Assembly: GCF_019649055.1 (NCBI RefSeq)
Contig: NW_026570314.1
Location: 186,001 to 250,000 of the forward strand
Origin: Paramacrobiotus metropolitanus
Taxonomy: Eukaryota; Tardigrada; Eutardigrada; Parachela; Macrobiotidae
Length of the DNA stretch: 64,000 bases
Direction: 5' to 3'
The position numbers and the translations under genes are program-made. The notes beneath the pieces are model-generated. The model worked only from the letters and a program-made list of their open reading frames with translations. It was not told where the DNA came from and ran no database searches. Every line of letters begins with the position of its first letter. Position 1 is the stretch's first letter. Shown in pieces: positions 1 through 64,000 of the stretch.

Positions 1-2099
1 ACAGCGTTTATCCTATTCGGAAATTCGTTCATGCAGTCCAGGTGCGCGTTGTGGCGGATTATCCAGAACAATGCCATGAATCCGACGAGCCGCTTTCCGT
101 TGTAGAGTATTGCCGTCTGCTGCAGAAGCAAACTGCGCCTCTCGAGTGGTGCCCGGATGCGGCAAATATTGATTTGCGGTACTTGTTGCGGGCTTATAAC
201 GAAATTTCCTGGATAAAAGTTGTGCGGATATGGCTGGACACCAAAGGCATCCACTGTGTCTACACAACAAGCAAGCCGGGCTTTTTTGATGAGCCGCCCC
301 TTGAATATCTGGTCCTCAGGTCCAAGTGGCTTCATGCTGTTCAGCTCGGATCACTTCTGGATTCCAACAATACTGGCGCTAACAGAGACCGCTCTGTGTC
401 TCTGGGAATGCTGCCTTTTGACTTGCACAAGCTGACCCTGTTGGAAATCCTAGATATTCACAGCATCGTCAGCGCTCAAAAGTAAGCTTAAAAGTTAAGT
501 CTGAGCACGACAGACTGTTTGCTTTCAGGAAGATGTTCATCGATTATATGGAAACGATGCTGCTAGAGCATCGAAACTCAAATTGATTATTTAGTGCTTC
601 GAAGAAGCAACTTTTAACAAGATGCATGTGCATTGGACACGGATTAGCCAGGTTGGAAACGGTTAGAATACCAACACAACCTTGAGTTATTGCGGTTGCT
701 TAGACTAAGAAAGCACGGGGTCAAAATCTCGATTTGTATTATTTAGACATTTCGGTCGGCTTGTGCCTTTTACGTAGAACATGGTTTATCCAACTTCCGA
801 CAAATTGTGGGCCATAATCCCCACTACAGTGCACGCCTTTGACAAACTGGTCAGTACAGCCTGTACAGGTAGCCCCAACCTGTTCATCCGAGTTTAGGCA
901 ATATTTATTTATGCTTTAATATTAGATGTTTTATAAAGACCACCAATAATTTAGTCCGTTTCATAACTTTTCTGTACTTGTTGCAGAGTTTGTAAGGCCT
1001 GGTACGACATTTTAACCGGTCGCCGTGACAACCAGCACGTAGCTGTCGACCTGACCAACCCACTACCCGATGACCCATTTAACCAGGAGCGGAAATACAG
1101 TCGCTTTCATCTACTGAACGTTCTCGACAAGGTTGTGACGAAGGCCACCGTCTCGCTGACGCTTATGAACGGCAGTCTGACCCCGGAACTGGATATCTAT
1201 CTCTGTCAGTTTCTGTCCATCAAGGTCCCGCGGTTGGCGAGGATCTTTTTGAAAAATATTCGTTGCTTCGGCGCCGTTACACAGAACAACGAGAAGCAAC
1301 GCGTGGAATGGACGACTCTGAGTTACTTGATGCAAGCTTGCCAAGTGATGCATTTGCGTAACGTCACGATTCCAAAAATCTTCGCACCGATCGCCGGGTT
1401 GTGGTGTGCGCCGGCTGGCTTCCGCGAGGACGTCGGTGTCGTCGTGAAAAAAGCCACGCTGCACTGCACGCAAAGGGAAACCGATCGCTTGGGTCGTTTT
1501 TTGCAGGTTTTGAACACCGGCTGTCCTGAATTGTCCACGAGGGAAATAACCGACATTAACGAAGCCTGCCATAAGATAATCATTCACCCCGAGCATCCGT
1601 TACACAGCCGGCTGTTGCTCATGCTTACCTTGTAAGTATTTTTTGATCCCTGTTTTGGTCAAGTGCATATGAAAAATCATGAATAAGAAAAACGAAAAAT
1701 AGAAAATTGTAGTGTAGGACAATGTTTATTTTCTGCCACATTTTATCGCTTAACGCACAATTAAGTAAGCGCTTGCATAACAATTAATCGTACGGGCCTG
1801 CGGGTCCATTACAAAGGCTGCTTAACTGCTTTACCGAAATAAACCATAAACATTTTTGTCAGTTAGTCTCGTGGACTAGCGGTCCGACGGAACGGGAGCT
1901 AGATCCTAAATTGTAGATATGAGGTGCTTTTGTATCATTGTAAGTTTTACACTACAGATATTTGAGCGAGCTGCTTATCTTCAGGCTGAATGAACCGGTA
2001 ACCGGGAAACTACGGCCGCCGTTGTGCAGACTCGCCGCCCACGCCTTCCGCTACTCGTATCTCGTGGCGACATCCTCTATTTGCAAAACCGACAGATGA
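1..2099 (+). CDS. F-box protein copy A, 5'-truncated by window edge
   Basis: Three exons are visible: 1-481 (open to the window edge), 987-1631 and 1985-2099. Exon 1 enters in frame in the second lobe of the N-terminal module (IRKFVHAVQVRVV, equivalent to HPVQVRVV in the other copies). It ends in the F-box, LPFDLHKLTLLEILDIHSIV, which is completed across the intron by VCKAWYDIL. F-box proteins normally recruit substrates to SCF ubiquitin ligases through SKP1. Exon 2 is exactly 645 nt, as in copies E, F and G, and is leucine-rich with repeated strands such as VSLTLMNGSLTPELD and CQVMHLRNVTI. Its donor is GTAAGT. Exon 3 starts LNEPVTGKLRPPLCRLAAHA as in the paralogues, but the tail then diverges and stops early. 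The intact frames and splice signals argue for a functional gene. It is separated from the other six copies by about 40 kb. Confidence 0.8.
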
Positions 2100-2139
2100 T
2101 TCGTAAAGTACACCGTATGTTTAAAACGGAAGAGCGTCT

Positions 2140-2420
2140 TTCCACCACGGCGTGCAAAGGTCACAGAACATGTGCTTTGGGGGGCGTGTGCCAACGAACT
2201 GTACAGATACATGCAGTGGAATTCTCGAAACTGATTAATTTTCGGATTTCTTTATATATGTCTGCTGAATCATAGTAAAACCTGCGAAGGTAGGTCACGG
2301 GCGATTACGAAAACAACACTTGAAAAGATGATTGCCATCGCAGTTCCGTTGCCTTGTTATCCAGTCGTCTTATCGGGCAAGGAATAAATTAGTATAACGC
2401 TTGGCTCAATGGTGTACTTG
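2140..2420 (-). promoter_or_regulatory. Orphan upstream region of the EGF gene family
   Basis: The motif GTGCAAAGGTCACAGAACA near 2156, followed about 150-200 bp later by a block reading GCAGTTCCGTTGCC, is the same series of blocks that lies just upstream of the signal exons of the EGF genes at 5845, 9424 and 16200. No signal-peptide exon remains on the coding side. Instead F-box copy A ends about 45 bp away. I read this as the promoter of a lost EGF copy, cut at a recombination junction. Confidence 0.5.
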
Positions 2421-2439
2421 TCTTGTACTGGAGTATGTT

Positions 2440-4205
2440 AGGTAATTCAGTATCAAAAATACCCTGCAACATGTATTTAGTAATCTCCTGACTGTTGGGA
2501 GATTTGTTTAGGAAGATCCTGTGACGTAAGAGAGAGGACTGATCGCAAAAAAAATCGAGAAATTGTGTTTTATTGTTTGCTTGTGTTTTTTATTTTTTGT
2601 TACTCCTGTAAGCAGTTTACTCCCGCCTGACTGTTATATGTACTCAAGGTTGGTTGACAGAGCTGGGGTGTGTGTGGTTCACCTTTTTTCTTCTTTTCCT
2701 CGTTAAACTGAAGTATACCTCAGATCGCACTGTAGCGAGGATTTCCCACTTTAACAACGGTTAGACCTGGTCCAAAGAATCATCATGTCTGGACAGACAA
2801 GGAAGATTTCCAGCATTCAGTCATTTTGGGTGTTTGCACCTCAATGTTCTGCATCAGGAATCACACTTCTATCATCAGGAATCATACGGAATCAGGATGT
2901 AAACGTATACGAATCTCTCGTTTTTCATACATTATTGCTCAAGATTCGTAGTTTTGTTAACCAAGTACGGTTAATGCGAAGAAGAAACCGGTCATAACAT
3001 CGCCACGCCAGAACCCGGATGCATTAGTCGATTTTTTTTGCCGCATGTAATAATAATTTGGATTATTGTTAATTGTTATTACGAATTATGTTCACCAGTG
3101 ATGACAACAAAACCAAAATTCGGACATGCGTATTAACCACTAACCAGTTGTTTCTAATAAGTAACTATTAACAGTCAGTCAGTGACAATTTGAAACCTCT
3201 CAACTATAATTTTCTGACCAGTTTTACACTAAGGTTAAAAGCGATCTGCCAAGGAAGAAATATTCTATTTTTGTATTAGGTGCTTGTTTTATTCTGGTTC
3301 AAATTGTTGGTAAGCATCTTTATCAATTCCAAAGTACTCCAGTACGTTGAGTATTACTAATACCCTACTACATGTACTTATTTAGATCTCCGGACAGTTA
3401 TACTTACAATTACATTTGGGAAATTTTTTTAGGAAGACGTTGTTAATGTATGACCGATTCCGAAAAAATCGAAAAGATTTAATAAGTGTTTTTTGTTGCG
3501 CTCTGTGTTGTATTACTTGCTAGGATGTAAAATATATGTACGAAGTACCAGTACCAGTACAACGACAGGAATTCACGAGACACCACATTCGTCCCCTCGT
3601 GTCGAAGAAATCGGATCGATACGTATGAAATCGAAGTAAAAATGTATTACGTAATATATTGTACTGTACTAGCGCTAGCGAAATTGTAATGTTTTGTAAT
3701 TAACGTTAGATTTATTTATGTCTGGACAGACAAGGAAACTTTCCGGCATTTATTCATTTTGAGAGTCTCGATGTTTTACACTTTCACCAGCAATCACAAA
3801 CGTAAGCAGGGCGTACGTAATCTCTCGCTTTTTATAAATTAGTGCTCGAGCTTCGTAGTTTTGTTATCTCATTATACGGTTACTGTTGAGAAGGAACCGG
3901 TCATAAAATCGCCAAATCAGAAGCCGTCGCTCAAGCCGATGTACTGTTGATTTTTTTTTCGTTTATATTGGTCATTTGTAGCATTACAATTATTAATCAC
4001 CAGAAATGAACACAAAATAAAGATCAGAACATTCATAATAATCAGCTGGTTTATAGAACAGTGTCAAATAGCTCAGACTTATAATTTTCTTACCAGTGTT
4101 TAAACTACGGTTAGGGGGTGAAATGATATATTTTCATTCTAGGTACTTGTTTTATTTTGGTTTTTGTTGTCGTTGGTAAGCATCTTTATCAATTCCTGCA
4201 CAACG
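2440..4205. repeat. Imperfect tandem duplication of about 0.9 kb
   Basis: Two similar blocks occupy about 2440-3345 and 3330-4205. Matching landmarks are ATGTCTGGACAGACAAGGAA at 2784 and 3718, the stretches around CCGGTCATAA at 2989 and 3897, and GGTAAGCATCTTTATCAATT at 3310 and 4174. The second block runs into the last exon of EGF gene 1, so the duplicated unit included the 3' end of that gene. Apart from the decayed exon at 3276-3345 I see no coding signal here. Confidence 0.6.
3276..3345 (-). pseudogene. Decayed copy of EGF-gene last exon
   Basis: The reverse strand reads ELIKMLTNNLNQNKTST followed by TAA. This matches the C-terminus of EGF gene 1 (ELIKMLTNDNKNQNKTST) almost residue for residue. 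The cysteine-rich part that should precede it is missing, so this is a partial exon left by the tandem duplication. Confidence 0.65.
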
Positions 4206-5710
4206 GATTTTTCTTCCGAGCATTCGGCAAACGTGTAACCTTCATCGCAAACACACTGACCACAGTCACAGCGTCCGTGTCCGGCACCTAATTGTAAACA
4301 ACGTAGAAATAATTGGATCAACGTGCCAGCATTAAGGAATAGTATCACCTGCGCAAAGTTTGGCTTTATCCTTTTAAAAGCACAAATATTTTTGCTACCA
4401 TGTAAGAAAAATATAAAACGGCGTGACTTAAATTATTAAAATGTGAGGTTGGTACGTGCTATGTGGATTGTCAAGCAAGTATTGTACGGTCCATACTTAC
4501 AATACTACACTACAGTACTGGTACAGATACATGCCATACTAATAATTATTATTATCTGAAACACTTACACACTTTGCCGTTGAAAGTGGGACAGCTCATG
4601 TTGTCACATTCGCAGTATTTACCGGAAGTTACAAGGGTTATGGTTTTGCCAAAGCTTGTAGTCTGCAGAGACAGAAAAGCCAATCTGGCTCATATACTGT
4701 ATGCGGCAATAGCCATTAAAATAACAAATTTTTATAGCGATATACTGTAGAAAAAGCTTCAATCATAAAAAACGTTAGATTTCTACGAGTAGCATGTTCG
4801 GTTGCCTAATAATTGTTCCAAAGATACAAAGCCAATACAAATGCGGCACACTTACTAAAAAGTAAAATTGCATAAAGTAAAATCCATTATAACTGCATAC
4901 GATGACGTAAATGTTCTACATACAGATATATCTGAATATCTGATACAAGATCAATACAAACGACCACTGCGGAAAATCGTCATGTTTTGTTCAGTGTTTA
5001 CAAACTCACCGTCCACGTTCGGCACGATGTACACTGTCCATCGACGCACGTACCCCGACCGCTGCAGGGTTCCCATTCATCTGGAATAATTATCAAGTTG
5101 ATTATCCATCGTTACAAATTACAACGCGTCCTGTTGGTTTTCTCAAATTTTCTTGTGGTCACATTTAGGTTGGATTGTGGAAACAGAATCAGAATTACTG
5201 AATTAACGATTGGTCAGCACAGAGTAAGTACAAAGTATAGAATATGAAACAAGTATCAGCAAGTTTAATTATAGGCGTAATGTCGCTTTTTGTTCTTACA
5301 CTCGTGTTTTATAATAGTATTCACACAAACCGAAATAAAGTATTAAAAAAAACCATAACCTTGCACCTCTAATATAATGAACTTTCACAAAACTATTAAA
5401 GTGTCCTACCATATGAAAATTCCCTCAAGAACATTTAGCATTTATGCATTATATTATGTGGAGAACATAAATCTAAACATTAATACATGGTACCGATACG
5501 TACTGATATAGTATTTGATGCGTCGTTCTGGCGGATTGGGCCTATATAATCAGCGTAAACAAAATAAATAAACTATAAACAGTGAAGTGGCCTTCAAGAA
5601 GTAACAGAAAAAAACACTTACTCGATGCAGGTGTTGTTTACGGGGTTCGCGGAAGCACTGAACTCGGTAACGCCGGAAATAAAGAGGACGGCCAGGAATA
5701 AGCGCAGCAT
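4139..5710 (-). CDS. Secreted protein with integrin-beta-type EGF modules, gene 1
   Basis: The model has five exons: 5710-5622, 5541-5504, 5080-5010, 4662-4569 and 4287-4139. All phases agree, giving 146 aa. Exon 1 encodes a signal peptide (MLRLFLAVLFISGVTEFSAS). Exon 2 is a 38-nt mini-exon recognised because it is conserved in gene 2 with the same acceptor context and a GTACGT donor. The rest reads CSGRGTCVDGQCTSC, then SGKYCECDNMSCPTFNGKVC and AGHGRCDCGQCVCDEGY. This is the cysteine pattern of integrin beta-subunit I-EGF repeats, where GKYCECDN is diagnostic. There is no beta-I domain and no transmembrane segment, so the product is a free, secreted stalk fragment, not an integrin. It may be an adhesion or matrix modulator or a decoy (inference). 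The donors at exons 1 and 4 are GTAAGT. Confidence 0.8.
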
Positions 5711-5844
5711 GGTGAACGGCTACAGGTTTAGTTCAAAAACAAACAAAATGTGTTGAATATGCTCATATACGTACGCAAAATCTATAGCTAATTCATGCTG
5801 TGTATGTCTAGTAAGTATTGTCGCGTGCCTTCCGGCCATGGCGG

Positions 5845-6130
5845 TGTGCAAAGGTCACGGAACTAGTGCATCTGGGGACGCGCTGTAATAAGCGATTTTA
5901 CGTGCAATGGATTGTTTCAAAACAGATTAATTGCTAAGATTTCTTCGCAATTACTTTTTGACTCACAGCCAAAACTCAAAAGCTTCCAAAATAAATAAGA
6001 GCGCAGGCAAAACTTTAAAAATGATTGTTATCGCAGCTCCGTTGCCTTAATATTACTGTAACTGCCAACCGTATAGTTCAGCAGGTAGTAAATAAATCTG
6101 ACCTTTGGCTTGGCTCCAGTACGTTCTAGA
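5845..6130 (-). promoter_or_regulatory. Upstream region of EGF gene 1
   Basis: Begins about 135 bp upstream of the ATG with GTGCAAAGGTCACGGAACTA and includes the GCAGCTCCGTTGCC block near 6034. The same order of blocks lies upstream of EGF gene 2 and the gene 3 exon. Conservation between otherwise diverged intergenic DNA suggests a promoter or enhancer; no clear TATA box was recognised. Confidence 0.5.
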
Positions 6131-7125
6131 TGTCTCGATATTGTTTACTGAAACGGCGATAAAGTGAAAATCCTCTGACATCTACAAACAACCATCTGGG
6201 ACTTTTTCTGTGAAATCCACACGTTGCCGTTGTAGAGTGGATTAATACGAATACATCCGAAAAACGATTTCACAAAATATGTTTTATGTTTCTGGTTGTG
6301 CACTTTTCCTTGTAATTTATACCGTAAAGAATTATCAAAATATTGTCCAGCTAGAGCTCTGCGCTACGAGAGTCGCTATATCGGTGGCGGTCGCATCCAC
6401 CGGAACGACGGCAGCTGGCAGATAACGCATAAAATTTCAAAATTTTTAATTTCGCGATATTACCGAACATTCTACGAAACAATGGTGAAACGGGGAATTA
6501 TCAGAAAGTTGATTTGCTGTCATTATTAGATAAAATACTCCCTTTCGTACAAAACTGCATACGTATGCGTACAATATGTATATTTCATTAATTTGCTACG
6601 AATTCTACGACTGGCGATAAAAGCATACGATTCGCTCGTTGCCTTTTAAAATACTTTAAAAAAGATCACTTGATTTTTTTACTAGGAATTAGCCGGAGGT
6701 GGTCGGTGCATCAAAATGGCCAGTATAATTATAGATTTATGTAGATAGTAAGATACCTTTCACATTCTCTGTATGTGCACATGAGCCGGTGTTTGTACAT
6801 GTGTAGTGTATGTACGCATGTTATATGTCGCAGAGAGCCGGTAACGAGTTGACTAAGACAGATGTAGTTAGTTTATGTGCAAAGATGAGTGGGATACATT
6901 GTAATTGCTTTTTCACCACAATGACAATGCAATAACGCATACCATATAAAAGACGCAGATATTCGGAAAGGTCAACAATCTGAAGATGGCAAGAATCTTA
7001 ACACCAAAAGTTATTTCGACCATCACCAACTTAACACCAACCATCATCAACTTAACACCAGAAGTTATTTAACACCAAAAGTTATTTCGATTATCACCGC
7101 AGATTACGTATGTTATTGTTCCACT
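6131..7125. other. Intergenic, no gene recognised
   Basis: AT-rich DNA. A short degenerate repeat of CACCAACTTAACACCA type lies at about 6998-7090. No convincing exon was seen on either strand. Confidence 0.4.
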
Positions 7126-9291
7126 CTAGGTACTTTTGTTCTTCCTCATCTCTTTCATCATGCTTAGAACATCGTCCACTACCGCTTCGTCATCTGCGCA
7201 GTCGTTGCCGATGTAGTTGCCCTGACATACACACCGACCACAATCGCAGCGTCCGTGTCCAGCACCTAAACCCGGGAGAAACAAAAATGGCTAAATCAGT
7301 GTACTAGCAGCAAATAGCCACCAACAATAATTAAGAATTACTATTACGATATCTCTCTTGATCGCAACCAAACTACTATCATACGTTGTAAAGTATCGAC
7401 CAAGTACAACAGCAACAAACAGATCATAAAAATCGCCATGATAGCATGCATATTAGTACACTATCGTAAATTAAAGTATGCCACATTTACAGTAAAGTGA
7501 AAAATAAACCAAATACAGCATAATGGAAAATTATTGCGAACGAATATTACATTATAGGATACTGTTACATACACACTTTACAGGTAAACATGCAGTAGCG
7601 CCACACACTCATTTACGTTCAGAACAATTTTACAGAAGATGCTGTTTTTACACTTTAACAATGCAAATAACACTAAGGTTTTACTTTATTTACGTGTACA
7701 TTGGCGTGAATAATAACATAAATGTATACTGTACTATAAGTCATACTTATAGAACCTGTGTGAAAAACGGGATTCGAAAAAATTATCTTATATAGCGCCT
7801 CATATTATGACAGGCTATAATAATGTTGATTGCATCTTGCATGATAACGTGCGGTACTTACAGACTTCTCCATTAAACCGGGGACAGCTGATGTTGTCGC
7901 ATTCACAGTATTTGCCGGAATATTTGACGACTACGTGCTTGCCGTCCTTATTTCCCTACAAAAAAAACAGCACAACAAATTATTATTCAGTAAAAAGTGC
8001 ACAGGAAATATATGAAAATCCGAACACCGGGAACATTTAAGGCAGAATTCTGTAATTATTTGCAATCTCACCTCCCACGTTTCGCAGGATGTGCACTTTC
8101 CATTAGTGCATGTTCCTCGGCCGCTACACGGCTCGTTTGGACCTACAATAATTTGTACAAAGAGATATGATGAAAAGAACTTCAGCGCGTAATTCTGCAG
8201 TTAAGTTACCGATTAATTAGGTTGATGTTAATACTGCAGCTGTATGCCATTGCAATGCGTCAACTGCGACATAAATGTGCGAATATCTATATATACATCA
8301 TTCGCTGCATACTGTATATTGTGCTTCGCTGTATATTGTGCTTTTACCCATGACATTCTTTTTATTTTCGTTTACTCAAATGGTCTGATGATATTAACAT
8401 ATAACATACGTACGGAGATTGAAGCTGAAGTATCGCACTGGCGGATTGGGCCTGGAAACAACGAAAACAAAATTATGCTTAATTTGGACAAAAATTGAAT
8501 GGTATTTTACAGCGTAAGCCAAAGAAATAAACATAGACTCGTTAGTCGGCAATTTTTCGTAGTGCGTAAAGTGCTTACGAATAAAAACTGGCATTGATAA
8601 AATATATTCTTTATTCCAGCTGTTTGTGTGCAACTGTCGGCAAAAAAATATGCATACAGAGTATGTGACGACATCGTCACTAGTCGCACCGCATGACCAT
8701 TAGTCACCGGAAGCCTACGTGCAGGTATGCCCTGCACATTCCTGCGCGGTCATATGGCATCACGCTGACCGCATATTACATCATCATGCCGTCATGCACT
8801 CTGTCATTGGCTTGTCGCCACACCAGCCCCACCCATGGCAGCCGAGCCCATCCGGACCAGCACCATATATAAAGCACCCCTCCACACCGTACCAGTCAGT
8901 AGTCCGACAGCAGTCCACCAGCAGTCCACCACTCGACTACCAGCCTACACCTGGCTTACCTAGCATTAGTATTGTTATTGTGGGCATAGTGTTATATTGA
9001 ATAAAGGTCACTGTATTACGGGTGCGTTGCCTAATCGTTATAGGGACACATAGGGTAACAAGTAAAGGTCATCGTCGACCTGCACAGGTGTAGCACAGGT
9101 GCGCTTACAGGAGAACTCTATACTGCGACAAGTATGATGAAAATAATTATGACCGCAACGTCGTTTGCCCAGGTATAAAAAAATAGCAGTTTTACTTACT
9201 CGATGCAGCTGTCGCTTGTGGGGTTCGCGAAAACACTGTATTCCTGAACGCAGGAAATACAGAGTATGGCCAAGGCAGTAATACGCAACAT
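7126..9291 (-). CDS. Secreted protein with integrin-beta-type EGF modules, gene 2
   Basis: Five exons parallel gene 1: 9291-9200, 8451-8414, 8142-8072, 7955-7862 and 7265-7126. The second, third and fourth exons have identical lengths (38, 71, 94 nt) and phases to gene 1. The predicted product is 144 aa. The signal peptide starts MLRITALAILCISCVQEYSV. The cysteine modules read CSGRGTCTNGKCTSC, SGKYCECDNISCPRFNGEVC and AGHGRCDCGRCVCQGNY, followed by an acidic/basic tail ending NKST. The matched exon structure and substitutions that keep every cysteine argue for a functional paralogue. Intron 1 is 748 nt against 80 nt in gene 1, largely because a solo LTR has landed in it. Like gene 1 it lacks the integrin head and membrane anchor. 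Confidence 0.8.
8664..9060 (+). mobile_element. Solo LTR with 4-bp target duplication
   Basis: The block starts TGTGACGACATCGTCAC and ends GGGTAACA, giving TG...CA ends, and is flanked on both sides by AGTA (8660-8663 and 9061-9064). Inside are a TATA box (CATATATAAAGC, about 8864-8875) and AATAAA (8999-9004) in the right order for a U3-R-U5 structure on the plus strand. No internal gag/pol is present, so it is a solo LTR of about 397 bp left by recombination. It sits in intron 1 of EGF gene 2, antisense to the gene. The 4-bp duplication fits Ty3/Gypsy or Bel/Pao-type insertion; the family is not identified. Confidence 0.75.
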
Positions 9292-9423
9292 GATGAACGG
9301 CGAAAATATAAGAGAACACAAACGAAGAAAATTCAGAAGTGTGCAGACCACGCTTGCAAAATTATCGCCTGATGCATGTACGTATTATATAAGTGTGACA
9401 CCAACACTCCTCCAACCATCCCG

Positions 9424-10115
9424 ACGTGCAAAGGTTACAGAACTGGTGCATCTAGGGACGCGCCAATGAACTTTTTTGTACCACTCGTTTCGAGTTAACT
9501 CGAAACGACTTGTGCAAAGAAGATTATTGCTTCAGATTATAACTGATTATTGCAAATACTTACTGTAGCCACTAGATGAAGTGAGACCACTGTTAGATCC
9601 GGGCGCTGCCTTCCACTCGTCGGGCAATGAGCACGAGCCTTCCTCCCACCGGGCGGCGCACACTCTGCATTTGCATTTAGTACTGTACTGCCCCTGCCAG
9701 GGGCACCCCAGAAACCACAACAAATCAGATTTATTACTAGAAAACTATCAGAGCTCTGACATTGTGCTCTTAAAATAAAATATCTTTCGTTGCAAAGATT
9801 AAGCAAAGAACAATAAAACATGTAAAATATTGGTAGAAGCAGAGTGAAATCAAAAACGTTATTGCATGGAGCAAAGTATGTATGTTGGGCTTGCAGGTTT
9901 CCGTTCAACAGACTCTGTGGTCTCACTTCATCTAGCGGCTACAGTACCTATTTATTCATTCTCCATCTCGAGAGGGCAGGTCAAGGGCGACCATACAAAC
10001 AAAACTAATAATTAAATGCTATGGCAGTTCCGTCGCCTCGCCTTTCGTAACAACCAATAATATCGAGTCCGGTAAAAAATTATTAAGCTGAACCTTTAAC
10101 TTGGCTGTAGTACAT
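9424..10115 (-). promoter_or_regulatory. Upstream region of EGF gene 2, interrupted by a MITE
   Basis: Starts with CGTGCAAAGGTTACAGAACT about 135 bp upstream of the ATG. It continues after the MITE at 9563-9944 with CTCCATCTCG and GCAGTTCCGTCGCC. The paralogous region near 16200-16440 shows the same blocks without the insertion. Confidence 0.5.
9563..9944. mobile_element. 382-bp MITE with 28-bp terminal inverted repeats and TA target duplication
   Basis: The left end begins CTGTAGCCACTAGATGAAGT and the right end, read on the other strand, begins CTGTAGCCGCTAGATGAAGT. The two agree over about 28 bp with one mismatch. Both ends are bounded by TA (9561-9562 and 9945-9946). The paralogous upstream region of the gene 3 exon runs straight across this point, so it acts as an empty site. 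TA duplication suggests mobilisation by a Tc1/mariner-type transposase. No coding capacity. Confidence 0.75.
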
Positions 10116-10282
10116 CACAGCTTATAACTCATTAAATTTTAAGATCACAATCTCCTGGCAAGTACATAGAAATACGAGTATGTTGGAAACAAACTCAGGC
10201 ACTGAAAGCTTGATTTTGTTGCATGAAAAGCAGCGCATGGAAGATTTCTAGCAGCAGTTTAAGCATATCTTTATCTCTATAT

Positions 10283-11775
10283 TCATACAAGCTTACCGTT
10301 CAAAGCGTATTTTTCCTGGGTTTCTATGGATAAATCAACGCGTGGGCAGTTTAAGTCAAGCTTAGTCTCGAAAAATTCCTAATTTTCCATAGGTGTGCCT
10401 TCTGAATTTTGATTTTTTAAAGAATGCGTTGGTCAGAAATCATTTCGAAGTGTTCTTAAGTATAGAAAATGAGTAAGTGCAGAAACGTTCTCAGAGTACT
10501 GGTACTTTATTCCTACGTGCAAAACATATAACTGTTACCACGGAGCTAGCACTTAGGTAAAATTAACAGTTAGTGCAATCAAGTAAAACCTTAAATAAAA
10601 GTTACAGTCTTAATCCTTTTGGAGTCATACAAGCTTAACACACAAGCTTACCGTTAAAAACGTATTTTTCCTGGGTTTTTATGGATAAATCGAGGCGTGG
10701 TCAGTATAAGTCAAGCTTAATCTTGAAAAATCCCTATTTTTCCATAAGTGTGCCTTTTGAATTTTTAATTCGTTTAGAAAGCGCTGGTCAGAAGACATTT
10801 CGACAGGTTCTTAAGTATAGAAAATGGAGTAATGTTATGACATTCTTTAGATATTCTTACAGTGATAGTGTGGTACTACAGTACGTTCTTACGAGCGAAA
10901 CAAATTGTTGCCACGGAGGCAGCACTTATCTGTAGTGTTGAAGAAAGTGAAAAAATAGCCTGTGGTCAAAGGTTCAGGAAAAATTCGTGGAGTGGTTAAA
11001 TATTAGTTACGTCAGAACGTTAAATATTCATAACATCAGAACGTTAGAAATTCAGAACACGAAAAATTAAGAACGTAAGAACGTTAGAAATTCAGAACTT
11101 GAAAAATTAAGAACGTAAGAACGTTAGAGCGTCTGAACGTTCTAACAGTGATAGTGCGGCAATAGCTTAGTCTTGGAAAATTCCTATTTTCCATAGGATG
11201 ATAGGAGTGCCTTCTGAATTTTGATTTTTTAAAGAAATCTTTGGTCAGAAGAGATTTCGAAAGGTTCTTAAGTATAGAAAATGGAGTAACATTATATTGA
11301 CGTTTTTTAGATACGCTGGTAGTGTGGTACTACAGTATGTATTATACATTCCTACGAGCAAAACGAATTGTTACCACGGATGCAGCCTTCAACCCACTAA
11401 TGCAAAAACAATCAGACTGCACGAATCATTTCATTTAATGGAAAAAAAATGTAAAAATATAGCCTGTGGTCATAGGATCAAGGAAAAAACGAGTTTTTTA
11501 GGTTTCCGTCCAAGTTACGGATTAGTTTTCGTCCAAGATGGTTTTGCCGAGCGCGGAGCGCGAGGCATACCTTGTATTCATACAAGCTTACCGACCAAAG
11601 CGTATTTATGCGCCGTTTTTGTCTTCTCATGAACGCGTGGTCAGTTTAAGTCCAGCTTGGTTTTAAAAAATTCCATATTTTCCATAGGTGTGCCAATAGA
11701 TTTTTGTTTGTTTTTAACAACCAGTGGTCAGAAGATGGTTTGACCAGGTGGTCCAGGTCTTAAGTACAGGAACGT
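10283..11775. repeat. Four degenerate copies of a ~190-bp repeat
   Basis: Copies start near 10283, 10638, 11166 (5'-truncated) and 11577. Shared blocks are CATACAAGCTTACCG, a cluster near TCAAGCTTAGTCT, TTTTCCATAGGTGTGCC and GGTTCTTAAGTATAGAAAAT. Spacing is irregular and the copies differ by small indels. No protein coding is conserved among them, so this looks like a non-autonomous element or local satellite. The first minisatellite tract lies between copies two and three. Confidence 0.6.
11000..11150. repeat. Short tract of the AGAACGTY 8-bp repeat
   Basis: Degenerate AGAACGTT / AGAACGTA / AGAAATTC units, the same family as the larger array at 11966-12258. Confidence 0.6.
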
Positions 11776-11965
11776 AAAGAGCACTCGAAAAAGTATTCAC
11801 TGCACGGCAATAAAAAGTGCTTTAAAATGCACAGCAATAAAAAGTGCTTTAAAACATAATGTGTGTAACCACGGAGACTATAGGTCTATAGCGGATGCAT
11901 AAATACTTGCTCTTTAGGTAACATATGTATATTATTACGTCGTGCAAAAGTCCATACGTATTTCA

Positions 11966-12258
11966 GAGCGTCAAAACGTCAGAAATTCAAAACGTAAGAA
12001 CGTCAGAACGTAACACCGTCAGAAAGTCAGAAAGCCATAAAGTAATAACATCGGAACGTTAGAACGTCAGAACGTCATAACGTAAGAATGTCATAAAGTA
12101 AGAACATCAGAACGTTAGAACGTCAGAACGTTAGAACGTCAGAACGTTAGAACGTCAGAACGTCAGAACGTAAGACCGTCGAAACGTTAGAACGTCAGAA
12201 CATTAGAACTTCAGAACGTGAAAAATTAAAATTGTCAGAACGTCAGAAATTCCGAACG
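11966..12258. repeat. 8-bp minisatellite, consensus AGAACGTC/AGAACGTT
   Basis: About 36 head-to-tail units of eight bases. The core alternates AGAACGTC and AGAACGTT (clearest at 12109-12170); both flanks are more degenerate (ATAACGTA, AGAAATTC). No coding role is apparent. Confidence 0.8.
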
Positions 12259-12259
12259 A

Positions 12260-14224
12260 CAGCCTTTATATATTTATAATGACCTTTCCAAAGCAATGCC
12301 AATACATACTGTCCAGTACTTAAGTGCCGAGCGCGGATGCGCGAGGCTACCTTGTTTATATTGCAAATTATGGGAAGACATCAATGTAAAGATATTATTT
12401 ATGCTAAGCAGAGCGATATCTTTGAAATTCTCTGTACACATATAACATGAAGCACGAGATAACATGAAATTCTCTGTACAAGTCATATTGTTCTGATTAC
12501 TATCAAAAATCGAAATAACTCGCTCAAAATAAGAAAGCACATGGTAAGTACGAACACTGGTACATGGTACAGTATATAATTATTATTATTAATTATCTTT
12601 TCACCAGGGTACAGTAGTCTGGTACGTACAATTCATAGTGCAGTTCATAGTGTAGAAGTAGTTATTGTGGGTTAATTCGGCATGCATCGACCCTGGCGGG
12701 CTCACAAACGGGCGAGATGTTATACCGATTCGGTATAATATAGTTTAATGGTGGTTTGAGCACTGAAAACTGGTTACAAAGTTCTGCTAGTGTCGGCATA
12801 CTGAAATAACTGGCTTAAAAATAGGAAAGTTATGACGAAATTGAACACTATATCGCAGCAAAAGGCATCTCGTTTTGCCAGAGTTTTGCGAAATCCGATT
12901 CCCCGCGTTCCTTTACATAGGAAAACGTTTTTTGTTCAATTCGTGCCAACCTAAGGCGAACTTTTACGTCAGGAAATCCCAAACGTGTGTATTTTGTTTT
13001 ATACTAACCTTCCTGCTTTCTTGGAAGCGACAATAATTAAAGGAAATCACTGTAGCCATCCCTATGTACCCCACTTTTATATTCTCACCCCTTTTCGCAC
13101 ACCGTTAATTATCGCATCCTTTTTTACAATTCCCGGTTCCAGAAGCCTTTTTCAGAATGATCGTTTAAGACCAAAATTGAAGGCTGTGCTTTGCCTCTTA
13201 CTTAATCGTCAGGGATCAGTTCAGCGGATTTGCACCGGCATCATTTGTGATACAAACTGGCAAATTTATTATCCGAAAAGGATACCAAAAATTTTTTTCT
13301 TATCACTGGTTACTGAAACTGCAGCGAGCTGGTATTCAGCAACAGCTAAAACAGCTGTAAGTCGCGATTAGAAAGCGGCTATTTTCACGACAAAAAAGGG
13401 TTCCAAATTGTGATACAATTCGCATGCGTGGTTCCATTTTTGATCCGATACTGTGCACAGACCCGAATGAGCGGTATTCGTTCTGCATGCGATGTGGTGT
13501 TGAAAAGTCTAGATTTTTGGAACCGGGGTTAGTTAAATAAACACACCCTGTTGTCGGATCTAATTCACACTCATTTTAGCTTTTATTTTATAAATTATTT
13601 ATCATTTTTCTAATGCTAAGAACTTTTATGATTAGATTATCCCTAGCTTATTCAGTATTAAAGCTTCTGAAATCTCTTCGACCACTTCCTAATTTTTTAT
13701 AACTTCCGCCAGCCACTTGCGCTGCCATTGGCATCGGGCTTCGCAAGGATGGTACTGTACCGTGCACGCGAACAAGTTTCCCCCGTCTGCGTAAGAATTC
13801 TTAAAAACGGTATGAAACGCATCCATATTATCGGGCCCGGCAATTTGTTCGGTCGCCGACCACCAAAGCAGTCAAAAAATTGACGTCAAAGTCGTTTGCT
13901 ACTCGATTTCTTCAGTGGAAAATTAACCGTTAGAAATTTTAACCGTTAACCGTGGAAATTTTAACCGTTAGAAATTAATTCTCAAATTCAAACCAAAGAA
14001 ACCACATCCAGGAGGATATGGGCAACGTATGAAGACATAAAGACGTTTAAGAGAGATTGCACCGGAGAAGAATATCATTACAATTTACAATCCGTCTCCA
14101 CATATTGGAGACGTGTCTCAGCGATAATTACGGATAAACCTCGTCCCGAGTTTGAATCATCCGGCACAAAATTACCCATCAACGGTGCACCGTTTTCGAT
14201 ATTCCCAGTGGCCAGTGATTACCG
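12260..14224. other. Intergenic, no gene recognised
   Basis: Contains scattered AT-rich sequence. A segment near 12985-13035 (TTGTTTTATACTAACC) recurs near 16853, so it probably belongs to the duplicated EGF unit. Open stretches here show no recognisable domain, matching paralogue or splice pattern. Confidence 0.4.
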
Positions 14225-15793
14225 TCACACATAACAGCTGGCACGCACCGCTTTCCGCCAGTTCTGAAGGATGTTTTCTTTGCCCACGCCGGTAACACTA
14301 AGAACATGGGATGGCAGGCAGGAGAACATTCGGCGCCACAGCGTTAACTCACGCTCAATCTCCACTTCCTCCACTTGGATGCGCAACACACGACCGGCAT
14401 CCGCACACGATCCAGTCAGGTAGACTTCCTCCGGGGAGATAGGACGTATTCGCCGACATGCTTCGACGAGGCGACGAAAAGCTGGCCGGGTAATAATGTA
14501 AAACGAACCCAGGATGAATTTCGGGGAGCTGGATGTGTTAACCGCACCCTCGTCATCAATAACGTCACCTACAACGCAATTAAATTTTACTTAGCTCGAC
14601 TTCTACAGAAACCACTCATGTATATCTATACGTACCAGTACTGGAAAAATGTTTTGTAACATCCTTAATACGCATTTTGTATATCGTAAATACGTACATA
14701 CCAGGCATAATTTCAGGAAGCATAAATATACTCGAATACTGGCTATTTATTCGTCGACTTTTCAAAGAAATAATACATTCCAGGGAAAAAATATAAACTA
14801 AAAATATAAATTGAATTAATTACATTACAAATAGAAATTAAATTAAAAATGTAAAGAGAAAACATATCGTAAATTACAAAACGCCGCTCTAATTTTCTCA
14901 GATGCGTACGATGACGATATAAAAACTAATGGTGGAACATGCAAGTACTAGTACGTGTACATTCACTGTACAATGACCTTTGACGTTTGTTCAAGTACTT
15001 ATCAGCTTTCGCGACTGGCTAACATGAACGGAATATTGCCGGTTTTATATGATGACGTTACTAAGAATATTTCTGCTAAAATTAAAGGCTCATAAACAAG
15101 TGAGTTTTCACAGGTTTTGAAATTAGAGTTACCCAAAATTGCCGCTGTGTCGTCCAAACGTTTAAACAGCGCGTTGTCCAATATCGTCTTCAATGATGCC
15201 ACTTGCACAAGCACATCGACATCCATCCGCAGCATAAACTTATGCGGGCAGTTTTCGTCGGCCCATTGTATTGCGGCCAGTGTCTCAAGGTATTTTTCCG
15301 TTGAACTGGCCGGTGTGTTCAGTTGCAGGATATCCCCGTTCTGCAGCGCTTCCTGTTGAATGGTTTCCTGAATCTTCGGGGCGTGTGAGACAGGTAGAAA
15401 AAACATTAGGTTCCCGGAGATATAAGGAAGATACTGATTCCACATCTGCCGGTATTCGATGCGAAGAACGCTGTCCTCCGGTTCGGTCATCACCGCCAAA
15501 AGGACGACATCGCTGCCGTTGGCGGATGTATTTTGCGTGCAGAATTTATGCGGATAGATGGTAATATCGGGGAGGATTATGGTCGGCTGTGGCGGGAATG
15601 TGGTAATGTCGTGCAAATGCCGGGCGGGGACATTGGGCACCGCTGGTGTCCAAGACATTATGAGAGTTAAGGGATCGGATGACTGTCCCGAATTGTTCAC
15701 GCACTCACTGCAAATGCAACGGCACTTTAATGTTTTACAGTCATCGACCGGCGCATTTGGTGGCGGCCGGTAACCGACGCACAGACACCACAT
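14225..15793 (-). CDS. GT31-family (beta-1,3-galactosyltransferase-like) glycosyltransferase, probably incomplete
   Basis: Exon A runs from the ATG at 15793 to about 15050. Exon B is 14568-14225, with a TTGTAG acceptor and a TGA stop. After a cysteine-rich N-terminus (WCLCVGY...CKTLKCRCICSEC), exon A carries the GT31 order of motifs: DVVLLAVMTEPEDSVLRIEY, EALQNGDILQLN, then CPHKFMLRMDVDVLV. DVDV stands where the family has the metal-binding DxD (usually DDDVF). Exon B supplies the C-terminal half: FILGSFYIITRPAFRRLVEA and SPEEVYLTG, matching the family YxxG-Y-loop and EDVY motif. Such enzymes add galactose or GlcNAc in beta-1,3 linkage in the Golgi. No N-terminal membrane anchor was found, and I could not place the exon A donor with confidence, so the gene may be partial or decaying. 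Confidence 0.6.
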
Positions 15794-15978
15794 TTTCAAT
15801 TAGTGCTGAACAAGGATGACCTTCGCTACGCTTCGCGGTCGATTGTCGTAATAAATAACACCTTTCACAATGAAGATACTCATATAATATGGCAAAAAAG
15901 CTGTTACTTAATAGTAAATGGAAATAAAACGGCAGTCACTTTTGTCTTGTAAAATGAAAGCAATGAGTTTTTTCTCAC

Positions 15979-16070
15979 TGGATGCAGCTGTTGCTTGTGG
16001 GGTTCGCGAAAACGCTGTATTGCTGATCACATGAAATAAACAGTATGACCAGGGCAATGATATTCATCAT
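15979..16070 (-). pseudogene. Orphan signal-peptide exon of a third EGF gene
   Basis: Encodes a signal peptide starting MMNIIALVILFISCDQQYSV and ending FANPTSNSCI, then a CA|GTGAGA donor. It is 92 nt, the same length and phase as exon 1 of EGF gene 2. No 38-nt exon or cysteine modules follow; the GT31 gene begins about 190 bp downstream on the same strand. It is either a truncated gene copy or a promoter/signal exon available to splice onto something else. A simple in-frame join to the GT31 exon is blocked by stops before its ATG. Confidence 0.65.
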
Positions 16071-16199
16071 GGTGAATTTGGCGAAAATTTAACAGGACGC
16101 AAATAAAAAAAATTCGCAAACCACGCTAGCAAAATTAACAGCTGGTGAACAGAGGTGTAGGTGTACAATGCATGTTGCAATAGTACAGTATAACCATCC

Positions 16200-16440
16200 C
16201 AGCGTGCAAAGGTCACATAACTCATGCATGCATCTGGAGACGTGCTAGCGAACTTTAAACGAGTTGTACAGAAAAGACTCATTCTTCAGATTGTTCCACA
16301 TACTTGTTTACTTATTCATACTCCATCTCGGAAGGCGGGTCAGGGGCGATTATACAAGCAAAACTTTAATCGGTGTATGCTATCGCAGTTCCGTTGCTCT
16401 TTTTAACGACCAGGCATCGAGTCCGATAAAATCTGTTATA
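16200..16440 (-). promoter_or_regulatory. Upstream region of the EGF gene 3 exon
   Basis: CGTGCAAAGGTCACATAACT at about 16200, CTCCATCTCGGAAGGCGGGT near 16322 and GCAGTTCCGTTGC near 16384 match the other EGF upstream regions. This copy has no MITE. Confidence 0.5.
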
Positions 16441-17408
16441 ATTTTACTCGTACTTGCTCTTTATCCATGTTTACATCGCGACATAACAGTCATGACTCGT
16501 ATCACTACGGCTGACACTGCACAATCAAGAATTAAAAAAAACAACCAAAATCACTATTATCAACAAATTTTTTCTTGCCCGGTAAAGTTCCTAAAACGGC
16601 AGCCGCATTGCCTTTAATAATTGCAAGGCTTATACGCTGTTTTAAAAAAGCGGTGGACCTAGCTTCGTTATAATTATAATACCCGAAGTGGCGCAAACTG
16701 TTCTGTTCATATAATTACTAAAGTCACTCGCTGAAAATACGAGAGTGGTGACGATCGTGACAACTCCATCACAGTAAAATGCATTTCATTTTGCTGCGAA
16801 TTAAGAGCGAAAAGGCACGTCCAAAAAGTTGCAAACCGAAAGGTTAGTATGTTGTTTTATACTAACCTCCATGATTTCCTTGGAGCGACATTAGTTTATC
16901 TTGATATTTCAGACTCTTTTGACAACTATTTTGGAAGACTAAAAACTTATATGCGTTTAGTCTTTCGCCATTGTTGACATATACTGATAAATTTTCATAT
17001 ATCTTATTCTTGCTTTGGCAAAATATAATGTAGTTTGCCCTCCGTAATCCATAAAATGCATTTATTAATTCTCAATTGTGGAGAAAAATGTAATTATTGG
17101 CCGATTTGGCGTAGAGCTTACCACCAAGTAGACCAATCTAGTTTCTAAACCATGTACCATTAGAATCAATACTACACATATGTATTACATAAGTTATAAG
17201 AAATTGGAAAAATACAAAAGAATGGGTGCCGCAAAGGTGCAACCATTTGCAAGCAGCGGGCTGCAACACAGCAGGACACATTGGTGTAAAACATATTCTT
17301 ATGGGCCGGCCGTTATGTACGTCTGGATAAATTGTTAATTGTTTGTGATTCTCACGGGATCCGTGGGAAACACAACGCCTATACATCCGCCCATCGCATA
17401 ATAATGTT
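16441..17408. other. Intergenic, no gene recognised
   Basis: AT-rich, with a repeat of the 12985 segment (TTGTTTTATACTAACC near 16853). No exon was recognised. Confidence 0.4.
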
Positions 17409-19601
17409 TCAGCTGGATCTGACTTGCTCATCTGTATCGGCATCCATGGAAATCCGTAACTGGTTAAAATGCACAACGCTTTCTCGTCCAGCTACAACGA
17501 CCACATGACAATCACCCGACCGCGAGACGTAGTCAGCCACCACATAGACACCGTTAATACCGCGCACATGAACTTTGCAGTGGCTGTGCAGGACGTTTGC
17601 AGCGCGCACGATTCTATCAGGATGCGCAGCCCCATCTGATCCGCCGAATCGATACCTCGAATATGTGAACTGGAGTGCCCGTACTCCGACAATGTAGCTG
17701 GAATCCCAGTGCCATTTATCCCGTTTTACGAACACCTCTTCCATATCCTCGAAAACCACCTCACCGATCGTGTGCGCAACGTATTTTCGGGGTTCCGTGG
17801 GAAATTGCACGGGGTGGCGCAGCGTGTTATGTAATTTATGTCTGCAGCGGTTAATATCCCGCAGCTCCGTCGGTAGCAGTAAGGCGCTCTGCCAAAAACA
17901 GCGATATACATGTAGTTCTGTAATGTTTTAAATACCTTAGTCAAACTAAAAAGAAGATAAATAAGTGCCGCCAATATCTCTGCATGATAATGTTACCATT
18001 TTAAAGTTTACGAATGCCTACATACTTATCAGTTTTCTATGTACTGCATGACTGTATTTCAAACAATTTTTCACCAACTACAGAAGTATTGTTTAATGCA
18101 CTCTCCTATGCATTTATGTGATTTATCTTAGATTGCGTATATTATGTGTACATATCTATAATTCCCTTACTCCATTCCGCTACTAACCACAGCAAAGCAT
18201 GAGCTTATAAAGCATTAGAATTATGTACGTTTTCTTGTCCAGCAGTTCATAGACGCGTATTTACTTTGACGGATCCCGTAGCCAATTGCGCATCGGACAT
18301 AAGGGGAAAGCGGACAAGGAACAACGCGTCACCCAGCACTCGACGGCGATTATCACCGGCAGCCTCCAGATTACTTCTATGACAGACTGCCAGGGTCCAC
18401 CTACAGATGCAGCAGCAGAGAAATAGCAATTACAAATCTGAATTATTCGTTCATAACTAGTCGAAACCAGCTCACGGTATAATTCTGTTATGCATGTAAA
18501 CTAACCATAAGCAATATAAAATAATGATAATAGTGTATTATGATTATGTAAATTGAACATATAGCATTCAGCTTTGGTTTTTTTAATACTCTTTATAGAT
18601 GGCGTAACTGCATACACAAGTCTTGCACTACTCGCCTGTTATGCGTTGTATGCATTATGCCGTGGCATACAAGTACAGTGGAATTAGTACCACGGTGATG
18701 CGTATTAACTCAACGAATATCTCAACGTGTACCTTTCGACAGCCATCTAGACTTCGTTCTCCTCGACACACAAGGTGTTTCGTCATAAAATCATTCGCAG
18801 CAATTCTGGCTCGATTGTTGTAAAGTGTTCTGATATACAAACACTTTCAAATACTTTATCTAGTAGTGCCCAGCATTTTCTTATCAAGGGCGAATGGGAC
18901 GTGTGCACTCTCCAGCGTAATGCCTGTTAAAAAACAGAAAGATATTCGAAGAGTTTCCTATGGCGGTTTTCTGCATACTGACGGTAACGCTGCACGAGAC
19001 CAACATTGCCGAGAAAGGTAAGGCAGTTGTCAGCATCCAGGCGCTCGATGGCGAAGCCTGCACACAGTTGGGCTAACCAGGGCAGTTCAAATTTCTCAGC
19101 ACAGTAAAGCGTAGGAATGACGTTGGTTAAGTCCAGATGCTCTACCGCATCCGTGTAAATGAAGCTACAGAATTAATTTTATTATTGTGCTGTAGCACTC
19201 AAGACGCGGGAAGATGATATACGCAACGCTTTACTTCGAGAAAACAAGTACTGAGTTCGTCTGCCTACTTGAGAGTATTGGCAAAAGCTTCTGGAAGAAC
19301 CCCGGGAAGATCCACAATATCGCCATCGTTCTCGTCATCGTTTTCGTACAACATTGCATGAAAAACATCGCTGCGCATACTCACAATGAGTCTACAGAAA
19401 ACGATGCGCATAAGGCAGGCATAATAATTTGTGTAACACAAGATAAACGTTTGGCATACGGTACTTGTGGGCGGAGAAGACTTTTTCTTGTCCTTGATCC
19501 CCTCCGACAAAAAACTGTACATCACTCAGTTGTCTGCTGGTCAGCAGGTGCTTCATCCAATGCAAGATCCCCACAACGGAATCGTGAAGTGGTAACGCCA
19601 T
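17409..19601 (-). pseudogene. BTB-BACK protein a, with two in-frame stops
   Basis: Six exons can be placed by comparison with copies b-d: 19601-19465, 19391-19269, 19164-19005, 18923-18733, 18400-18265 and 17888-17409 (stop). Exon lengths 137, 123, 160 and 136 nt equal those of paralogues, and every splice site is present. BTB: LSDVQFFVGGDQGQ, then VSMRSDVFHAMLYEN. BACK: FIYTDAVEHLDLTNVIPTLY. Post-BACK: NRRRVLGDALFLVRFPLMSD. C-terminal Tudor/Agenet-like region: GEVVFEDMEEVFVKRDKWHW and INGVYVVADYVSRSG. The reading frame of the BACK exon is broken by TGA (18783-18785) where copy c has Arg, and by TAG (18747-18749) where paralogues have Tyr. Everything else is intact, so inactivation is recent, or the stops are sequence errors or are read through. 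The functional family resembles BTBD1/2/3/6 CUL3 adaptors. Confidence 0.7.
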
Positions 19602-21022
19602 CGTTGTACCTACAGCTAGTTTTTCAAATAAGTACCAAATTGTAAGTAAGTAAGACTTCATTGGCACTACTGTAGAAGTGCAGATTAAAGCTAGAATCCA
19701 TTGCAGGTAGTGATGACGATGGATCGGCCGACGGCTGACGCAACATAGCGGTTAATTACGTTACTCTGATATTAAACAGCAGTCTGGTAAATGAATGTGT
19801 GTAATACGATAAACACAATCTACAGTACTTATAGGTACAAATACTTTGACAAATGCACATACGAAGTTGTAAAACCAGCACTGAATATGATGTATCTTTT
19901 AATACTGCAATGTGCTTTAACCGCTTTAACTTTGGCTGGTTGTATTGGCATTCTGCAAACAACAGCGCGTTGAAACACTACAATACAGTAACTAATAGCC
20001 TCGGGTTTATTCGGCGCGTAGGAAACGGTCTTGGTAAGCTTAAAACATGATTGCGATTTTATATTGAACGGGTGGGAATCGAAATCGGGGATGCCGGTTG
20101 TGGATCCGCCGACGAGGAATTTCAAACCGTTTGATTATAAATTCACTATCTAAAAGAACTTATAACAGCATTGACGGAGACTTAGGACAACACTGACGAA
20201 TTGCGCAGAGAAAGCTTTCGTCTCGTTCTTTTGCTGGCTGATGACAGTGATTTTCTGCAGAAACATTGTCGTGAAATTGTACTTGAGGATAAAGTGTTGT
20301 TCTCTGCCAATTACTTGACACGAGTACAATTCATATGCGATGAAACCCTGCGTTGTTAATTTGCCACGGTTGCCAATACTCAAACTTGGTCTGTTTAGAG
20401 ACGGAGACCACGTGCCAGAATATCCACCGTCCTGACCAACTTCCTCAGTTTTAAATTGCACGGAGCAGCAGTTGATGGTTTGTGACGGAGGTGTCGTTAA
20501 ATAGTGAATTTTGGCGATAATTAAAGCAATTTAAAGGTTACGCCAATGTAGCGGCAAATGTAAAGCGGGTAACATGGTACGCCTTTAGTTCTTAAACCAA
20601 TAGTTGCTCGTTGCTGTTGCTCGAACACCGGTAACTTATCAATGCTTTATCACAAGCCATGTTTAAATTGTGAACTATTATTGACAAGTTTTTACCAACG
20701 CGGGTCTATTACATGGACCTGCTTACTGCCGTTTAAAAATCACAAATCGTCGTATAGTAGAGCCGTAGAGGTACCATCTCCTTCGACGTTTCGGGCATAG
20801 AAAAGATTTAGTCATTTTAATTCACCCCAGCCATGTTCCATGATAAAGTCTTTGTGCCAGAAACACTAAGTAGACTATCCTTCGTGATAGAGCGCCACAC
20901 GGAGAACAATGCTCGTCTGTGTCTACGGAGAACAATGCTCGTCTTTATATACGGTACGTATATAAAAGTGATAAACGAGAACTATTAAACCGTTTCCACA
21001 CAATCCAGTTTAGTTGCTTTAC
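19602..21022. other. Intergenic with weak coding-like fragments
   Basis: On the minus strand near 20230-20160 there is a stretch (MFLQKITVISQQ...AFSAQFVSVVLSL) that faintly resembles the middle of a MATH domain. A second at about 20120-20040 (FLVGGSTTGIPDFDSHP) faintly resembles one upstream of gene c (27090-27010). Neither can be built into a gene. Confidence 0.3.
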
Positions 21023-21903
21023 CAAATTCCATTGGGAATATCGGCAGACAGTCTGACCTGCAGCTGCAGCGAGGAATTGGTAGGGTTGACGTAGCCTTTT
21101 GCGGGATCCAACAACGCCTTCCAATCATCAACCAACAAATTAATTTTACAAAGAACTTACGTGACGATCCTGACAAAACAAAACCTCACCTCCATTGTAA
21201 CAAAACTGGGAAAACCATAGCCGATTTCGTGGTTGTGGAACAGATGGGATAACTCTAAAAACCAAATGCCAATCAACTCACAACTTTTTAGCGTTGTACT
21301 GACAAGGGAGTGCACCATTTCCTACTGTGCTCAATCGGCGGAGTTGCTGGGTTATGTGGCAGTAGTCGCAAGTCTGCTGTAACCTGACATGTCCAGGATG
21401 TTGCCGCCGAATCGGCAGGACTCTGCAGGAAGAAGCCCAAGGTAGGAGATGCGCCGCTAGTTAGTCTCTCAACGCGGATCCTCCTGCCAAATGATTCAGA
21501 GGTCTTTAAGCCGTCTTAGTAATTTGACTCTTTGCATTGTTTTCTTATTGAATCGACCAGAAATCATGGCCTTAGAGCGACAAGTTAACTGCGTACGTTT
21601 TTCTAATCTAGTGACAGAACAACACCGCAATATTGCGATCAGCTTCTCCGCATTACAAAACAATTACGTTTCTTACGAATCCAGGTTTGTTGATGCAGTC
21701 GAATGATTAAATGCTTAGACATTAGTTAATTGAAAGCGATCCAAATGTGAGACAAGTCGAATGATAATGACTTAACGCAATGCGAAACTGTACAAACCAA
21801 GGCAAAAATCGGACGCAGATGGAAGTGCTGTATATTGCGGTAGTTGGTAGGTTTTTTACATTCGGCACGGTGTAGTTGATAGTACCTTCACTGCGTGCAT
21901 CAT
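21023..21903 (-). CDS. USP7-like MATH domain, candidate 3' exons of BTB gene b
   Basis: Four phase-compatible exons (21903-21798, 21483-21300, 21252-21190, 21117-21023) read without a stop through a whole MATH/TRAF-like domain. In order: DDARSEGTINYTVPNV, FLPWRIRVERL, LGFFLQSPADSAATSWTCQV, LSHLFHNHEIGYGFPSFVTM, and LLDPAKGYV with LQVRLSADIPNGI. This corresponds to the N-terminal domain of the deubiquitinase USP7 (landmarks ARSE, LPW, GFFLQ, SHLF, DP.KG, AD.P.G), a peptide-binding domain for substrates. No catalytic USP domain follows. The first exon begins with two bases that complete the codon left by a GTGACA donor in the last exon of BTB gene b, so a BTB-BACK-MATH fusion is possible. Weak points are the 47-nt second intron, the non-consensus donor and an unresolved 3' end after a GTAAAG donor. 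Confidence 0.55.
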
Positions 21904-23657
21904 CTACAAAATCGTCACAATTGCCCATCGCGAGGTAAGCAAAACGTGCGTAGTCTTGTTATGAAACACGAGTTTCTTATGAAGGAAGAAGTACATAGTC
22001 TTATTGTCACCTCGCCGAGGTTCCACGGGAAATGGAAGGGGTAACAAGTCTGCAGTTAGTGTATGATGGAGGCGGCGCTGGAGGTAGGAGAGCTCGTTTA
22101 GCAGCAGCAAACCAGTCTTGACATACAAAGACACAACCGTGAATCTCTGCAGTTCATGCGAAGCGCAGACCGAAAGATAATATTACTGACCTCTGCGGGA
22201 CCGTTGCGTAGCTGGTTGTCGGTTAGTAAGGGGAAACGGATGAGATATAGAGCAGCGCCCAACATTTGCCGCCCGTTGGCCGGAGATGGAACCAGACTAT
22301 TGCGAGCGCAAGCGTGCACGGCCCACCTACAACGTTACACCTGCATTACGTGCATGACAATATTGGAACTGGAATCGATGTCTGGAAGATTGCAAGCTAC
22401 CCACTGCCTTGTCAAATCAGGTTTTTTAAGTCATTTTACTTGTTGCATAGTGCGTACGTACGTACTTCAGTGCTCTCTGCACAGAGACACTTCATACATA
22501 TTATTACGATTTCGTATGAGCAGCACCTGCACGGGTTAAACAATGGTACTTTTCCGTGAAAGTCACACAGTAAAAGAACTTTTTTTAGTATTAGGGTACT
22601 TCTCTATAGCCGCATAGATTTTATCCTCTTCAGCATAAAATGTGTCTCGTTTGAGGATGGCTATCAAGGAGTCCTGTCCTAATTCAAGGAACTCCTTCGA
22701 CTGTAAAGCCTTCTCAGCCGACGCATCTACTAAGCGTAGGCAGTTCTCCACGATTTTCGGTGTTCCCCAAAACATCGCCTGTTTTTACGGTTAAGTCAGG
22801 TGTTCAGATTACAGCCGCATTTCATAGACAATTTAGTGACGGTTAGAACACGCTCACGCTCTCAAGGTTGGCCAAGCAGTTGTCGGTGTTGAGCTGGTTA
22901 AGGATGAAGGCGACGCAGAGTTCCACCAGCAACGGCATGTCATACTTATCGGCACATCCCAGTGTGTGGAAGGCATTGTCCTCGTTTAGGCACTCCACAG
23001 CGTCAGTGTACATATAACTGCAATTAACGTGCTTATGCGTTTGTACTCTGTACTTGATACTAAAATAACTGAGCGCATGATGTTAGAGCATCTTAACTGG
23101 ATTTGTTTTTCGGTTAAGCAGTTTGCGTAAGTTTCCAGTTATGAATGTAAAGGAATATAAGGTCACCAGTGCAGCTATCCGTTAGAAGCCGGCGTCTTAG
23201 TTCGATCTGGCAATATGCCATAAACATGATAAACATGAGAGGTAATCGCCAGGAGTCCATCCTCTTCTCATGAAATGCATCTTGCAAAGTAGCAAAAAGC
23301 TTCTAACGCACCTGAGCATGTTGGCAAATGCGTCTGGCAGAATATCGGGAATATCGATGGGAGCGGTACACTTCTCAGGTAATGTTCCATAGAACATCTG
23401 GTGGAAGACATCACTGCGGACACTCAGGATAATCCTGCAACAGTGGTGGAACCAAATAAAGAATAAGTGTTCCGCGGTAAATGGTATGAGTATTACTTAT
23501 GCGCTGAGAAGTGTTTTTCCTCGCCGTAATCTCTTCCCACCGCAAATTGCACATCGCTCATGTCGGGGCACACTAGCGAGTTTTCAATGCAGTTGATTAT
23601 TTTGGAGACTGCGCCGCGATGTTTCGCAGCACCCGATGAAGACCCGTTCGAAAACAT
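21904..23657 (-). CDS. BTB-BACK protein b, lacking the Tudor-like tail
   Basis: Exons are 23657-23497, 23434-23312, 23017-22858, 22778-22600 and 22326-22191, then 22116-21904 if unspliced, or 22116-22011 if joined to the MATH exons. Frames and phases all agree. BTB: MSDVQFAVGRDYGEEKHFSA, then RSDVFHQMFYG and IDIPDILPDAFANML. BACK: MYTDAVECLNEDNAFHTLGC, NCLRLVDASAEKALQSKEFL, LIAILKRDTFYAEEDKIYAA. Post-BACK: NGRQMLGAALYLIRFPLLTD. The final exon keeps the family PLPFPVEPR segment and then leaves the family: no Tudor/Agenet-like region follows. Unspliced, it ends after about 36 unrelated residues (323 aa total). The BTB-BACK core resembles BTBD1/2/3/6 proteins, which bind CUL3 through BTB. Confidence 0.7.
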
Positions 23658-24684
23658 AGCTGTAAACTGTGGAGAAAGCCTGGCAGTTTAAACGAAGCGG
23701 AAATCCACCGATACAATACGATTACGGATACTAGCAAGATAAAGCTGGATCGCGATCGATCAACACATATAAATACGTTAACTTACTAAACCAGCGCATC
23801 CTGTTCATGTGCGGATGACAATGTACTTGTTCAAATTATGAACAGTAATCCAAAAAAATGCTGTACTCTGTAAACCGGTTCTTTTTCGTATAGTGTTTAT
23901 TTGAGAAGAGAGCAGAAAAGAATCGCAAATACAGAGTGTATTAATAATGCTAGTCGGCATGAACCGGATATAGCGTCATTGAGAGCCAGCTGATGCAATA
24001 AGGAGTTCGTTTTCATGGTCTTTGCACCATAATATTAATTACATGCAACATATTTGATTAATTGTGGTTGCTTCATGTACAACTCGATACGAGTAGATTG
24101 AGAGAATAATGAATCAACATAAAAATTATACAACATAATTACAACATTAAATCAACATAATTTTAGTATCGCACCTGCCACGCACTGCAGTACTTCGTGT
24201 TCCTGTTTTTTCTTTTAACGTTAGAATTAGTATCTGTTAGTATTTTATTGGATTTTTGCTGTGTCTGAGCAGACAACAAAACAAAAATGGCAAAAAATAT
24301 ACAGATAAGCTTGCAGAACAGCACTATTGGAATGCATTAGACGAATTGCTGCACATATCACACCACCACACGCTCTAGAGTCTAGCAAGTGTAACACGCC
24401 GGATATACGGATACAGAATGATTGTCTCCACGAAGATTTAACTGTGACAATCATTTCCTATATCGCTATGTGTCCACAGCAGAGCACAACCAATCGTCTT
24501 TTTTTCGAGTTTCGACACTTTTCTCGCTTCGTTTCGGAGACATTAAACAGCAAACTTACACTGTCGTAATTGAAAATATTCACAAAATAAAATGTACACT
24601 TCGCTAATCTTCCTTTAGATCCCCAAGCATTTTATGAGCGGATTTTGCTGCTCTCAGCAGTCTTTACTGACCACCGACGACTTA
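23658..24684. other. Intergenic, no gene recognised
   Basis: AT-rich spacer between BTB genes b and c. No conserved block shared with the other BTB spacers was noticed. Confidence 0.4.
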
Positions 24685-26614
24685 TCACCCGATGTTTGTC
24701 TCTGTGTCCGTGGGAATTCGAAGCTGACCAAACTGCACCATGCATCCTACTCCACCCACTTCCACCATATGGGATCCACCCAAACGCGCAACATACACTG
24801 CCGCCACGTAGACGCCATCAATGCGTGCTTGAACCCTGCACGAACGCTTCAGGACAGTGACAGCACGCAGGATTCTTTCCGGCCGCGCAGTCCAGCTTAT
24901 GTACTGTGCTTTAGCATTTGGATAGTGACACGTCGAGTACATAAACATCGATTCTAGAATTCCGATAATTCGGCCGGGGTCCCAGTGCGCCTGCCCCTCA
25001 TCCCGTCTTATGAACACTTCTTCCTTATCTTCAAAAATAACGTCGCCGATTTGGTGCTCCACGTACTTTCGGGGTTCAGTGGGAAAAGGCACGGGATGCC
25101 GCGGCGTGTCGTGCTTGTGCCGGTAAATATCCCACAGCTCCGTCGGTAGTAGCAAGTTGTCCTGCAGGAAAATGTGAAACAGACAATTTGGCTGAAATGC
25201 TCTGTAGATGAACGTTCAACGAACGAACACAGCCGCGCATTAAAAAAATTTAAAAAAATAGTATTATGGTCTGTATACAGGTATTGTGTATCAGAGTCTT
25301 TTTAACGAACTCAATGCAGGAAACGCGTAGTTACTTTGACGGGCCCACGAGCCAGTAACTCATCGGACAGCAACGGAAATCGGATAAAAAACAAAGTATC
25401 ACCCAGTATCCGCCTCCGATTAGCACCGGCTGGTTCCAGATTATTCCGTTGGCAAGCTGCTTCAGCCCATCTGTGTAACAGCAATTTAAAATTCGAAATA
25501 AATATTTTTTCAGAAACGTCCACTGCAGACTCTGCAGTACCATCTAATATTATGGAACTATGCTTTAAAAATCCAATACTCATATGGAACAAAAATAATA
25601 CAGCCGCAAACTATTGTTTGATTACCACATACAGATACTATAATAAAGTAAGTGATCGATAATCATTTGCCATATATTTGGAGTGAATAGTTTATGTGCT
25701 GCACGTTGTATTTGTAATAATTTGTCGCAACTCTTACACCATCACAGCACAGTAAACGTTTCTCTCTTGGACGCACAGAGTATCACGCCGTAAAATCATC
25801 CGCAGCGTTTCCATTTTGATTGTCTTGAACTGCTCTAATCGGAGGATATCTTCAAAATTTTTGTCCAGGAAAGTCCAGCACTTCTGTATTAACGACGAAC
25901 TGACGATACTCCAGCACAGAACCTGTTCGCAAAGTGTTTGTACTTCCCCGGTAAAACACAAAATGCAGCTACATAATGCAGTGAAATTAGCGATATGCAC
26001 TGCTGCAGCGTGGAAGCCTACATTTTCGAGATAGGCTAGGCAGTTGTTGACTCGCAGGTGGTCCAGCGCGAAACTCATACACAATTCCACTAACCAGGGC
26101 AATTCAAATTTCTCAGCGCAGTACAGCGTGGGAAAGACGTTCGCTTCGTCCAGATCCTCTACCGCATCAGTATAGATGTATCTATAAAAAATTATTGTTA
26201 AGTTTATGCTGCACAATTTGGGCAATACGAAACTTTCAGTTTTAAAAACGTAAACTGGTATATACAGTATGTGCTCCTTGCCTTACTTGAGCATATTGGC
26301 AAAAGATTCCGGTGTAATATTGGGAAAATCCACCACATCGTCACCGCTAACGTTTTCGTAGAACATTGCATGGAAGACATCGCTGCGCATACTCACGATG
26401 TATCTACAGAATACAAGCCATACAAAATAATAGCAGGCAGAATAAATTGTACAACGCGCGATATCCAGTTGCCATACTTGTGAGCTGGAAAGATTTTCTC
26501 TTCACCGTGATCCCGCCCGACTGAAAACTGAACATCGCTTAGTTCTCCACTGACCAGCAAGTGTTTCATACACTGCATGATCCCCACAGCGCAGTCGCGA
26601 AGTTGAAGCGCCAT
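24685..26614 (-). CDS. BTB-BACK protein c with C-terminal Tudor/Agenet-like module
   Basis: Exons are 26614-26478, 26403-26287, 26181-26022, 25922-25738, 25470-25335 and 25161-24685 (TAG/TAA region stop), giving 403 aa. The third intron (25923-26021, 99 nt) has no stop and is a multiple of three, but paralogue b shows a real intron there. BTB (about 1-110): LSDVQFSVGRDHGEEKIFPA, SMRSDVFHAMFYENVSGDDV. BACK (about 110-205): IYTDAVEDLDEANVFPTLYC, IQKCWTFLDKNFEDIL, TLRMILRRDTLCVQERNVY. Post-BACK: RRRILGDTLFFIRFPLLSDE. The last exon (246-403) holds PVPFPTEPRKYVEHQIGDVI and a two-lobe region: EEVFIRRDEGQAHWDPGRII, then RIDGVYVAAVYVARLGG. This is the best-preserved BTB gene with d. Likely role: CUL3 substrate receptor whose tail reads a methylated or basic ligand (inference). 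Confidence 0.8.
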
Positions 26615-28142
26615 CTACCGTTACAGTTGTTTGTCTAATATGAAGATTATCGTAATGTTAACACTTAAGATTATCCAAATAAAGTGATGATTAGGGTGGA
26701 ACGTTAGTGAAAGACACCCATATCAATGACTGGCGTAACAAATCTATCAATTACGTTAACTCTCGTACCACAATTAACAACATCCGGCAAAATAAGTGTA
26801 CGAGTACTTACTTGTTCAGGTGTTATGTGTACAATGCATGCAGACCGTACAGGTTGATATCAGATGCACGCGAGATTGCAAATACAAGTTTTGAAAGTGA
26901 TGTAAGTAATGCAACGGGTGACTGACGGATTCGCATTCTACAGACAACAAAAATACCCTAGGGGCAAATGCGACTCACGTCAAATTTGGCGGGCTTATTA
27001 CAAGCGGTGGAGAACTTGGAATTTGTAGTCGGCGAACGGAAATCAATGCCGGTGAACGCTGGTTGTGCACCCACCAGCAACTGACTGTTACCGCGTGCAT
27101 CCTCACAACCCGGAAATAATTTCAGTTTTTGATATGTAGACCATACGGACTTTGCTCATTCCCGGAAAACACAGAAGTAGAAAAACATTAACTTGGATCC
27201 CCTTGGTTGGGTTGATATTCACATTTTGTCAGACGTATATAGGCGTTGCCCTCGCGTCTGGCGTTCATTTATCCAGCTAGTGCTCGGTGATCTTTTGGGC
27301 TCCGTTTCGGATCAGTTTTTGCTTGGTGTAATTCTCCGAAACCTGCTGTTTGAGAAAGAAGCGTCGATAAGTTAATGCTTACTCAAAGTCTCTCCGTAAG
27401 CCATATGCATACCGTGACTACCGTCCTATAAATTTTTGTCTGTCACTACCATAGTAGCTTTACAAAGTCATTACGTCAGTTTTGTGCCCACTTATGCACA
27501 GAAAATTTCGTAGGACAAATTAGTGTACTGGGTGAAAATATTACTTGGGAATCTGACTCGTGATACGATAACTCTATGTTTCAACCAGAGGTGTTGAAAG
27601 ATTTGGAAATTTTGTACTTCTAGTGGGCCCGAACAGCTATAATCATGCTGGCACTAAACGTATCACGGTTCTCAATCTTTAAAATAGAAGTACTTTGTAT
27701 ACGGGTATTCAACGAAGCTGCAGTAACGAAAAACTTAATTTTTAAATAATTTTCCGAAGCACATACTATCTGCTCTCCTCCACGCGAATCCCTTCCTGTC
27801 ACACTATCGCCACATTGACAATTCACGGCAAACATAAAGCGACGCAGAACGAATATAGATATTACATACACTTGTACATCCCGTTACACAACATACAACG
27901 ATATATACAGAGCAACATCAAGCACAATATCACAGAAAAAGGAACATCAAAGCAAAAAAGCTTGGCTCGCCGCTTAATCATAAATTTTCATAGTTAAAGC
28001 GCTTCACTAGTCTGCGGTTATCAATGAAGGTCACCACCTTCATTCATAAGGAAGTAAATTTTAGGAATCAATAAAGTTTAGGAATCGCGAACATGTCGGC
28101 CGACATCCGATACATGACGCATTTGTGGCCTGCATAGCGACG
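26615..28142. other. Intergenic, with one coding-like stretch
   Basis: Minus strand about 27115-26982 reads GNSQLLVGAQPAFTGIDFRS and ends KPAKFD before a GTGAGT donor. It lies about 370 bp upstream of the gene c ATG. Gene a has a faintly similar stretch at an equivalent distance. It could be an upstream or alternative first exon; no initiator was identified. The rest shows nothing. Confidence 0.3.
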
Positions 28143-30561
28143 CTATTTCCCCGTTTCCGTTTTCCATTGCAAGACCACTTCGCTAGGAATTTTCAGATGC
28201 ATCATCTTCACCGTGTGTTGGCAATCGGCGACAATGATCACATGCTGACCAGCCCGGCGTGTAATATACACCGCATCCATCGATGCCTTGTCGGGAACAG
28301 TTTTAGCAAAAACGCGGCGTCCACGTCGCAGGATATCCGCCGCCCGCACCAGCTTCTCCAGAGGCACCGGCCGGCCGGCGCTCTTTGTCCACTGACAGAC
28401 CACCGCGGTGCCGCGGGTCCCGCTTACCCGCACCGCGTACCAAAAACCGTCGGGGCATTCGACAAACACTTCTTCGCCGTCCTTGAAGACATGCGGACCG
28501 ACGCGGTGCTGCACGTATTTTCGAGGTTCCGTGGGAAAGGGGAGTGGATGTGCGGTGAGGATATCGTGTTTGTACTGGTAGATGTCCCACAGTTCCGACT
28601 GCAGCAACAGGCCACTCTGTAGATAGATAAAAAAAGGAAATAAATTACGCGCGTACGGTAAGCATCTCCGGCATCTCGATGCAGGTTTAAGTGCACCCAC
28701 CTTCACGGGTCCTTTGGCTAGCTGAGCATCGGTCAACACGGGAAACCGTACGGCAAATAAAGCCGCACCCAACATCTCGCGGCGGCTATCACGGCTCGGT
28801 TCCAGGGCATTACGGCTGCACGCCTCCACAGCCCAACTGCAACATTATCAGTATGTGTTTAAGATTACTCTAGTCCACATAATTTTACAACAAAAATAAA
28901 TGTAGTACTATTTTCTATACAGATTAAAAGATAATTTAAATGATTAACAATAAAAGTAATTTTCAAATTAAACGATTAATATTTTTGCCGTGCGGAAACC
29001 AAATTTAATTTGAGCATAATTTGCAGCTTGAAAAAAAAATTCGCGCACGATTTCGTTATTCAAGACACTGTCCTAGATCATTTTATTCCTATTTGTGGAT
29101 GAATAGTCAATTTCGGCCGACTGAAATCATATGTCGATTTTCTCACGTTTCCCACAAATCAAAAAATGTAATTTTCATGCATGTTTCTGCAAGCATGGAA
29201 AAGCTGGCCACAGTATCGAATAACTAACCTCTCCACAGCATTGTACACGCTATATTCGTCCGCCGCCAGGGAATTACGCTGCACGATCATCTCCAGCGTG
29301 GCCGGCGCAATGGCCAGGAAGTCAGCGGTCAGCAGGAGAACTTCACTGGCGGCGTCGACCAGGTCCAAGCATCGCTCCACAACGCACTCCGCGTCGAACA
29401 TCCCCACCACCAGCCGGTCCAAAATTGGCAGGCAGTTGTCGACGTTTAAGTGCCCGCGGACGAAGTCGGAGCATTTCTCCACCAGCAATGGTAAATCGTA
29501 CTTGTCCGCGCAGGACCACGTGGCCAGGACGTTCTCCAAACGCAGACCGTCCACCGCGTCCGTGTAGATGTAACTAAAAACCAGAGTTAAAACGTTCAAC
29601 TTAGCGAGCAAATTTTTACCGGGCGTATTAAGAATTTCAAGTTCGATTCACGTAAGAATATTCTAAAGCGTCGTGAAGACAGATCAGTTTTTCAGTTCTG
29701 CAACACTCATATAGATATATAAGCAGCGTAAAATGATTCCCTTGTATTAATTTTCTTTAATCTTTTTAATAATGGTACAGGTTACAAAAAAGCCACTTTT
29801 GGTTGAAAAATCAGAAAACACGAGGAAATCTTCAGAATGTTCTAGACAGAAACCGCGTAACGCTGCCATACTGGGTGGTTATGATTGCTTCACCTGAGAA
29901 GCTCTTTTATTTCTTATTTCTTGAGTAAATGTTTTTCTGTTGGAGAGATGTAGAAGTCAGGTAATAAAATGCTTCTCACAGGAACACAGCCTATCCGGAG
30001 ATCCGGAGTTATTTTTTAACATTACAGGCTATTTTATTGTAGATTAAATGCAAAATCGTCTATTTTGTATAGAAATATTTTGTTATAAGCACAGTTTGTC
30101 TGTTGTCTGTACGCTATAGAACTAGTTGATATGCAATTATTCTGTCCCATTCTATGCTTCTATCGTAGGGGATTGGTACGGTAATAAATCGTACCTGAGC
30201 ATGTTGGCGAAGGCATCTGGATGGATATCGGGAATATCCACGATATCTGCGCATTTGTCCGCCAAGCTGCCATAGAACATGGCATGGAAGACATCGCTGC
30301 GCAGACTGACGATGTTCCTGTAAAAACGTGAATCAAGTACCTGTATGTGTACTGTACTAAATGTGCACGGTTCCTAATGGTCCTAAATCTAACGAGGACC
30401 TACTTATGCGCAGGGAACATCCGCACTTCACCATGATCCCGTCCCACGGAAAACTTGATGTCACTTAGTTCACCGCTAACAAGCGATCGTCTCAGGCAGT
30501 CGGCGATGCCCGTCAGCGCACCCCGCTCCTGAGGACCAGCGCAGGAAGAGGAAAGCGACAT
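28143..30561 (-). CDS. BTB-BACK protein d with C-terminal Tudor/Agenet-like module
   Basis: Five exons: 30561-30404, 30317-30195, 29573-29229, 28836-28701 and 28616-28143. Phases agree and give 411 aa. BTB: LSDIKFSVGRDHGEVRMFPA, VSLRSDVFHAMFYG, IVDIPDIHPDAFANML. BACK: IYTDAVDGLRLENVLATWSC, then VVERCLDLVDAASEVLLLTA. The intron that splits BACK in a-c is absent here. Post-BACK: RREMLGAALFAVRFPVLTDA. The tail has the clearest Tudor-like lobe of the family, VFKDGEEVFVECPDGFWYAV followed by GTAVVCQW and PLEKLVRAADIL. The second lobe is RRVFAKTVPDKASMDAVYIT with VKMMHLKIP. The coding DNA is more GC-rich than its AT-rich flanks. The last intron (28700-28617) has no stop in frame, so intron retention would still give a protein. 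Expected role: CUL3-type E3 substrate receptor. Confidence 0.82.
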
Positions 30562-31154
30562 GTTTTTACATGAATGATTATGATATGTATATCCGGAACA
30601 GCCAAACTCCGTCGACTAGTATTCAAATCCTTTAGGATTACTGACGCTTTAGGATTACAAATCCCGATCAGCATGGAAACCACATGGAAATCGCAGCGTA
30701 CACAATTGTTAAAAAACATTCAGCCGATGTTAAAAGATTGGAAAACGAACAACAGAAAAACGAGGTTGTTTAGACAGTAAACTGTAAAAGTTTGCTGCAA
30801 AAATTGAAATTCAGAATATAGAATTTTTTCGATTGTCAGCAGTGCGAACTGAGAATATACACAGTCCATGGCTTGATTGATTTTAGCGGAAGCGCCGCCC
30901 GGTAGGAGGTAACGATGTTGTTCAAGTATAGCATCGGCGTAGGTGCCTAGGTGGTATAGTTTCCGGTGTAGCTTCCGGTGCTTCTGTGCCTTATTATTCT
31001 GCTCAGCTGTTTTCGATCGTGGCAGTTTTTAGATGCAATATCGCTAATGCTGATCGCTGTGCAGATAACAACAAAGTAGCTTCATCAACTTACCTTCTGC
31101 TTTGACACCGACCAGTGAATTTAAAGTTTTCTCCACTATATCCAGACTCCAGTA
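30562..31154. other. Intergenic, no gene recognised
   Basis: Spacer between the BTB array and the GPCR duplication; nothing convincing on either strand. Confidence 0.4.
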
Positions 31155-31225
31155 CTGTAGCCGCCCGCACGTACAAGTGCAACCGCCGGATCTGCCAGTG
31201 GAACGATTTGTGCGGGCGGCTACAG
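31155..31225. mobile_element. 71-bp hairpin MITE flanked by TA
   Basis: Both ends, read inward, begin CTGTAGCCGCCCGCAC (16 bp perfect inverted repeat). TA lies on each side (31153-31154 and 31226-31227). The first eight bases equal those of the 382-bp element at 9563, so the same transposase family probably mobilised both. Confidence 0.65.
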
Positions 31226-32468
31226 TACCTGATAATAATAAGTATGGTAGTGGTCGCTTACCTAAAATAGCGGTACCTTCATAAGTTCCCGTTTAAAACA
31301 TTATGTCGAATTTACGGCAGAGCTTGCGCTGCAGGTGCCTAAATTATTTGACATTATTTAATTAACTGCTGACTGCAATTTCGTCGTATGTACATAATGT
31401 ACACAGTAGGTACTACTTACGATTAGTACATACATACATACAGTATATACACACAAATACATGCTGTCTGTACATACAAATGTTCGGCTTTAGGATCCGG
31501 TAAAGAATCGAGTTACGTTATATTACAAACATCTGCACCTTGGAATGCATCATAAATCGATATAAAACTTAATAAATAATAAAAGTAAAGAAAAACGTTT
31601 TTTGAGATACATCCCAAGGAACTAGTTCCGGTTAAACAAGAACGTCAACGTATACTTCTATCTATATTCTCGTATAGCGTAAAACAGCGCTGCTTGCTAT
31701 GACCTAAAAATTGTTTGGAATAAAACCGAAAACTGACCACCTTCCTTACGCACCAAAACCGTTGAAGCAATTCGATCATTCTGGCGCAATGCGAGCCTAT
31801 TAAAACGGAAGTTACCACCTCTGTATATAGAGACACAATAATTATAAAATAATTACAATCAGATACAGCTCATATGTTCCCTCGTCTCTGAAAGGTTGAC
31901 TTGTAAAGGCAATCGCGCACAGAAATTATGACTTGAATTTCAGTTAATCTTCATCATTTCCAGACGGAGTGTGCTCCTTACTTCGCCCTACAGGAAACAT
32001 GTGGTATGTGCATGGTACTGAAACGTGGTACCGTAAAATTTCTTATCTTTTAATTTCAGATGCTATCTGGCGGTACAGTAGCTATAATCCTTAACATGAA
32101 CTGAGCTTTCCCTGGGAATTACGCGCGAAAATAAACAAAAAGTGATTTGAAACTGGGTTATGTGGGGCACTTTTAGCCCGATTACGGTCGATTATCTAAT
32201 TGACACAGCCTTTTAATAAATCCGGCACTGTATTGAATTTCTGAGGAAAGTATTGAAAATTTATTATGTACATCCAGAAAAATATGGGATTGCAACTGAT
32301 TTCTGAGAGACATATATGAGGTAGCATTTGCTGTGGATGCATTCTCAGCCAGAATAATAATCGCATTCCTTTGAAAGTATATCGTCTGCATTTTTCCTGC
32401 ACACTTACATTCCGCATTTTGCTAACGGAATTTCGCTCTGCAAAATCGGTGCGTTAAGCTTTACCATT

Positions 32469-32876
32469 ATGAGCAGGATGACGAACAATACGTCAGCGCT
32501 AACAAACACTCCTGACGTATGCGATGCGTCTGCCAATCGGCTAAACTGGACATTGGGTGGTATCACAATTTTACCAATCACAATCCTAAATTTTGTGCTA
32601 AACGGAGTTGTACTGGTATTTTATCTCACCAACTTGCGCCTGCTGAGGGATTTTCATGTTTACGTCTTTACGCTTTTGAGCTGCAACTTCTTCTATGAAG
32701 CTTTTTTTGGACCACTAGAACTGATTAACAACATCTTCGCCGTATGGTGCTGGGGTTCCCACTGGTGCACCTTTCGTATTTATTCCGCGAATGTCATCCC
32801 GTACTGCCAGTATTTCGCCCATACATGGGGTGCGAAGCAAACTGGCTATGCGCCCGGTGTACCGGGCGCAAAGTAA
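32469..32876 (+). pseudogene. Rhodopsin-like GPCR copy 1, truncated after TM3 start
   Basis: Begins MSRMTNNTSALTNTPDVCDA (glycosylation sites in the extracellular N-terminus). TM1 is ITILPITILNFVLNGVVLVF and TM2 is HVYVFTLLSCNFFYEAFFGP. The conserved extracellular Cys before TM3 lies in GSHWCTFRIYSANVIPYCQY. After FAHT (about 32825) the reading frame enters a GC-rich inverted-repeat insertion and stops. The parts from TM3 to the stop codon, present in copy 2, are gone. Only an N-terminal fragment can be made. Confidence 0.75.
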
Positions 32877-33048
32877 ACTGGCTGTGTTCCCCTGATATAA
32901 TAATTCATTATTTTCTGTAACCATGGCGTTACGTTGCTCTGCGCCATGAATTTTTTGTTTTTCACCTCTAACCGCTCGATTGTTTGCGCCCCGATCGGGG
33001 CGAACAGCCAATTTGCTTTGCGCTCCGGTTGTCGGGGCGCATAGCACT
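32826..33048. mobile_element. GC-rich inverted-repeat insertion replacing the 3' half of GPCR 1
   Basis: About 220 bp with long imperfect inverted arms. The left arm contains GCAAACTGGCTATGCGCCCGG; read on the other strand, the right arm contains GCAAATTGGCTGTTCGCCCCG. Each arm also holds its own small palindrome (GCGCCCGGTGTACCGGGCGC; GCGCCCCGATCGGGGCGC). It is much more GC-rich than its surroundings and has no coding potential. It is probably a foldback/MITE-like element or a filler left by repair. No target duplication can be checked because host sequence was deleted at the same place. Confidence 0.6.
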
Positions 33049-34350
33049 GACCTAAATTTAATTGCACTTAAAAAAAATTGAAACTAAAAAAGTCCGTGTA
33101 TCTTCTGATAGAAAAAATTTTAGTCAACGATTTTACATTTTTACATTTTAACTGAACTTCATAACCGTTAAATCACGCTGGGCAACTGTGTTACCATATA
33201 AACGGACAGCTTTGTGAAGAGGATGCGGGAAGTTTCGTCGACTGCACATTTCCGGCCATAATCTACTGTTCGTTGATGGTTCCACAAAGCACGCAGAGAG
33301 ATGATGCCGAGTAACCGCAATGAAAATGTAGCAATCTTTAGTGCTTCCGGCAGAATCAAAGGATGATATGTATCAGTTTTTGGTTGGGTTATTGGCTAAC
33401 TAATAACTACGTTTTCGGGCGCAGTCAACACCGGTGCGCATTTGCGACAATTTAACACACCAACGATATTACTTGCTTCGACAAGAAACAGGTGTGAACG
33501 TATAATAATAAATTATTGCAAAATGGTGCTGCTTGTTCTGACCAAAAAAACGCTCGGAACATAACTGAAAAAATTGACCATCTTCTTTACGCACCAAAAA
33601 CGCCGAAGCAAATTCGATCATTATGGCCGGTACAATGCGAGTCTGAACGGAAATTGCCACATCATTATAGAGACACAATAATTATAGCATGATTAGTGCA
33701 TCTTGGAATTAGATACAGCTCATGTTCCACTTATCCTTGAAAGGTTAACCCATAAACGCAATCGCGCATAGGAATAATCATAGAATGTCTTGGAATTCAA
33801 TTAATCTTCATCCTTTCCAGATGTAATTTGCTCCTTCCTTCGCCGTAACAGAAAACATGTGGTAAGAACGTGGGATTTGCTGAACAGGGGAATATTTACC
33901 TTCTGATCTTTTTGATTTCACGCACCGATAGCTGACAGCTTTCTAAAGGGAAAAACGCACGAAAAGACACAAAAAGTGATGTGAAAGTGGGTTGTGTGCA
34001 GTTTTAGCCCGATTACGCTCTATAATCTAACTGGCACAGTTCTATAATAAAACCCGTATTTTGTTGCTTTGTGAAGGAAAACCCTGTATTCCATTATCTC
34101 CAGGAAAACACTGGAACAATAATTATTATTATCTGATTGATAATAATTATTATGATTGATGATAATAATTATTATCTGAGTGACTTATAGATGCAGACAA
34201 CTTGCTGTAAATTTATAACACGCTAATTCATGCTCAGTCTTACCAACAATCGCATCCCTTGAAGTTCGCCTTTATTTTTTATACAACAATAACATTCCGC
34301 ATTTTGCTGGTGAAATTTGCTCCGACAAATCGGTGCTCTGCGTCGCTATC
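33049..34350. other. Spacer between the two GPCR copies
   Basis: The first ~120 bp match the GPCR 2 3' UTR. About 33510 onward matches the 5' flank of GPCR 1. A run of AATAATTATTATTATC-type repeats lies at 34110-34180. No separate gene. Confidence 0.5.
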
Positions 34351-35612
34351 ATGGGCATGATGACTAAGAACAGTTCAGCGACAACTCCTGATGTATGCGA
34401 TGCGTCTTTCAATCCGCTAACCTGGACATTCGCCGGTATCGCAATGGTACCTATCACGATTTTAATTTTTGCGCTAAACGGTGTCGTACTGATATTTTAT
34501 CTGACCAATCTTCGCTTGCTGAGGGATTTTCACGTTTACGTCTTTATGCTTCTGAGCTGCAACTTCTTCTATGCAGTGTGTTTCGGGCCGCTGGAAATTA
34601 TCAACAATATCTTCGCTAGTGTGGTGCTGGGGATCACACTGGTGCACTTTTCGTATTTATTCCGCGAATGTTATTCCGTTCTGCCAGTATTTTGCCCATA
34701 CAGCCGTTGCGGCTAACCGCTTTTGTGCGGTGATATTTCCGGTGCAGTATCGCCGGCGCCACAATACCTGTGTCGCCATCGCAATAAGTGGTTTATGCAT
34801 CCTAGCCGCTCATTTGGGTTTCTTGCCGGGTGTTGTGGTTGATGCGTTGCTGTACAGGCGACCGGAAGTGCTAGCAGGTTGTATGCTAGACTTCTCGGTA
34901 TCAAAACAGCATGCGTGGCTGTATTTCTCTCAGGTGATCGCCTGCCTTGTCGTATTCATTGTACTGGCTCAATATCCGGTTGTTTTTTACATTCGCCGGA
35001 AGCGTTTGCAGAAACTCCGACGAATTCGGCATACCAACTCGGGGATCCCCGGTAAAGTATATATGGTACCAAATGGGCGCTAAAGCGAACTAATAAATTG
35101 ATGATAACTGTTCGCAATGGCAGTATTGGTTGAATTATTAATATAATCTATCAGCCAATATTCCATTAGGTAGCAACCGATACCAGTAAAAAAGGAAAGC
35201 CATTTTGGAACTAGTCGAATTAGCAGAAATGCGATTAGGAAATTATGTTGGCTACTGGTTGCCGTTGATCCATCTAACAGTAGCATGGTCCTTTGCAGAT
35301 AGCCAAATGCCATCGGTGGACGCGTCTTCCTCGCCATCCAATAACCAACTAGCAAAGTCGGAACGCAGCGCCTTTTTACTGCTGACCATCCTGACTGTCA
35401 GTATTTTTATTTGCTGGGCACCGGTGGTTGTGTTCTTGCCTATGTTGGCTACGGTCCAGGATTACACGGTCATGTTCTGGATTTTTTACACTATGCGAAC
35501 TGCAGCCTATAGTGGATCCAATAATCTTCACTTTGTCACTGCCGGATCTCTGTCAAGGCATCTTTCGTTGCTGTTGAATCGCGAAAATAGATTAGTGAGA
35601 CGACTGAAATAA
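34351..35612 (+). pseudogene. Rhodopsin-like GPCR copy 2, with a +1 frameshift before TM3
   Basis: Exon 1 runs 34351-35051 and exon 2 runs 35299-35612; the intron in the third intracellular loop has a GTAAAG donor and TTTGCAG acceptor. All seven helices can be followed: TM1 IAMVPITILIFALNGVVLIF, TM2 HVYVFMLLSCNFFYAVCFGP, TM3 ending NRFCAVIFPVQ (NRF in place of DRY), TM4 VAIAISGLCILAAHLGFLPG, TM5 ACLVVFIVLAQYPVVFYIRR, TM6 LLTILTVSIFICWAPVVVF, TM7 with SNNLHFVT in place of NPxxY. Near 34617-34622 the sequence has one base more than copy 1 (TTCGCTAGTGTGG against TTCGCCGTATGG), which shifts the frame between TM2 and TM3. Without that base the receptor would be complete, so this is a fresh pseudogene or an assembly error. 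The ligand is unknown. Confidence 0.7.
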
Positions 35613-35930
35613 TTATGTTCTTCTGCAAATGTTTGTCATTATTCATTGTAGCCACGCTAGCAACGGTTGCTACTGTTCTTTGTCAGACCGTTCAGTTTAT
35701 TGCACTTTTAAAAAAATACGAGTATTTTTTGACAGAAAAAATTCTGATTAATGACTGCACATTTCTAGATCTTGATTAAAAAATTCATAACCGTTGTCTG
35801 CGTAGTGGATGGCGATCGCTCGCTACACTAGTGGCAATGAATGATTTTGATGATTATTCATCCCACCGACATCGCATCTGTTACTGACTTATGCGGCATA
35901 CACAATACATAATACATTCAACGCAGCCTG
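35613..35930. other. GPCR 2 3' flank
   Basis: Contains the 3' UTR block shared with GPCR 1 (near 35685-35800). No gene. Confidence 0.5.
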
Positions 35931-36375
35931 GGATCAGCAAAGGTGCCGATAATTTTGGAGCCTCCTGGCTTAAGTAGATCGAATGGAAAGCGGCCAGATG
36001 GTTTATTACTGTTCCCTTGGAAAAATGGGCAACCCTTGATATGGGATGTGACGGTTTGCGTCACATTCGCCATGTCGTATACAGACCTGTATTGCCGGGT
36101 CATCTGTAGCAGCAGGATCGGCAGCGGAAGATGCAGAAAATTGAAAGAGGAGCAACTACGCGGAGCTGACTGAGCGTTATTTTTTCCAGCCTGTGGCTTT
36201 CGAAGCTACGGGGAGTTGCGGCGTTGGCGCCCGTCAGTTCATCAGTGAAGTTGGCCGACGTATCACAGAACAAAAAGGGAAGCGCGCGCTACCGATTTCT
36301 TGTGGCAACGTATTAGTGTGGAAATTCAGCGCGGAAACGTGGCTTCTGTTTTAGGAACTGTCGGCTGTTCTACAG
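35931..36375 (+). pseudogene. Decayed C-terminal fragment of a retroelement polyprotein
   Basis: Reads PGLSRSNGKRPDGLLLFPWK and PLIWDVTVCVTFAMSY, then, after a frame change, KRSNYAELTERYFFQPVAFE and FISEVGRRITE. After another frame change it reads RFLWQRISVEIQRGNVASVLGT. This ordered set (GLSR.DGKRPDG, PW..G..L.WDVTV, ...QRGN.ASVLGT) is the C-terminal segment that I recall downstream of reverse transcriptases in many invertebrate retroelement ORFs. The PDG...WDVT part looks like a PD-(D/E)XK-type nuclease core. At least two frameshifts make it non-functional. No RT core is present. Confidence 0.6.
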
Positions 36376-36875
36376 AGCTAGAAAAGTTATTTTACTTGTT
36401 CTGGTTTTCGGAAACCTTTGTCTAAGTGTTAAATGGAACTGCTTGAAAACTAAATCTTTGCTACCCATAATACATACAGGTATACATATACTCATATACA
36501 TAAACTTATAGACACATAATACATACAGTCGAAAATCGGACGCTGAGACCGCCTGTTTTTGCGTTTATCCAGTGCGGAATTTTCCAGCCACCGTATCCGT
36601 CTGTACTCCCAAGACATAATAACCATAACCATAACCATAATAATAACCATTCTACTGCCGAATGGATATCATCCGTAAGCCCATTAAAGGCATAATCATT
36701 TAAGGGTAAACAATAACTGTAATTTTTCCATTGATAAGATTTCTCGTAACATTTCTAACGGGAAGCTGGCTGCATGGACGAGCTTTAGCATCATCGAAGT
36801 ATAGAAGAAAGCACAGTATTACGAAAGTACTGTATAAAGCAAAATATACAACCACAACTTTTCACGTGTGTTGAT

Positions 36876-37143
36876 ACGGTCGCCGCTTCTCACATCAAGT
36901 CTACATCGGCAAACGCGGGTTCGGCCGCCGTCCAGGCAGAGGAAAAGAAGACCAATCTATATTCTTATTTGGTTCGTCGTTACATTTTCGCGCCCATCGC
37001 TTTTGAAACAATGGGCCCGTGGGGACCGTCAGCCATCGCTATCATCAAAGAATTGGGAAAGCGTTTACGGACCCTTTCAGGAGAAGTCCGTTCTCGCGGC
37101 AACGCCGCCTCTGTTTTGGGCACCGCAGAGGGAGCGGAAATGT
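36876..37143 (+). pseudogene. Second fragment of the same retroelement C-terminus
   Basis: Reads SAAVQAEEKKTNLYSYLVRR, FAPIAFETMGPWGPSAIAII, KELGKRLRTLSGEVRSR and GNAASVLGTAEG in one frame. Compared with the neighbour at 36175-36370, the FLWQRISVEIQR stretch between RSR and GNAASVLGT is deleted in frame. It is a relic of a related element, not the continuation of the first fragment, since both end at the same motif. Confidence 0.6.
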
Positions 37144-37749
37144 TTAATGAGCTCTCGTTTATTTATCTGTTCTTAAACCGTGTACTCTTTCGGTTTGAAA
37201 TAAAAATGACTACCACAACTTCACAAAGATTAAAAGCGACAAACAACTTTATCTGTACTACTGCTAGTACTAAAATTTCATTAGAAAAAAATTACCAAGC
37301 TGCTACTGTGTAAATGAAAGGGTGCTACTGGGGCGTTTTAAATGCGCGAAGTCAAGCGGCTGTAAATTAAATTCCCATGAATATGATCTTTCGACTGAAA
37401 CAAAAAAGATAAGTCCGCACAACAATTTTTCGGAATTTGCGATAAGCAAGCGGCCAGTACCATGCTTATATAATCAGGTTGGCAGGACCAGCTGTTAAAG
37501 TGCACAAAAGAACATTAAATCTAGAAGATCAAAAACCGCGGCAGCACACGGCATTATTGTGACATTCTCTTTGGTATTAGACAAAAATGCCGTAGAGTAC
37601 AAGAACGAGAACAACAAAAGCAGGAACGAGAACAGGATACAGGAACGTACACGATAAAAGAAATATGTAGGATATGTTTCTTATACGTATATATATATGC
37701 AGGAACGAGAGCAACCGAAGCTCCTTCCTCTACAGTTTTACAGACTTAC
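37144..37749. other. Intergenic, no gene recognised
   Basis: AT-rich. Short AGGAACGAGAACA-type repeats occur at about 37600-37710, and ATATATATATG at about 37690. Confidence 0.4.
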
Positions 37750-37991
37750 AGCACACATAAATTCCCAATCGCTGAGCAAATCATGTAAACGGTAAGAGAT
37801 GTGTTGCGCAAACGCGGAACGATTACACGCACCGCAATTATAGCGGCACTTCCTAAGGTGCACAACAGCAGCAGGAGTGGGTACACGACATTATAGAAGT
37901 AAAGGTAGTTCATGAAATCGTCCTCCTCTTTACTGGTGGAATTTGTGTATGTCCGAATCATTTGCCGTTGTATTCGAATGCTCTGCATCAC
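37750..37991 (-). CDS. Single first exon of another rhodopsin-like GPCR
   Basis: Starts MMQSIRIQRQM, with an NST glycosylation site, then TM1 (YFYNVVYPLLLLLCTLGSAA) and RNTSLTVYMICSAIGNLCVL, the loop and TM2 start typical of peptide receptors of the FMRFamide-receptor type. It ends at a perfect GTAAGT donor (37749-37744). I could not find the exons for TM3-TM7 in the next kilobases on this strand. The gene is either split by long introns, truncated, or continues unrecognised. Confidence 0.5.
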
Positions 37992-40406
37992 ATCTGTTTA
38001 CCACCATCTGATTTGCCGACTTTTCACACAGGCCCTACTGGTTTTCAGTCTAAAAACGTCAAAGGAAGCATTGTTAAACATGCATTTATTATGCGCATCG
38101 CACCGAATGTCCGTTTGAAGTTTTTGGTAGCAATTAAATACAGTACTCGTACAGCTGACAGTGTCACTATACCGTACCGGTTTGCCAGCAGCGATCTTAA
38201 GCGTTTTCTGCCAGCTTTGTTGATTAAAAGCGTGATAAGGAAGCGGTAGCAACAGCATCTTCATTTCCCAAATGGCATTAAAACGCTGCTGAATTGTTTC
38301 TTAAATGCATTTAACGTCGCAGTAATTGCCGCTTGCCATTGTGTCAGAGCGAGCGCATAAAATAAAAACAAGCGCACTTAATTTAATTGTCCATTATTGT
38401 CCTTTGTTACGGGGCCTTTATTATGGCAGCCAGAAATAAAGTACGTCAATTATTTATACGACATGGTGCTTTTATCGGACCATCGTGACTTTAAACCAAG
38501 AGCCTGGTAAGACGTAATGTAGCCATGCGCCAGTTAATTTCGGAATCAACGCATCTCAGGGACACTTGCCAATTCTTACAGGCGCCACGATGTCAGCATT
38601 ACTTTACAAACATAACAAAATACGTACAGATCCTCGTAATTGGATTTGGTAGTTTTGGTTTCGTCACTGGCGGCTTGCGATCGCACCTCGCTGTAGTGAC
38701 ATACGCTATTCGGGCTTCGTGATGACTTCGAAGTTCGAAGAGCATTTTCATCGCCCGTTTGATGTCATAATCGTAATTCACGCTCTTTTCTAGCTTTAAT
38801 GATACGAGAAAAGAGTACTCGTGTTCGTTTGGGCTGTATCTTTACAAATAATTAATTACCGGTACTGCAGTAAAAATGAGCGATAAATGCATCATGACCG
38901 CACATCATTGTACACACCGGCGTTAATAACTATGCAGTATGATCTCCGACAAATACATAATGTGAACGAAGGCTTGCAGGAAGAAGATGGTGCCGGAGAG
39001 GATAATGGCGGTGATCAGTAGGATGTATTCGCTTCTGTCCATAACAACAGCGCTATACAATATTGTTGCCCAATATTTAAAAGGTCACGGATGAAATCTC
39101 AGATTTCATAGGAAAAGCGCTGAAAGAAGAACATGATACTGACCTGGTCACAACCCGCGGAGACGAATACGGGAATGCCGACATTGCCGAGCATCACAAT
39201 ATGTTAGCACATAGGTATTCGTACCAAAAACGAAAGTGAGCAACACAGTCTTACAAACTGATTGTCTCGTAGCCGTACGCATGTGCCGCACTGGAAAACT
39301 GCATAGCCCATCCGTAATCGAAATGAACAAAATAATACCACTAAACCTGTCGGGATCTAACGACAATACGTGATTATAAAAGGAGAGTTTGAACTTTGGA
39401 GGAATTTTATATGCGGCAGTAACGAAAAAATCATTCGTGCACAACAGTAGCAGCTCGCTACACGCCCGCTTAAACAAGACAGACAGTCAGTCAGCAAGGA
39501 TGGCCATATTAATTAATTTGTGCAACCACGTTGAGTGTCTCCACGTCCTGTTGTTGCAAACACGGACGCAGCACGAAAACATGCTGTTAATCCACTGTAT
39601 TCTTTAAGCTCGTCGTCGTGACGGCTTATTGTTATATCACCTTTATCAAGATTTGTGTATCATTCTTTTATACTGGCAGCCGTTAATCGTGCTGGATGCT
39701 GGTTCAATGCGGGCGAGGTGGCTTAGCCCAGAATTTTGCAACCTACTCTGACTTCTTGTGGAGCGACTTTTGGTTGTAATTTTTGTGCTTTCCTTTTTCC
39801 GACCAAGCTTCCGTCAGGGTTTATTGATTCGTAAGACAACGTCCGATAACTGCTGCGCTATTAATTCTGGCGTAGGTATTTCAAAGCTAAAAATTGAAAA
39901 CTTTCGAAAATTAAATTTAAATACTTTTCTACAGGTAAGTGTAGTCTGTAGTCTGCATAAGCGCAGTGTATATCTTCGTAAGTCGTAAGGATAACCATGT
40001 ACTGTACGTAATTACAAATCGTATCACGGAATAGAAGGAGCAACTGCTACAGTACTTAACTGCATCATAATGATGATTCAAGAGCATTCTTCACGTCCAA
40101 CCAGCCGGCTTACATGATGCGATATCTTCGAAATGCTCCCGAAGATGATTTAAAACGATGATTGATGATTATCACAGGCACGTACATAATATTTCATCAC
40201 CGAACACCCCTCAGCTTTATTTCATACATAAAGAACAACACAAACCGCTTCAACAGCAGCTGATCTTTGTGCTTATCAACTTTTCTTATTAGTATTCAGT
40301 TAAGGTGGCTTAGTGAACTGAGGTCACTTGCATTGCAGCTTCTGTCTGGCATCTGTTACTATAACCCATTGAACACGAATTTCGATGGCACTGAGTGCAT
40401 ATCGAT
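37992..40406. other. Mostly uncharacterised intergenic DNA
   Basis: Apart from the 39-aa membrane segment at 38923-39042 nothing is supported. A hydrophobic stretch on the minus strand near 39477-39148 has no recognisable pattern. Confidence 0.35.
38923..39042 (-). CDS. Possible small single-pass membrane peptide (39 aa)
   Basis: Reads MDRSEYILLITAIILSGTIF followed by FLQAFVHIMYL: a short polar start and one hydrophobic helix, then TAA. No homologue is recognised. It may instead be one exon of a multi-pass protein. Evidence is only the hydrophobic profile. Confidence 0.25.
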   Translation of the reverse strand: MDRSEYILLITAIILSGTIFFLQAFVHIMYLSEIILHSY

Positions 40407-40647
40407 TTAGCACATGTCTCCACCGGAGACCGGAGCGTAAGGGGCCGCTGCGTCGGTATAGCGGGGCGTAATGCCGTGCTGCAGGAGAATCAGCTCGCCC
40501 AGAATCCACCGGTCCCAGTGAAACATCCAGATCATCTGTACAAGCAGCAGCTGCTGCTGGCAGATGATACAAGCAGTAGCCGCCAGGAAGCACAGACAGT
40601 CGATCAAGAGGGCAGCGATTTAGGGCGCTCTTCTCCTTGTCGTTCAT
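40407..40647 (-). pseudogene. Small membrane protein with a frame break, unknown family
   Basis: An ATG at 40647 opens MNDKEKSAL, and the frame then diverges. One frame over, a hydrophobic helix IAALLIDCLCFLAATACIIC is followed by QMIWMFHWDRWILGEL and a proline-rich tail ending GGDMC and a stop. The natural join needs a change of frame near 40620 (beside CCCTAAATCG). It is either a frameshifted gene or an unrecognised splice; no family assigned. Confidence 0.3.
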
Positions 40648-41523
40648 GGTGAACAGCAGGAGGCGGATGTGGCAGTGAATGTAACTCCTGTTAATGCCAG
40701 TGACTGACTATCTAGTAGAATACGGAATGTTGCAACAACCAGGCATAAAGGATAACCTTACATTTGTCAGTTAGGAAAGAACTTACCAGTGCACAAGCCA
40801 AGCGGAAAAACACGAAGCAGTACAGCAAAGGTCACGCGCAATAGTCAATTTCTGGAAGGTAACCAGTTGGTGCATGGTTCTGCAGTTAAAACCGTGGAGA
40901 AACGGCAATTAGTGGCGTATGAAAGAGTGTCAATGCGTCGAGTGTTTTGTTGACGCGAGTTCTACTAATGGGCAGCAAACGGCGAAATTAACCTTGGCCA
41001 CGGCGCTCCAGTACCAAACGAATGAATCCCAACTTTGTTTACTATCACAGAGTGCTGCATGATGCATCTATAGTGGTCCTCACAGACAATTCAGCGTCAC
41101 GTTCGGAATCGCCCACACCAGCAAAGATGGTAGCAAACTCCGCATCCCAGAGCTATCTCGTAACGCGGCACAAGACTGACATGATTACAAACGCACGACC
41201 ACGCCCCGCGAAAATATATATAGCGCAAAATCCGCAGCCATTGTTATAACCGACAGAAGCGTAGCGGATTCAGCACAACAACCCTTAATCACCATGAGCG
41301 GATGGAAATAATATTATAGTAATATTCAAAATATAGTCATATTCGTCATATGGAGCGGATGGATAGTCATATTCATAATCGAAAAGCCGTGTCGACTATT
41401 AATAATTATACGGCATCACATAAACTAATGGTACTAGTAGTAATTCAGTCCTATTTGGCGCGAAACTGCCAGAAATGCACTTTGTGTAAGCAGTGCATAA
41501 AAAACAAATCACATATTAGAAAA
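40648..41523. other. Intergenic, no gene recognised
   Basis: No convincing exon. ATAGTCATATTC repeats occur near 41330-41380. Confidence 0.4.
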
Positions 41524-41742
41524 TTACTTGCTTATATGATTCGAAATACGTAAATTACAACCCGCTAATCTTGAAACGGACAAATTTGTGGCGCGCCAGA
41601 TATACTGTAAGTACTTCCAACTTCCAAGCAATGCTGCTCGCTTTCGCAGCCTGGTTCTGTACTGTTCTTGCTTTTGCTCGCACACTTCCTCGTTCGTTAA
41701 TACGAGTACAAGCATGCACACAAAAACCACCAGTTTCAACAT
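41524..41742 (-). CDS. Possible small secreted peptide
   Basis: Begins MLKLVVFVCMLVLVLTNEEV, a good signal peptide, then a basic segment YRTRLRKRAALLGSWK. A donor-like GTACTT after SWK could end the exon; otherwise the frame runs to a stop at 72 aa. It lies antisense to the F-box B upstream region. Only the signal-peptide-like profile supports it. Confidence 0.3.
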   Translation of the reverse strand: MLKLVVFVCMLVLVLTNEEVCEQKQEQYRTRLRKRAALLGSWKYLQYIWRATNLSVSRLAGCNLRISNHISK

Positions 41743-41797
41743 CGCCGCGTTTTACGAGTATGATCATGGGGAAAAGACAGTATCATGTGTGGTTCCG

Positions 41798-41850
41798 GTC
41801 GCTCCTGTGAACTATCGATCTATTATGTTGCGCAAAGCGCAGCCGGCAGA
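41798..41850 (+). promoter_or_regulatory. Conserved TATCGAT element upstream of F-box B
   Basis: GTCGCTCCTGTGAACTATCGAT with TATCGAT at 41813-41819, followed by TTGCGCAAAGCGCAG. It is 229 bp before the ATG. A GTAAGT at 41899 and TTAG before ATTTCATCTG suggest a 5' UTR intron. Confidence 0.5.
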
Positions 41851-42041
41851 ACATGTAGGTATTTTTCCGGGTGGAGAGCACCTCCACACAGCCTGCAGGT
41901 AAGTTCTAGATTAAAGTCAGTAAATCGCACTCTTTATTGCCAATTTGTTGTTCATCGTTGCCTGTTGGGTAGTAAAAGGGTTTCCTAATCGGATTAAACC
42001 TTTCTGCGTTGTCTTAGATTTCATCTGCCTTATTTATCGAA

Positions 42042-43624
42042 ATGGCTAATCCAAACCAAACACCGCAAACGACCTGGACGAGCTTCTACCATTGGATCCA
42101 AAAGCCTTGCGAATCACTCCTGCTCTCCAGACAACACAGTGAGGACGCTCTCCTAGCAGACCCTTCTATAGCTGATCAGGAATCTATCGCCGACGGTCGG
42201 AGCTGCCGCCACATATTAGGGAAAAAGCTAGGAGCCAGCTGTGTGCGAGTTAGCACCTGGGGCAGCTCTGCCTGGGCTACGTGTGCGACGTCGACTGGCC
42301 GGCACGTCGCGTACTGGTGGATTTCGCTGGTTACCTGCAGCCCCGGTGGTTGCCCATCGTAAAGGTTCGCAAACATAAGCTCGTCAGAAATGAAGAAATC
42401 CACTCAGGAACGCCGGTCACTGCCGCGTGGCGGATGAGCATCGACCGACTCTACGTATTTCAACCAGCGCGGATCATCTTTCCCGATACTTATGGCGATT
42501 ACGGTCCAATCTGCGTGGAAGTGACACCACCGGACGGCGGTATTCCCATTCGGAAATTCCTCCATCCTATCCAGCTGCGTAATGTTCCGACGTATCCACA
42601 AAATCACTGGGAAATCGAAAATTCACTCTCCGTTGTCGAATACTGTCGTTTGCTGCAGAAAAAAACGGCGCTACTCGAGCCCGGTCAGTATGCGGAAAAT
42701 ATTGATTTGCAGTATTTAATGCGGGCACTGAGTGACATTCCCTGGATGAAAGTGGTGCGGATATGGATAGACAAAACATGCGTCCAATGTGTCTACACGA
42801 AAATCAAACTGGGCTTTCTTTCTAATTCGCATTTGAGCGATCTAGTCTGGAGATCGTCCCGGTGTTGCGACAATGCGCGCCCAGCACTTTTATTTTACGA
42901 CAACACTGACTCCAGCGGAATTCATTGCACGTCTTTGGGAATGATGCCGTACGAGCTGCAAGAGTGTGTCCTGCAAGAAATCCAAGATGTTCACAGCGTC
43001 GTTAGCGCTCAAAGGTAAGCTGCGAAATGTCAATGTCGTGACTTAAGATTAGACGGCGCGCTACCAGCCACAGGTTTTATGATCGAGCGGTGATTCGTAT
43101 AGCCGAGAAGCAAATAGTTATCTTATAGCACTGTGAGATGTTTTCGTTGCAGAGTCTGCATGGCCTGGTACGATATTCTAACCAGTCGGCGCCGCAACCG
43201 CCACGTCGCAATCGATTTGGCCATCCTAGCATCCAATAGCCCAAATGACGGGGAATACAGCCGGTCGCATCTGCTCAACATCCTCGATAACATCGTCACA
43301 CCAGCCACCGTGTCTCTGACACTGATGAACGGTAATCTGAGCCCGGATTTCGGCCTGTACGTTCGTCGGTTTTTGTCGCTAAAAGTCGCACGTCTGCCGA
43401 TGATCGCCTTGAAAAACGTTCGATGCATGCTTGTTCCGAAGACCTACGAGGAGAAGCGCCTGCAACAGGCCAACCTCGGTTACTGGAGGCAGGCTTGCCA
43501 AGTACTACATCTGCGTGACGTCACTATTTCGACCGTCTACATGGCTGACATGTGGCCGAACGATGATGTTTTCGTGGAGAAAGCCGTAATGCACTGTACG
43601 CCCAGGAAAGCGGTTCGGCACTGA
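42042..43624 (+). pseudogene. F-box protein copy B, frameshifted
   Basis: Exon 1 is 42042-43014 and exon 2 is 43153-43624. It begins MANPNQTPQTTWTSFYHWIQ. Between about 42250 and 42275 one extra base relative to copy D (GTTAGCACCTGGGGCAGC against GCTTTCATCGGGACAACG) shifts the frame. Downstream the family sequence resumes in another frame: VCDVDWPARRVLVDFAG, YVFQPARIIFPDTYG, then the F-box LPYELQECVLQEIQDVHSVV and VCMAWYDIL. Exon 2 ends early at KAVMHCTPRKAVRH, the same short end as copy D, so there is no third exon. B and D form a sub-lineage. Splice sites are intact, so the frameshift is recent or a sequencing error. Confidence 0.7.
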
Positions 43625-45155
43625 CAAGCTTTCCAGGATTTGAAAGCCAACTGCGCTGTGCTGTCCGCCTGAAAACGGGAAGCAACTGACCCTGCCATGC
43701 AAACATAATCACGTATGCCACCGACTGTTATCCATTCTTTAATTGCATGTATTTATCACCCCGGTCTCGAAAAAAGGAGCACGAATGGGTCATTTTCTAT
43801 ACATGTTTACAATTAATGATAAACTTCCCTTCCCGCCAAACATAACTGCTTGAATTGTAGCTTACTGATTATGTACGTGTTCATGCAGAGTGTTATCTGT
43901 TATCTCGGGATGCGCACACGCCGCACAGATTCTTGATCAGTGCCGACTAATTGCGCCAAAATACAATGTTGGACAATGGCACTGGAAGACTGTGCAGCGC
44001 CACGAACGGAATCGCCCGCATCAGATATCATAATTATCAGCACCGATTGCTGCAGGCACCGCAACTAATAAAGGTTACCTCATGACCCGAATTATACAAA
44101 TCATTTAGCTTTAGAATGCCATAAAGTATTACTTTCCTTAATTAGACTTACTTGTACCTTTTACCTAAAACCGGTCAGGAAATTTAAGAAGGGACCCTTC
44201 ACAATGAAAGGTTTCGGCCACAGAGGTTAATTTGGTTCTGTTGGTATTGGTAAATAATCGCCGATGGTGATTATTAGCAAAAACAATAAAGCAGTTACCC
44301 TTAACATTTATTTTCTTCACAATATCATGACAACAGACAAAATCACAATGGTATGTTATTCACACACGTGCGCTAAATATGCCAGAATCTGCACATTAAC
44401 TAATTAAAAATTCGCTCTGTAAAGCATCATTCCACATTTGACGTAATGACCTCAAAAGTCCCAGGAGATCGCATTATATTACTAGTTTTTATGCTTAAAT
44501 TAAAGTATGTTTTACATCAGTGTCTGTGATGCCCAATAACATACGTATACAATAAGCGTATACCAATACGTTTACTATCCAGGAGGCTTAAGTTAAAAAG
44601 TATACCTTTTACAAATAGTAGAAACATGGTAAAGACAATTTTAACTTACCTTTATCGACTGTTACTAAAAATGATAAACAATTAAGACCAAACAAATATC
44701 TTCAAAAGTTTTGATGCCGGTACTGGTCGCCCAGGCCGTTCTTCTTGGTCACCTGCAGGTTTCAGCTAATTTTCACCAAATAATCCACGGAATCCAATTC
44801 ACGATAATTATCGCATTATTCTTCTTTTCTCGCCCATGGTGAAAAACTGAAAAGTTTAAGTGGCCCACCTCGATTTGTCACTGAATCGATTACGCTTAAT
44901 TCGTCCATTTTAAGACAATGCAATAACTCACAAAATGAAAACTACCGAACGACTGTCAAAAATAAATAAAACTGCACATCTCGAACCAAGACGTTATGCC
45001 GCTTTCGACAGCAGAGTATTGCAAATATTCGCATCTGGATTGGAACAAAACAATCTAGAACATCTAAAACATTGCGCTAGTGGATTGGGGTATTGTACTG
45101 TGAAGCGAGAAGCGGCTCACGTACAGCGACAAAATCTTTCAAAGGATTTCAACGT
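43625..45155. other. Intergenic, no gene recognised
   Basis: AT-rich spacer. No conserved F-box exon 3 was found after copy B. Confidence 0.45.
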
Positions 45156-45157
45156 AT

Positions 45158-45243
45158 TGCGCCGTGGTGCAGTGATACTGCCTATGCGCACCTAACGACG
45201 TAGCCGGGGTTCGATTCCCCCATGGCCCATGGGCGCCTTTTTT
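45158..45243 (+). other. tRNA-like Pol III promoter pair (tRNA pseudogene or SINE head)
   Basis: An A-box-like TGGTGCAGTGA (45165-45175) is followed 32 bases later by a perfect B box GGTTCGATTCC (45208-45218) and a run of six T (45238-45243). The T arm pairs, and an anticodon-like stem CTATG/CGTAG exists but encloses 12 bases. The acceptor ends do not pair. It is therefore a decayed tRNA or tRNA-derived short element, not a working tRNA. Confidence 0.45.
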
Positions 45244-46275
45244 AGCCGTTTCTCAGTTTCCCTCGGATTGCGCCCTGCTTAGACTACGTAATTTCTAAAG
45301 GCTGAAATTTGAGAACGTTACGAAGGATTCAACGTTTAAGCTTGGAAATAATGCGTGGCAATGCTATTATATGAGTGTTTGTGTACAGTCCCATTTCATG
45401 TTAATTGGGACAAATTCTTTATTTGAGTGTTTTTATTGAGCGAAGCTCGCCAAATGTACATAATGCGATTAAAGACACTTAAATTTATTCCAAACTTGTA
45501 CGAGCAAAATACACTACACTATAAGTACATTTACTCTTATACACACTTACAGTTACATTTATACTTCTACACTATGCTATTTACATTAGACCTAAAATAA
45601 CCACTTGCTAGAACAAAACAACAACAACAAAAAGAACTTTACTGTCATGAACGTTGCGGATTTTAAATGTTACGGTTTCGAAATGTTGCGTCGGCATCTG
45701 GTCCGGGATCTGGATCGTCACTGCAGTGAATTGTTACTCGGTGATACGTCCGGTCATGAAATGTCTGGCTGTGAAAAATGCCTGTCTTTGAAAATTCTGG
45801 CTGTGAAATCGTATATCGTAACAGGCGATATAATATATACCGAACGATCCTATAGAGAGCGGATGCCGCTCTGACACCGGCTCAATAACAAACGAGCGAG
45901 TGACGTGCATTCGACGCAAACACCGCGCTTACTAAGCCGATGAACGGCATTGAATTTCGTGTGACTGCGCGCCGCTTTCTCTCGCTCTGTCTTGGCTTTT
46001 ACTTGCGCAACCGGATATGACCGCAAAACCGGTTCAGCTGATACTCCGACGGCCGCCACAAATGCAAATTAAATATTCCACACGTGCGCTCAGTCGCTCG
46101 GCTGTCAGCACCTGTGCAACTGCCCAAGTTTAAATTCGTTATTTTAAAATGGCCATGTTTAACAAATCCAATGGAGAAAGTACCCTTCCCTCCTTATGCT
46201 GGTAACATTATCCCTCTCTTGCGGCGTCTCATCATCATGCGGGCAAAGCAACATCAATTTTGTAGATCCTGTTGC
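45244..46275. other. Intergenic, no gene recognised
   Basis: AT-rich, with runs of ACACTTAC/TACACTATA type near 45510-45580. No exon recognised. Confidence 0.4.
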
Positions 46276-46320
46276 TCCCACAAATTATCGATCGACTGGC
46301 CACGCCATCACCGCTACGTG
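46271..46320 (+). promoter_or_regulatory. Conserved TATCGAT element upstream of F-box C
   Basis: GTTGCTCCCACAAATTATCG with TATCGAT at 46286-46292, 210 bp before the ATG, followed by a GTAAGT donor-like site at about 46319. Confidence 0.5.
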
Positions 46321-46495
46321 TAAGTACATGTTCTTGCTGTTATTGTCGTGATCATAGATATCCGTAGAGTGCAGAGTAAACATCAATCTTTGCTGCCAGT
46401 TTGTTCCTTGCAATCCATCTGCCTCTTTTAGAAAACATTTCTTAGCCAGGTAAATATCAGGCCTTCCTCAACCTTCCTTTATTGTAACGGTAGAA

Positions 46496-49230
46496 ATGGC
46501 CAGTCAAAGTTCAGCGCCGCAATCGGCCATAGCGCGTTTCAGTCGTTGGATTCGTAAGCGTTGGAAATCCCTGTCACTAGGCCGACAACGCAACAGGGAC
46601 TTTATCCGAGCAGAACATTCTGCCGCCGCCCTGGAACCCTACGACGGCAGCTGCCGTCAGATTTTGGGGAATAACCTGCAGCCAGTTATTTACGAATTCG
46701 CAGCGGGACAGTTCTCTCTGGGCTATGTGTGCGATGTGGACTGGTCGGGACGGCGCATTTTGGTGAATTTCGCCTGTCACAACCGCCCACCCCGGTGGTT
46801 GCCAATTAGGAAGGTTCACCAGCAACAGACTGTCAAGGTTAACAAAATCTGCCCTGAAACGCCGGTCCTAGCCGCGTGCCGGCTGAACTCCGACGAACCC
46901 TACGTATTCCAACCGGCGCGAATCATCTTTCCTGATAGGTACGGCCGTGCCGGTCCAATCTGCGTGGAAGTGACACTCCCGGGCAGCGGTATCCGTACTC
47001 GGAAGTTTCTTCATCCTATCCAGCTGCGGATTATCCCGGAGAATCCGCGAAACCACCGGGAAATCGATGATTTATTTTCCGTTGTTGAATACTGTCGCCT
47101 GCTACAAAAACAGACGGTGCTTCTCGAGGCAGGACTGGATGCGGAAAATATTGATTTGCAGTGTTTATTGCGAACACTGAACAACATTTCTTATATGAAA
47201 GTGGTGCAGATATGGCTAGACAAAAAATATTTACACTGTGTTTACACGAAAAACCAAGCGGGCTTACTTGATAGCTTGGAGTTGGAAGGTCTGGTCCGCA
47301 AATCGTACCGGTGCGGCGCCATCGTGCCCGCAGTACTTCCGTATCCCGACCACCCTGACCCCAATGATAGCCGCTATACATCTTTGGGAATGCTACCGTG
47401 TGAGCTGCAAGAGTGTATCCTGCTAGAAATCCCCGACGTTCACAGCATCGTTAGCCCTCAGAGGTACGCTTTGTAAATAAAGACGAGCAATGCCGCAACT
47501 TATTAATTAGATGGCCCCCAGCAAATTAGCAAGACAACAAAGACTGTCATCGTGCGGTGATTTGGTAGCCAGGAAGCAAATATTCTGCAGTACATTCGTA
47601 GAATGCCCCCCTCCAAATTAACGCCTCGGGCGTTTAATAAATTTCGCCGCACCCGTGTTATTAGTAGTTGTTAGTCTGTTCACTATTGTGCTGCTATGTT
47701 AGCTTTTACGGCTATATAGTACATGCACTATGATACATAGTATGTCATGTAGAGATATCATGTACAGATACATTAGTATACACTATACAGCACACAACAT
47801 GTATGCACAAGTTGACACAACATGTGAAGATAGTCATTAATAGAATTAACATACTGTACATTACACATAGATACACTAGTATACATCATGTAGAAATAAA
47901 TAATATTATGTCATAGATATAAATATTTATATTAGTATCTGTGCGTGCGTGCACTTGATGACCACATAGGGTGATAGACCATCTGGATAAAATGAAATGC
48001 AGATTAAGGGCCTTCTAACTGTGGCCGGATGCAAGTTCACTGCGCATCTGGTAAACAGGCAGCCACACCTCACAGCAATTTTTGCTCTAATATTATGAGT
48101 TTTAGAAGCGTTACGTTGTCGTTCCAGAGTATGCAAGATCTGGTACGATATGCTGACCGGTCGCCACCGCAAGCAAAACATAGCTATCGACCTGACCAAC
48201 CTACTATCCGATGGTTCAAACGACCACGAGCAACAGTATCGCCGCACTCATCTGCTGAATGTTCTCGACAATGCCGTGAAAACGGCCACCCAGTCGCTGA
48301 CGCTGATGAACGGCGACCTGAGCCCGGACTTGGAGCTGTATGTCTATCAGTTTCTATCGTTAAAGGTCACACGCCTGCGGATGATCGTCCTGAAAAATGT
48401 TTGGTGCTTTGACGCCCTTGCGGAAAAAAAGGCGAATCAGGCACTGAAATGGGCTAACCTCCGTCACTTGACGCAAGTTTGCCAGGTACTTCATCTGCGT
48501 GACGTCACTTTTCCCGCCTTGCTCGAGACTATCACCGGTTTATGTGGAATGCCGGCTGATTTGCGGCAGGACGTTGACGTTTTCGTGAAGAAAGTTGCCC
48601 TGCAATCCACGCTCAGCGAAACCGATCGACTACGGCAATTTCTGATGGCTTTGAACGCCAGTTGTCCTGAACTCTCCGTATGTGATTCGGAAGAAGTTGA
48701 TAGAGCCTGCCACGCGAAGATCAAACAATCCAAAATGTCATTCCTCATGCCAAAATTGTATGTAATTATCGCCTCGGTTTTGAGGAAACAAGGAAGCACG
48801 ACTGGGTCGTGTTCCGTATACAATACATAGTATAAGATTTACAAAGTGAAACATGCACATCGCAAAAAATCAATTTCGTTAACGATTTTAAAACCGCTGC
48901 TTTACGGGTCCAAACTCCAGAGTGAGCGTCTGGTTTACCATTGCAACCTTAGTCAGATGTTTGCATGATAACTGTGGCGCTCCGATGGAACAAGAATTAT
49001 GCCGCAAATAATTTTATTGAAATACTATTATAACGTGCTCATTATTATCACTCTGTAGACTGAATGAACTGGTGACCGGGCATCCACAGCCGCCGCTGTG
49101 CAGCCTCGCAGCCCAAGTCTTCCGCTACCAGTATCCCATCGCGAAACCGGTCAGCTCCAGCAGCCGTCGGAACCGTCCCATGTCACATGTTCCCAGCCAC
49201 ATGAACGGAGCAGCGATAAACCAGCATTAA
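46496..49230 (+). CDS. F-box protein copy C with N-terminal two-lobe Tudor/Agenet-like region
   Basis: Exons are 46496-47463, 48128-48757 and 49059-49230, giving 589 aa. The N-terminus has a basic stretch (RFSRWIRKRWKSLSLGRQRN). Lobe 1 contains FSLGYVCDVDWSGRRILVNF and lobe 2 contains EPYVFQPARIIFPDRYG with HPIQLRII. The F-box, LPCELQECILLEIPDVHSIV, is completed by VCKIWYDML across intron 1, so the domain is split at the same codon in all copies. Exon 2 is leucine-rich and slightly shorter (630 nt) than the 645 nt of A, E, F and G. Intron 2 has a GTATGT donor. Exon 3 encodes LNELVTGHPQPPLCSLAAQV and a Ser/Arg-rich tail. F-box proteins recruit substrates to SCF ligases; here the N-terminal module may be the substrate reader (inference). 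Frame and splice sites are fully intact. Confidence 0.82.
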
Positions 49231-50528
49231 AATTATTGGTCTTGTATTAACCTACATATGTTCGACTACACCAACCTTCGCCCGACTCGGTACTTTTTAG
49301 GAGATGTCTGAAAAGATTTTGTATCCAAAAATTTGGCCATCAGATGCCTTCGTGAGGGAATGGATTAATTAGCACTGATGTTCTTCAACGTGGCGATTAT
49401 GTTCTTCATCGCTAACCGTATCTCTAACTGATAACAGATTTTGCTTTGATGATCGAAGCTGATGCTTTTCCTTCTGTGTATCGTCATTGTTTACAGACTG
49501 ATTGGCTGTAATACTCTAATGCATTTTTTTGACAGTTGTGTCTGTGAATCTTGATAAGAGTGAATTCTTGTGTTTGCCAAAGGTTAAACATTGAAACCTA
49601 AACCTAACATAAAAATCTAAGGTAAGCTACCGTTATTAAACCTCGGCGTAACGCAATATGGTTGTATTGATTGAATATACATGCATATTGCATGTCGGGC
49701 ATAGCAGCGGATGGTCAACCGAGTTGGCTAACGCAGTAACGCAGCACGATGTTTTATCGATGAAAAACTATGACGATGTCATAGCAGTGGCTGATGTGAA
49801 TTAGGTTTTGCGCAGGGATGTACCACGAACATTTATCTGCACTGCGTCGGCAAAAAAAGCTTAAGTTTTTACCAAGCTATTTTTTTACATTTTCACCACT
49901 GCACCGAAGAGATAAACAATTGTAGCCGTCCAAAACGTCCGCGCGGTTACGACGCCCGGCAAACATGTTGGCTTTTAACCCATCCAACACTTCTGGGATT
50001 CCCCAAAACATCTACCGTGAATTTTTCGCACCAATTGCTTTTGTGCGTTTTTGATTGTGAATAAGAGGGATGAGCGTGAATTCATATCCGGACGTTTCTG
50101 CCGGACTGTAATTTCGTATCTGGACGTTCTGGGTCATTTGACCTGCCTGAAACAATCGTGCTCGGACGTTTTGGACGGTTTCAGTGCCGAAACGTCTACC
50201 AGATCTCTTAGCCGTCTGGATGTTTTCGACAGTTACTACACACAGCTCGGCGATCACGCGCGTGCAGGAGACTGCGTTCAGAGGCGCATTTTTAACGTGC
50301 TACATCGATAATAACCCGGAAAAAAGCTGAGAACTAACACCCAGCAGCTACGGAAGATATTTAATTACGTCATCTGCAAGCTGTTCATCGCAGCGCAGTC
50401 TTGCAGGGTTTGCTCACAGCACCCAACGGTTCTCGTAGGCTTCCTTGTTTGTTCATACAATCACACGTACACAGAATTTTAATCGCCCAATTCATAACGG
50501 AACGGGCGAAGGTGTCATGAGTGATTCC
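49231..50528. other. Intergenic, no gene recognised
   Basis: Contains a short plus-strand open stretch around 50060-50310 that is not similar to anything nearby. Otherwise AT-rich spacer. Confidence 0.4.
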
Positions 50529-50580
50529 AGTTGCTCCAGCAAACTATCGATTACGTTGCGCAGTGCGCAGTGGACGTTTA
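50529..50580 (+). promoter_or_regulatory. Conserved TATCGAT element upstream of F-box D
   Basis: GTTGCTCCAGCAAACTATCG with TATCGAT at 50545-50551, followed by TTGCGCAGTGCGCAG; 209 bp before the ATG. Confidence 0.5.
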
Positions 50581-50753
50581 CTACCGTGTGGAGAGCAATC
50601 CACACAGCCGAATAGCTCTAGAGTAATGTCAGTAAACCGCAGTCTCGGTTGCCAGTTTGCACTCAGCTCGTGTCTATCTGCTTTTTAAACCGTTTCCCAA
50701 CCGGATTAAACCTTTGAGCGTTGTATTAGATTTCACCTACCTCAACTGTCGAA

Positions 50754-52284
50754 ATGACTAGTCAGAGCCAGTCACCAAAATCAACCTGGACCAACTTCTA
50801 CCGTTGGATCCAAAAGCCTTGGAAATCACTGTCGATCGCCAGACAAAATAAGGACGCTCTGCAAGTAGACCCTTTTGCAGCCACCCAGGAAGCAATCGCC
50901 AAAAACAGCAATTACCATCAGATATTGGGAAACAACCTACAGCCAGCTGTATGCGAGCTTTCATCGGGACAACGAGTTCTGGGCTACGTGTGCGACGTCG
51001 ACTGGACGGCACGTCGAGTCCTGGTGGATTTAGCTGGTCACCTTGCACCTCGGTGGTTGCCCATCGTGAAGGTTCAAAAGCATCAGGCGGTCAGAACTGG
51101 GGAAATCCACTCAGGAACGCCAGTCGTAGCAGCGTGGCGGCTGAGCGTCGACCAACCCTACGTATTCCAACCGGCGCAAATTATTTTCCCCGATACTCCC
51201 GGAAATTCGGGTCCAATCTGTGTGGAAGTGACACCACCGGGCGGCAGTACTCCCGCTCAGAAGTTCCTCCATCCTATACAGCTGCGGATTGTACCGAACG
51301 ATCCGAGAAACCACTGGGAAATCGATGAATCGCTCTCCGTGGTCGAATACTGTCGTTTGCTGCAGCATCAGACGGCGTTACTCGATCCCGGTCAGGATGC
51401 GGGAGATGTTTGTTTGCAGCACTTAATGTGGGCAATGAACGACTTCACTTGGATGAAAGTGGTGCGGATATGGACAAACAAAAAATGCGTTCACTGTGTC
51501 TACTCGAAAAACGGACCTGGCTTTTTTGATGAGAGGGACTTGGGAGGTCTTGTCCGCAGATCGTACCCGTGTCGCGCCATTGTCCCCACAGCTTTTCCAG
51601 ATGACAACACTTATCCCAGCGGCAATCGTTGCGCTTCTTTGACAAAGCTGCCGTATGAGCTGCAAGAGTGTATTTTGCTGGACTTCCAAGACGTTCACAA
51701 CCTCGTTAGTGCTCAGAGGTATGATGCGAGAAAATGAACTCTAGTAATGCAAGTTCTACTCTAGTAATACAAGCTTCGAAATTGCATTAGATATGTTTTT
51801 TTGCAGCGTCTGCAAGACCTGGTACCATATTCTATCTGGTTCGCGGCGCAACCACCATGTAACGGTCGATTTGGCCAACCTAACATCAGATGGCCGCTCT
51901 CATCTCCTCAACGTCCTCGATAACGCCGTCACAAAGGAGACCGTGTCCCTGACATTAAAGAACGGTTATCTCGGCCCGGAGCTGGACCTGTTCGTCTTTC
52001 GGTTTTTGGCATTAAAGGTCACGCATCTGCCGATGATCGTCTTGAAAACTGTTCGGTGCTTTCATGTTGTTGCGCAGAACGACGAGCAAAAGCGCCCGGG
52101 CGAGGCCAATCTCGGTCACTGGACACAGGCTTGCCAAGTACTGCATCTGCGTGACGTCACTATTGGAACGGTGTTCCGCTCGGTCGCCGGGTTGTGGTAC
52201 ATAGCTGACACGGAGCAGGCCGATGTTGTTTTCGTTGAGAAAGCCGTGCTGCAATGTAAGCCCGGAAAAGCGGTTCGATTATGA
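50754..52284 (+). CDS. F-box protein copy D, short C-terminus
   Basis: Exons are 50754-51718 and 51807-52284, giving 480 aa. The only visible intron is 88 nt with a GTATGA donor. The N-terminal module is intact: VLGYVCDVDWTARRVLVDLA, then YVFQPAQIIFPDTPG and HPIQLRIV. The F-box is LPYELQECILLDFQDVHNLV plus VCKTWYHIL. Exon 2 stops at KAVLQCKPGKAVRL, about 55-60 residues before the usual splice site. The following DNA still shows a faint relic of exon 3 (CTAACCGAACCGCCGCTACA near 52376). The early end is shared with copy B, so it arose in their ancestor and D has persisted with it. Probably functional as a shorter isoform type. Confidence 0.78.
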
Positions 52285-52590
52285 AAATTTTCCAGGATTT
52301 TAGAAGCCAACTCCCATAAGTCCGATTGGGAAGGGAAAGCAGTTGATGGAGCAGTTGCAACGCGATAATCACGCCGCTAACCGAACCGCCGCTACACAGC
52401 CTGAGCCGACTGTTTCCCAAGCTACCATTACCTATATGTATTTATCGCCACCAAAATTAAGTAACTCAAAAAATCTAAGCGTGTGTGATCTTTGAAAATT
52501 GTTATATTATGTAAACCACAATACCCTGGAGCACAGGCTTAATAAACGTAATTCACTTCACTTATGTTCTAGTTCTGCTGTCTGATAACA

Positions 52591-52670
52591 GTTGCCTGTT
52601 TCTGAAACTGCATCAAGGTCCTTTATATATAAACCTACTTTTTTCGCCTCTTTTATCCGAAGTCTGAACT
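52591..52670 (+). promoter_or_regulatory. TATA-containing upstream block of F-box E (also F and G)
   Basis: GTTGCCTGTTTCTGAAACTG followed by CTTTATATATAAACCTAC. Equivalent blocks lie at about 56074-56150 (F) and 60317-60390 (G); the TATA is clear in E and G and weaker in F. This marks the start of each tandem unit and is a candidate core promoter about 0.5 kb before the ATG. Confidence 0.5.
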
Positions 52671-52914
52671 ACCAGACGCTGCAACCTGTGAGTTCTGGAA
52701 CACAGCAATTTTTTACGCCGATATATGCAATTTCACGCCACGACAATCGCTCTGGCACAGCGTCCACCTCCATAACATTGTTTGTAAGTTCCCTTTCTCT
52801 TTATACTCGTACACGAAGCGAAAGAAAAAAAACAACGAAAGTCGTATTCCTTCACTCTCGTATTCGCTGCGTCTCATCATCGAGTTAGCCCAAGTATCAC
52901 GTGCACAGAGTAGA

Positions 52915-52965
52915 TCCGGTTGCTCCAACAAATTATCGATCGGCTGGCTGCGCAACTCGTATACG
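52915..52965 (+). promoter_or_regulatory. Conserved TATCGAT element upstream of F-box E
   Basis: GTTGCTCCAACAAATTATCG with TATCGAT at 52934-52940, then CGGCTGGCTGCGCAA; 210 bp before the ATG. TTTAG before ATCTCATCTGG near 53126 may be a 5' UTR acceptor. Confidence 0.5.
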
Positions 52966-53143
52966 TATACCGTATACGATACACCGTATACACCGTATAC
53001 GATCTCGCTGAGATGGCAGATCAACGCAACCAGGGCAGCTCTACAGTAAACCACATCTCTACTGCCAGTGTGCTCCACACAATCTCGCTCAGTTTTAAAC
53101 ACATTTTTTATCGGAATTCCTTTAGATCTCATCTGGTTAAGAA

Positions 53144-55573
53144 ATGGCCAGTCAAGGTACAGCACCAAAATCAACCAAAGCGTGTTTCGCTAGTTGGGTT
53201 CATAAGCGTTGGAAATCCCTGTCATTACATCGAAAACGCAGCAAGGGCATTCTTCGAGTAGACCTTTCCGCCGATGTTCAGGAAGCCATCACCGAGGACA
53301 CTAATTGCCGTCAAATCTTAGGGAAAAACTTGCAGCCGGTTGTTTACGAATCCGCCACGAGACAGTTCTCTCTAGGGTATTTGTGCGGCGTGGACTGGCC
53401 AGGACGTCGCGCCTTGGTGGATTTCCTCTGTCACAACCGTCCACCCCGATGGCTTCCCGCTGGGAAGGTACGCCAGCATAAACCAGTAGAAACTAGGGAG
53501 ATTCTCCCCCATATTGTGGTCACAGCTGCGTTGCGGCCGAGCTCCGATCAACCGTACGTATTCCAACCGGCTCGAATTATTTTTCCCCCGGCTACGGATA
53601 TCTACGGCCAAATCAGACCAATATGTGTGGAAGTAACGCGTCCAGGCAGCGCTGGCTTTATTCGGAAATTCGTTCACCCAGTCCAGGTGCGCGTTGTGGC
53701 GGAGTCTCCGGGAACAGATGAGTCACTGGTCGCATACTGCCGTCTGCTGCTGAAGCAAACGGCGCGTCTCAATTTCTGTCCGGGTGCGCCAAATATTGAT
53801 TTACGGAACTTATTGAAAGATTTCAACGAAATTCCCTGGATGACAGTTGTACGGATATGGCTGGATACCGAAGGCATCCACTGTGTTTACACAGAAAAAA
53901 AAACGGGCGTTTTCCGTCAGGCGGATATGGAATATCTGGTCCGCAAGTCCCAGTGGCGTCACACAATTCAACGTAGTTCGCTTCCGCGTTCCAACAGCAC
54001 TGACACTGAAAACACTAACATAAACCGTTCCGTGCCCCTGGGAATGCTGCCATATGAACTGCACGAGTGCATTATGCTGCAAATCCAAGACATTCACAGC
54101 ATCATTAGCGCCCAAAGGTAAGCTTTAAAAGTTAGGTAATTCAAGATGAGTCGCTGTAACAACTATTTGATGACCATGCAATATTTTGAGTGATGCTCAC
54201 CAGTGCCAATAAATTTAATGGAATCAGGTACTAAGACAACTCTAGACAGGTTACATCTTGCGGTTATCCGAACCAGCAATCGCCAGGTGTACAACCAAGT
54301 AGACAACATTTACTTTTATTTTCGAGTTGCTAGTCTCAAAGCAAACATTAGTTATGTTTTTTCCAGAGTTTGCAAGACCTGGTACGACATTCTGAACGGC
54401 CGCTACCGTAGTCCACACGTAGCTGTGGACTTGACCAACCTACTAATCGATGGTCCAAGCAACCGGGAGCGAAAGTACAGACTCACTTATCTGCTTAATA
54501 TCCTCGACAACACCGTAACAGCGGCTACTGTGTCGCTGACACTGATAAACGGCAATCTGACAGCTGAACTGGATCTCTGTATCTTTCAGTTTTTGTCAAT
54601 TAAGGTCAGACGTGTACCGGTAATCGTTTTAAAGAACATCCGCTGCTTTGGCCCCCTTGCGGTGAATTTCCAGACGCAGCGGCTAGAATGGGCCAACCTC
54701 AGCAACTTATTGCAGGCTTGCCAAGTGCTGCGCTTGCGTGACGTTACCATTTCTACCGTCTTTGGGCCCATCGCCGGGTTGTGGTGTATACCGGGCGGAT
54801 TCCGAGAGGACGTCGATGTTTTCGTTGAGGAAGCCGGGCTGCACTGCTCACTCGGTGAAACTGATCGTTTGGTATATTTTCTGCAGCTTTTGAACGCTGG
54901 CTGTCCCGAACTCTCCGCGAAGGATGTAATCGGCATCAACGAAGCCTGCCATAAGATAGTCATCTGGGACAAGCATCCGTTACACAACCCGTTGTGGCAC
55001 ATGCTTACATTGTAAGTATTGTCTACTCCCCGTTTCTAACCAACGAAGATTAAAAACTGCCGTAAAAGAAAATTATTATAGAATTTAGGACAAGATTTCT
55101 TATTCGCACAGATTTAATCGAACCAGTACACTTACAAATAACTTCTCGCGTCTGATGGTCAGTGTGCGGCACGTGTGGCGCACACCCGCTTTTCAGAGTT
55201 AAGACCGCAAAAAAGCTGGTTTATCGCTTGGCCAAAGCGAGCCTCAGGTTTTTGATTAAAATTTTGGTCAGCTGGTCCATTGGTCTGGCGGTCCGACAGA
55301 ACGGGAACCACGTCCGAAATGTATCATCATACACTACGTTAGTGAGCTGCTGTTTTCAGGCTGAACGAACCGATAACCATGGAGCCACAACCGCCGCTGT
55401 GCAGACTCGCCGCCCACGCCTTCCGCTACTCGTATCCCAAGGAGATATCCCACCACTCTGGCAGCCGCCGTAAGGCACGCTCAGTGTCACGTGACCAGCT
55501 GCGCCACCAGACGAACGGCGTCTGGGATATACCGGTATTTAAATTTAGTGTCATAAAGATAGTTTTCTGTTAA
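53144..55573 (+). CDS. F-box protein copy E
   Basis: Exons are 53144-54117, 54367-55011 and 55360-55573, giving 610 aa. Order of parts: basic N-terminus (WVHKRWKSLSLHRKRSKG, about 18-35); lobe 1 (about 57-110, FSLGYLCGVDWPGRRALVDF); lobe 2 (about 125-190, QPYVFQPARIIFPPATD ... HPVQVRVV); a linker with SLVAYCRLLLKQTARL and VVRIWLDTEGIHCVYT; F-box (about 302-336, LPYELHECIMLQIQDIHSII, VCKTWYDIL); leucine-rich exon 2 (VSLTLINGNLTAELDL, ACQVLRLRDVTI); and exon 3 tail LNEPITMEPQPPLCRLAAHA with a GVWDIPVFKFS end. Donors are GTAAGC and GTAAGT. All parts are intact. Expected to act as an SCF substrate receptor; ligand unknown. Confidence 0.83.
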
Positions 55574-56399
55574 AAATCCGTTTAATACGTCATACAAGGT
55601 TGGCCACGGGCACGGCCACTTTGCGTCGGTGACAGCGCAAAAATGTAATGATACTGTTAAGTGTGCACTGTCGAATTCCCCGAAAACAAAGCTGGACCAT
55701 AAACTCAGTAGATAAAATCTGCTTCTTGTTTCCGTTTTTAGACCTTTGAAAACGGTTGGTATGATTGGCAACAATTTTGTCCAGTTCCCGTTTTGCGATG
55801 GTAAAATTGGAAAGAATTTAGAAAGAATTACCTCGACTTTGTTACGGACGTTGCCGACCAGTGACCACTTTCACAAGGCCACAACGACACGCAATCCAGT
55901 ATATTACATCACTGGACTAGTCATATCACTGGTATATTATGGTCTTATGCACACTCCCATATGGTGCGATGGTAGTAGTCTACCTTAACTTTTCCCATGC
56001 CCTTGTACGAGTAGAGCCAAAGGATTACTATATGTAACAGAACTTAACGTATGTACTCTGCTGTCCGATTAACAGTTGCCTGTTTCTAAGCTGCATCAAA
56101 TGTATTTATGAACGAACTTACATATACTGTTCTTTCCTTTTTCATCCAAAGTCCGAGCTACCTGGCGGTGCATCCTGCAAATTTATGAAAACAGCAAATT
56201 TTTATGCCAATGTACTACTGTAGTAATTCAAAGCTAGCCGCTCGCTCTGGCACACCGTTCACCTCCTCCATAACGTTGTTTGTTCGTCTCCTCCCTCCTT
56301 GTTTATACCCAACGCGAAAGAAAAAACAATACAGGCGGTATTCTCTCACTTTCGTGGCATCTCATCGTCAGGCTAGCTTGAGTATCACGTGTAGATCCG

Positions 56400-56450
56400 G
56401 CTGCTCCCAAAGATTATCGATCGGCTAGCTGGCTGCGCAGCCAACACAAC
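56400..56450 (+). promoter_or_regulatory. Conserved TATCGAT element upstream of F-box F
   Basis: CTGCTCCCAAAGATTATCGA with TATCGAT at 56415-56421, then GGCTGCGCAGCC; 197 bp before the ATG. GTGAGT follows at about 56466. Confidence 0.5.
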
Positions 56451-56611
56451 GCACACGATCTCGCTGTGAGTGATCGATCACAGATCGACGCCACCAGAGA
56501 AGCTCTAGAGTAAACCACAATCTCTGTTCCCAGTGTGTTTCACGCAACCTGTCTACTGAGTTCTAAGTATCTTTCTTATCGGTATTCCCTTAGATCTCAT
56601 CCAGCTAAGAA

Positions 56612-59600
56612 ATGGCCAGTCAAGGCACAGCACCGCAAACAACCAAAGCGCGTTTCAGTCACTGGATTCATGGTATTCTGCGAGTAGACCATCGCACCGC
56701 TGCTCGAAAAGCCATCACCGATGACAGCAACTGCCGTCAAATCCTAGGGAAAATTCTTCAGCCCGTTGTTTGTGAATTTTCCACCGGGCAATTCTCTCTG
56801 GGATATTTGTGCGGCGTGGACTGGGTAGGGCATCGCGTCTTGGTGGATTTTGCCTGTCACAATCGCTCGCCCCAGTGGCAGCCCGTTGGGAAGGTTCTCC
56901 TGCATGAGCCAGTAAATACTCGTGAGATCCGCCCCTATACTCCAGTTATAGCAGCGTTGCGACCAAACTCCGACCAACCTTACGTATTCCAACCGGCGCG
57001 AGTTATTTTTCCCCCGGCAACTGATAGCTGCGGCGATATCGGTCCAGTATGTGTGGAAACGGCGCTCCAGGGCGGCGCTGACTTCATTCGGAAATTCGTT
57101 CATCCCGTCCAGGTGCGCGTTGTGGCGGAGTATCGGGGAACAGATGAGTCCCTTGTCGCATACTGCCGCCTCCTGCTGAAACAAACGGCGCGTCTCGATT
57201 CCTGTCCGGGCGCGGCGAATCTTGATTTAAGGAACATGTTGAGAGATTTCAACAAAGTTCCCTGGATAACAGTTGTGCGGATGTGGCTGGATACCGAAGG
57301 CATCCACTGTATTTACACAGAAAGAAAACCAGGCGCTCTTAGCCAGGCGCAAATGGAATATTTTGTTAGAAAGTCTAAGTGGCGTCAGACAGTTCAGCTC
57401 GGCTTACTTCCACATCCCAACAGCATCGACACTAAAAGCACCAACGTAGACAGTTCCATGTCCCTCGGAACGCTGCCATATGAACTGCACGAGGGCATCA
57501 TGCTGCAAATCCATGACATTCACAGCGTCGTTAGTGCTCAAAAGTAAGGTTTAAAAATTATTGCTAGAAGAGTCGCTGTAACAATTATTTGGTCACTATG
57601 TATACAGTATTGGTTAAGATGTTCATCAGTGTATTAATTCGAAATACATTAACGAGTAAATTGACGTACTTATGCACTAACCAGGGGCCGATCACCGCCT
57701 CCCCCTCATAAAAATTTCTTTCGTCGGCAATGGTCCAGTGGGCGTGGCGAAAAACAAATTTATATGCCGTACGTATTGTCAATGTACATTGTATTGGCAA
57801 TTACTGTACATGCGGCACCCCGATCAGTGTTACATGGTATCACTGCATTTGCAGTTTTCCTTTTTGACTACTAATTCTTCAATTTGGTTTTCATAACATT
57901 CAATTTTTAAAAATCTGACCGGTAGTCGATTTGATGTGACTGCACTGCATACCTCTAAATTCTTCTCTGTGCTGCACCACGCGCGCGATGCTGGCAAGTA
58001 CAAAGAATTCACGAGACTTTTACATTGCCGCGCCAGTCAGTAAAAAGTAAAATTTACCGAAGAAAAAGTCAAAAGAGAAGTTTTCACCAGTACGACGAAC
58101 ACCGTTTTATGAGAATACGTACATACGTACATTAGCCATGTATAAATGCCGTATATATTGCCAGTGCATTAACAATACACACGGCAGTTAAATTTATTTA
58201 TGGGCACGACCACTGGACCATTGCCGATTAAAATACTTTTTTTAAATATTCCCAATACCTACTCCGTCTTCAAGCAAACTATCAAATTTTTCTGAGGGCG
58301 GAGGCGGTGACCGGGCCCTGGTAAGACAATGCTGAGCAGGACAACTTGTTGGTCATATAATTTATACAGTGGCTTGTGTAGATAGAAAGTATTTTTTTCA
58401 CAGATCACAAATTTGCAGGCAAACTGAAGCATCGACTTTATTATATATACTGCTTCGGAAAGCAGCCAGTTGTGTGGACTTAAATGCAAAAATAGCAATA
58501 CAACTGTGACAGCCAAAGTTCAATTTAAGAAAACACCGGATCTAAGGCTCAGTTTATTAGAAATTCGGATCGGCTTGATACGTAAAATACCTTGGTATGT
58601 CCAGCTTGCTACGCATAGTTAGGGTAAATCGCACCATGTAAAACAGATTAGACAACATTTATTTCCACTCTTGAGAAGTTAGTTTTAAGGTTATTATAAG
58701 CTGTACTTTTGCAGAGTGTGCAAGACCTGGCACGATATTCTGAAAGGCCGCCACCGCAGCCCGCACGTTGCTGTTGATCTGACCAACCTGCTACTGGATG
58801 ACCCAACCAGCCAGGAGCAAAAATACAGCCGAACTCATCTGGTTAATATCCTCGACAACACCGTAACAACGGCCACCGTGTCGCTGACGCTGGCGAACGG
58901 CAATCTAACCCCGGAACTGGACCTTTATCTCTTTCAGTTTCTGTCCATTAAAGTCACGTGGCTGCCGATAATTATTCTAAAGAATATTCGTTGTTTTCGC
59001 GCCCTAACGCAGAACTTCCAGACGCAGCGGCTAGAATTTGTCAACCTCAAATACCTCATGCAGGCTTGCCAAGTGTTGCGCTTGCATGACGTCACAGTTC
59101 CAAACCTCTTCGGACCGATCGCCGGGTTGTGGTGCACTTCGGCCGACTTCGGAGATGACGTCGATGCTTTCGTTGAGAAAGCCGCGCTGTGTAGCGGGCT
59201 CAGTGAAACCGATCGCTTGAGGTGTTTTCTGCAGGTTTTGGACGCCGGCTGTCCTGAACTGTCCCCGAGGGCCGTAATTGGCATTAACGAAGCCTGCCGT
59301 AGGATAATCACCCGTGACAAGCATCCTTTGCACAGCCGACTGTTGGTCATGCTTACGCTGTAAGTATTTTTGCTCTCGTTGGACGATGGATCAGGATAAG
59401 ATTGGTTAGTTATTGCCTTATTGGTTAGGCGACATATAACCGATGTGCCGAAAACAGTCTCCAAGTGAAGACTGAGAAAACATGTTATATCACATGACAA
59501 AAGTAAACATCAGGTTCAGAATTTTGTTCAGCTGTTCCGTTGGTCCGACGGAACAAGGATTATGTCTTAAATTGAATGATATGCATTCCAATACTTACTT

Positions 59601-59780
59601 TAGCGAGCTGCTGTCCTTAGGATGAATAAACCGATAAAACTGGAGCTGCAGCCGCCGCTCTGCAGACTTGCCGGCCACGCCTTCCGCTACTCATATCCCA
59701 TGCAGATTTCCACTGCCTCTGCCAGCCGCCATCAGATCCGCTCAGTGTCACGTGACCCACGTCACATGGACGACGTCTGA
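56612..59780 (+). CDS. F-box protein copy F, deleted basic N-terminal segment
   Basis: Exons are 56612-57543, 58715-59359 and 59621-59780, giving 578 aa. Compared with E and G the N-terminus jumps from ARFSHWIH straight to GILRVDHRTAA, losing the KRWKSLS basic segment in frame. The two-lobe region (FSLGYLCGVDWVGHRVLVDF; YVFQPARVIFPPATD; HPVQVRVV), F-box (LPYELHEGIMLQIHDIHSVV, VCKTWHDIL) and 645-nt exon 2 are intact. Exon 3 starts LMNKPIKLELQPPLCRLAGH and ends earlier than in E or G. Intron 1 is 1171 nt, the longest in the family, and contains no recognised element. If the missing segment is a localisation signal, this copy should be located differently (inference). Confidence 0.8.
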
Positions 59781-60641
59781 GATGCTCCGGTATCAAATTA
59801 GGTGTCATTTTTTGACATAGTTTGTTTAGTTTCCCTGATAATATTGTCATATTAATACGCCTTAACAACAATCGCACGGTCATGTTGTCTCGGCGACTGG
59901 TTGAAAATATAATGAGAGTGTTAAGGGCATCTAGTCGGATTTCCAGAAAAAAACTCTGTTGAGTAAGGCTGTTTGTTGTGTCCGTTTACAGAGTTTTAGA
60001 CACAGTTCGTATATTTGACAACAATTTTGTCCAGTCCCGGTTTTGCGACAATTAAAAAGAGATTGGAAAGGGTTCGTTCGTTGTGAGGATCGAGCGCTGC
60101 CCCAATAAGCAATTTTACTTGAGTTGACGGATAAGCAGCGTTGTCATAATAGTCTTTACAGCATATAATAAATTTTACGCCGTAACCATTTCAACGTAAG
60201 CCGCGTATACGAATACCACAACAACAAAAGGACATACGAATGAGTTTGAACATGCGGGATTTTTGTAGAGCGTGCTTTAAATTCCGCAAAACTTTACACT
60301 TCCGCCTGCTGGCATTTGACTGTTTCTGAAGCTACATCAAATGTTCTTTATATACAAACCTACTATTCCGCCTCTTTTATCCGAAACCCCAAGCCACCAG
60401 GCGCTGCGCCCTGTTACCTAATTCTGGAACAACAATTTTTTGCACTTCTACCGATGTGCAGTACTTCCATCCTATCCGACCACTCTAGCAATCATCTACC
60501 TACATGACGTTGTTTGTACGATTCCTTCCTTCTTTGCACTCGTACACGAAAGCGGAAAAAAACTACGGATGCCGTATTCCCTCACTGTCGCGGCGTCATG
60601 TGAGCCAACTCAGCCAAGTACCGGTAGGTGTATGTAGATCC

Positions 60642-60690
60642 GGCTGCTCACACAAATTATCGATTAACGGGCTACGCAGCCGACACAGCC
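60642..60690 (+). promoter_or_regulatory. Conserved TATCGAT element upstream of F-box G
   Basis: CTGCTCACACAAATTATCGA with TATCGAT at 60658-60664, then GGGCTACGCAGCC; 197 bp before the ATG at 60855. GTGAGT follows at about 60700. Confidence 0.5.
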
Positions 60691-60854
60691 TGCACTCGCT
60701 GTGAGTGCAACGATCAAAGACCTACGCAAACCAGGGAAGCTCTACTCTAGACTAAGCCTCAACCAGCCATTGGGCTCCTCATGATCAGCGAACTCGGTTT
60801 AAAATACGTCTCCTATCGGCGTTCTCTCAGACATTATCTGGTTAAGTGTTGAAA

Positions 60855-63061
60855 ATGGCCAGTCAAGGCACAGCACCGCACTCAGTCAAAGCGCGTTTCA
60901 GTCGCTGGATTCAAAAGCGTTGGAAATCCCTGTCATTCGCCAGACAACGCAACAGGGACACTATCCGAGTAGACCATTTCGCCGCTGCCCGGGAACCCAT
61001 CGCCGAAGACAGCGACTGCTGCCAAGTCGTGGGGAAAAATCTGGAACCAGTTGTCCATGAATTTGCACCGGGACAATTTTCTCTGGGCTATTTGTGCGAC
61101 GTAGACTGGGAACGATGTTGCGTCCTAGTGGATTTCGCCTGTCATAACCGGCCGCCCCAATGGGTACCCGTTGGGAAAGTGCGCCCGCATAAGCCTGCAG
61201 TATTAACTAGAGAGATCCGTCACCGTACTGGAGTAACAGTCGCGTTGCGGCCGAACTCAGACCAACCGTACGTGTTCCAACCGGCGCGAATCATTGTACC
61301 CTCGGCTGCGGATAGCTACGGCGGTATTGGTCCTGTATGTGTGGAAACAACGATGCCGGGCGGTGGTGGCGTTATTCGGAAATTTGTTCATCCAGTACAG
61401 GTGCGCGTTGTGGCGGATTATCCGGAACATCATCACCACCACGAAACAGACGAGTCTCTCTCTGCCGTTGTCGGATACTGTCGTCTGCTGCAGAAGCAAA
61501 CGGCGCGTCTCGATTCCTGTCTGGGTGCGGCAACGATTGATTTACAGCACTTGCTGCGAGATTTAAACGACATTTCTTGGATAAAAGTTGTGCGGATAAA
61601 GGTGGACACCAAAGGCATCCACTGTGTCTACACAATACATAAACCGGGTGTTTTTGATCAAGCGTATCTAGAGCATTTGGTCCACATGTGCAAGTGGCGT
61701 CAGACTGTTCAGCTCGACTCACCACCGCGTTCCTGCAGCACTAACACTAGAAACACTAACATAAGCCGTTCCGTAACCCTCGGAATGCTGCCACTTGAAC
61801 TGCACGAGGGGATCATGCTGCAAATCCATGACATTCACAGCGTCGTCAGCGTTAAAAAGTAAGTCCCAGCAACTGCAACAACTTATTTTATGCCCAACGT
61901 TTTTACCGATCATTACCTGTACAAATGCCGATGAAGCATTTAATTGAAGTAATGGGATAGATTATGGCAGTAATCTTCGATTATACAAATAACTTTTCAG
62001 GCTAAAATAAGCTGTGCTTGTTGCAGAGTATGTAAAACTTGGCACACCATTCTTAACGGTCGCCGCTGCAACCCACATGTCGCCGTCGACCTGACTAATT
62101 TACTACCCAATAGTTCAAGCAATCGAGAGCGAAAGTACAGCCGCACCCATCTGCTGAATGTCCTCGACAACGTCGTAACCGCGGCCACGGTGTCGCTGAC
62201 GCTGCTAAACGGCAATCTAACCGCGGAACTGGATCTCTATATCTTTCAGTTTCTATCCATTAAGGTCACCCAACTGCCGATAATCGTTTTAAAGAATATT
62301 CGCTGCTTTCGCTCCTTGGCACAAAACCACGAGGAGCGACGGTTGAAATGGGCCAACCTCAGTTACTTGATGCAGGCTTGTCAAGTGTTGCGTTTGCGTG
62401 GCGTCACGATTCCCAGCCTCTTCGGGCCCATTGCCGGGTTGTGGTGCGCACCGGCAGATTTCCGAGAAGACGTCGATGTTTTCGTGGAAAAAGCCGCGCT
62501 AAACTGCGCTCGCAGTGAAGCGGATCGTATGTGGCATTTCCTGCAAATTTTGAACGCTGGTTGTCCGGAACTGCCCACGAGGGACGTAATCGGCATTAAC
62601 GAAGCCTGCCATAAGATAATCATACGTAAAGACCATCGGTTGCACGACCGACTGTGGCTTATGCTTACGTTGTAAGTATTTTCTGCCCCCGTTTCTACCA
62701 TAAGATGAACACAAATACCGAAAGCAGAATAATAATGAAGTAATTAAGCCTCCGGTTTATGATTAAAAACTTGGTGAGCTGGCCGTCCGACAGAGCGGGG
62801 AATTATGTCCTAAATTGCATCGTTATATGTACACTAACTTAGCGAGCTGCTGCCTTCAGACTGAACGAACCGGTGACCCGGGAGCTGCAACCACCGCTAT
62901 GCAGACTCGCCGCCCACGCCTTCCGCTACTCGTATCCCATGGAGATGTCCTCAAATTCAAGCAGCCGCCATCAGACACGCTTAGTGTCACGTGACCCATA
63001 TCACATGAACGGCGTCTGGGATATACCGGTACTGAAATTTAGTGTCGTATATTTCACGTAG
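60855..63061 (+). CDS. F-box protein copy G
   Basis: Exons are 60855-61858, 62027-62671 and 62860-63061, giving 616 aa. An in-frame ATG nine bases earlier (60846) exists, but 60855 matches the MASQGTAP start of the paralogues. Features: basic RFSRWIQKRWKSLSFARQRN; lobe 1 FSLGYLCDVDWERCCVLVDF; lobe 2 YVFQPARIIVPSAADSYG and HPVQVRVV; a His-rich insertion (EHHHHHE) in the linker that the other copies lack; F-box LPLELHEGIMLQIHDIHSVV with VCKTWHTIL; leucine-rich exon 2; exon 3 LNEPVTRELQPPLCRLAAHA ending KFSVVYFT. Donors are GTAAGT in both introns. Intact and probably expressed. Confidence 0.83.
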
Positions 63062-64000
63062 TTTTCTAGGTAAATTGTTATAATTATTATGTCTTACGAG
63101 AATGCCACGGTCGTCCTATCTCGATGGCAGGTTAAAAATAAATTCAAAAAAAAGATAATGTGAAGTACGCATTGTCGGGTTTCCCAGGAAAACTGGGTCA
63201 GAAACTTGGTAGATAAAAGCCGTTTGTTTCCATTTGTAGATATCCCAAAACAGCTCGTATAACTGGCAGCAATTTTGTCCAGTCCCGGTTTTGCGAGGAT
63301 GCCATTAGAAAGAGTGAAATCTTCGTTGCTAATATTGCGACTGCCTTCACAAGGCAACAGTGGCGTTGCGGCACACAATCCCGTGTGCTGCCTCATTGGA
63401 TTCGTCTGACTAATTATTGGATTAGTCTGCATCATTGGATTAGTCCATCGTTAGACGTTAGTGGATGGTCCTATCGACTCCTGTGTGTTTTATTCTGTGG
63501 TCATGCTGGTCATGCATATCTTTTTGCCTTTTCATGCCCTTGTTACCAGATTTTCTGTTGTCTGAAATTTGGAAGATCCCCAGACATCCCGCGAAGCAAA
63601 CTGGTTCTGCGAATTTATGAGTCTTTTTGAATCTGTAATGAAGTATCTGGAAGAGTAAACGTTTTACCATTGGACGTAAGCCAATAAACCTAGAAAGCGC
63701 TCAGTTACCGGTACTGTTTATTTCGTACTAGGAACCAGTGCGCGATTTAAGTAAATCTCTAGTAGATAACGTTCGTTCAGAGCACTTTTGATTATCAATT
63801 ATCACCCGAAAAAATCTGGCTTTGCTCTTGGGGCGCACCGGCACACTTTATTTTTTTCTTAAAGTTTGAACAAACACTGGCTTCTTTAACGTGCAATTAT
63901 TTTCCGTCTCATCAGAGACATTTGAAATCGTTTTAACTGGCGCTACTGAGAATGACTCAAGATTAGCACTTCCTTGAAATCTGAGCAGAATTTGTCGAAC
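63062..64000. other. 3' flank of F-box G
   Basis: Resembles the 3' flanks of E and F up to about 63300. After that no gene is recognised; the direct repeats TTGGATTAGTC near 63400-63445 are the only feature noticed. Confidence 0.45.

Follow-up and report, generated by a model that had tools for sequence, protein, structure and literature searches.

Gene content of the locus

The window, that is, the whole 64-kb stretch of DNA that was analysed, carries seven F-box gene copies (A to G) on the plus strand and four BTB-BACK gene copies (a to d) on the minus strand (Table 1). F-box proteins usually pass other proteins to the disposal machinery of the cell. In each of the seven copies a GT-AG intron lies inside the F-box and the joined frame is free of stops; copies B to G have both exons, and copy A is cut by the start of the window. 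The Pfam scan of spliced F-boxes covered copies E and C. The copy E segment scored 25.3 bits against PF12937 (cut-off 24.3) and 22.6 bits against PF00646 (cut-off 20.5), and the copy C segment (16.2 and 15.4 bits, respectively) and copy E spliced in full (19.0 and 16.2 bits) lay under these cut-offs. Copies B to G each have two lobes upstream of the F-box. The dN/dS of these lobes ranges from 0.21 to 0.42 in all 15 pairs of copies B to G, with no sign of positive selection at the region level, and copies B to G are under purifying selection.

Among the BTB-BACK genes, spliced copy d matched BTB (1.6e-19) and BACK (2.7e-6) in Pfam. In copies a, c and d, BACK is followed by two lobe-like stretches, whereas copy b has only the linker there. 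The BACK exon of copy a holds two in-frame stops, a point absent from the first-pass annotation of this DNA, so that this copy is probably not working. The two-lobe layout described in that annotation stands for F-box copies B to G and BTB-BACK copies a, c and d. The statement that adaptors of the SCF and CUL3 types lie in one locus is correct, and the lobes lie where a substrate domain is expected.

Table 1. Positions of genes and predicted domains in the window
Feature	Position	Strand	Exons and remarks
F-box copy A	15..1635	+	exon 1 end 15-481, exon 2 987-1635; full exon 1 upstream of window
F-box copy B	42260..43624	+	exon 1 42260-43014, with both lobes, the third domain and the beginning of the F-box; exon 2 43153-43624; 5' start approximate
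F-box copy C	46493..48830	+	exon 1 46493-47463, exon 2 48128-48830
F-box copy D	50751..52284	+	exon 1 50751-51718, exon 2 51807-52284
F-box copy E	53144..55015	+	exon 1 53144-54117, exon 2 54367-55015
F-box copy F	56612..59363	+	exon 1 56612-57543, exon 2 58715-59363
F-box copy G	60858..62675	+	exon 1 60858-61858, exon 2 62027-62675; copy used for the model
Copy G lobe 1, predicted Tudor 1 of FMRP-type tandem	61035..61187	+	model residues 10-60; strands 14-20, 23-33, 38-43, 51-54, short helix, 58-60
Copy G lobe 2, predicted Tudor 2	61209..61412	+	model residues 68-135; strand order as lobe 1
Copy G third domain, predicted alpha+beta	61443..61715	+	KH0-like placement by FMRP model match only
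BTB-BACK copy a	17412..19580	-	lobe exon 17412-17897
BTB-BACK copy b	22012..23651	-	BTB, BACK, linker; without lobes
BTB-BACK copy c	24688..26614	-	lobe exon 24688-25182; splice sites assigned manually
BTB-BACK copy d	28146..30561	-	exons 30561-30404, 30317-30195, 29573-29229, 28836-28701, 28616-28146; open spliced frame
Copy d lobe 1	28329..28514	-	probable Tudor/SH3-like barrel
Copy d lobe 2	28182..28328	-	predicted beta strands, low confidence

Relationship of the F-box lobes to FMRP and FXR proteins

A lobe profile built from 44 sequences of the window F-box family matched FMRP (2bkd, 2.3e-4), FXR1 (1.3e-3) and FXR2 (4.8e-3) in the PDB, followed by PHF19, MTF2, Pcl and PHF1; all 14 PDB chains listed belong to proteins known as Tudor proteins. 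A structural model made from the seven window rows only pointed the same way, the top eight Foldseek matches being FMRP (seven) and FXR2 (one), with FMRP Tudor-Tudor-KH0 the best at 1.6e-6. VIA-align placed the model on SGF29 (Z 9.3, 117 residues, 3.7 A) and FMRP (Z 9.1, 193 residues, 7.6 A). Confidence in this copy G model is low (mean pLDDT 52), with ten-residue blocks of 53-70 across the lobes.

Searches with single sequences or few rows returned little. Single members gave no significant Tudor match in Pfam, where 16 families were each hit by one member of the 44; Tudor_FRX1 was among them at 0.073, and so, at 8.4e-4, was EGF, to which the lobes are unrelated. The seven-row window profile matched no Pfam family and, in the PDB, only four Snu13-type rows (0.47-0.65), and there was no match for one lobe pair in the PDB by phmmer or for a degenerate DNA pattern. 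The genome has its own FXR gene, with an open frame and KH_1 and KH_9 in Pfam; with the lobe profile of the window family it scored 8.6 bits, where the best shuffle reached 6.5, and once the third domain was added to the profile it scored 5.2 bits and the shuffle 5.3.

A second, larger F-box family in the genome gave the strongest matches. Its profile (23 sequences) aligned over both Tudors with FXR1 (6.2e-10), FXR2 (2.3e-9) and FMRP (2.2e-8 to 6.3e-8), the last entry in the PDB list being ribosomal bS1 (4.7e-4), and hhalign joined it to the window F-box family with a probability of 97.8% over 112 columns. The module of this second family was present in eight of 20 sampled F-box matches, a count that includes the seed, which was itself one of the 20 loci; sample members also entered the iterated profile, and the 20 F-box loci, like the 16 BACK loci considered below, were hand-picked at roughly even list steps and are not a random sample. 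The suggestion that the F-box lobes are Tudor/Agenet domains is thus borne out by profile, by model and by the likeness of the two families, and the matches identify them specifically as a tandem Tudor of the FMRP/FXR type. The profile matches, the model and the selection analysis rule out a chance pattern. In Pfam, at E up to 1, the full copy E protein had only F-box matches, whereas FXR has KH_1 and KH_9; by domain content, then, the F-box genes are not FXR members but carriers of an FXR-type module.

Two FMRP residues were mapped by counting from the profile-PDB alignments of both F-box families. The position of F32 is aromatic in 39 of 44 window-family sequences and in 23 of 23 second-family sequences, and the Y96 pocket position in one of 44 and none of 23. 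The proposed methylated or arginine-rich ligand is therefore weakened, because the Y96 position is kept in neither family, even though F32 is. The W of a PPxW motif is kept in all 44 window-type lobe sequences.

As for the third domain, the VIA-align rows of the F-box model are filled by the Tudor lobes, so that this list barely bears on it. The genome's FXR was not listed in the search with the window third-domain profile, a Pfam KH_9 search found FXR alone and no F-box third domain, and hhalign of the window third domain with FXR KH0 reached a probability of 0.35%, a score that 4 of 50 shuffles equalled or exceeded. For the second family, the domain after the Tudors (13 sequences) aligned in line with the KH0 of the genome's FXR over 53 columns, at a probability of only 22% but with none of 50 shuffles as high. 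By the FMRP model match, a KH0-like domain would probably follow the tandem Tudors.

Descent of the BTB-BACK genes and fold of their lobes

The BACK end of the BTB-lobe genes matched the genome's BTBD-PHR gene at 5e-4; the best of 16 other BACK loci reached 0.015, these loci being cut mid-BACK, which handicaps them. A phase-0 intron lies at the same place in both, with the junctions GPAQ|SGLL and GPVK|SGLL, and behind it the lobes occupy the PHR position of BTBD1/2/3/6 proteins. From these sequence features, the backbone is of the BTBD1/2/3/6 (BTB-BACK-PHR) type. The 16 BACK loci, taken from the top of the BACK list, form a set apart: lobes were lacking in all 16 pieces of ~2.7 kb, and most had Kelch repeats by eye. 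PHR was absent from the Pfam matches (E up to 1) of copy d and of 42 BTB lobe members, and the whole genome gave seven PHR matches at E up to 0.1. At the level of sequence, a degenerate PHR was rejected as the origin of the lobes, PHR appearing neither among the 18 Pfam families matched by the 42 members nor in the PDB lists.

The first-pass annotation had also called the BTB lobes Tudor-like, had proposed that they share an origin with the F-box lobes, and had put forward structure prediction as a check. The strongest competing reading, to which we give somewhat less than an even chance, is that Tudor readers occur in the F-box family only. The BTB lobes would then be a small beta domain of a different kind (PWWP, SH3, myosin-N-like or new). 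Their likeness to Tudor would be no more than the common strand pattern G-x-W-Y-x-A-x-V, no module would be shared, and the two families would be linked only through an accident of duplicated gene clusters. Part of the search results speaks for it. The best Tudor match of lobe 1 was 0.024 (first BTB-lobe profile against the PDB; below significance), and a second profile found nothing below 0.042, its seven rows including an SH3 domain, an uncharacterized protein and CT771. Pfam matches of the 42 members were scattered over 18 families (Myosin_N three, Agenet three, PWWP two, the rest one each). A three-row alignment gave one weak DUF3085 match in Pfam (in one of the three rows), and the three-row profile gave the Pcl Tudor at 0.84 and an SH3 domain at 2.6 in the PDB. 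On the other side, the Drosophila Pcl Tudor was the top PDB row for both the first and the second BTB-lobe profile, and five of seven and four of seven rows, respectively, are proteins known as Tudor or PWWP proteins (royal family). The check by structure prediction succeeded only in part: the F-box model matched FMRP, but the AlphaFold model of the BTB lobes (three rows) failed at pLDDT 41, and no match in fold searches with it reached E 0.001 or Z 5. Foldseek ranked the FXR2 tandem Tudor first for this poor model (E 0.31).

Profile-profile comparison bears on the same question from both sides. BTB lobes aligned with the window F-box lobes at a probability of only 1.3% and 2.5% (for the 1.3%, two of 40 shuffles were as high), and a control expected to be unrelated, the F-box third domain, reached a similar level with the BTB lobes (1.8%, none of 40 shuffles as high). 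Lobe 1 missed Tudor 1 of the second F-box family (0.36%, a score equalled or exceeded by 24 of 60 shuffles), and no match was obtained for lobe 2. Against this, the first lobes of the BTB and window F-box families aligned at 4.1%, with none of 40 shuffles as high, and BTB lobe 1 aligned with Tudor 2 of the second family at 75% over 19 columns, with none of 60 as high. The test is insensitive, however, since even the lobes of the second family, which the FXR match marks as Tudors, missed each other in it. We consider that the first BTB lobe is probably a Tudor/SH3-like barrel. The likeness to Tudor is weak for lobe 1 and absent for lobe 2, and the low probabilities do not support a common origin of the lobes in the two families.

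Copy number and linkage in the genome

In three profile searches of the genome, each scoring only the best 150 candidates, 147, 150 and 150 of these matched. Since scoring stops there and matches are pieces, some genes giving two, these counts are rough lower bounds; the window F-box family and the BTB-lobe family each have well over a hundred matches, which the first-pass annotation, like the place of the BTB lobes at the PHR position, did not bring up. First-look candidates numbered 997 in an F-box search and 1036 in a BTB search, the latter run at E 1e-30 to obtain this number. SKP1-domain matches number only four, beside this very large F-box set.

The linkage claimed for the two families recurs elsewhere in the genome. 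Five of the six clusters of window-type F-box genes have a BTB-lobe match at a distance of 10 kb or less, as against 0.11 expected, and since the window had been chosen for its pairing the count was repeated without its contig, leaving four of five clusters paired. The nulls used contig sizes interpolated from known ones. Clusters of the second F-box family showed no such excess near BTB-lobe matches, either at 10 kb (2 of 60, null 0.92, P 0.23) or at 50 kb (3 of 60, null 2.13), and a linkage general to F-box genes was rejected on this ground. A BACK control, comprising 78 of 154 BACK matches (listed rows 13-90) and Kelch-type by list rather than gene by gene, gave a small excess at 10 kb (3 of 41 clusters, null 0.57, P 0.017) and at 50 kb (6 of 41, null 1.31, P 0.0007). 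The pairing therefore recurs far beyond chance and, among the two F-box families tested, is specific to the window subfamily.

Proposed function

To judge from their domains, both families are likely to be adaptors, of the SCF and CUL3 types, that select proteins for degradation. The explanation that we favour, and regard as fairly probable, combines SCF adaptors bearing FMRP-type Tudors with BTBD-type CUL3 adaptors in which the lobes replace PHR. That is, the substrate half of the F-box proteins would be an N-terminal FMRP/FXR-type tandem Tudor (Agenet), probably followed by a KH0-like domain and fused to the F-box and a C-terminal region, and in the BTB-BACK neighbours a unit of two lobes, the first probably a Tudor/SH3-like barrel, would have taken the place of PHR. 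In both families the lobes would hold a client, which the adaptor would deliver to a cullin ligase (SKP1-CUL1 via the F-box, CUL3 via BTB-BACK) for tagging with ubiquitin and degradation.

Large nematode F-box and MATH-BTB families have been discussed as recognition repertoires with fast turnover. A similar repertoire here, immune or directed at selfish elements, in which Tudor barrels would be a stable frame with varied surfaces and no common methyl ligand, seems doubtful to us. The many clustered copies and the loss of the Y96 pocket position would suit it, but the low pairwise dN/dS of the lobes, without region-level positive selection, and the strictly kept core aromatics (as in the PPxW motif) would not. 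A broader proposal, which we hold to be unlikely, is that the unrelated F-box and BTBD-type BTB-BACK backbones each gained FMRP-like tandem Tudors, multiplied to hundreds of genes and were kept adjacent, as one paired, lineage-specific repertoire destroying modified or arginine-rich proteins via SCF and CUL3. Finally, it is quite improbable that the FXR pathway is itself the target of the F-box proteins, their FMRP-like half competing for FXR partners or pairing with FXR and so removing them: the fused part does correspond to the FMRP N-terminal half, the genome retains an open FXR gene, and two papers report binding of methylated RGG/RG proteins such as FUS by the FMRP tandem Agenet (PMC5430443) and action of human Fbxo4 on Fxr1 (PMC5688124), but so many adaptors are more than a single FXR gene would require, and the window family is far from it in sequence (the 8.6 bits given above).

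The Tudor pair of the fragile-X protein is known from RNA and chromatin biology, and its binding target is still debated. Under the favoured explanation this reader would form the substrate-facing part of a ubiquitin ligase, and would do so in very many variants, which could serve as a natural test set for what the pair binds. The BTB-BACK genes would add an exchange of PHR for the lobes in a conserved type of CUL3 adaptor, and the locus a case of SCF and CUL3 adaptors expanding side by side.

Comparison with known systems

The F-box genes resemble the N-terminal half of FMRP, FXR1 and FXR2 in how the two Tudors are ordered and in their register, whether judged by sequence or by model, and, in the second family only, perhaps also in a KH0-like stretch behind them (the 22% alignment). 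They differ in having an F-box and a C-terminal region instead of KH1, KH2 and RGG, in not keeping Y96, and in their many copies. Clustered expansion of F-box genes is known in nematodes and plants. With FBXO-type SCF proteins the genes share such an expansion and a spliced F-box over the Pfam cut-off (copy E), but here the substrate part precedes the F-box and is, by its matches, an FMRP-type tandem Tudor, an arrangement not reported among the matches listed in a literature search. The BTB-BACK proteins have the backbone and substrate-domain position of the KLHL (BTB-BACK-Kelch) CUL3 adaptors, from which the absence of Kelch repeats in the window proteins sets them apart. With BTBD1/2/3/6 they have in common BTB, BACK, the linker QSGLL..E... 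and the phase-0 intron before SGLL. BTB-BACK-PHR proteins number four to seven per metazoan genome according to PMC1257465; where those proteins have PHR, the genes described here have the two-lobe unit, matched by 150 of 150 scored candidates.

F-box genes of the window

The F-box is interrupted by a single GT-AG intron in all seven F-box copies, and the joined frames contain no stops. That the intron splits the domain explains why unspliced single exons gave no Pfam F-box match. When copies C and E were scanned in spliced form, the copy E segment exceeded both Pfam F-box cut-offs; the spliced copy C segment and the whole copy E protein fell under the cut-off. Pairwise dN/dS among copies B-G (15 pairs) ranged from 0.21 to 0.42 for the lobes, from 0.35 to 0.72 for the third domain (the top value of the four regions in many pairs), from 0.15 to 0.57 for the F-box and from 0.18 to 0.53 for the C-terminus. 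The window F-box proteins are under constraint, with no sign of positive selection in the pairwise dN/dS of copies B-G.

Features of the window and the FXR/FMR1-type gene of the genome
Feature	Position	Strand	Remarks
F-box copies A-G		+	7 copies
F-box copies B-G		+	both exons inside the window
F-box copy A		+	truncated at window start; complete first exon just upstream
Third domain, F-box copy G	61443-61715	+	counterpart in other copies
BTB-BACK copy a, BACK exon	18717-18852	-	two in-frame stops
BTB-BACK copy a, lobe exon	17412-17897	-	open
Two adjacent similar open frames	32361-35083	+	first: no Pfam match at E up to 0.1; second: rhodopsin-family GPCR match, 7.8e-9
Galactosyltransferase gene	14228-15799	-	at least 2 exons (PF01762)
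Exons with EGF repeats	4142-8200	-	teneurin- or integrin-like
FXR/FMR1-type gene (L081)	G000:C5:3433332-3433952		Tudor_FRX1, KH0, KH

Tudor identity of the F-box lobes

Three lines of evidence concur in identifying the F-box lobes as FMRP-type tandem Tudor domains, bearing out their assignment to the Tudor/Agenet class in the first-pass annotation. First, a 44-member lobe profile, drawn from window and genome, had FMRP (2.3e-4), FXR1 (1.3e-3) and FXR2 (4.8e-3) as its leading PDB matches, followed by PHF19, MTF2, Pcl and PHF1; all 14 PDB rows were chains of known Tudor proteins. Second, an AlphaFold model built from the seven window rows, of low confidence (mean pLDDT 52) and independent of the genome profile, consists of four strands, a short helical turn and a final strand, a pattern present twice. 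With this model, the top eight Foldseek rows were FMRP and FXR2 (best E 1.6e-6), and VIA-align gave Z 9.3 against SGF29 (117 residues, 3.7 A) and Z 9.1 against FMRP (193 residues, 7.6 A), which we count as a tie. Third, a second, larger F-box family, discovered within a sample of the genome's F-box matches, matched FXR1 (6.2e-10), FXR2 (2.3e-9) and FMRP (2.2e-8 to 6.3e-8) in the PDB with both Tudors covered, ribosomal bS1 (4.7e-4) being the sole other row; its alignment with the window family spans 112 columns and has a probability of 97.8%.

Single window-type lobe members had no significant Tudor model in Pfam, and the 7-row window profile retrieved only Snu13-type proteins from the PDB (0.47 or worse). 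As far as sequence comparison goes, the Tudor signal of the window type comes from the deeper profile, not from the 7-row profile or single members. Among the open-licence papers listed by literature searches, none described FMRP-type Tudors in an F-box protein. The genome encodes an FXR/FMR1-type protein of its own in a single open frame of ~610-630 residues, intronless in that part. A genome-wide scan with Pfam Tudor_FRX1 yielded 20 matches with E no greater than 1, four of them above cut-off, and the best non-FXR matches (C106:65813, C209:97496 and C106:35488) lie in short frames of ~100 residues.

Third domain and putative reader pockets

The third domain occupies the position of KH0 in FMRP. 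In the second family, 13 sequences of this domain aligned in line with the KH0 of the genome's FXR gene over 53 columns, at an hhalign probability of only 22%, and none of 50 column shuffles matched the score. For the window family, sequence tests against KH0 failed, and the suggestion that the domain may be a KH0 comes from the structural model.

In PMC5430443, the FMRP tandem Agenet is reported as a methyl-lysine binder, its histone role is doubted, methylated RGG/RG proteins are argued to be its ligands, and F32L and Y96L appear as pocket mutants. An aromatic residue occupies the F32 position in 39 of 44 window-type and 23 of 23 second-family members; for Y96 the corresponding counts are 1 of 44 and 0 of 23. 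The W of PPxW is kept in 44/44, and W83 of the second family in 23/23. The ligand class proposed in the first-pass annotation, a methylated, arginine-rich or foreign protein, is unproven. Judging from such residues, Tudor 1 may form a classical reader pocket; for Tudor 2 this is doubtful.

Extent in the genome and linkage of the two families

The window corresponds to C94:186001-250000 of the genome and is animal-like in character, with spliced genes, galactosyltransferase and GPCR genes, and an FXR gene on another contig. Counted as matches, not genes, the genome (169.8 Mb, 533 contigs) holds at least 147 window-type lobes (E up to 0.01; best 150 of 318 candidates scored), and at least 150 each of the second-type module (best 150 of 505 scored), the F-box-like domain (best 150 of 997 first-look candidates scored) and the BTB-lobe family (best 150 of 340 scored). 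The second-type module was present in at least 8 of 20 F-box matches, seed included, hand-picked at roughly even list steps; more may carry it, since the remaining 12 were read just ~1 kb upstream. The window-type profile also reached five of eight sampled second-type loci. Only 4 SKP1-domain matches were found, against 1036 first-look candidates for the BTB domain and 997 for the F-box-like domain. BACK matches cluster on C3, C7, C52, C84, C139 and C155, where sampled members resemble BTB-BACK-Kelch genes; these clusters look like a third large adaptor set of the genome.

The co-occurrence of both adaptor types, to which the first-pass annotation had drawn attention, is indeed notable. The best 27 window-type F-box matches form six clusters, five of which have a BTB-lobe match within 10 kb (expected 0.11; equalled in 0 of 20,000 random placements), and four of five clusters are still paired without the window's own contig. 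Second-family F-box clusters had no such linkage (2/60 observed vs 0.92 expected), and Kelch-type BACK clusters had a small excess (3/41 vs 0.57 expected, P 0.017). The linkage could arise from duplicating one ancestral mixed cluster; it shows a recurrent pair and does not imply joint function.

BTB lobes and their BTBD-type backbone

For the BTB lobes, the Tudor/Agenet-like reading of the first-pass annotation points in the right direction and is unproven: from sequence profiles, lobe 1 is probably a Tudor, and lobe 2 matched nothing compared. The best PDB row was the Drosophila Polycomb-like Tudor, at 0.024 for the 42-sequence profile and 0.042 for the 61-sequence one, other leading rows being a TFIIS chain, a PWWP domain, and the PHF20L1 Tudor; none is significant for a PDB search. 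Single members gave weak Agenet, PWWP and Myosin_N SH3 matches. Of the two Tudors in the second F-box family, lobe 1 matched Tudor 2 (75% over 19 columns, 0/60 shuffles as high) and failed to match Tudor 1 (0.36%, 24/60). The BTB-lobe model failed (pLDDT 41), and fold searches were uninformative (top, FXR2 Tudor at E 0.31). Against the window F-box lobes, the BTB lobes scored 1.3% (2/40 shuffles as high) and 2.5%, and lobe 1 alone 4.1% (0/40); these low scores mean little, because the F-box third domain, intended as an unrelated control, did no worse against the BTB lobes (1.8%, 0/40). Nor did the paired lobes within the second F-box family match each other, so that the lobe comparison decides nothing on shared origin.

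Copy d, once spliced, has an open frame of ~410 residues with BTB (1.6e-19) and BACK (2.7e-6), the splicing of copy c seems sound on hand reading, and copy b terminates after the linker, without lobes. Lobes were missing from all 16 sampled ~2.7-kb pieces of the BACK list, in most of which Kelch repeats are visible by eye, and among the open-licence papers listed by literature searches none described a BTB-BACK protein with Tudor-like lobes. The window BTB-BACK genes have a BTBD1/2/3/6-type backbone. Among the loci compared, the BACK end of the genome's BTB-BACK-PHR gene scored best (5e-4; best of 16 other BACK loci, all truncated in mid-BACK, 0.015). This gene has the linker QSGLLSDKEVKELF..., as in the window BTB-BACK genes, and an intron in the same place and phase (GPAQ/SGLL against GPVK/SGLL, the slash marking the intron). 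Because linker, intron and BACK end match, the two lobes have replaced PHR, which PMC1257465 gives as the expected substrate domain.
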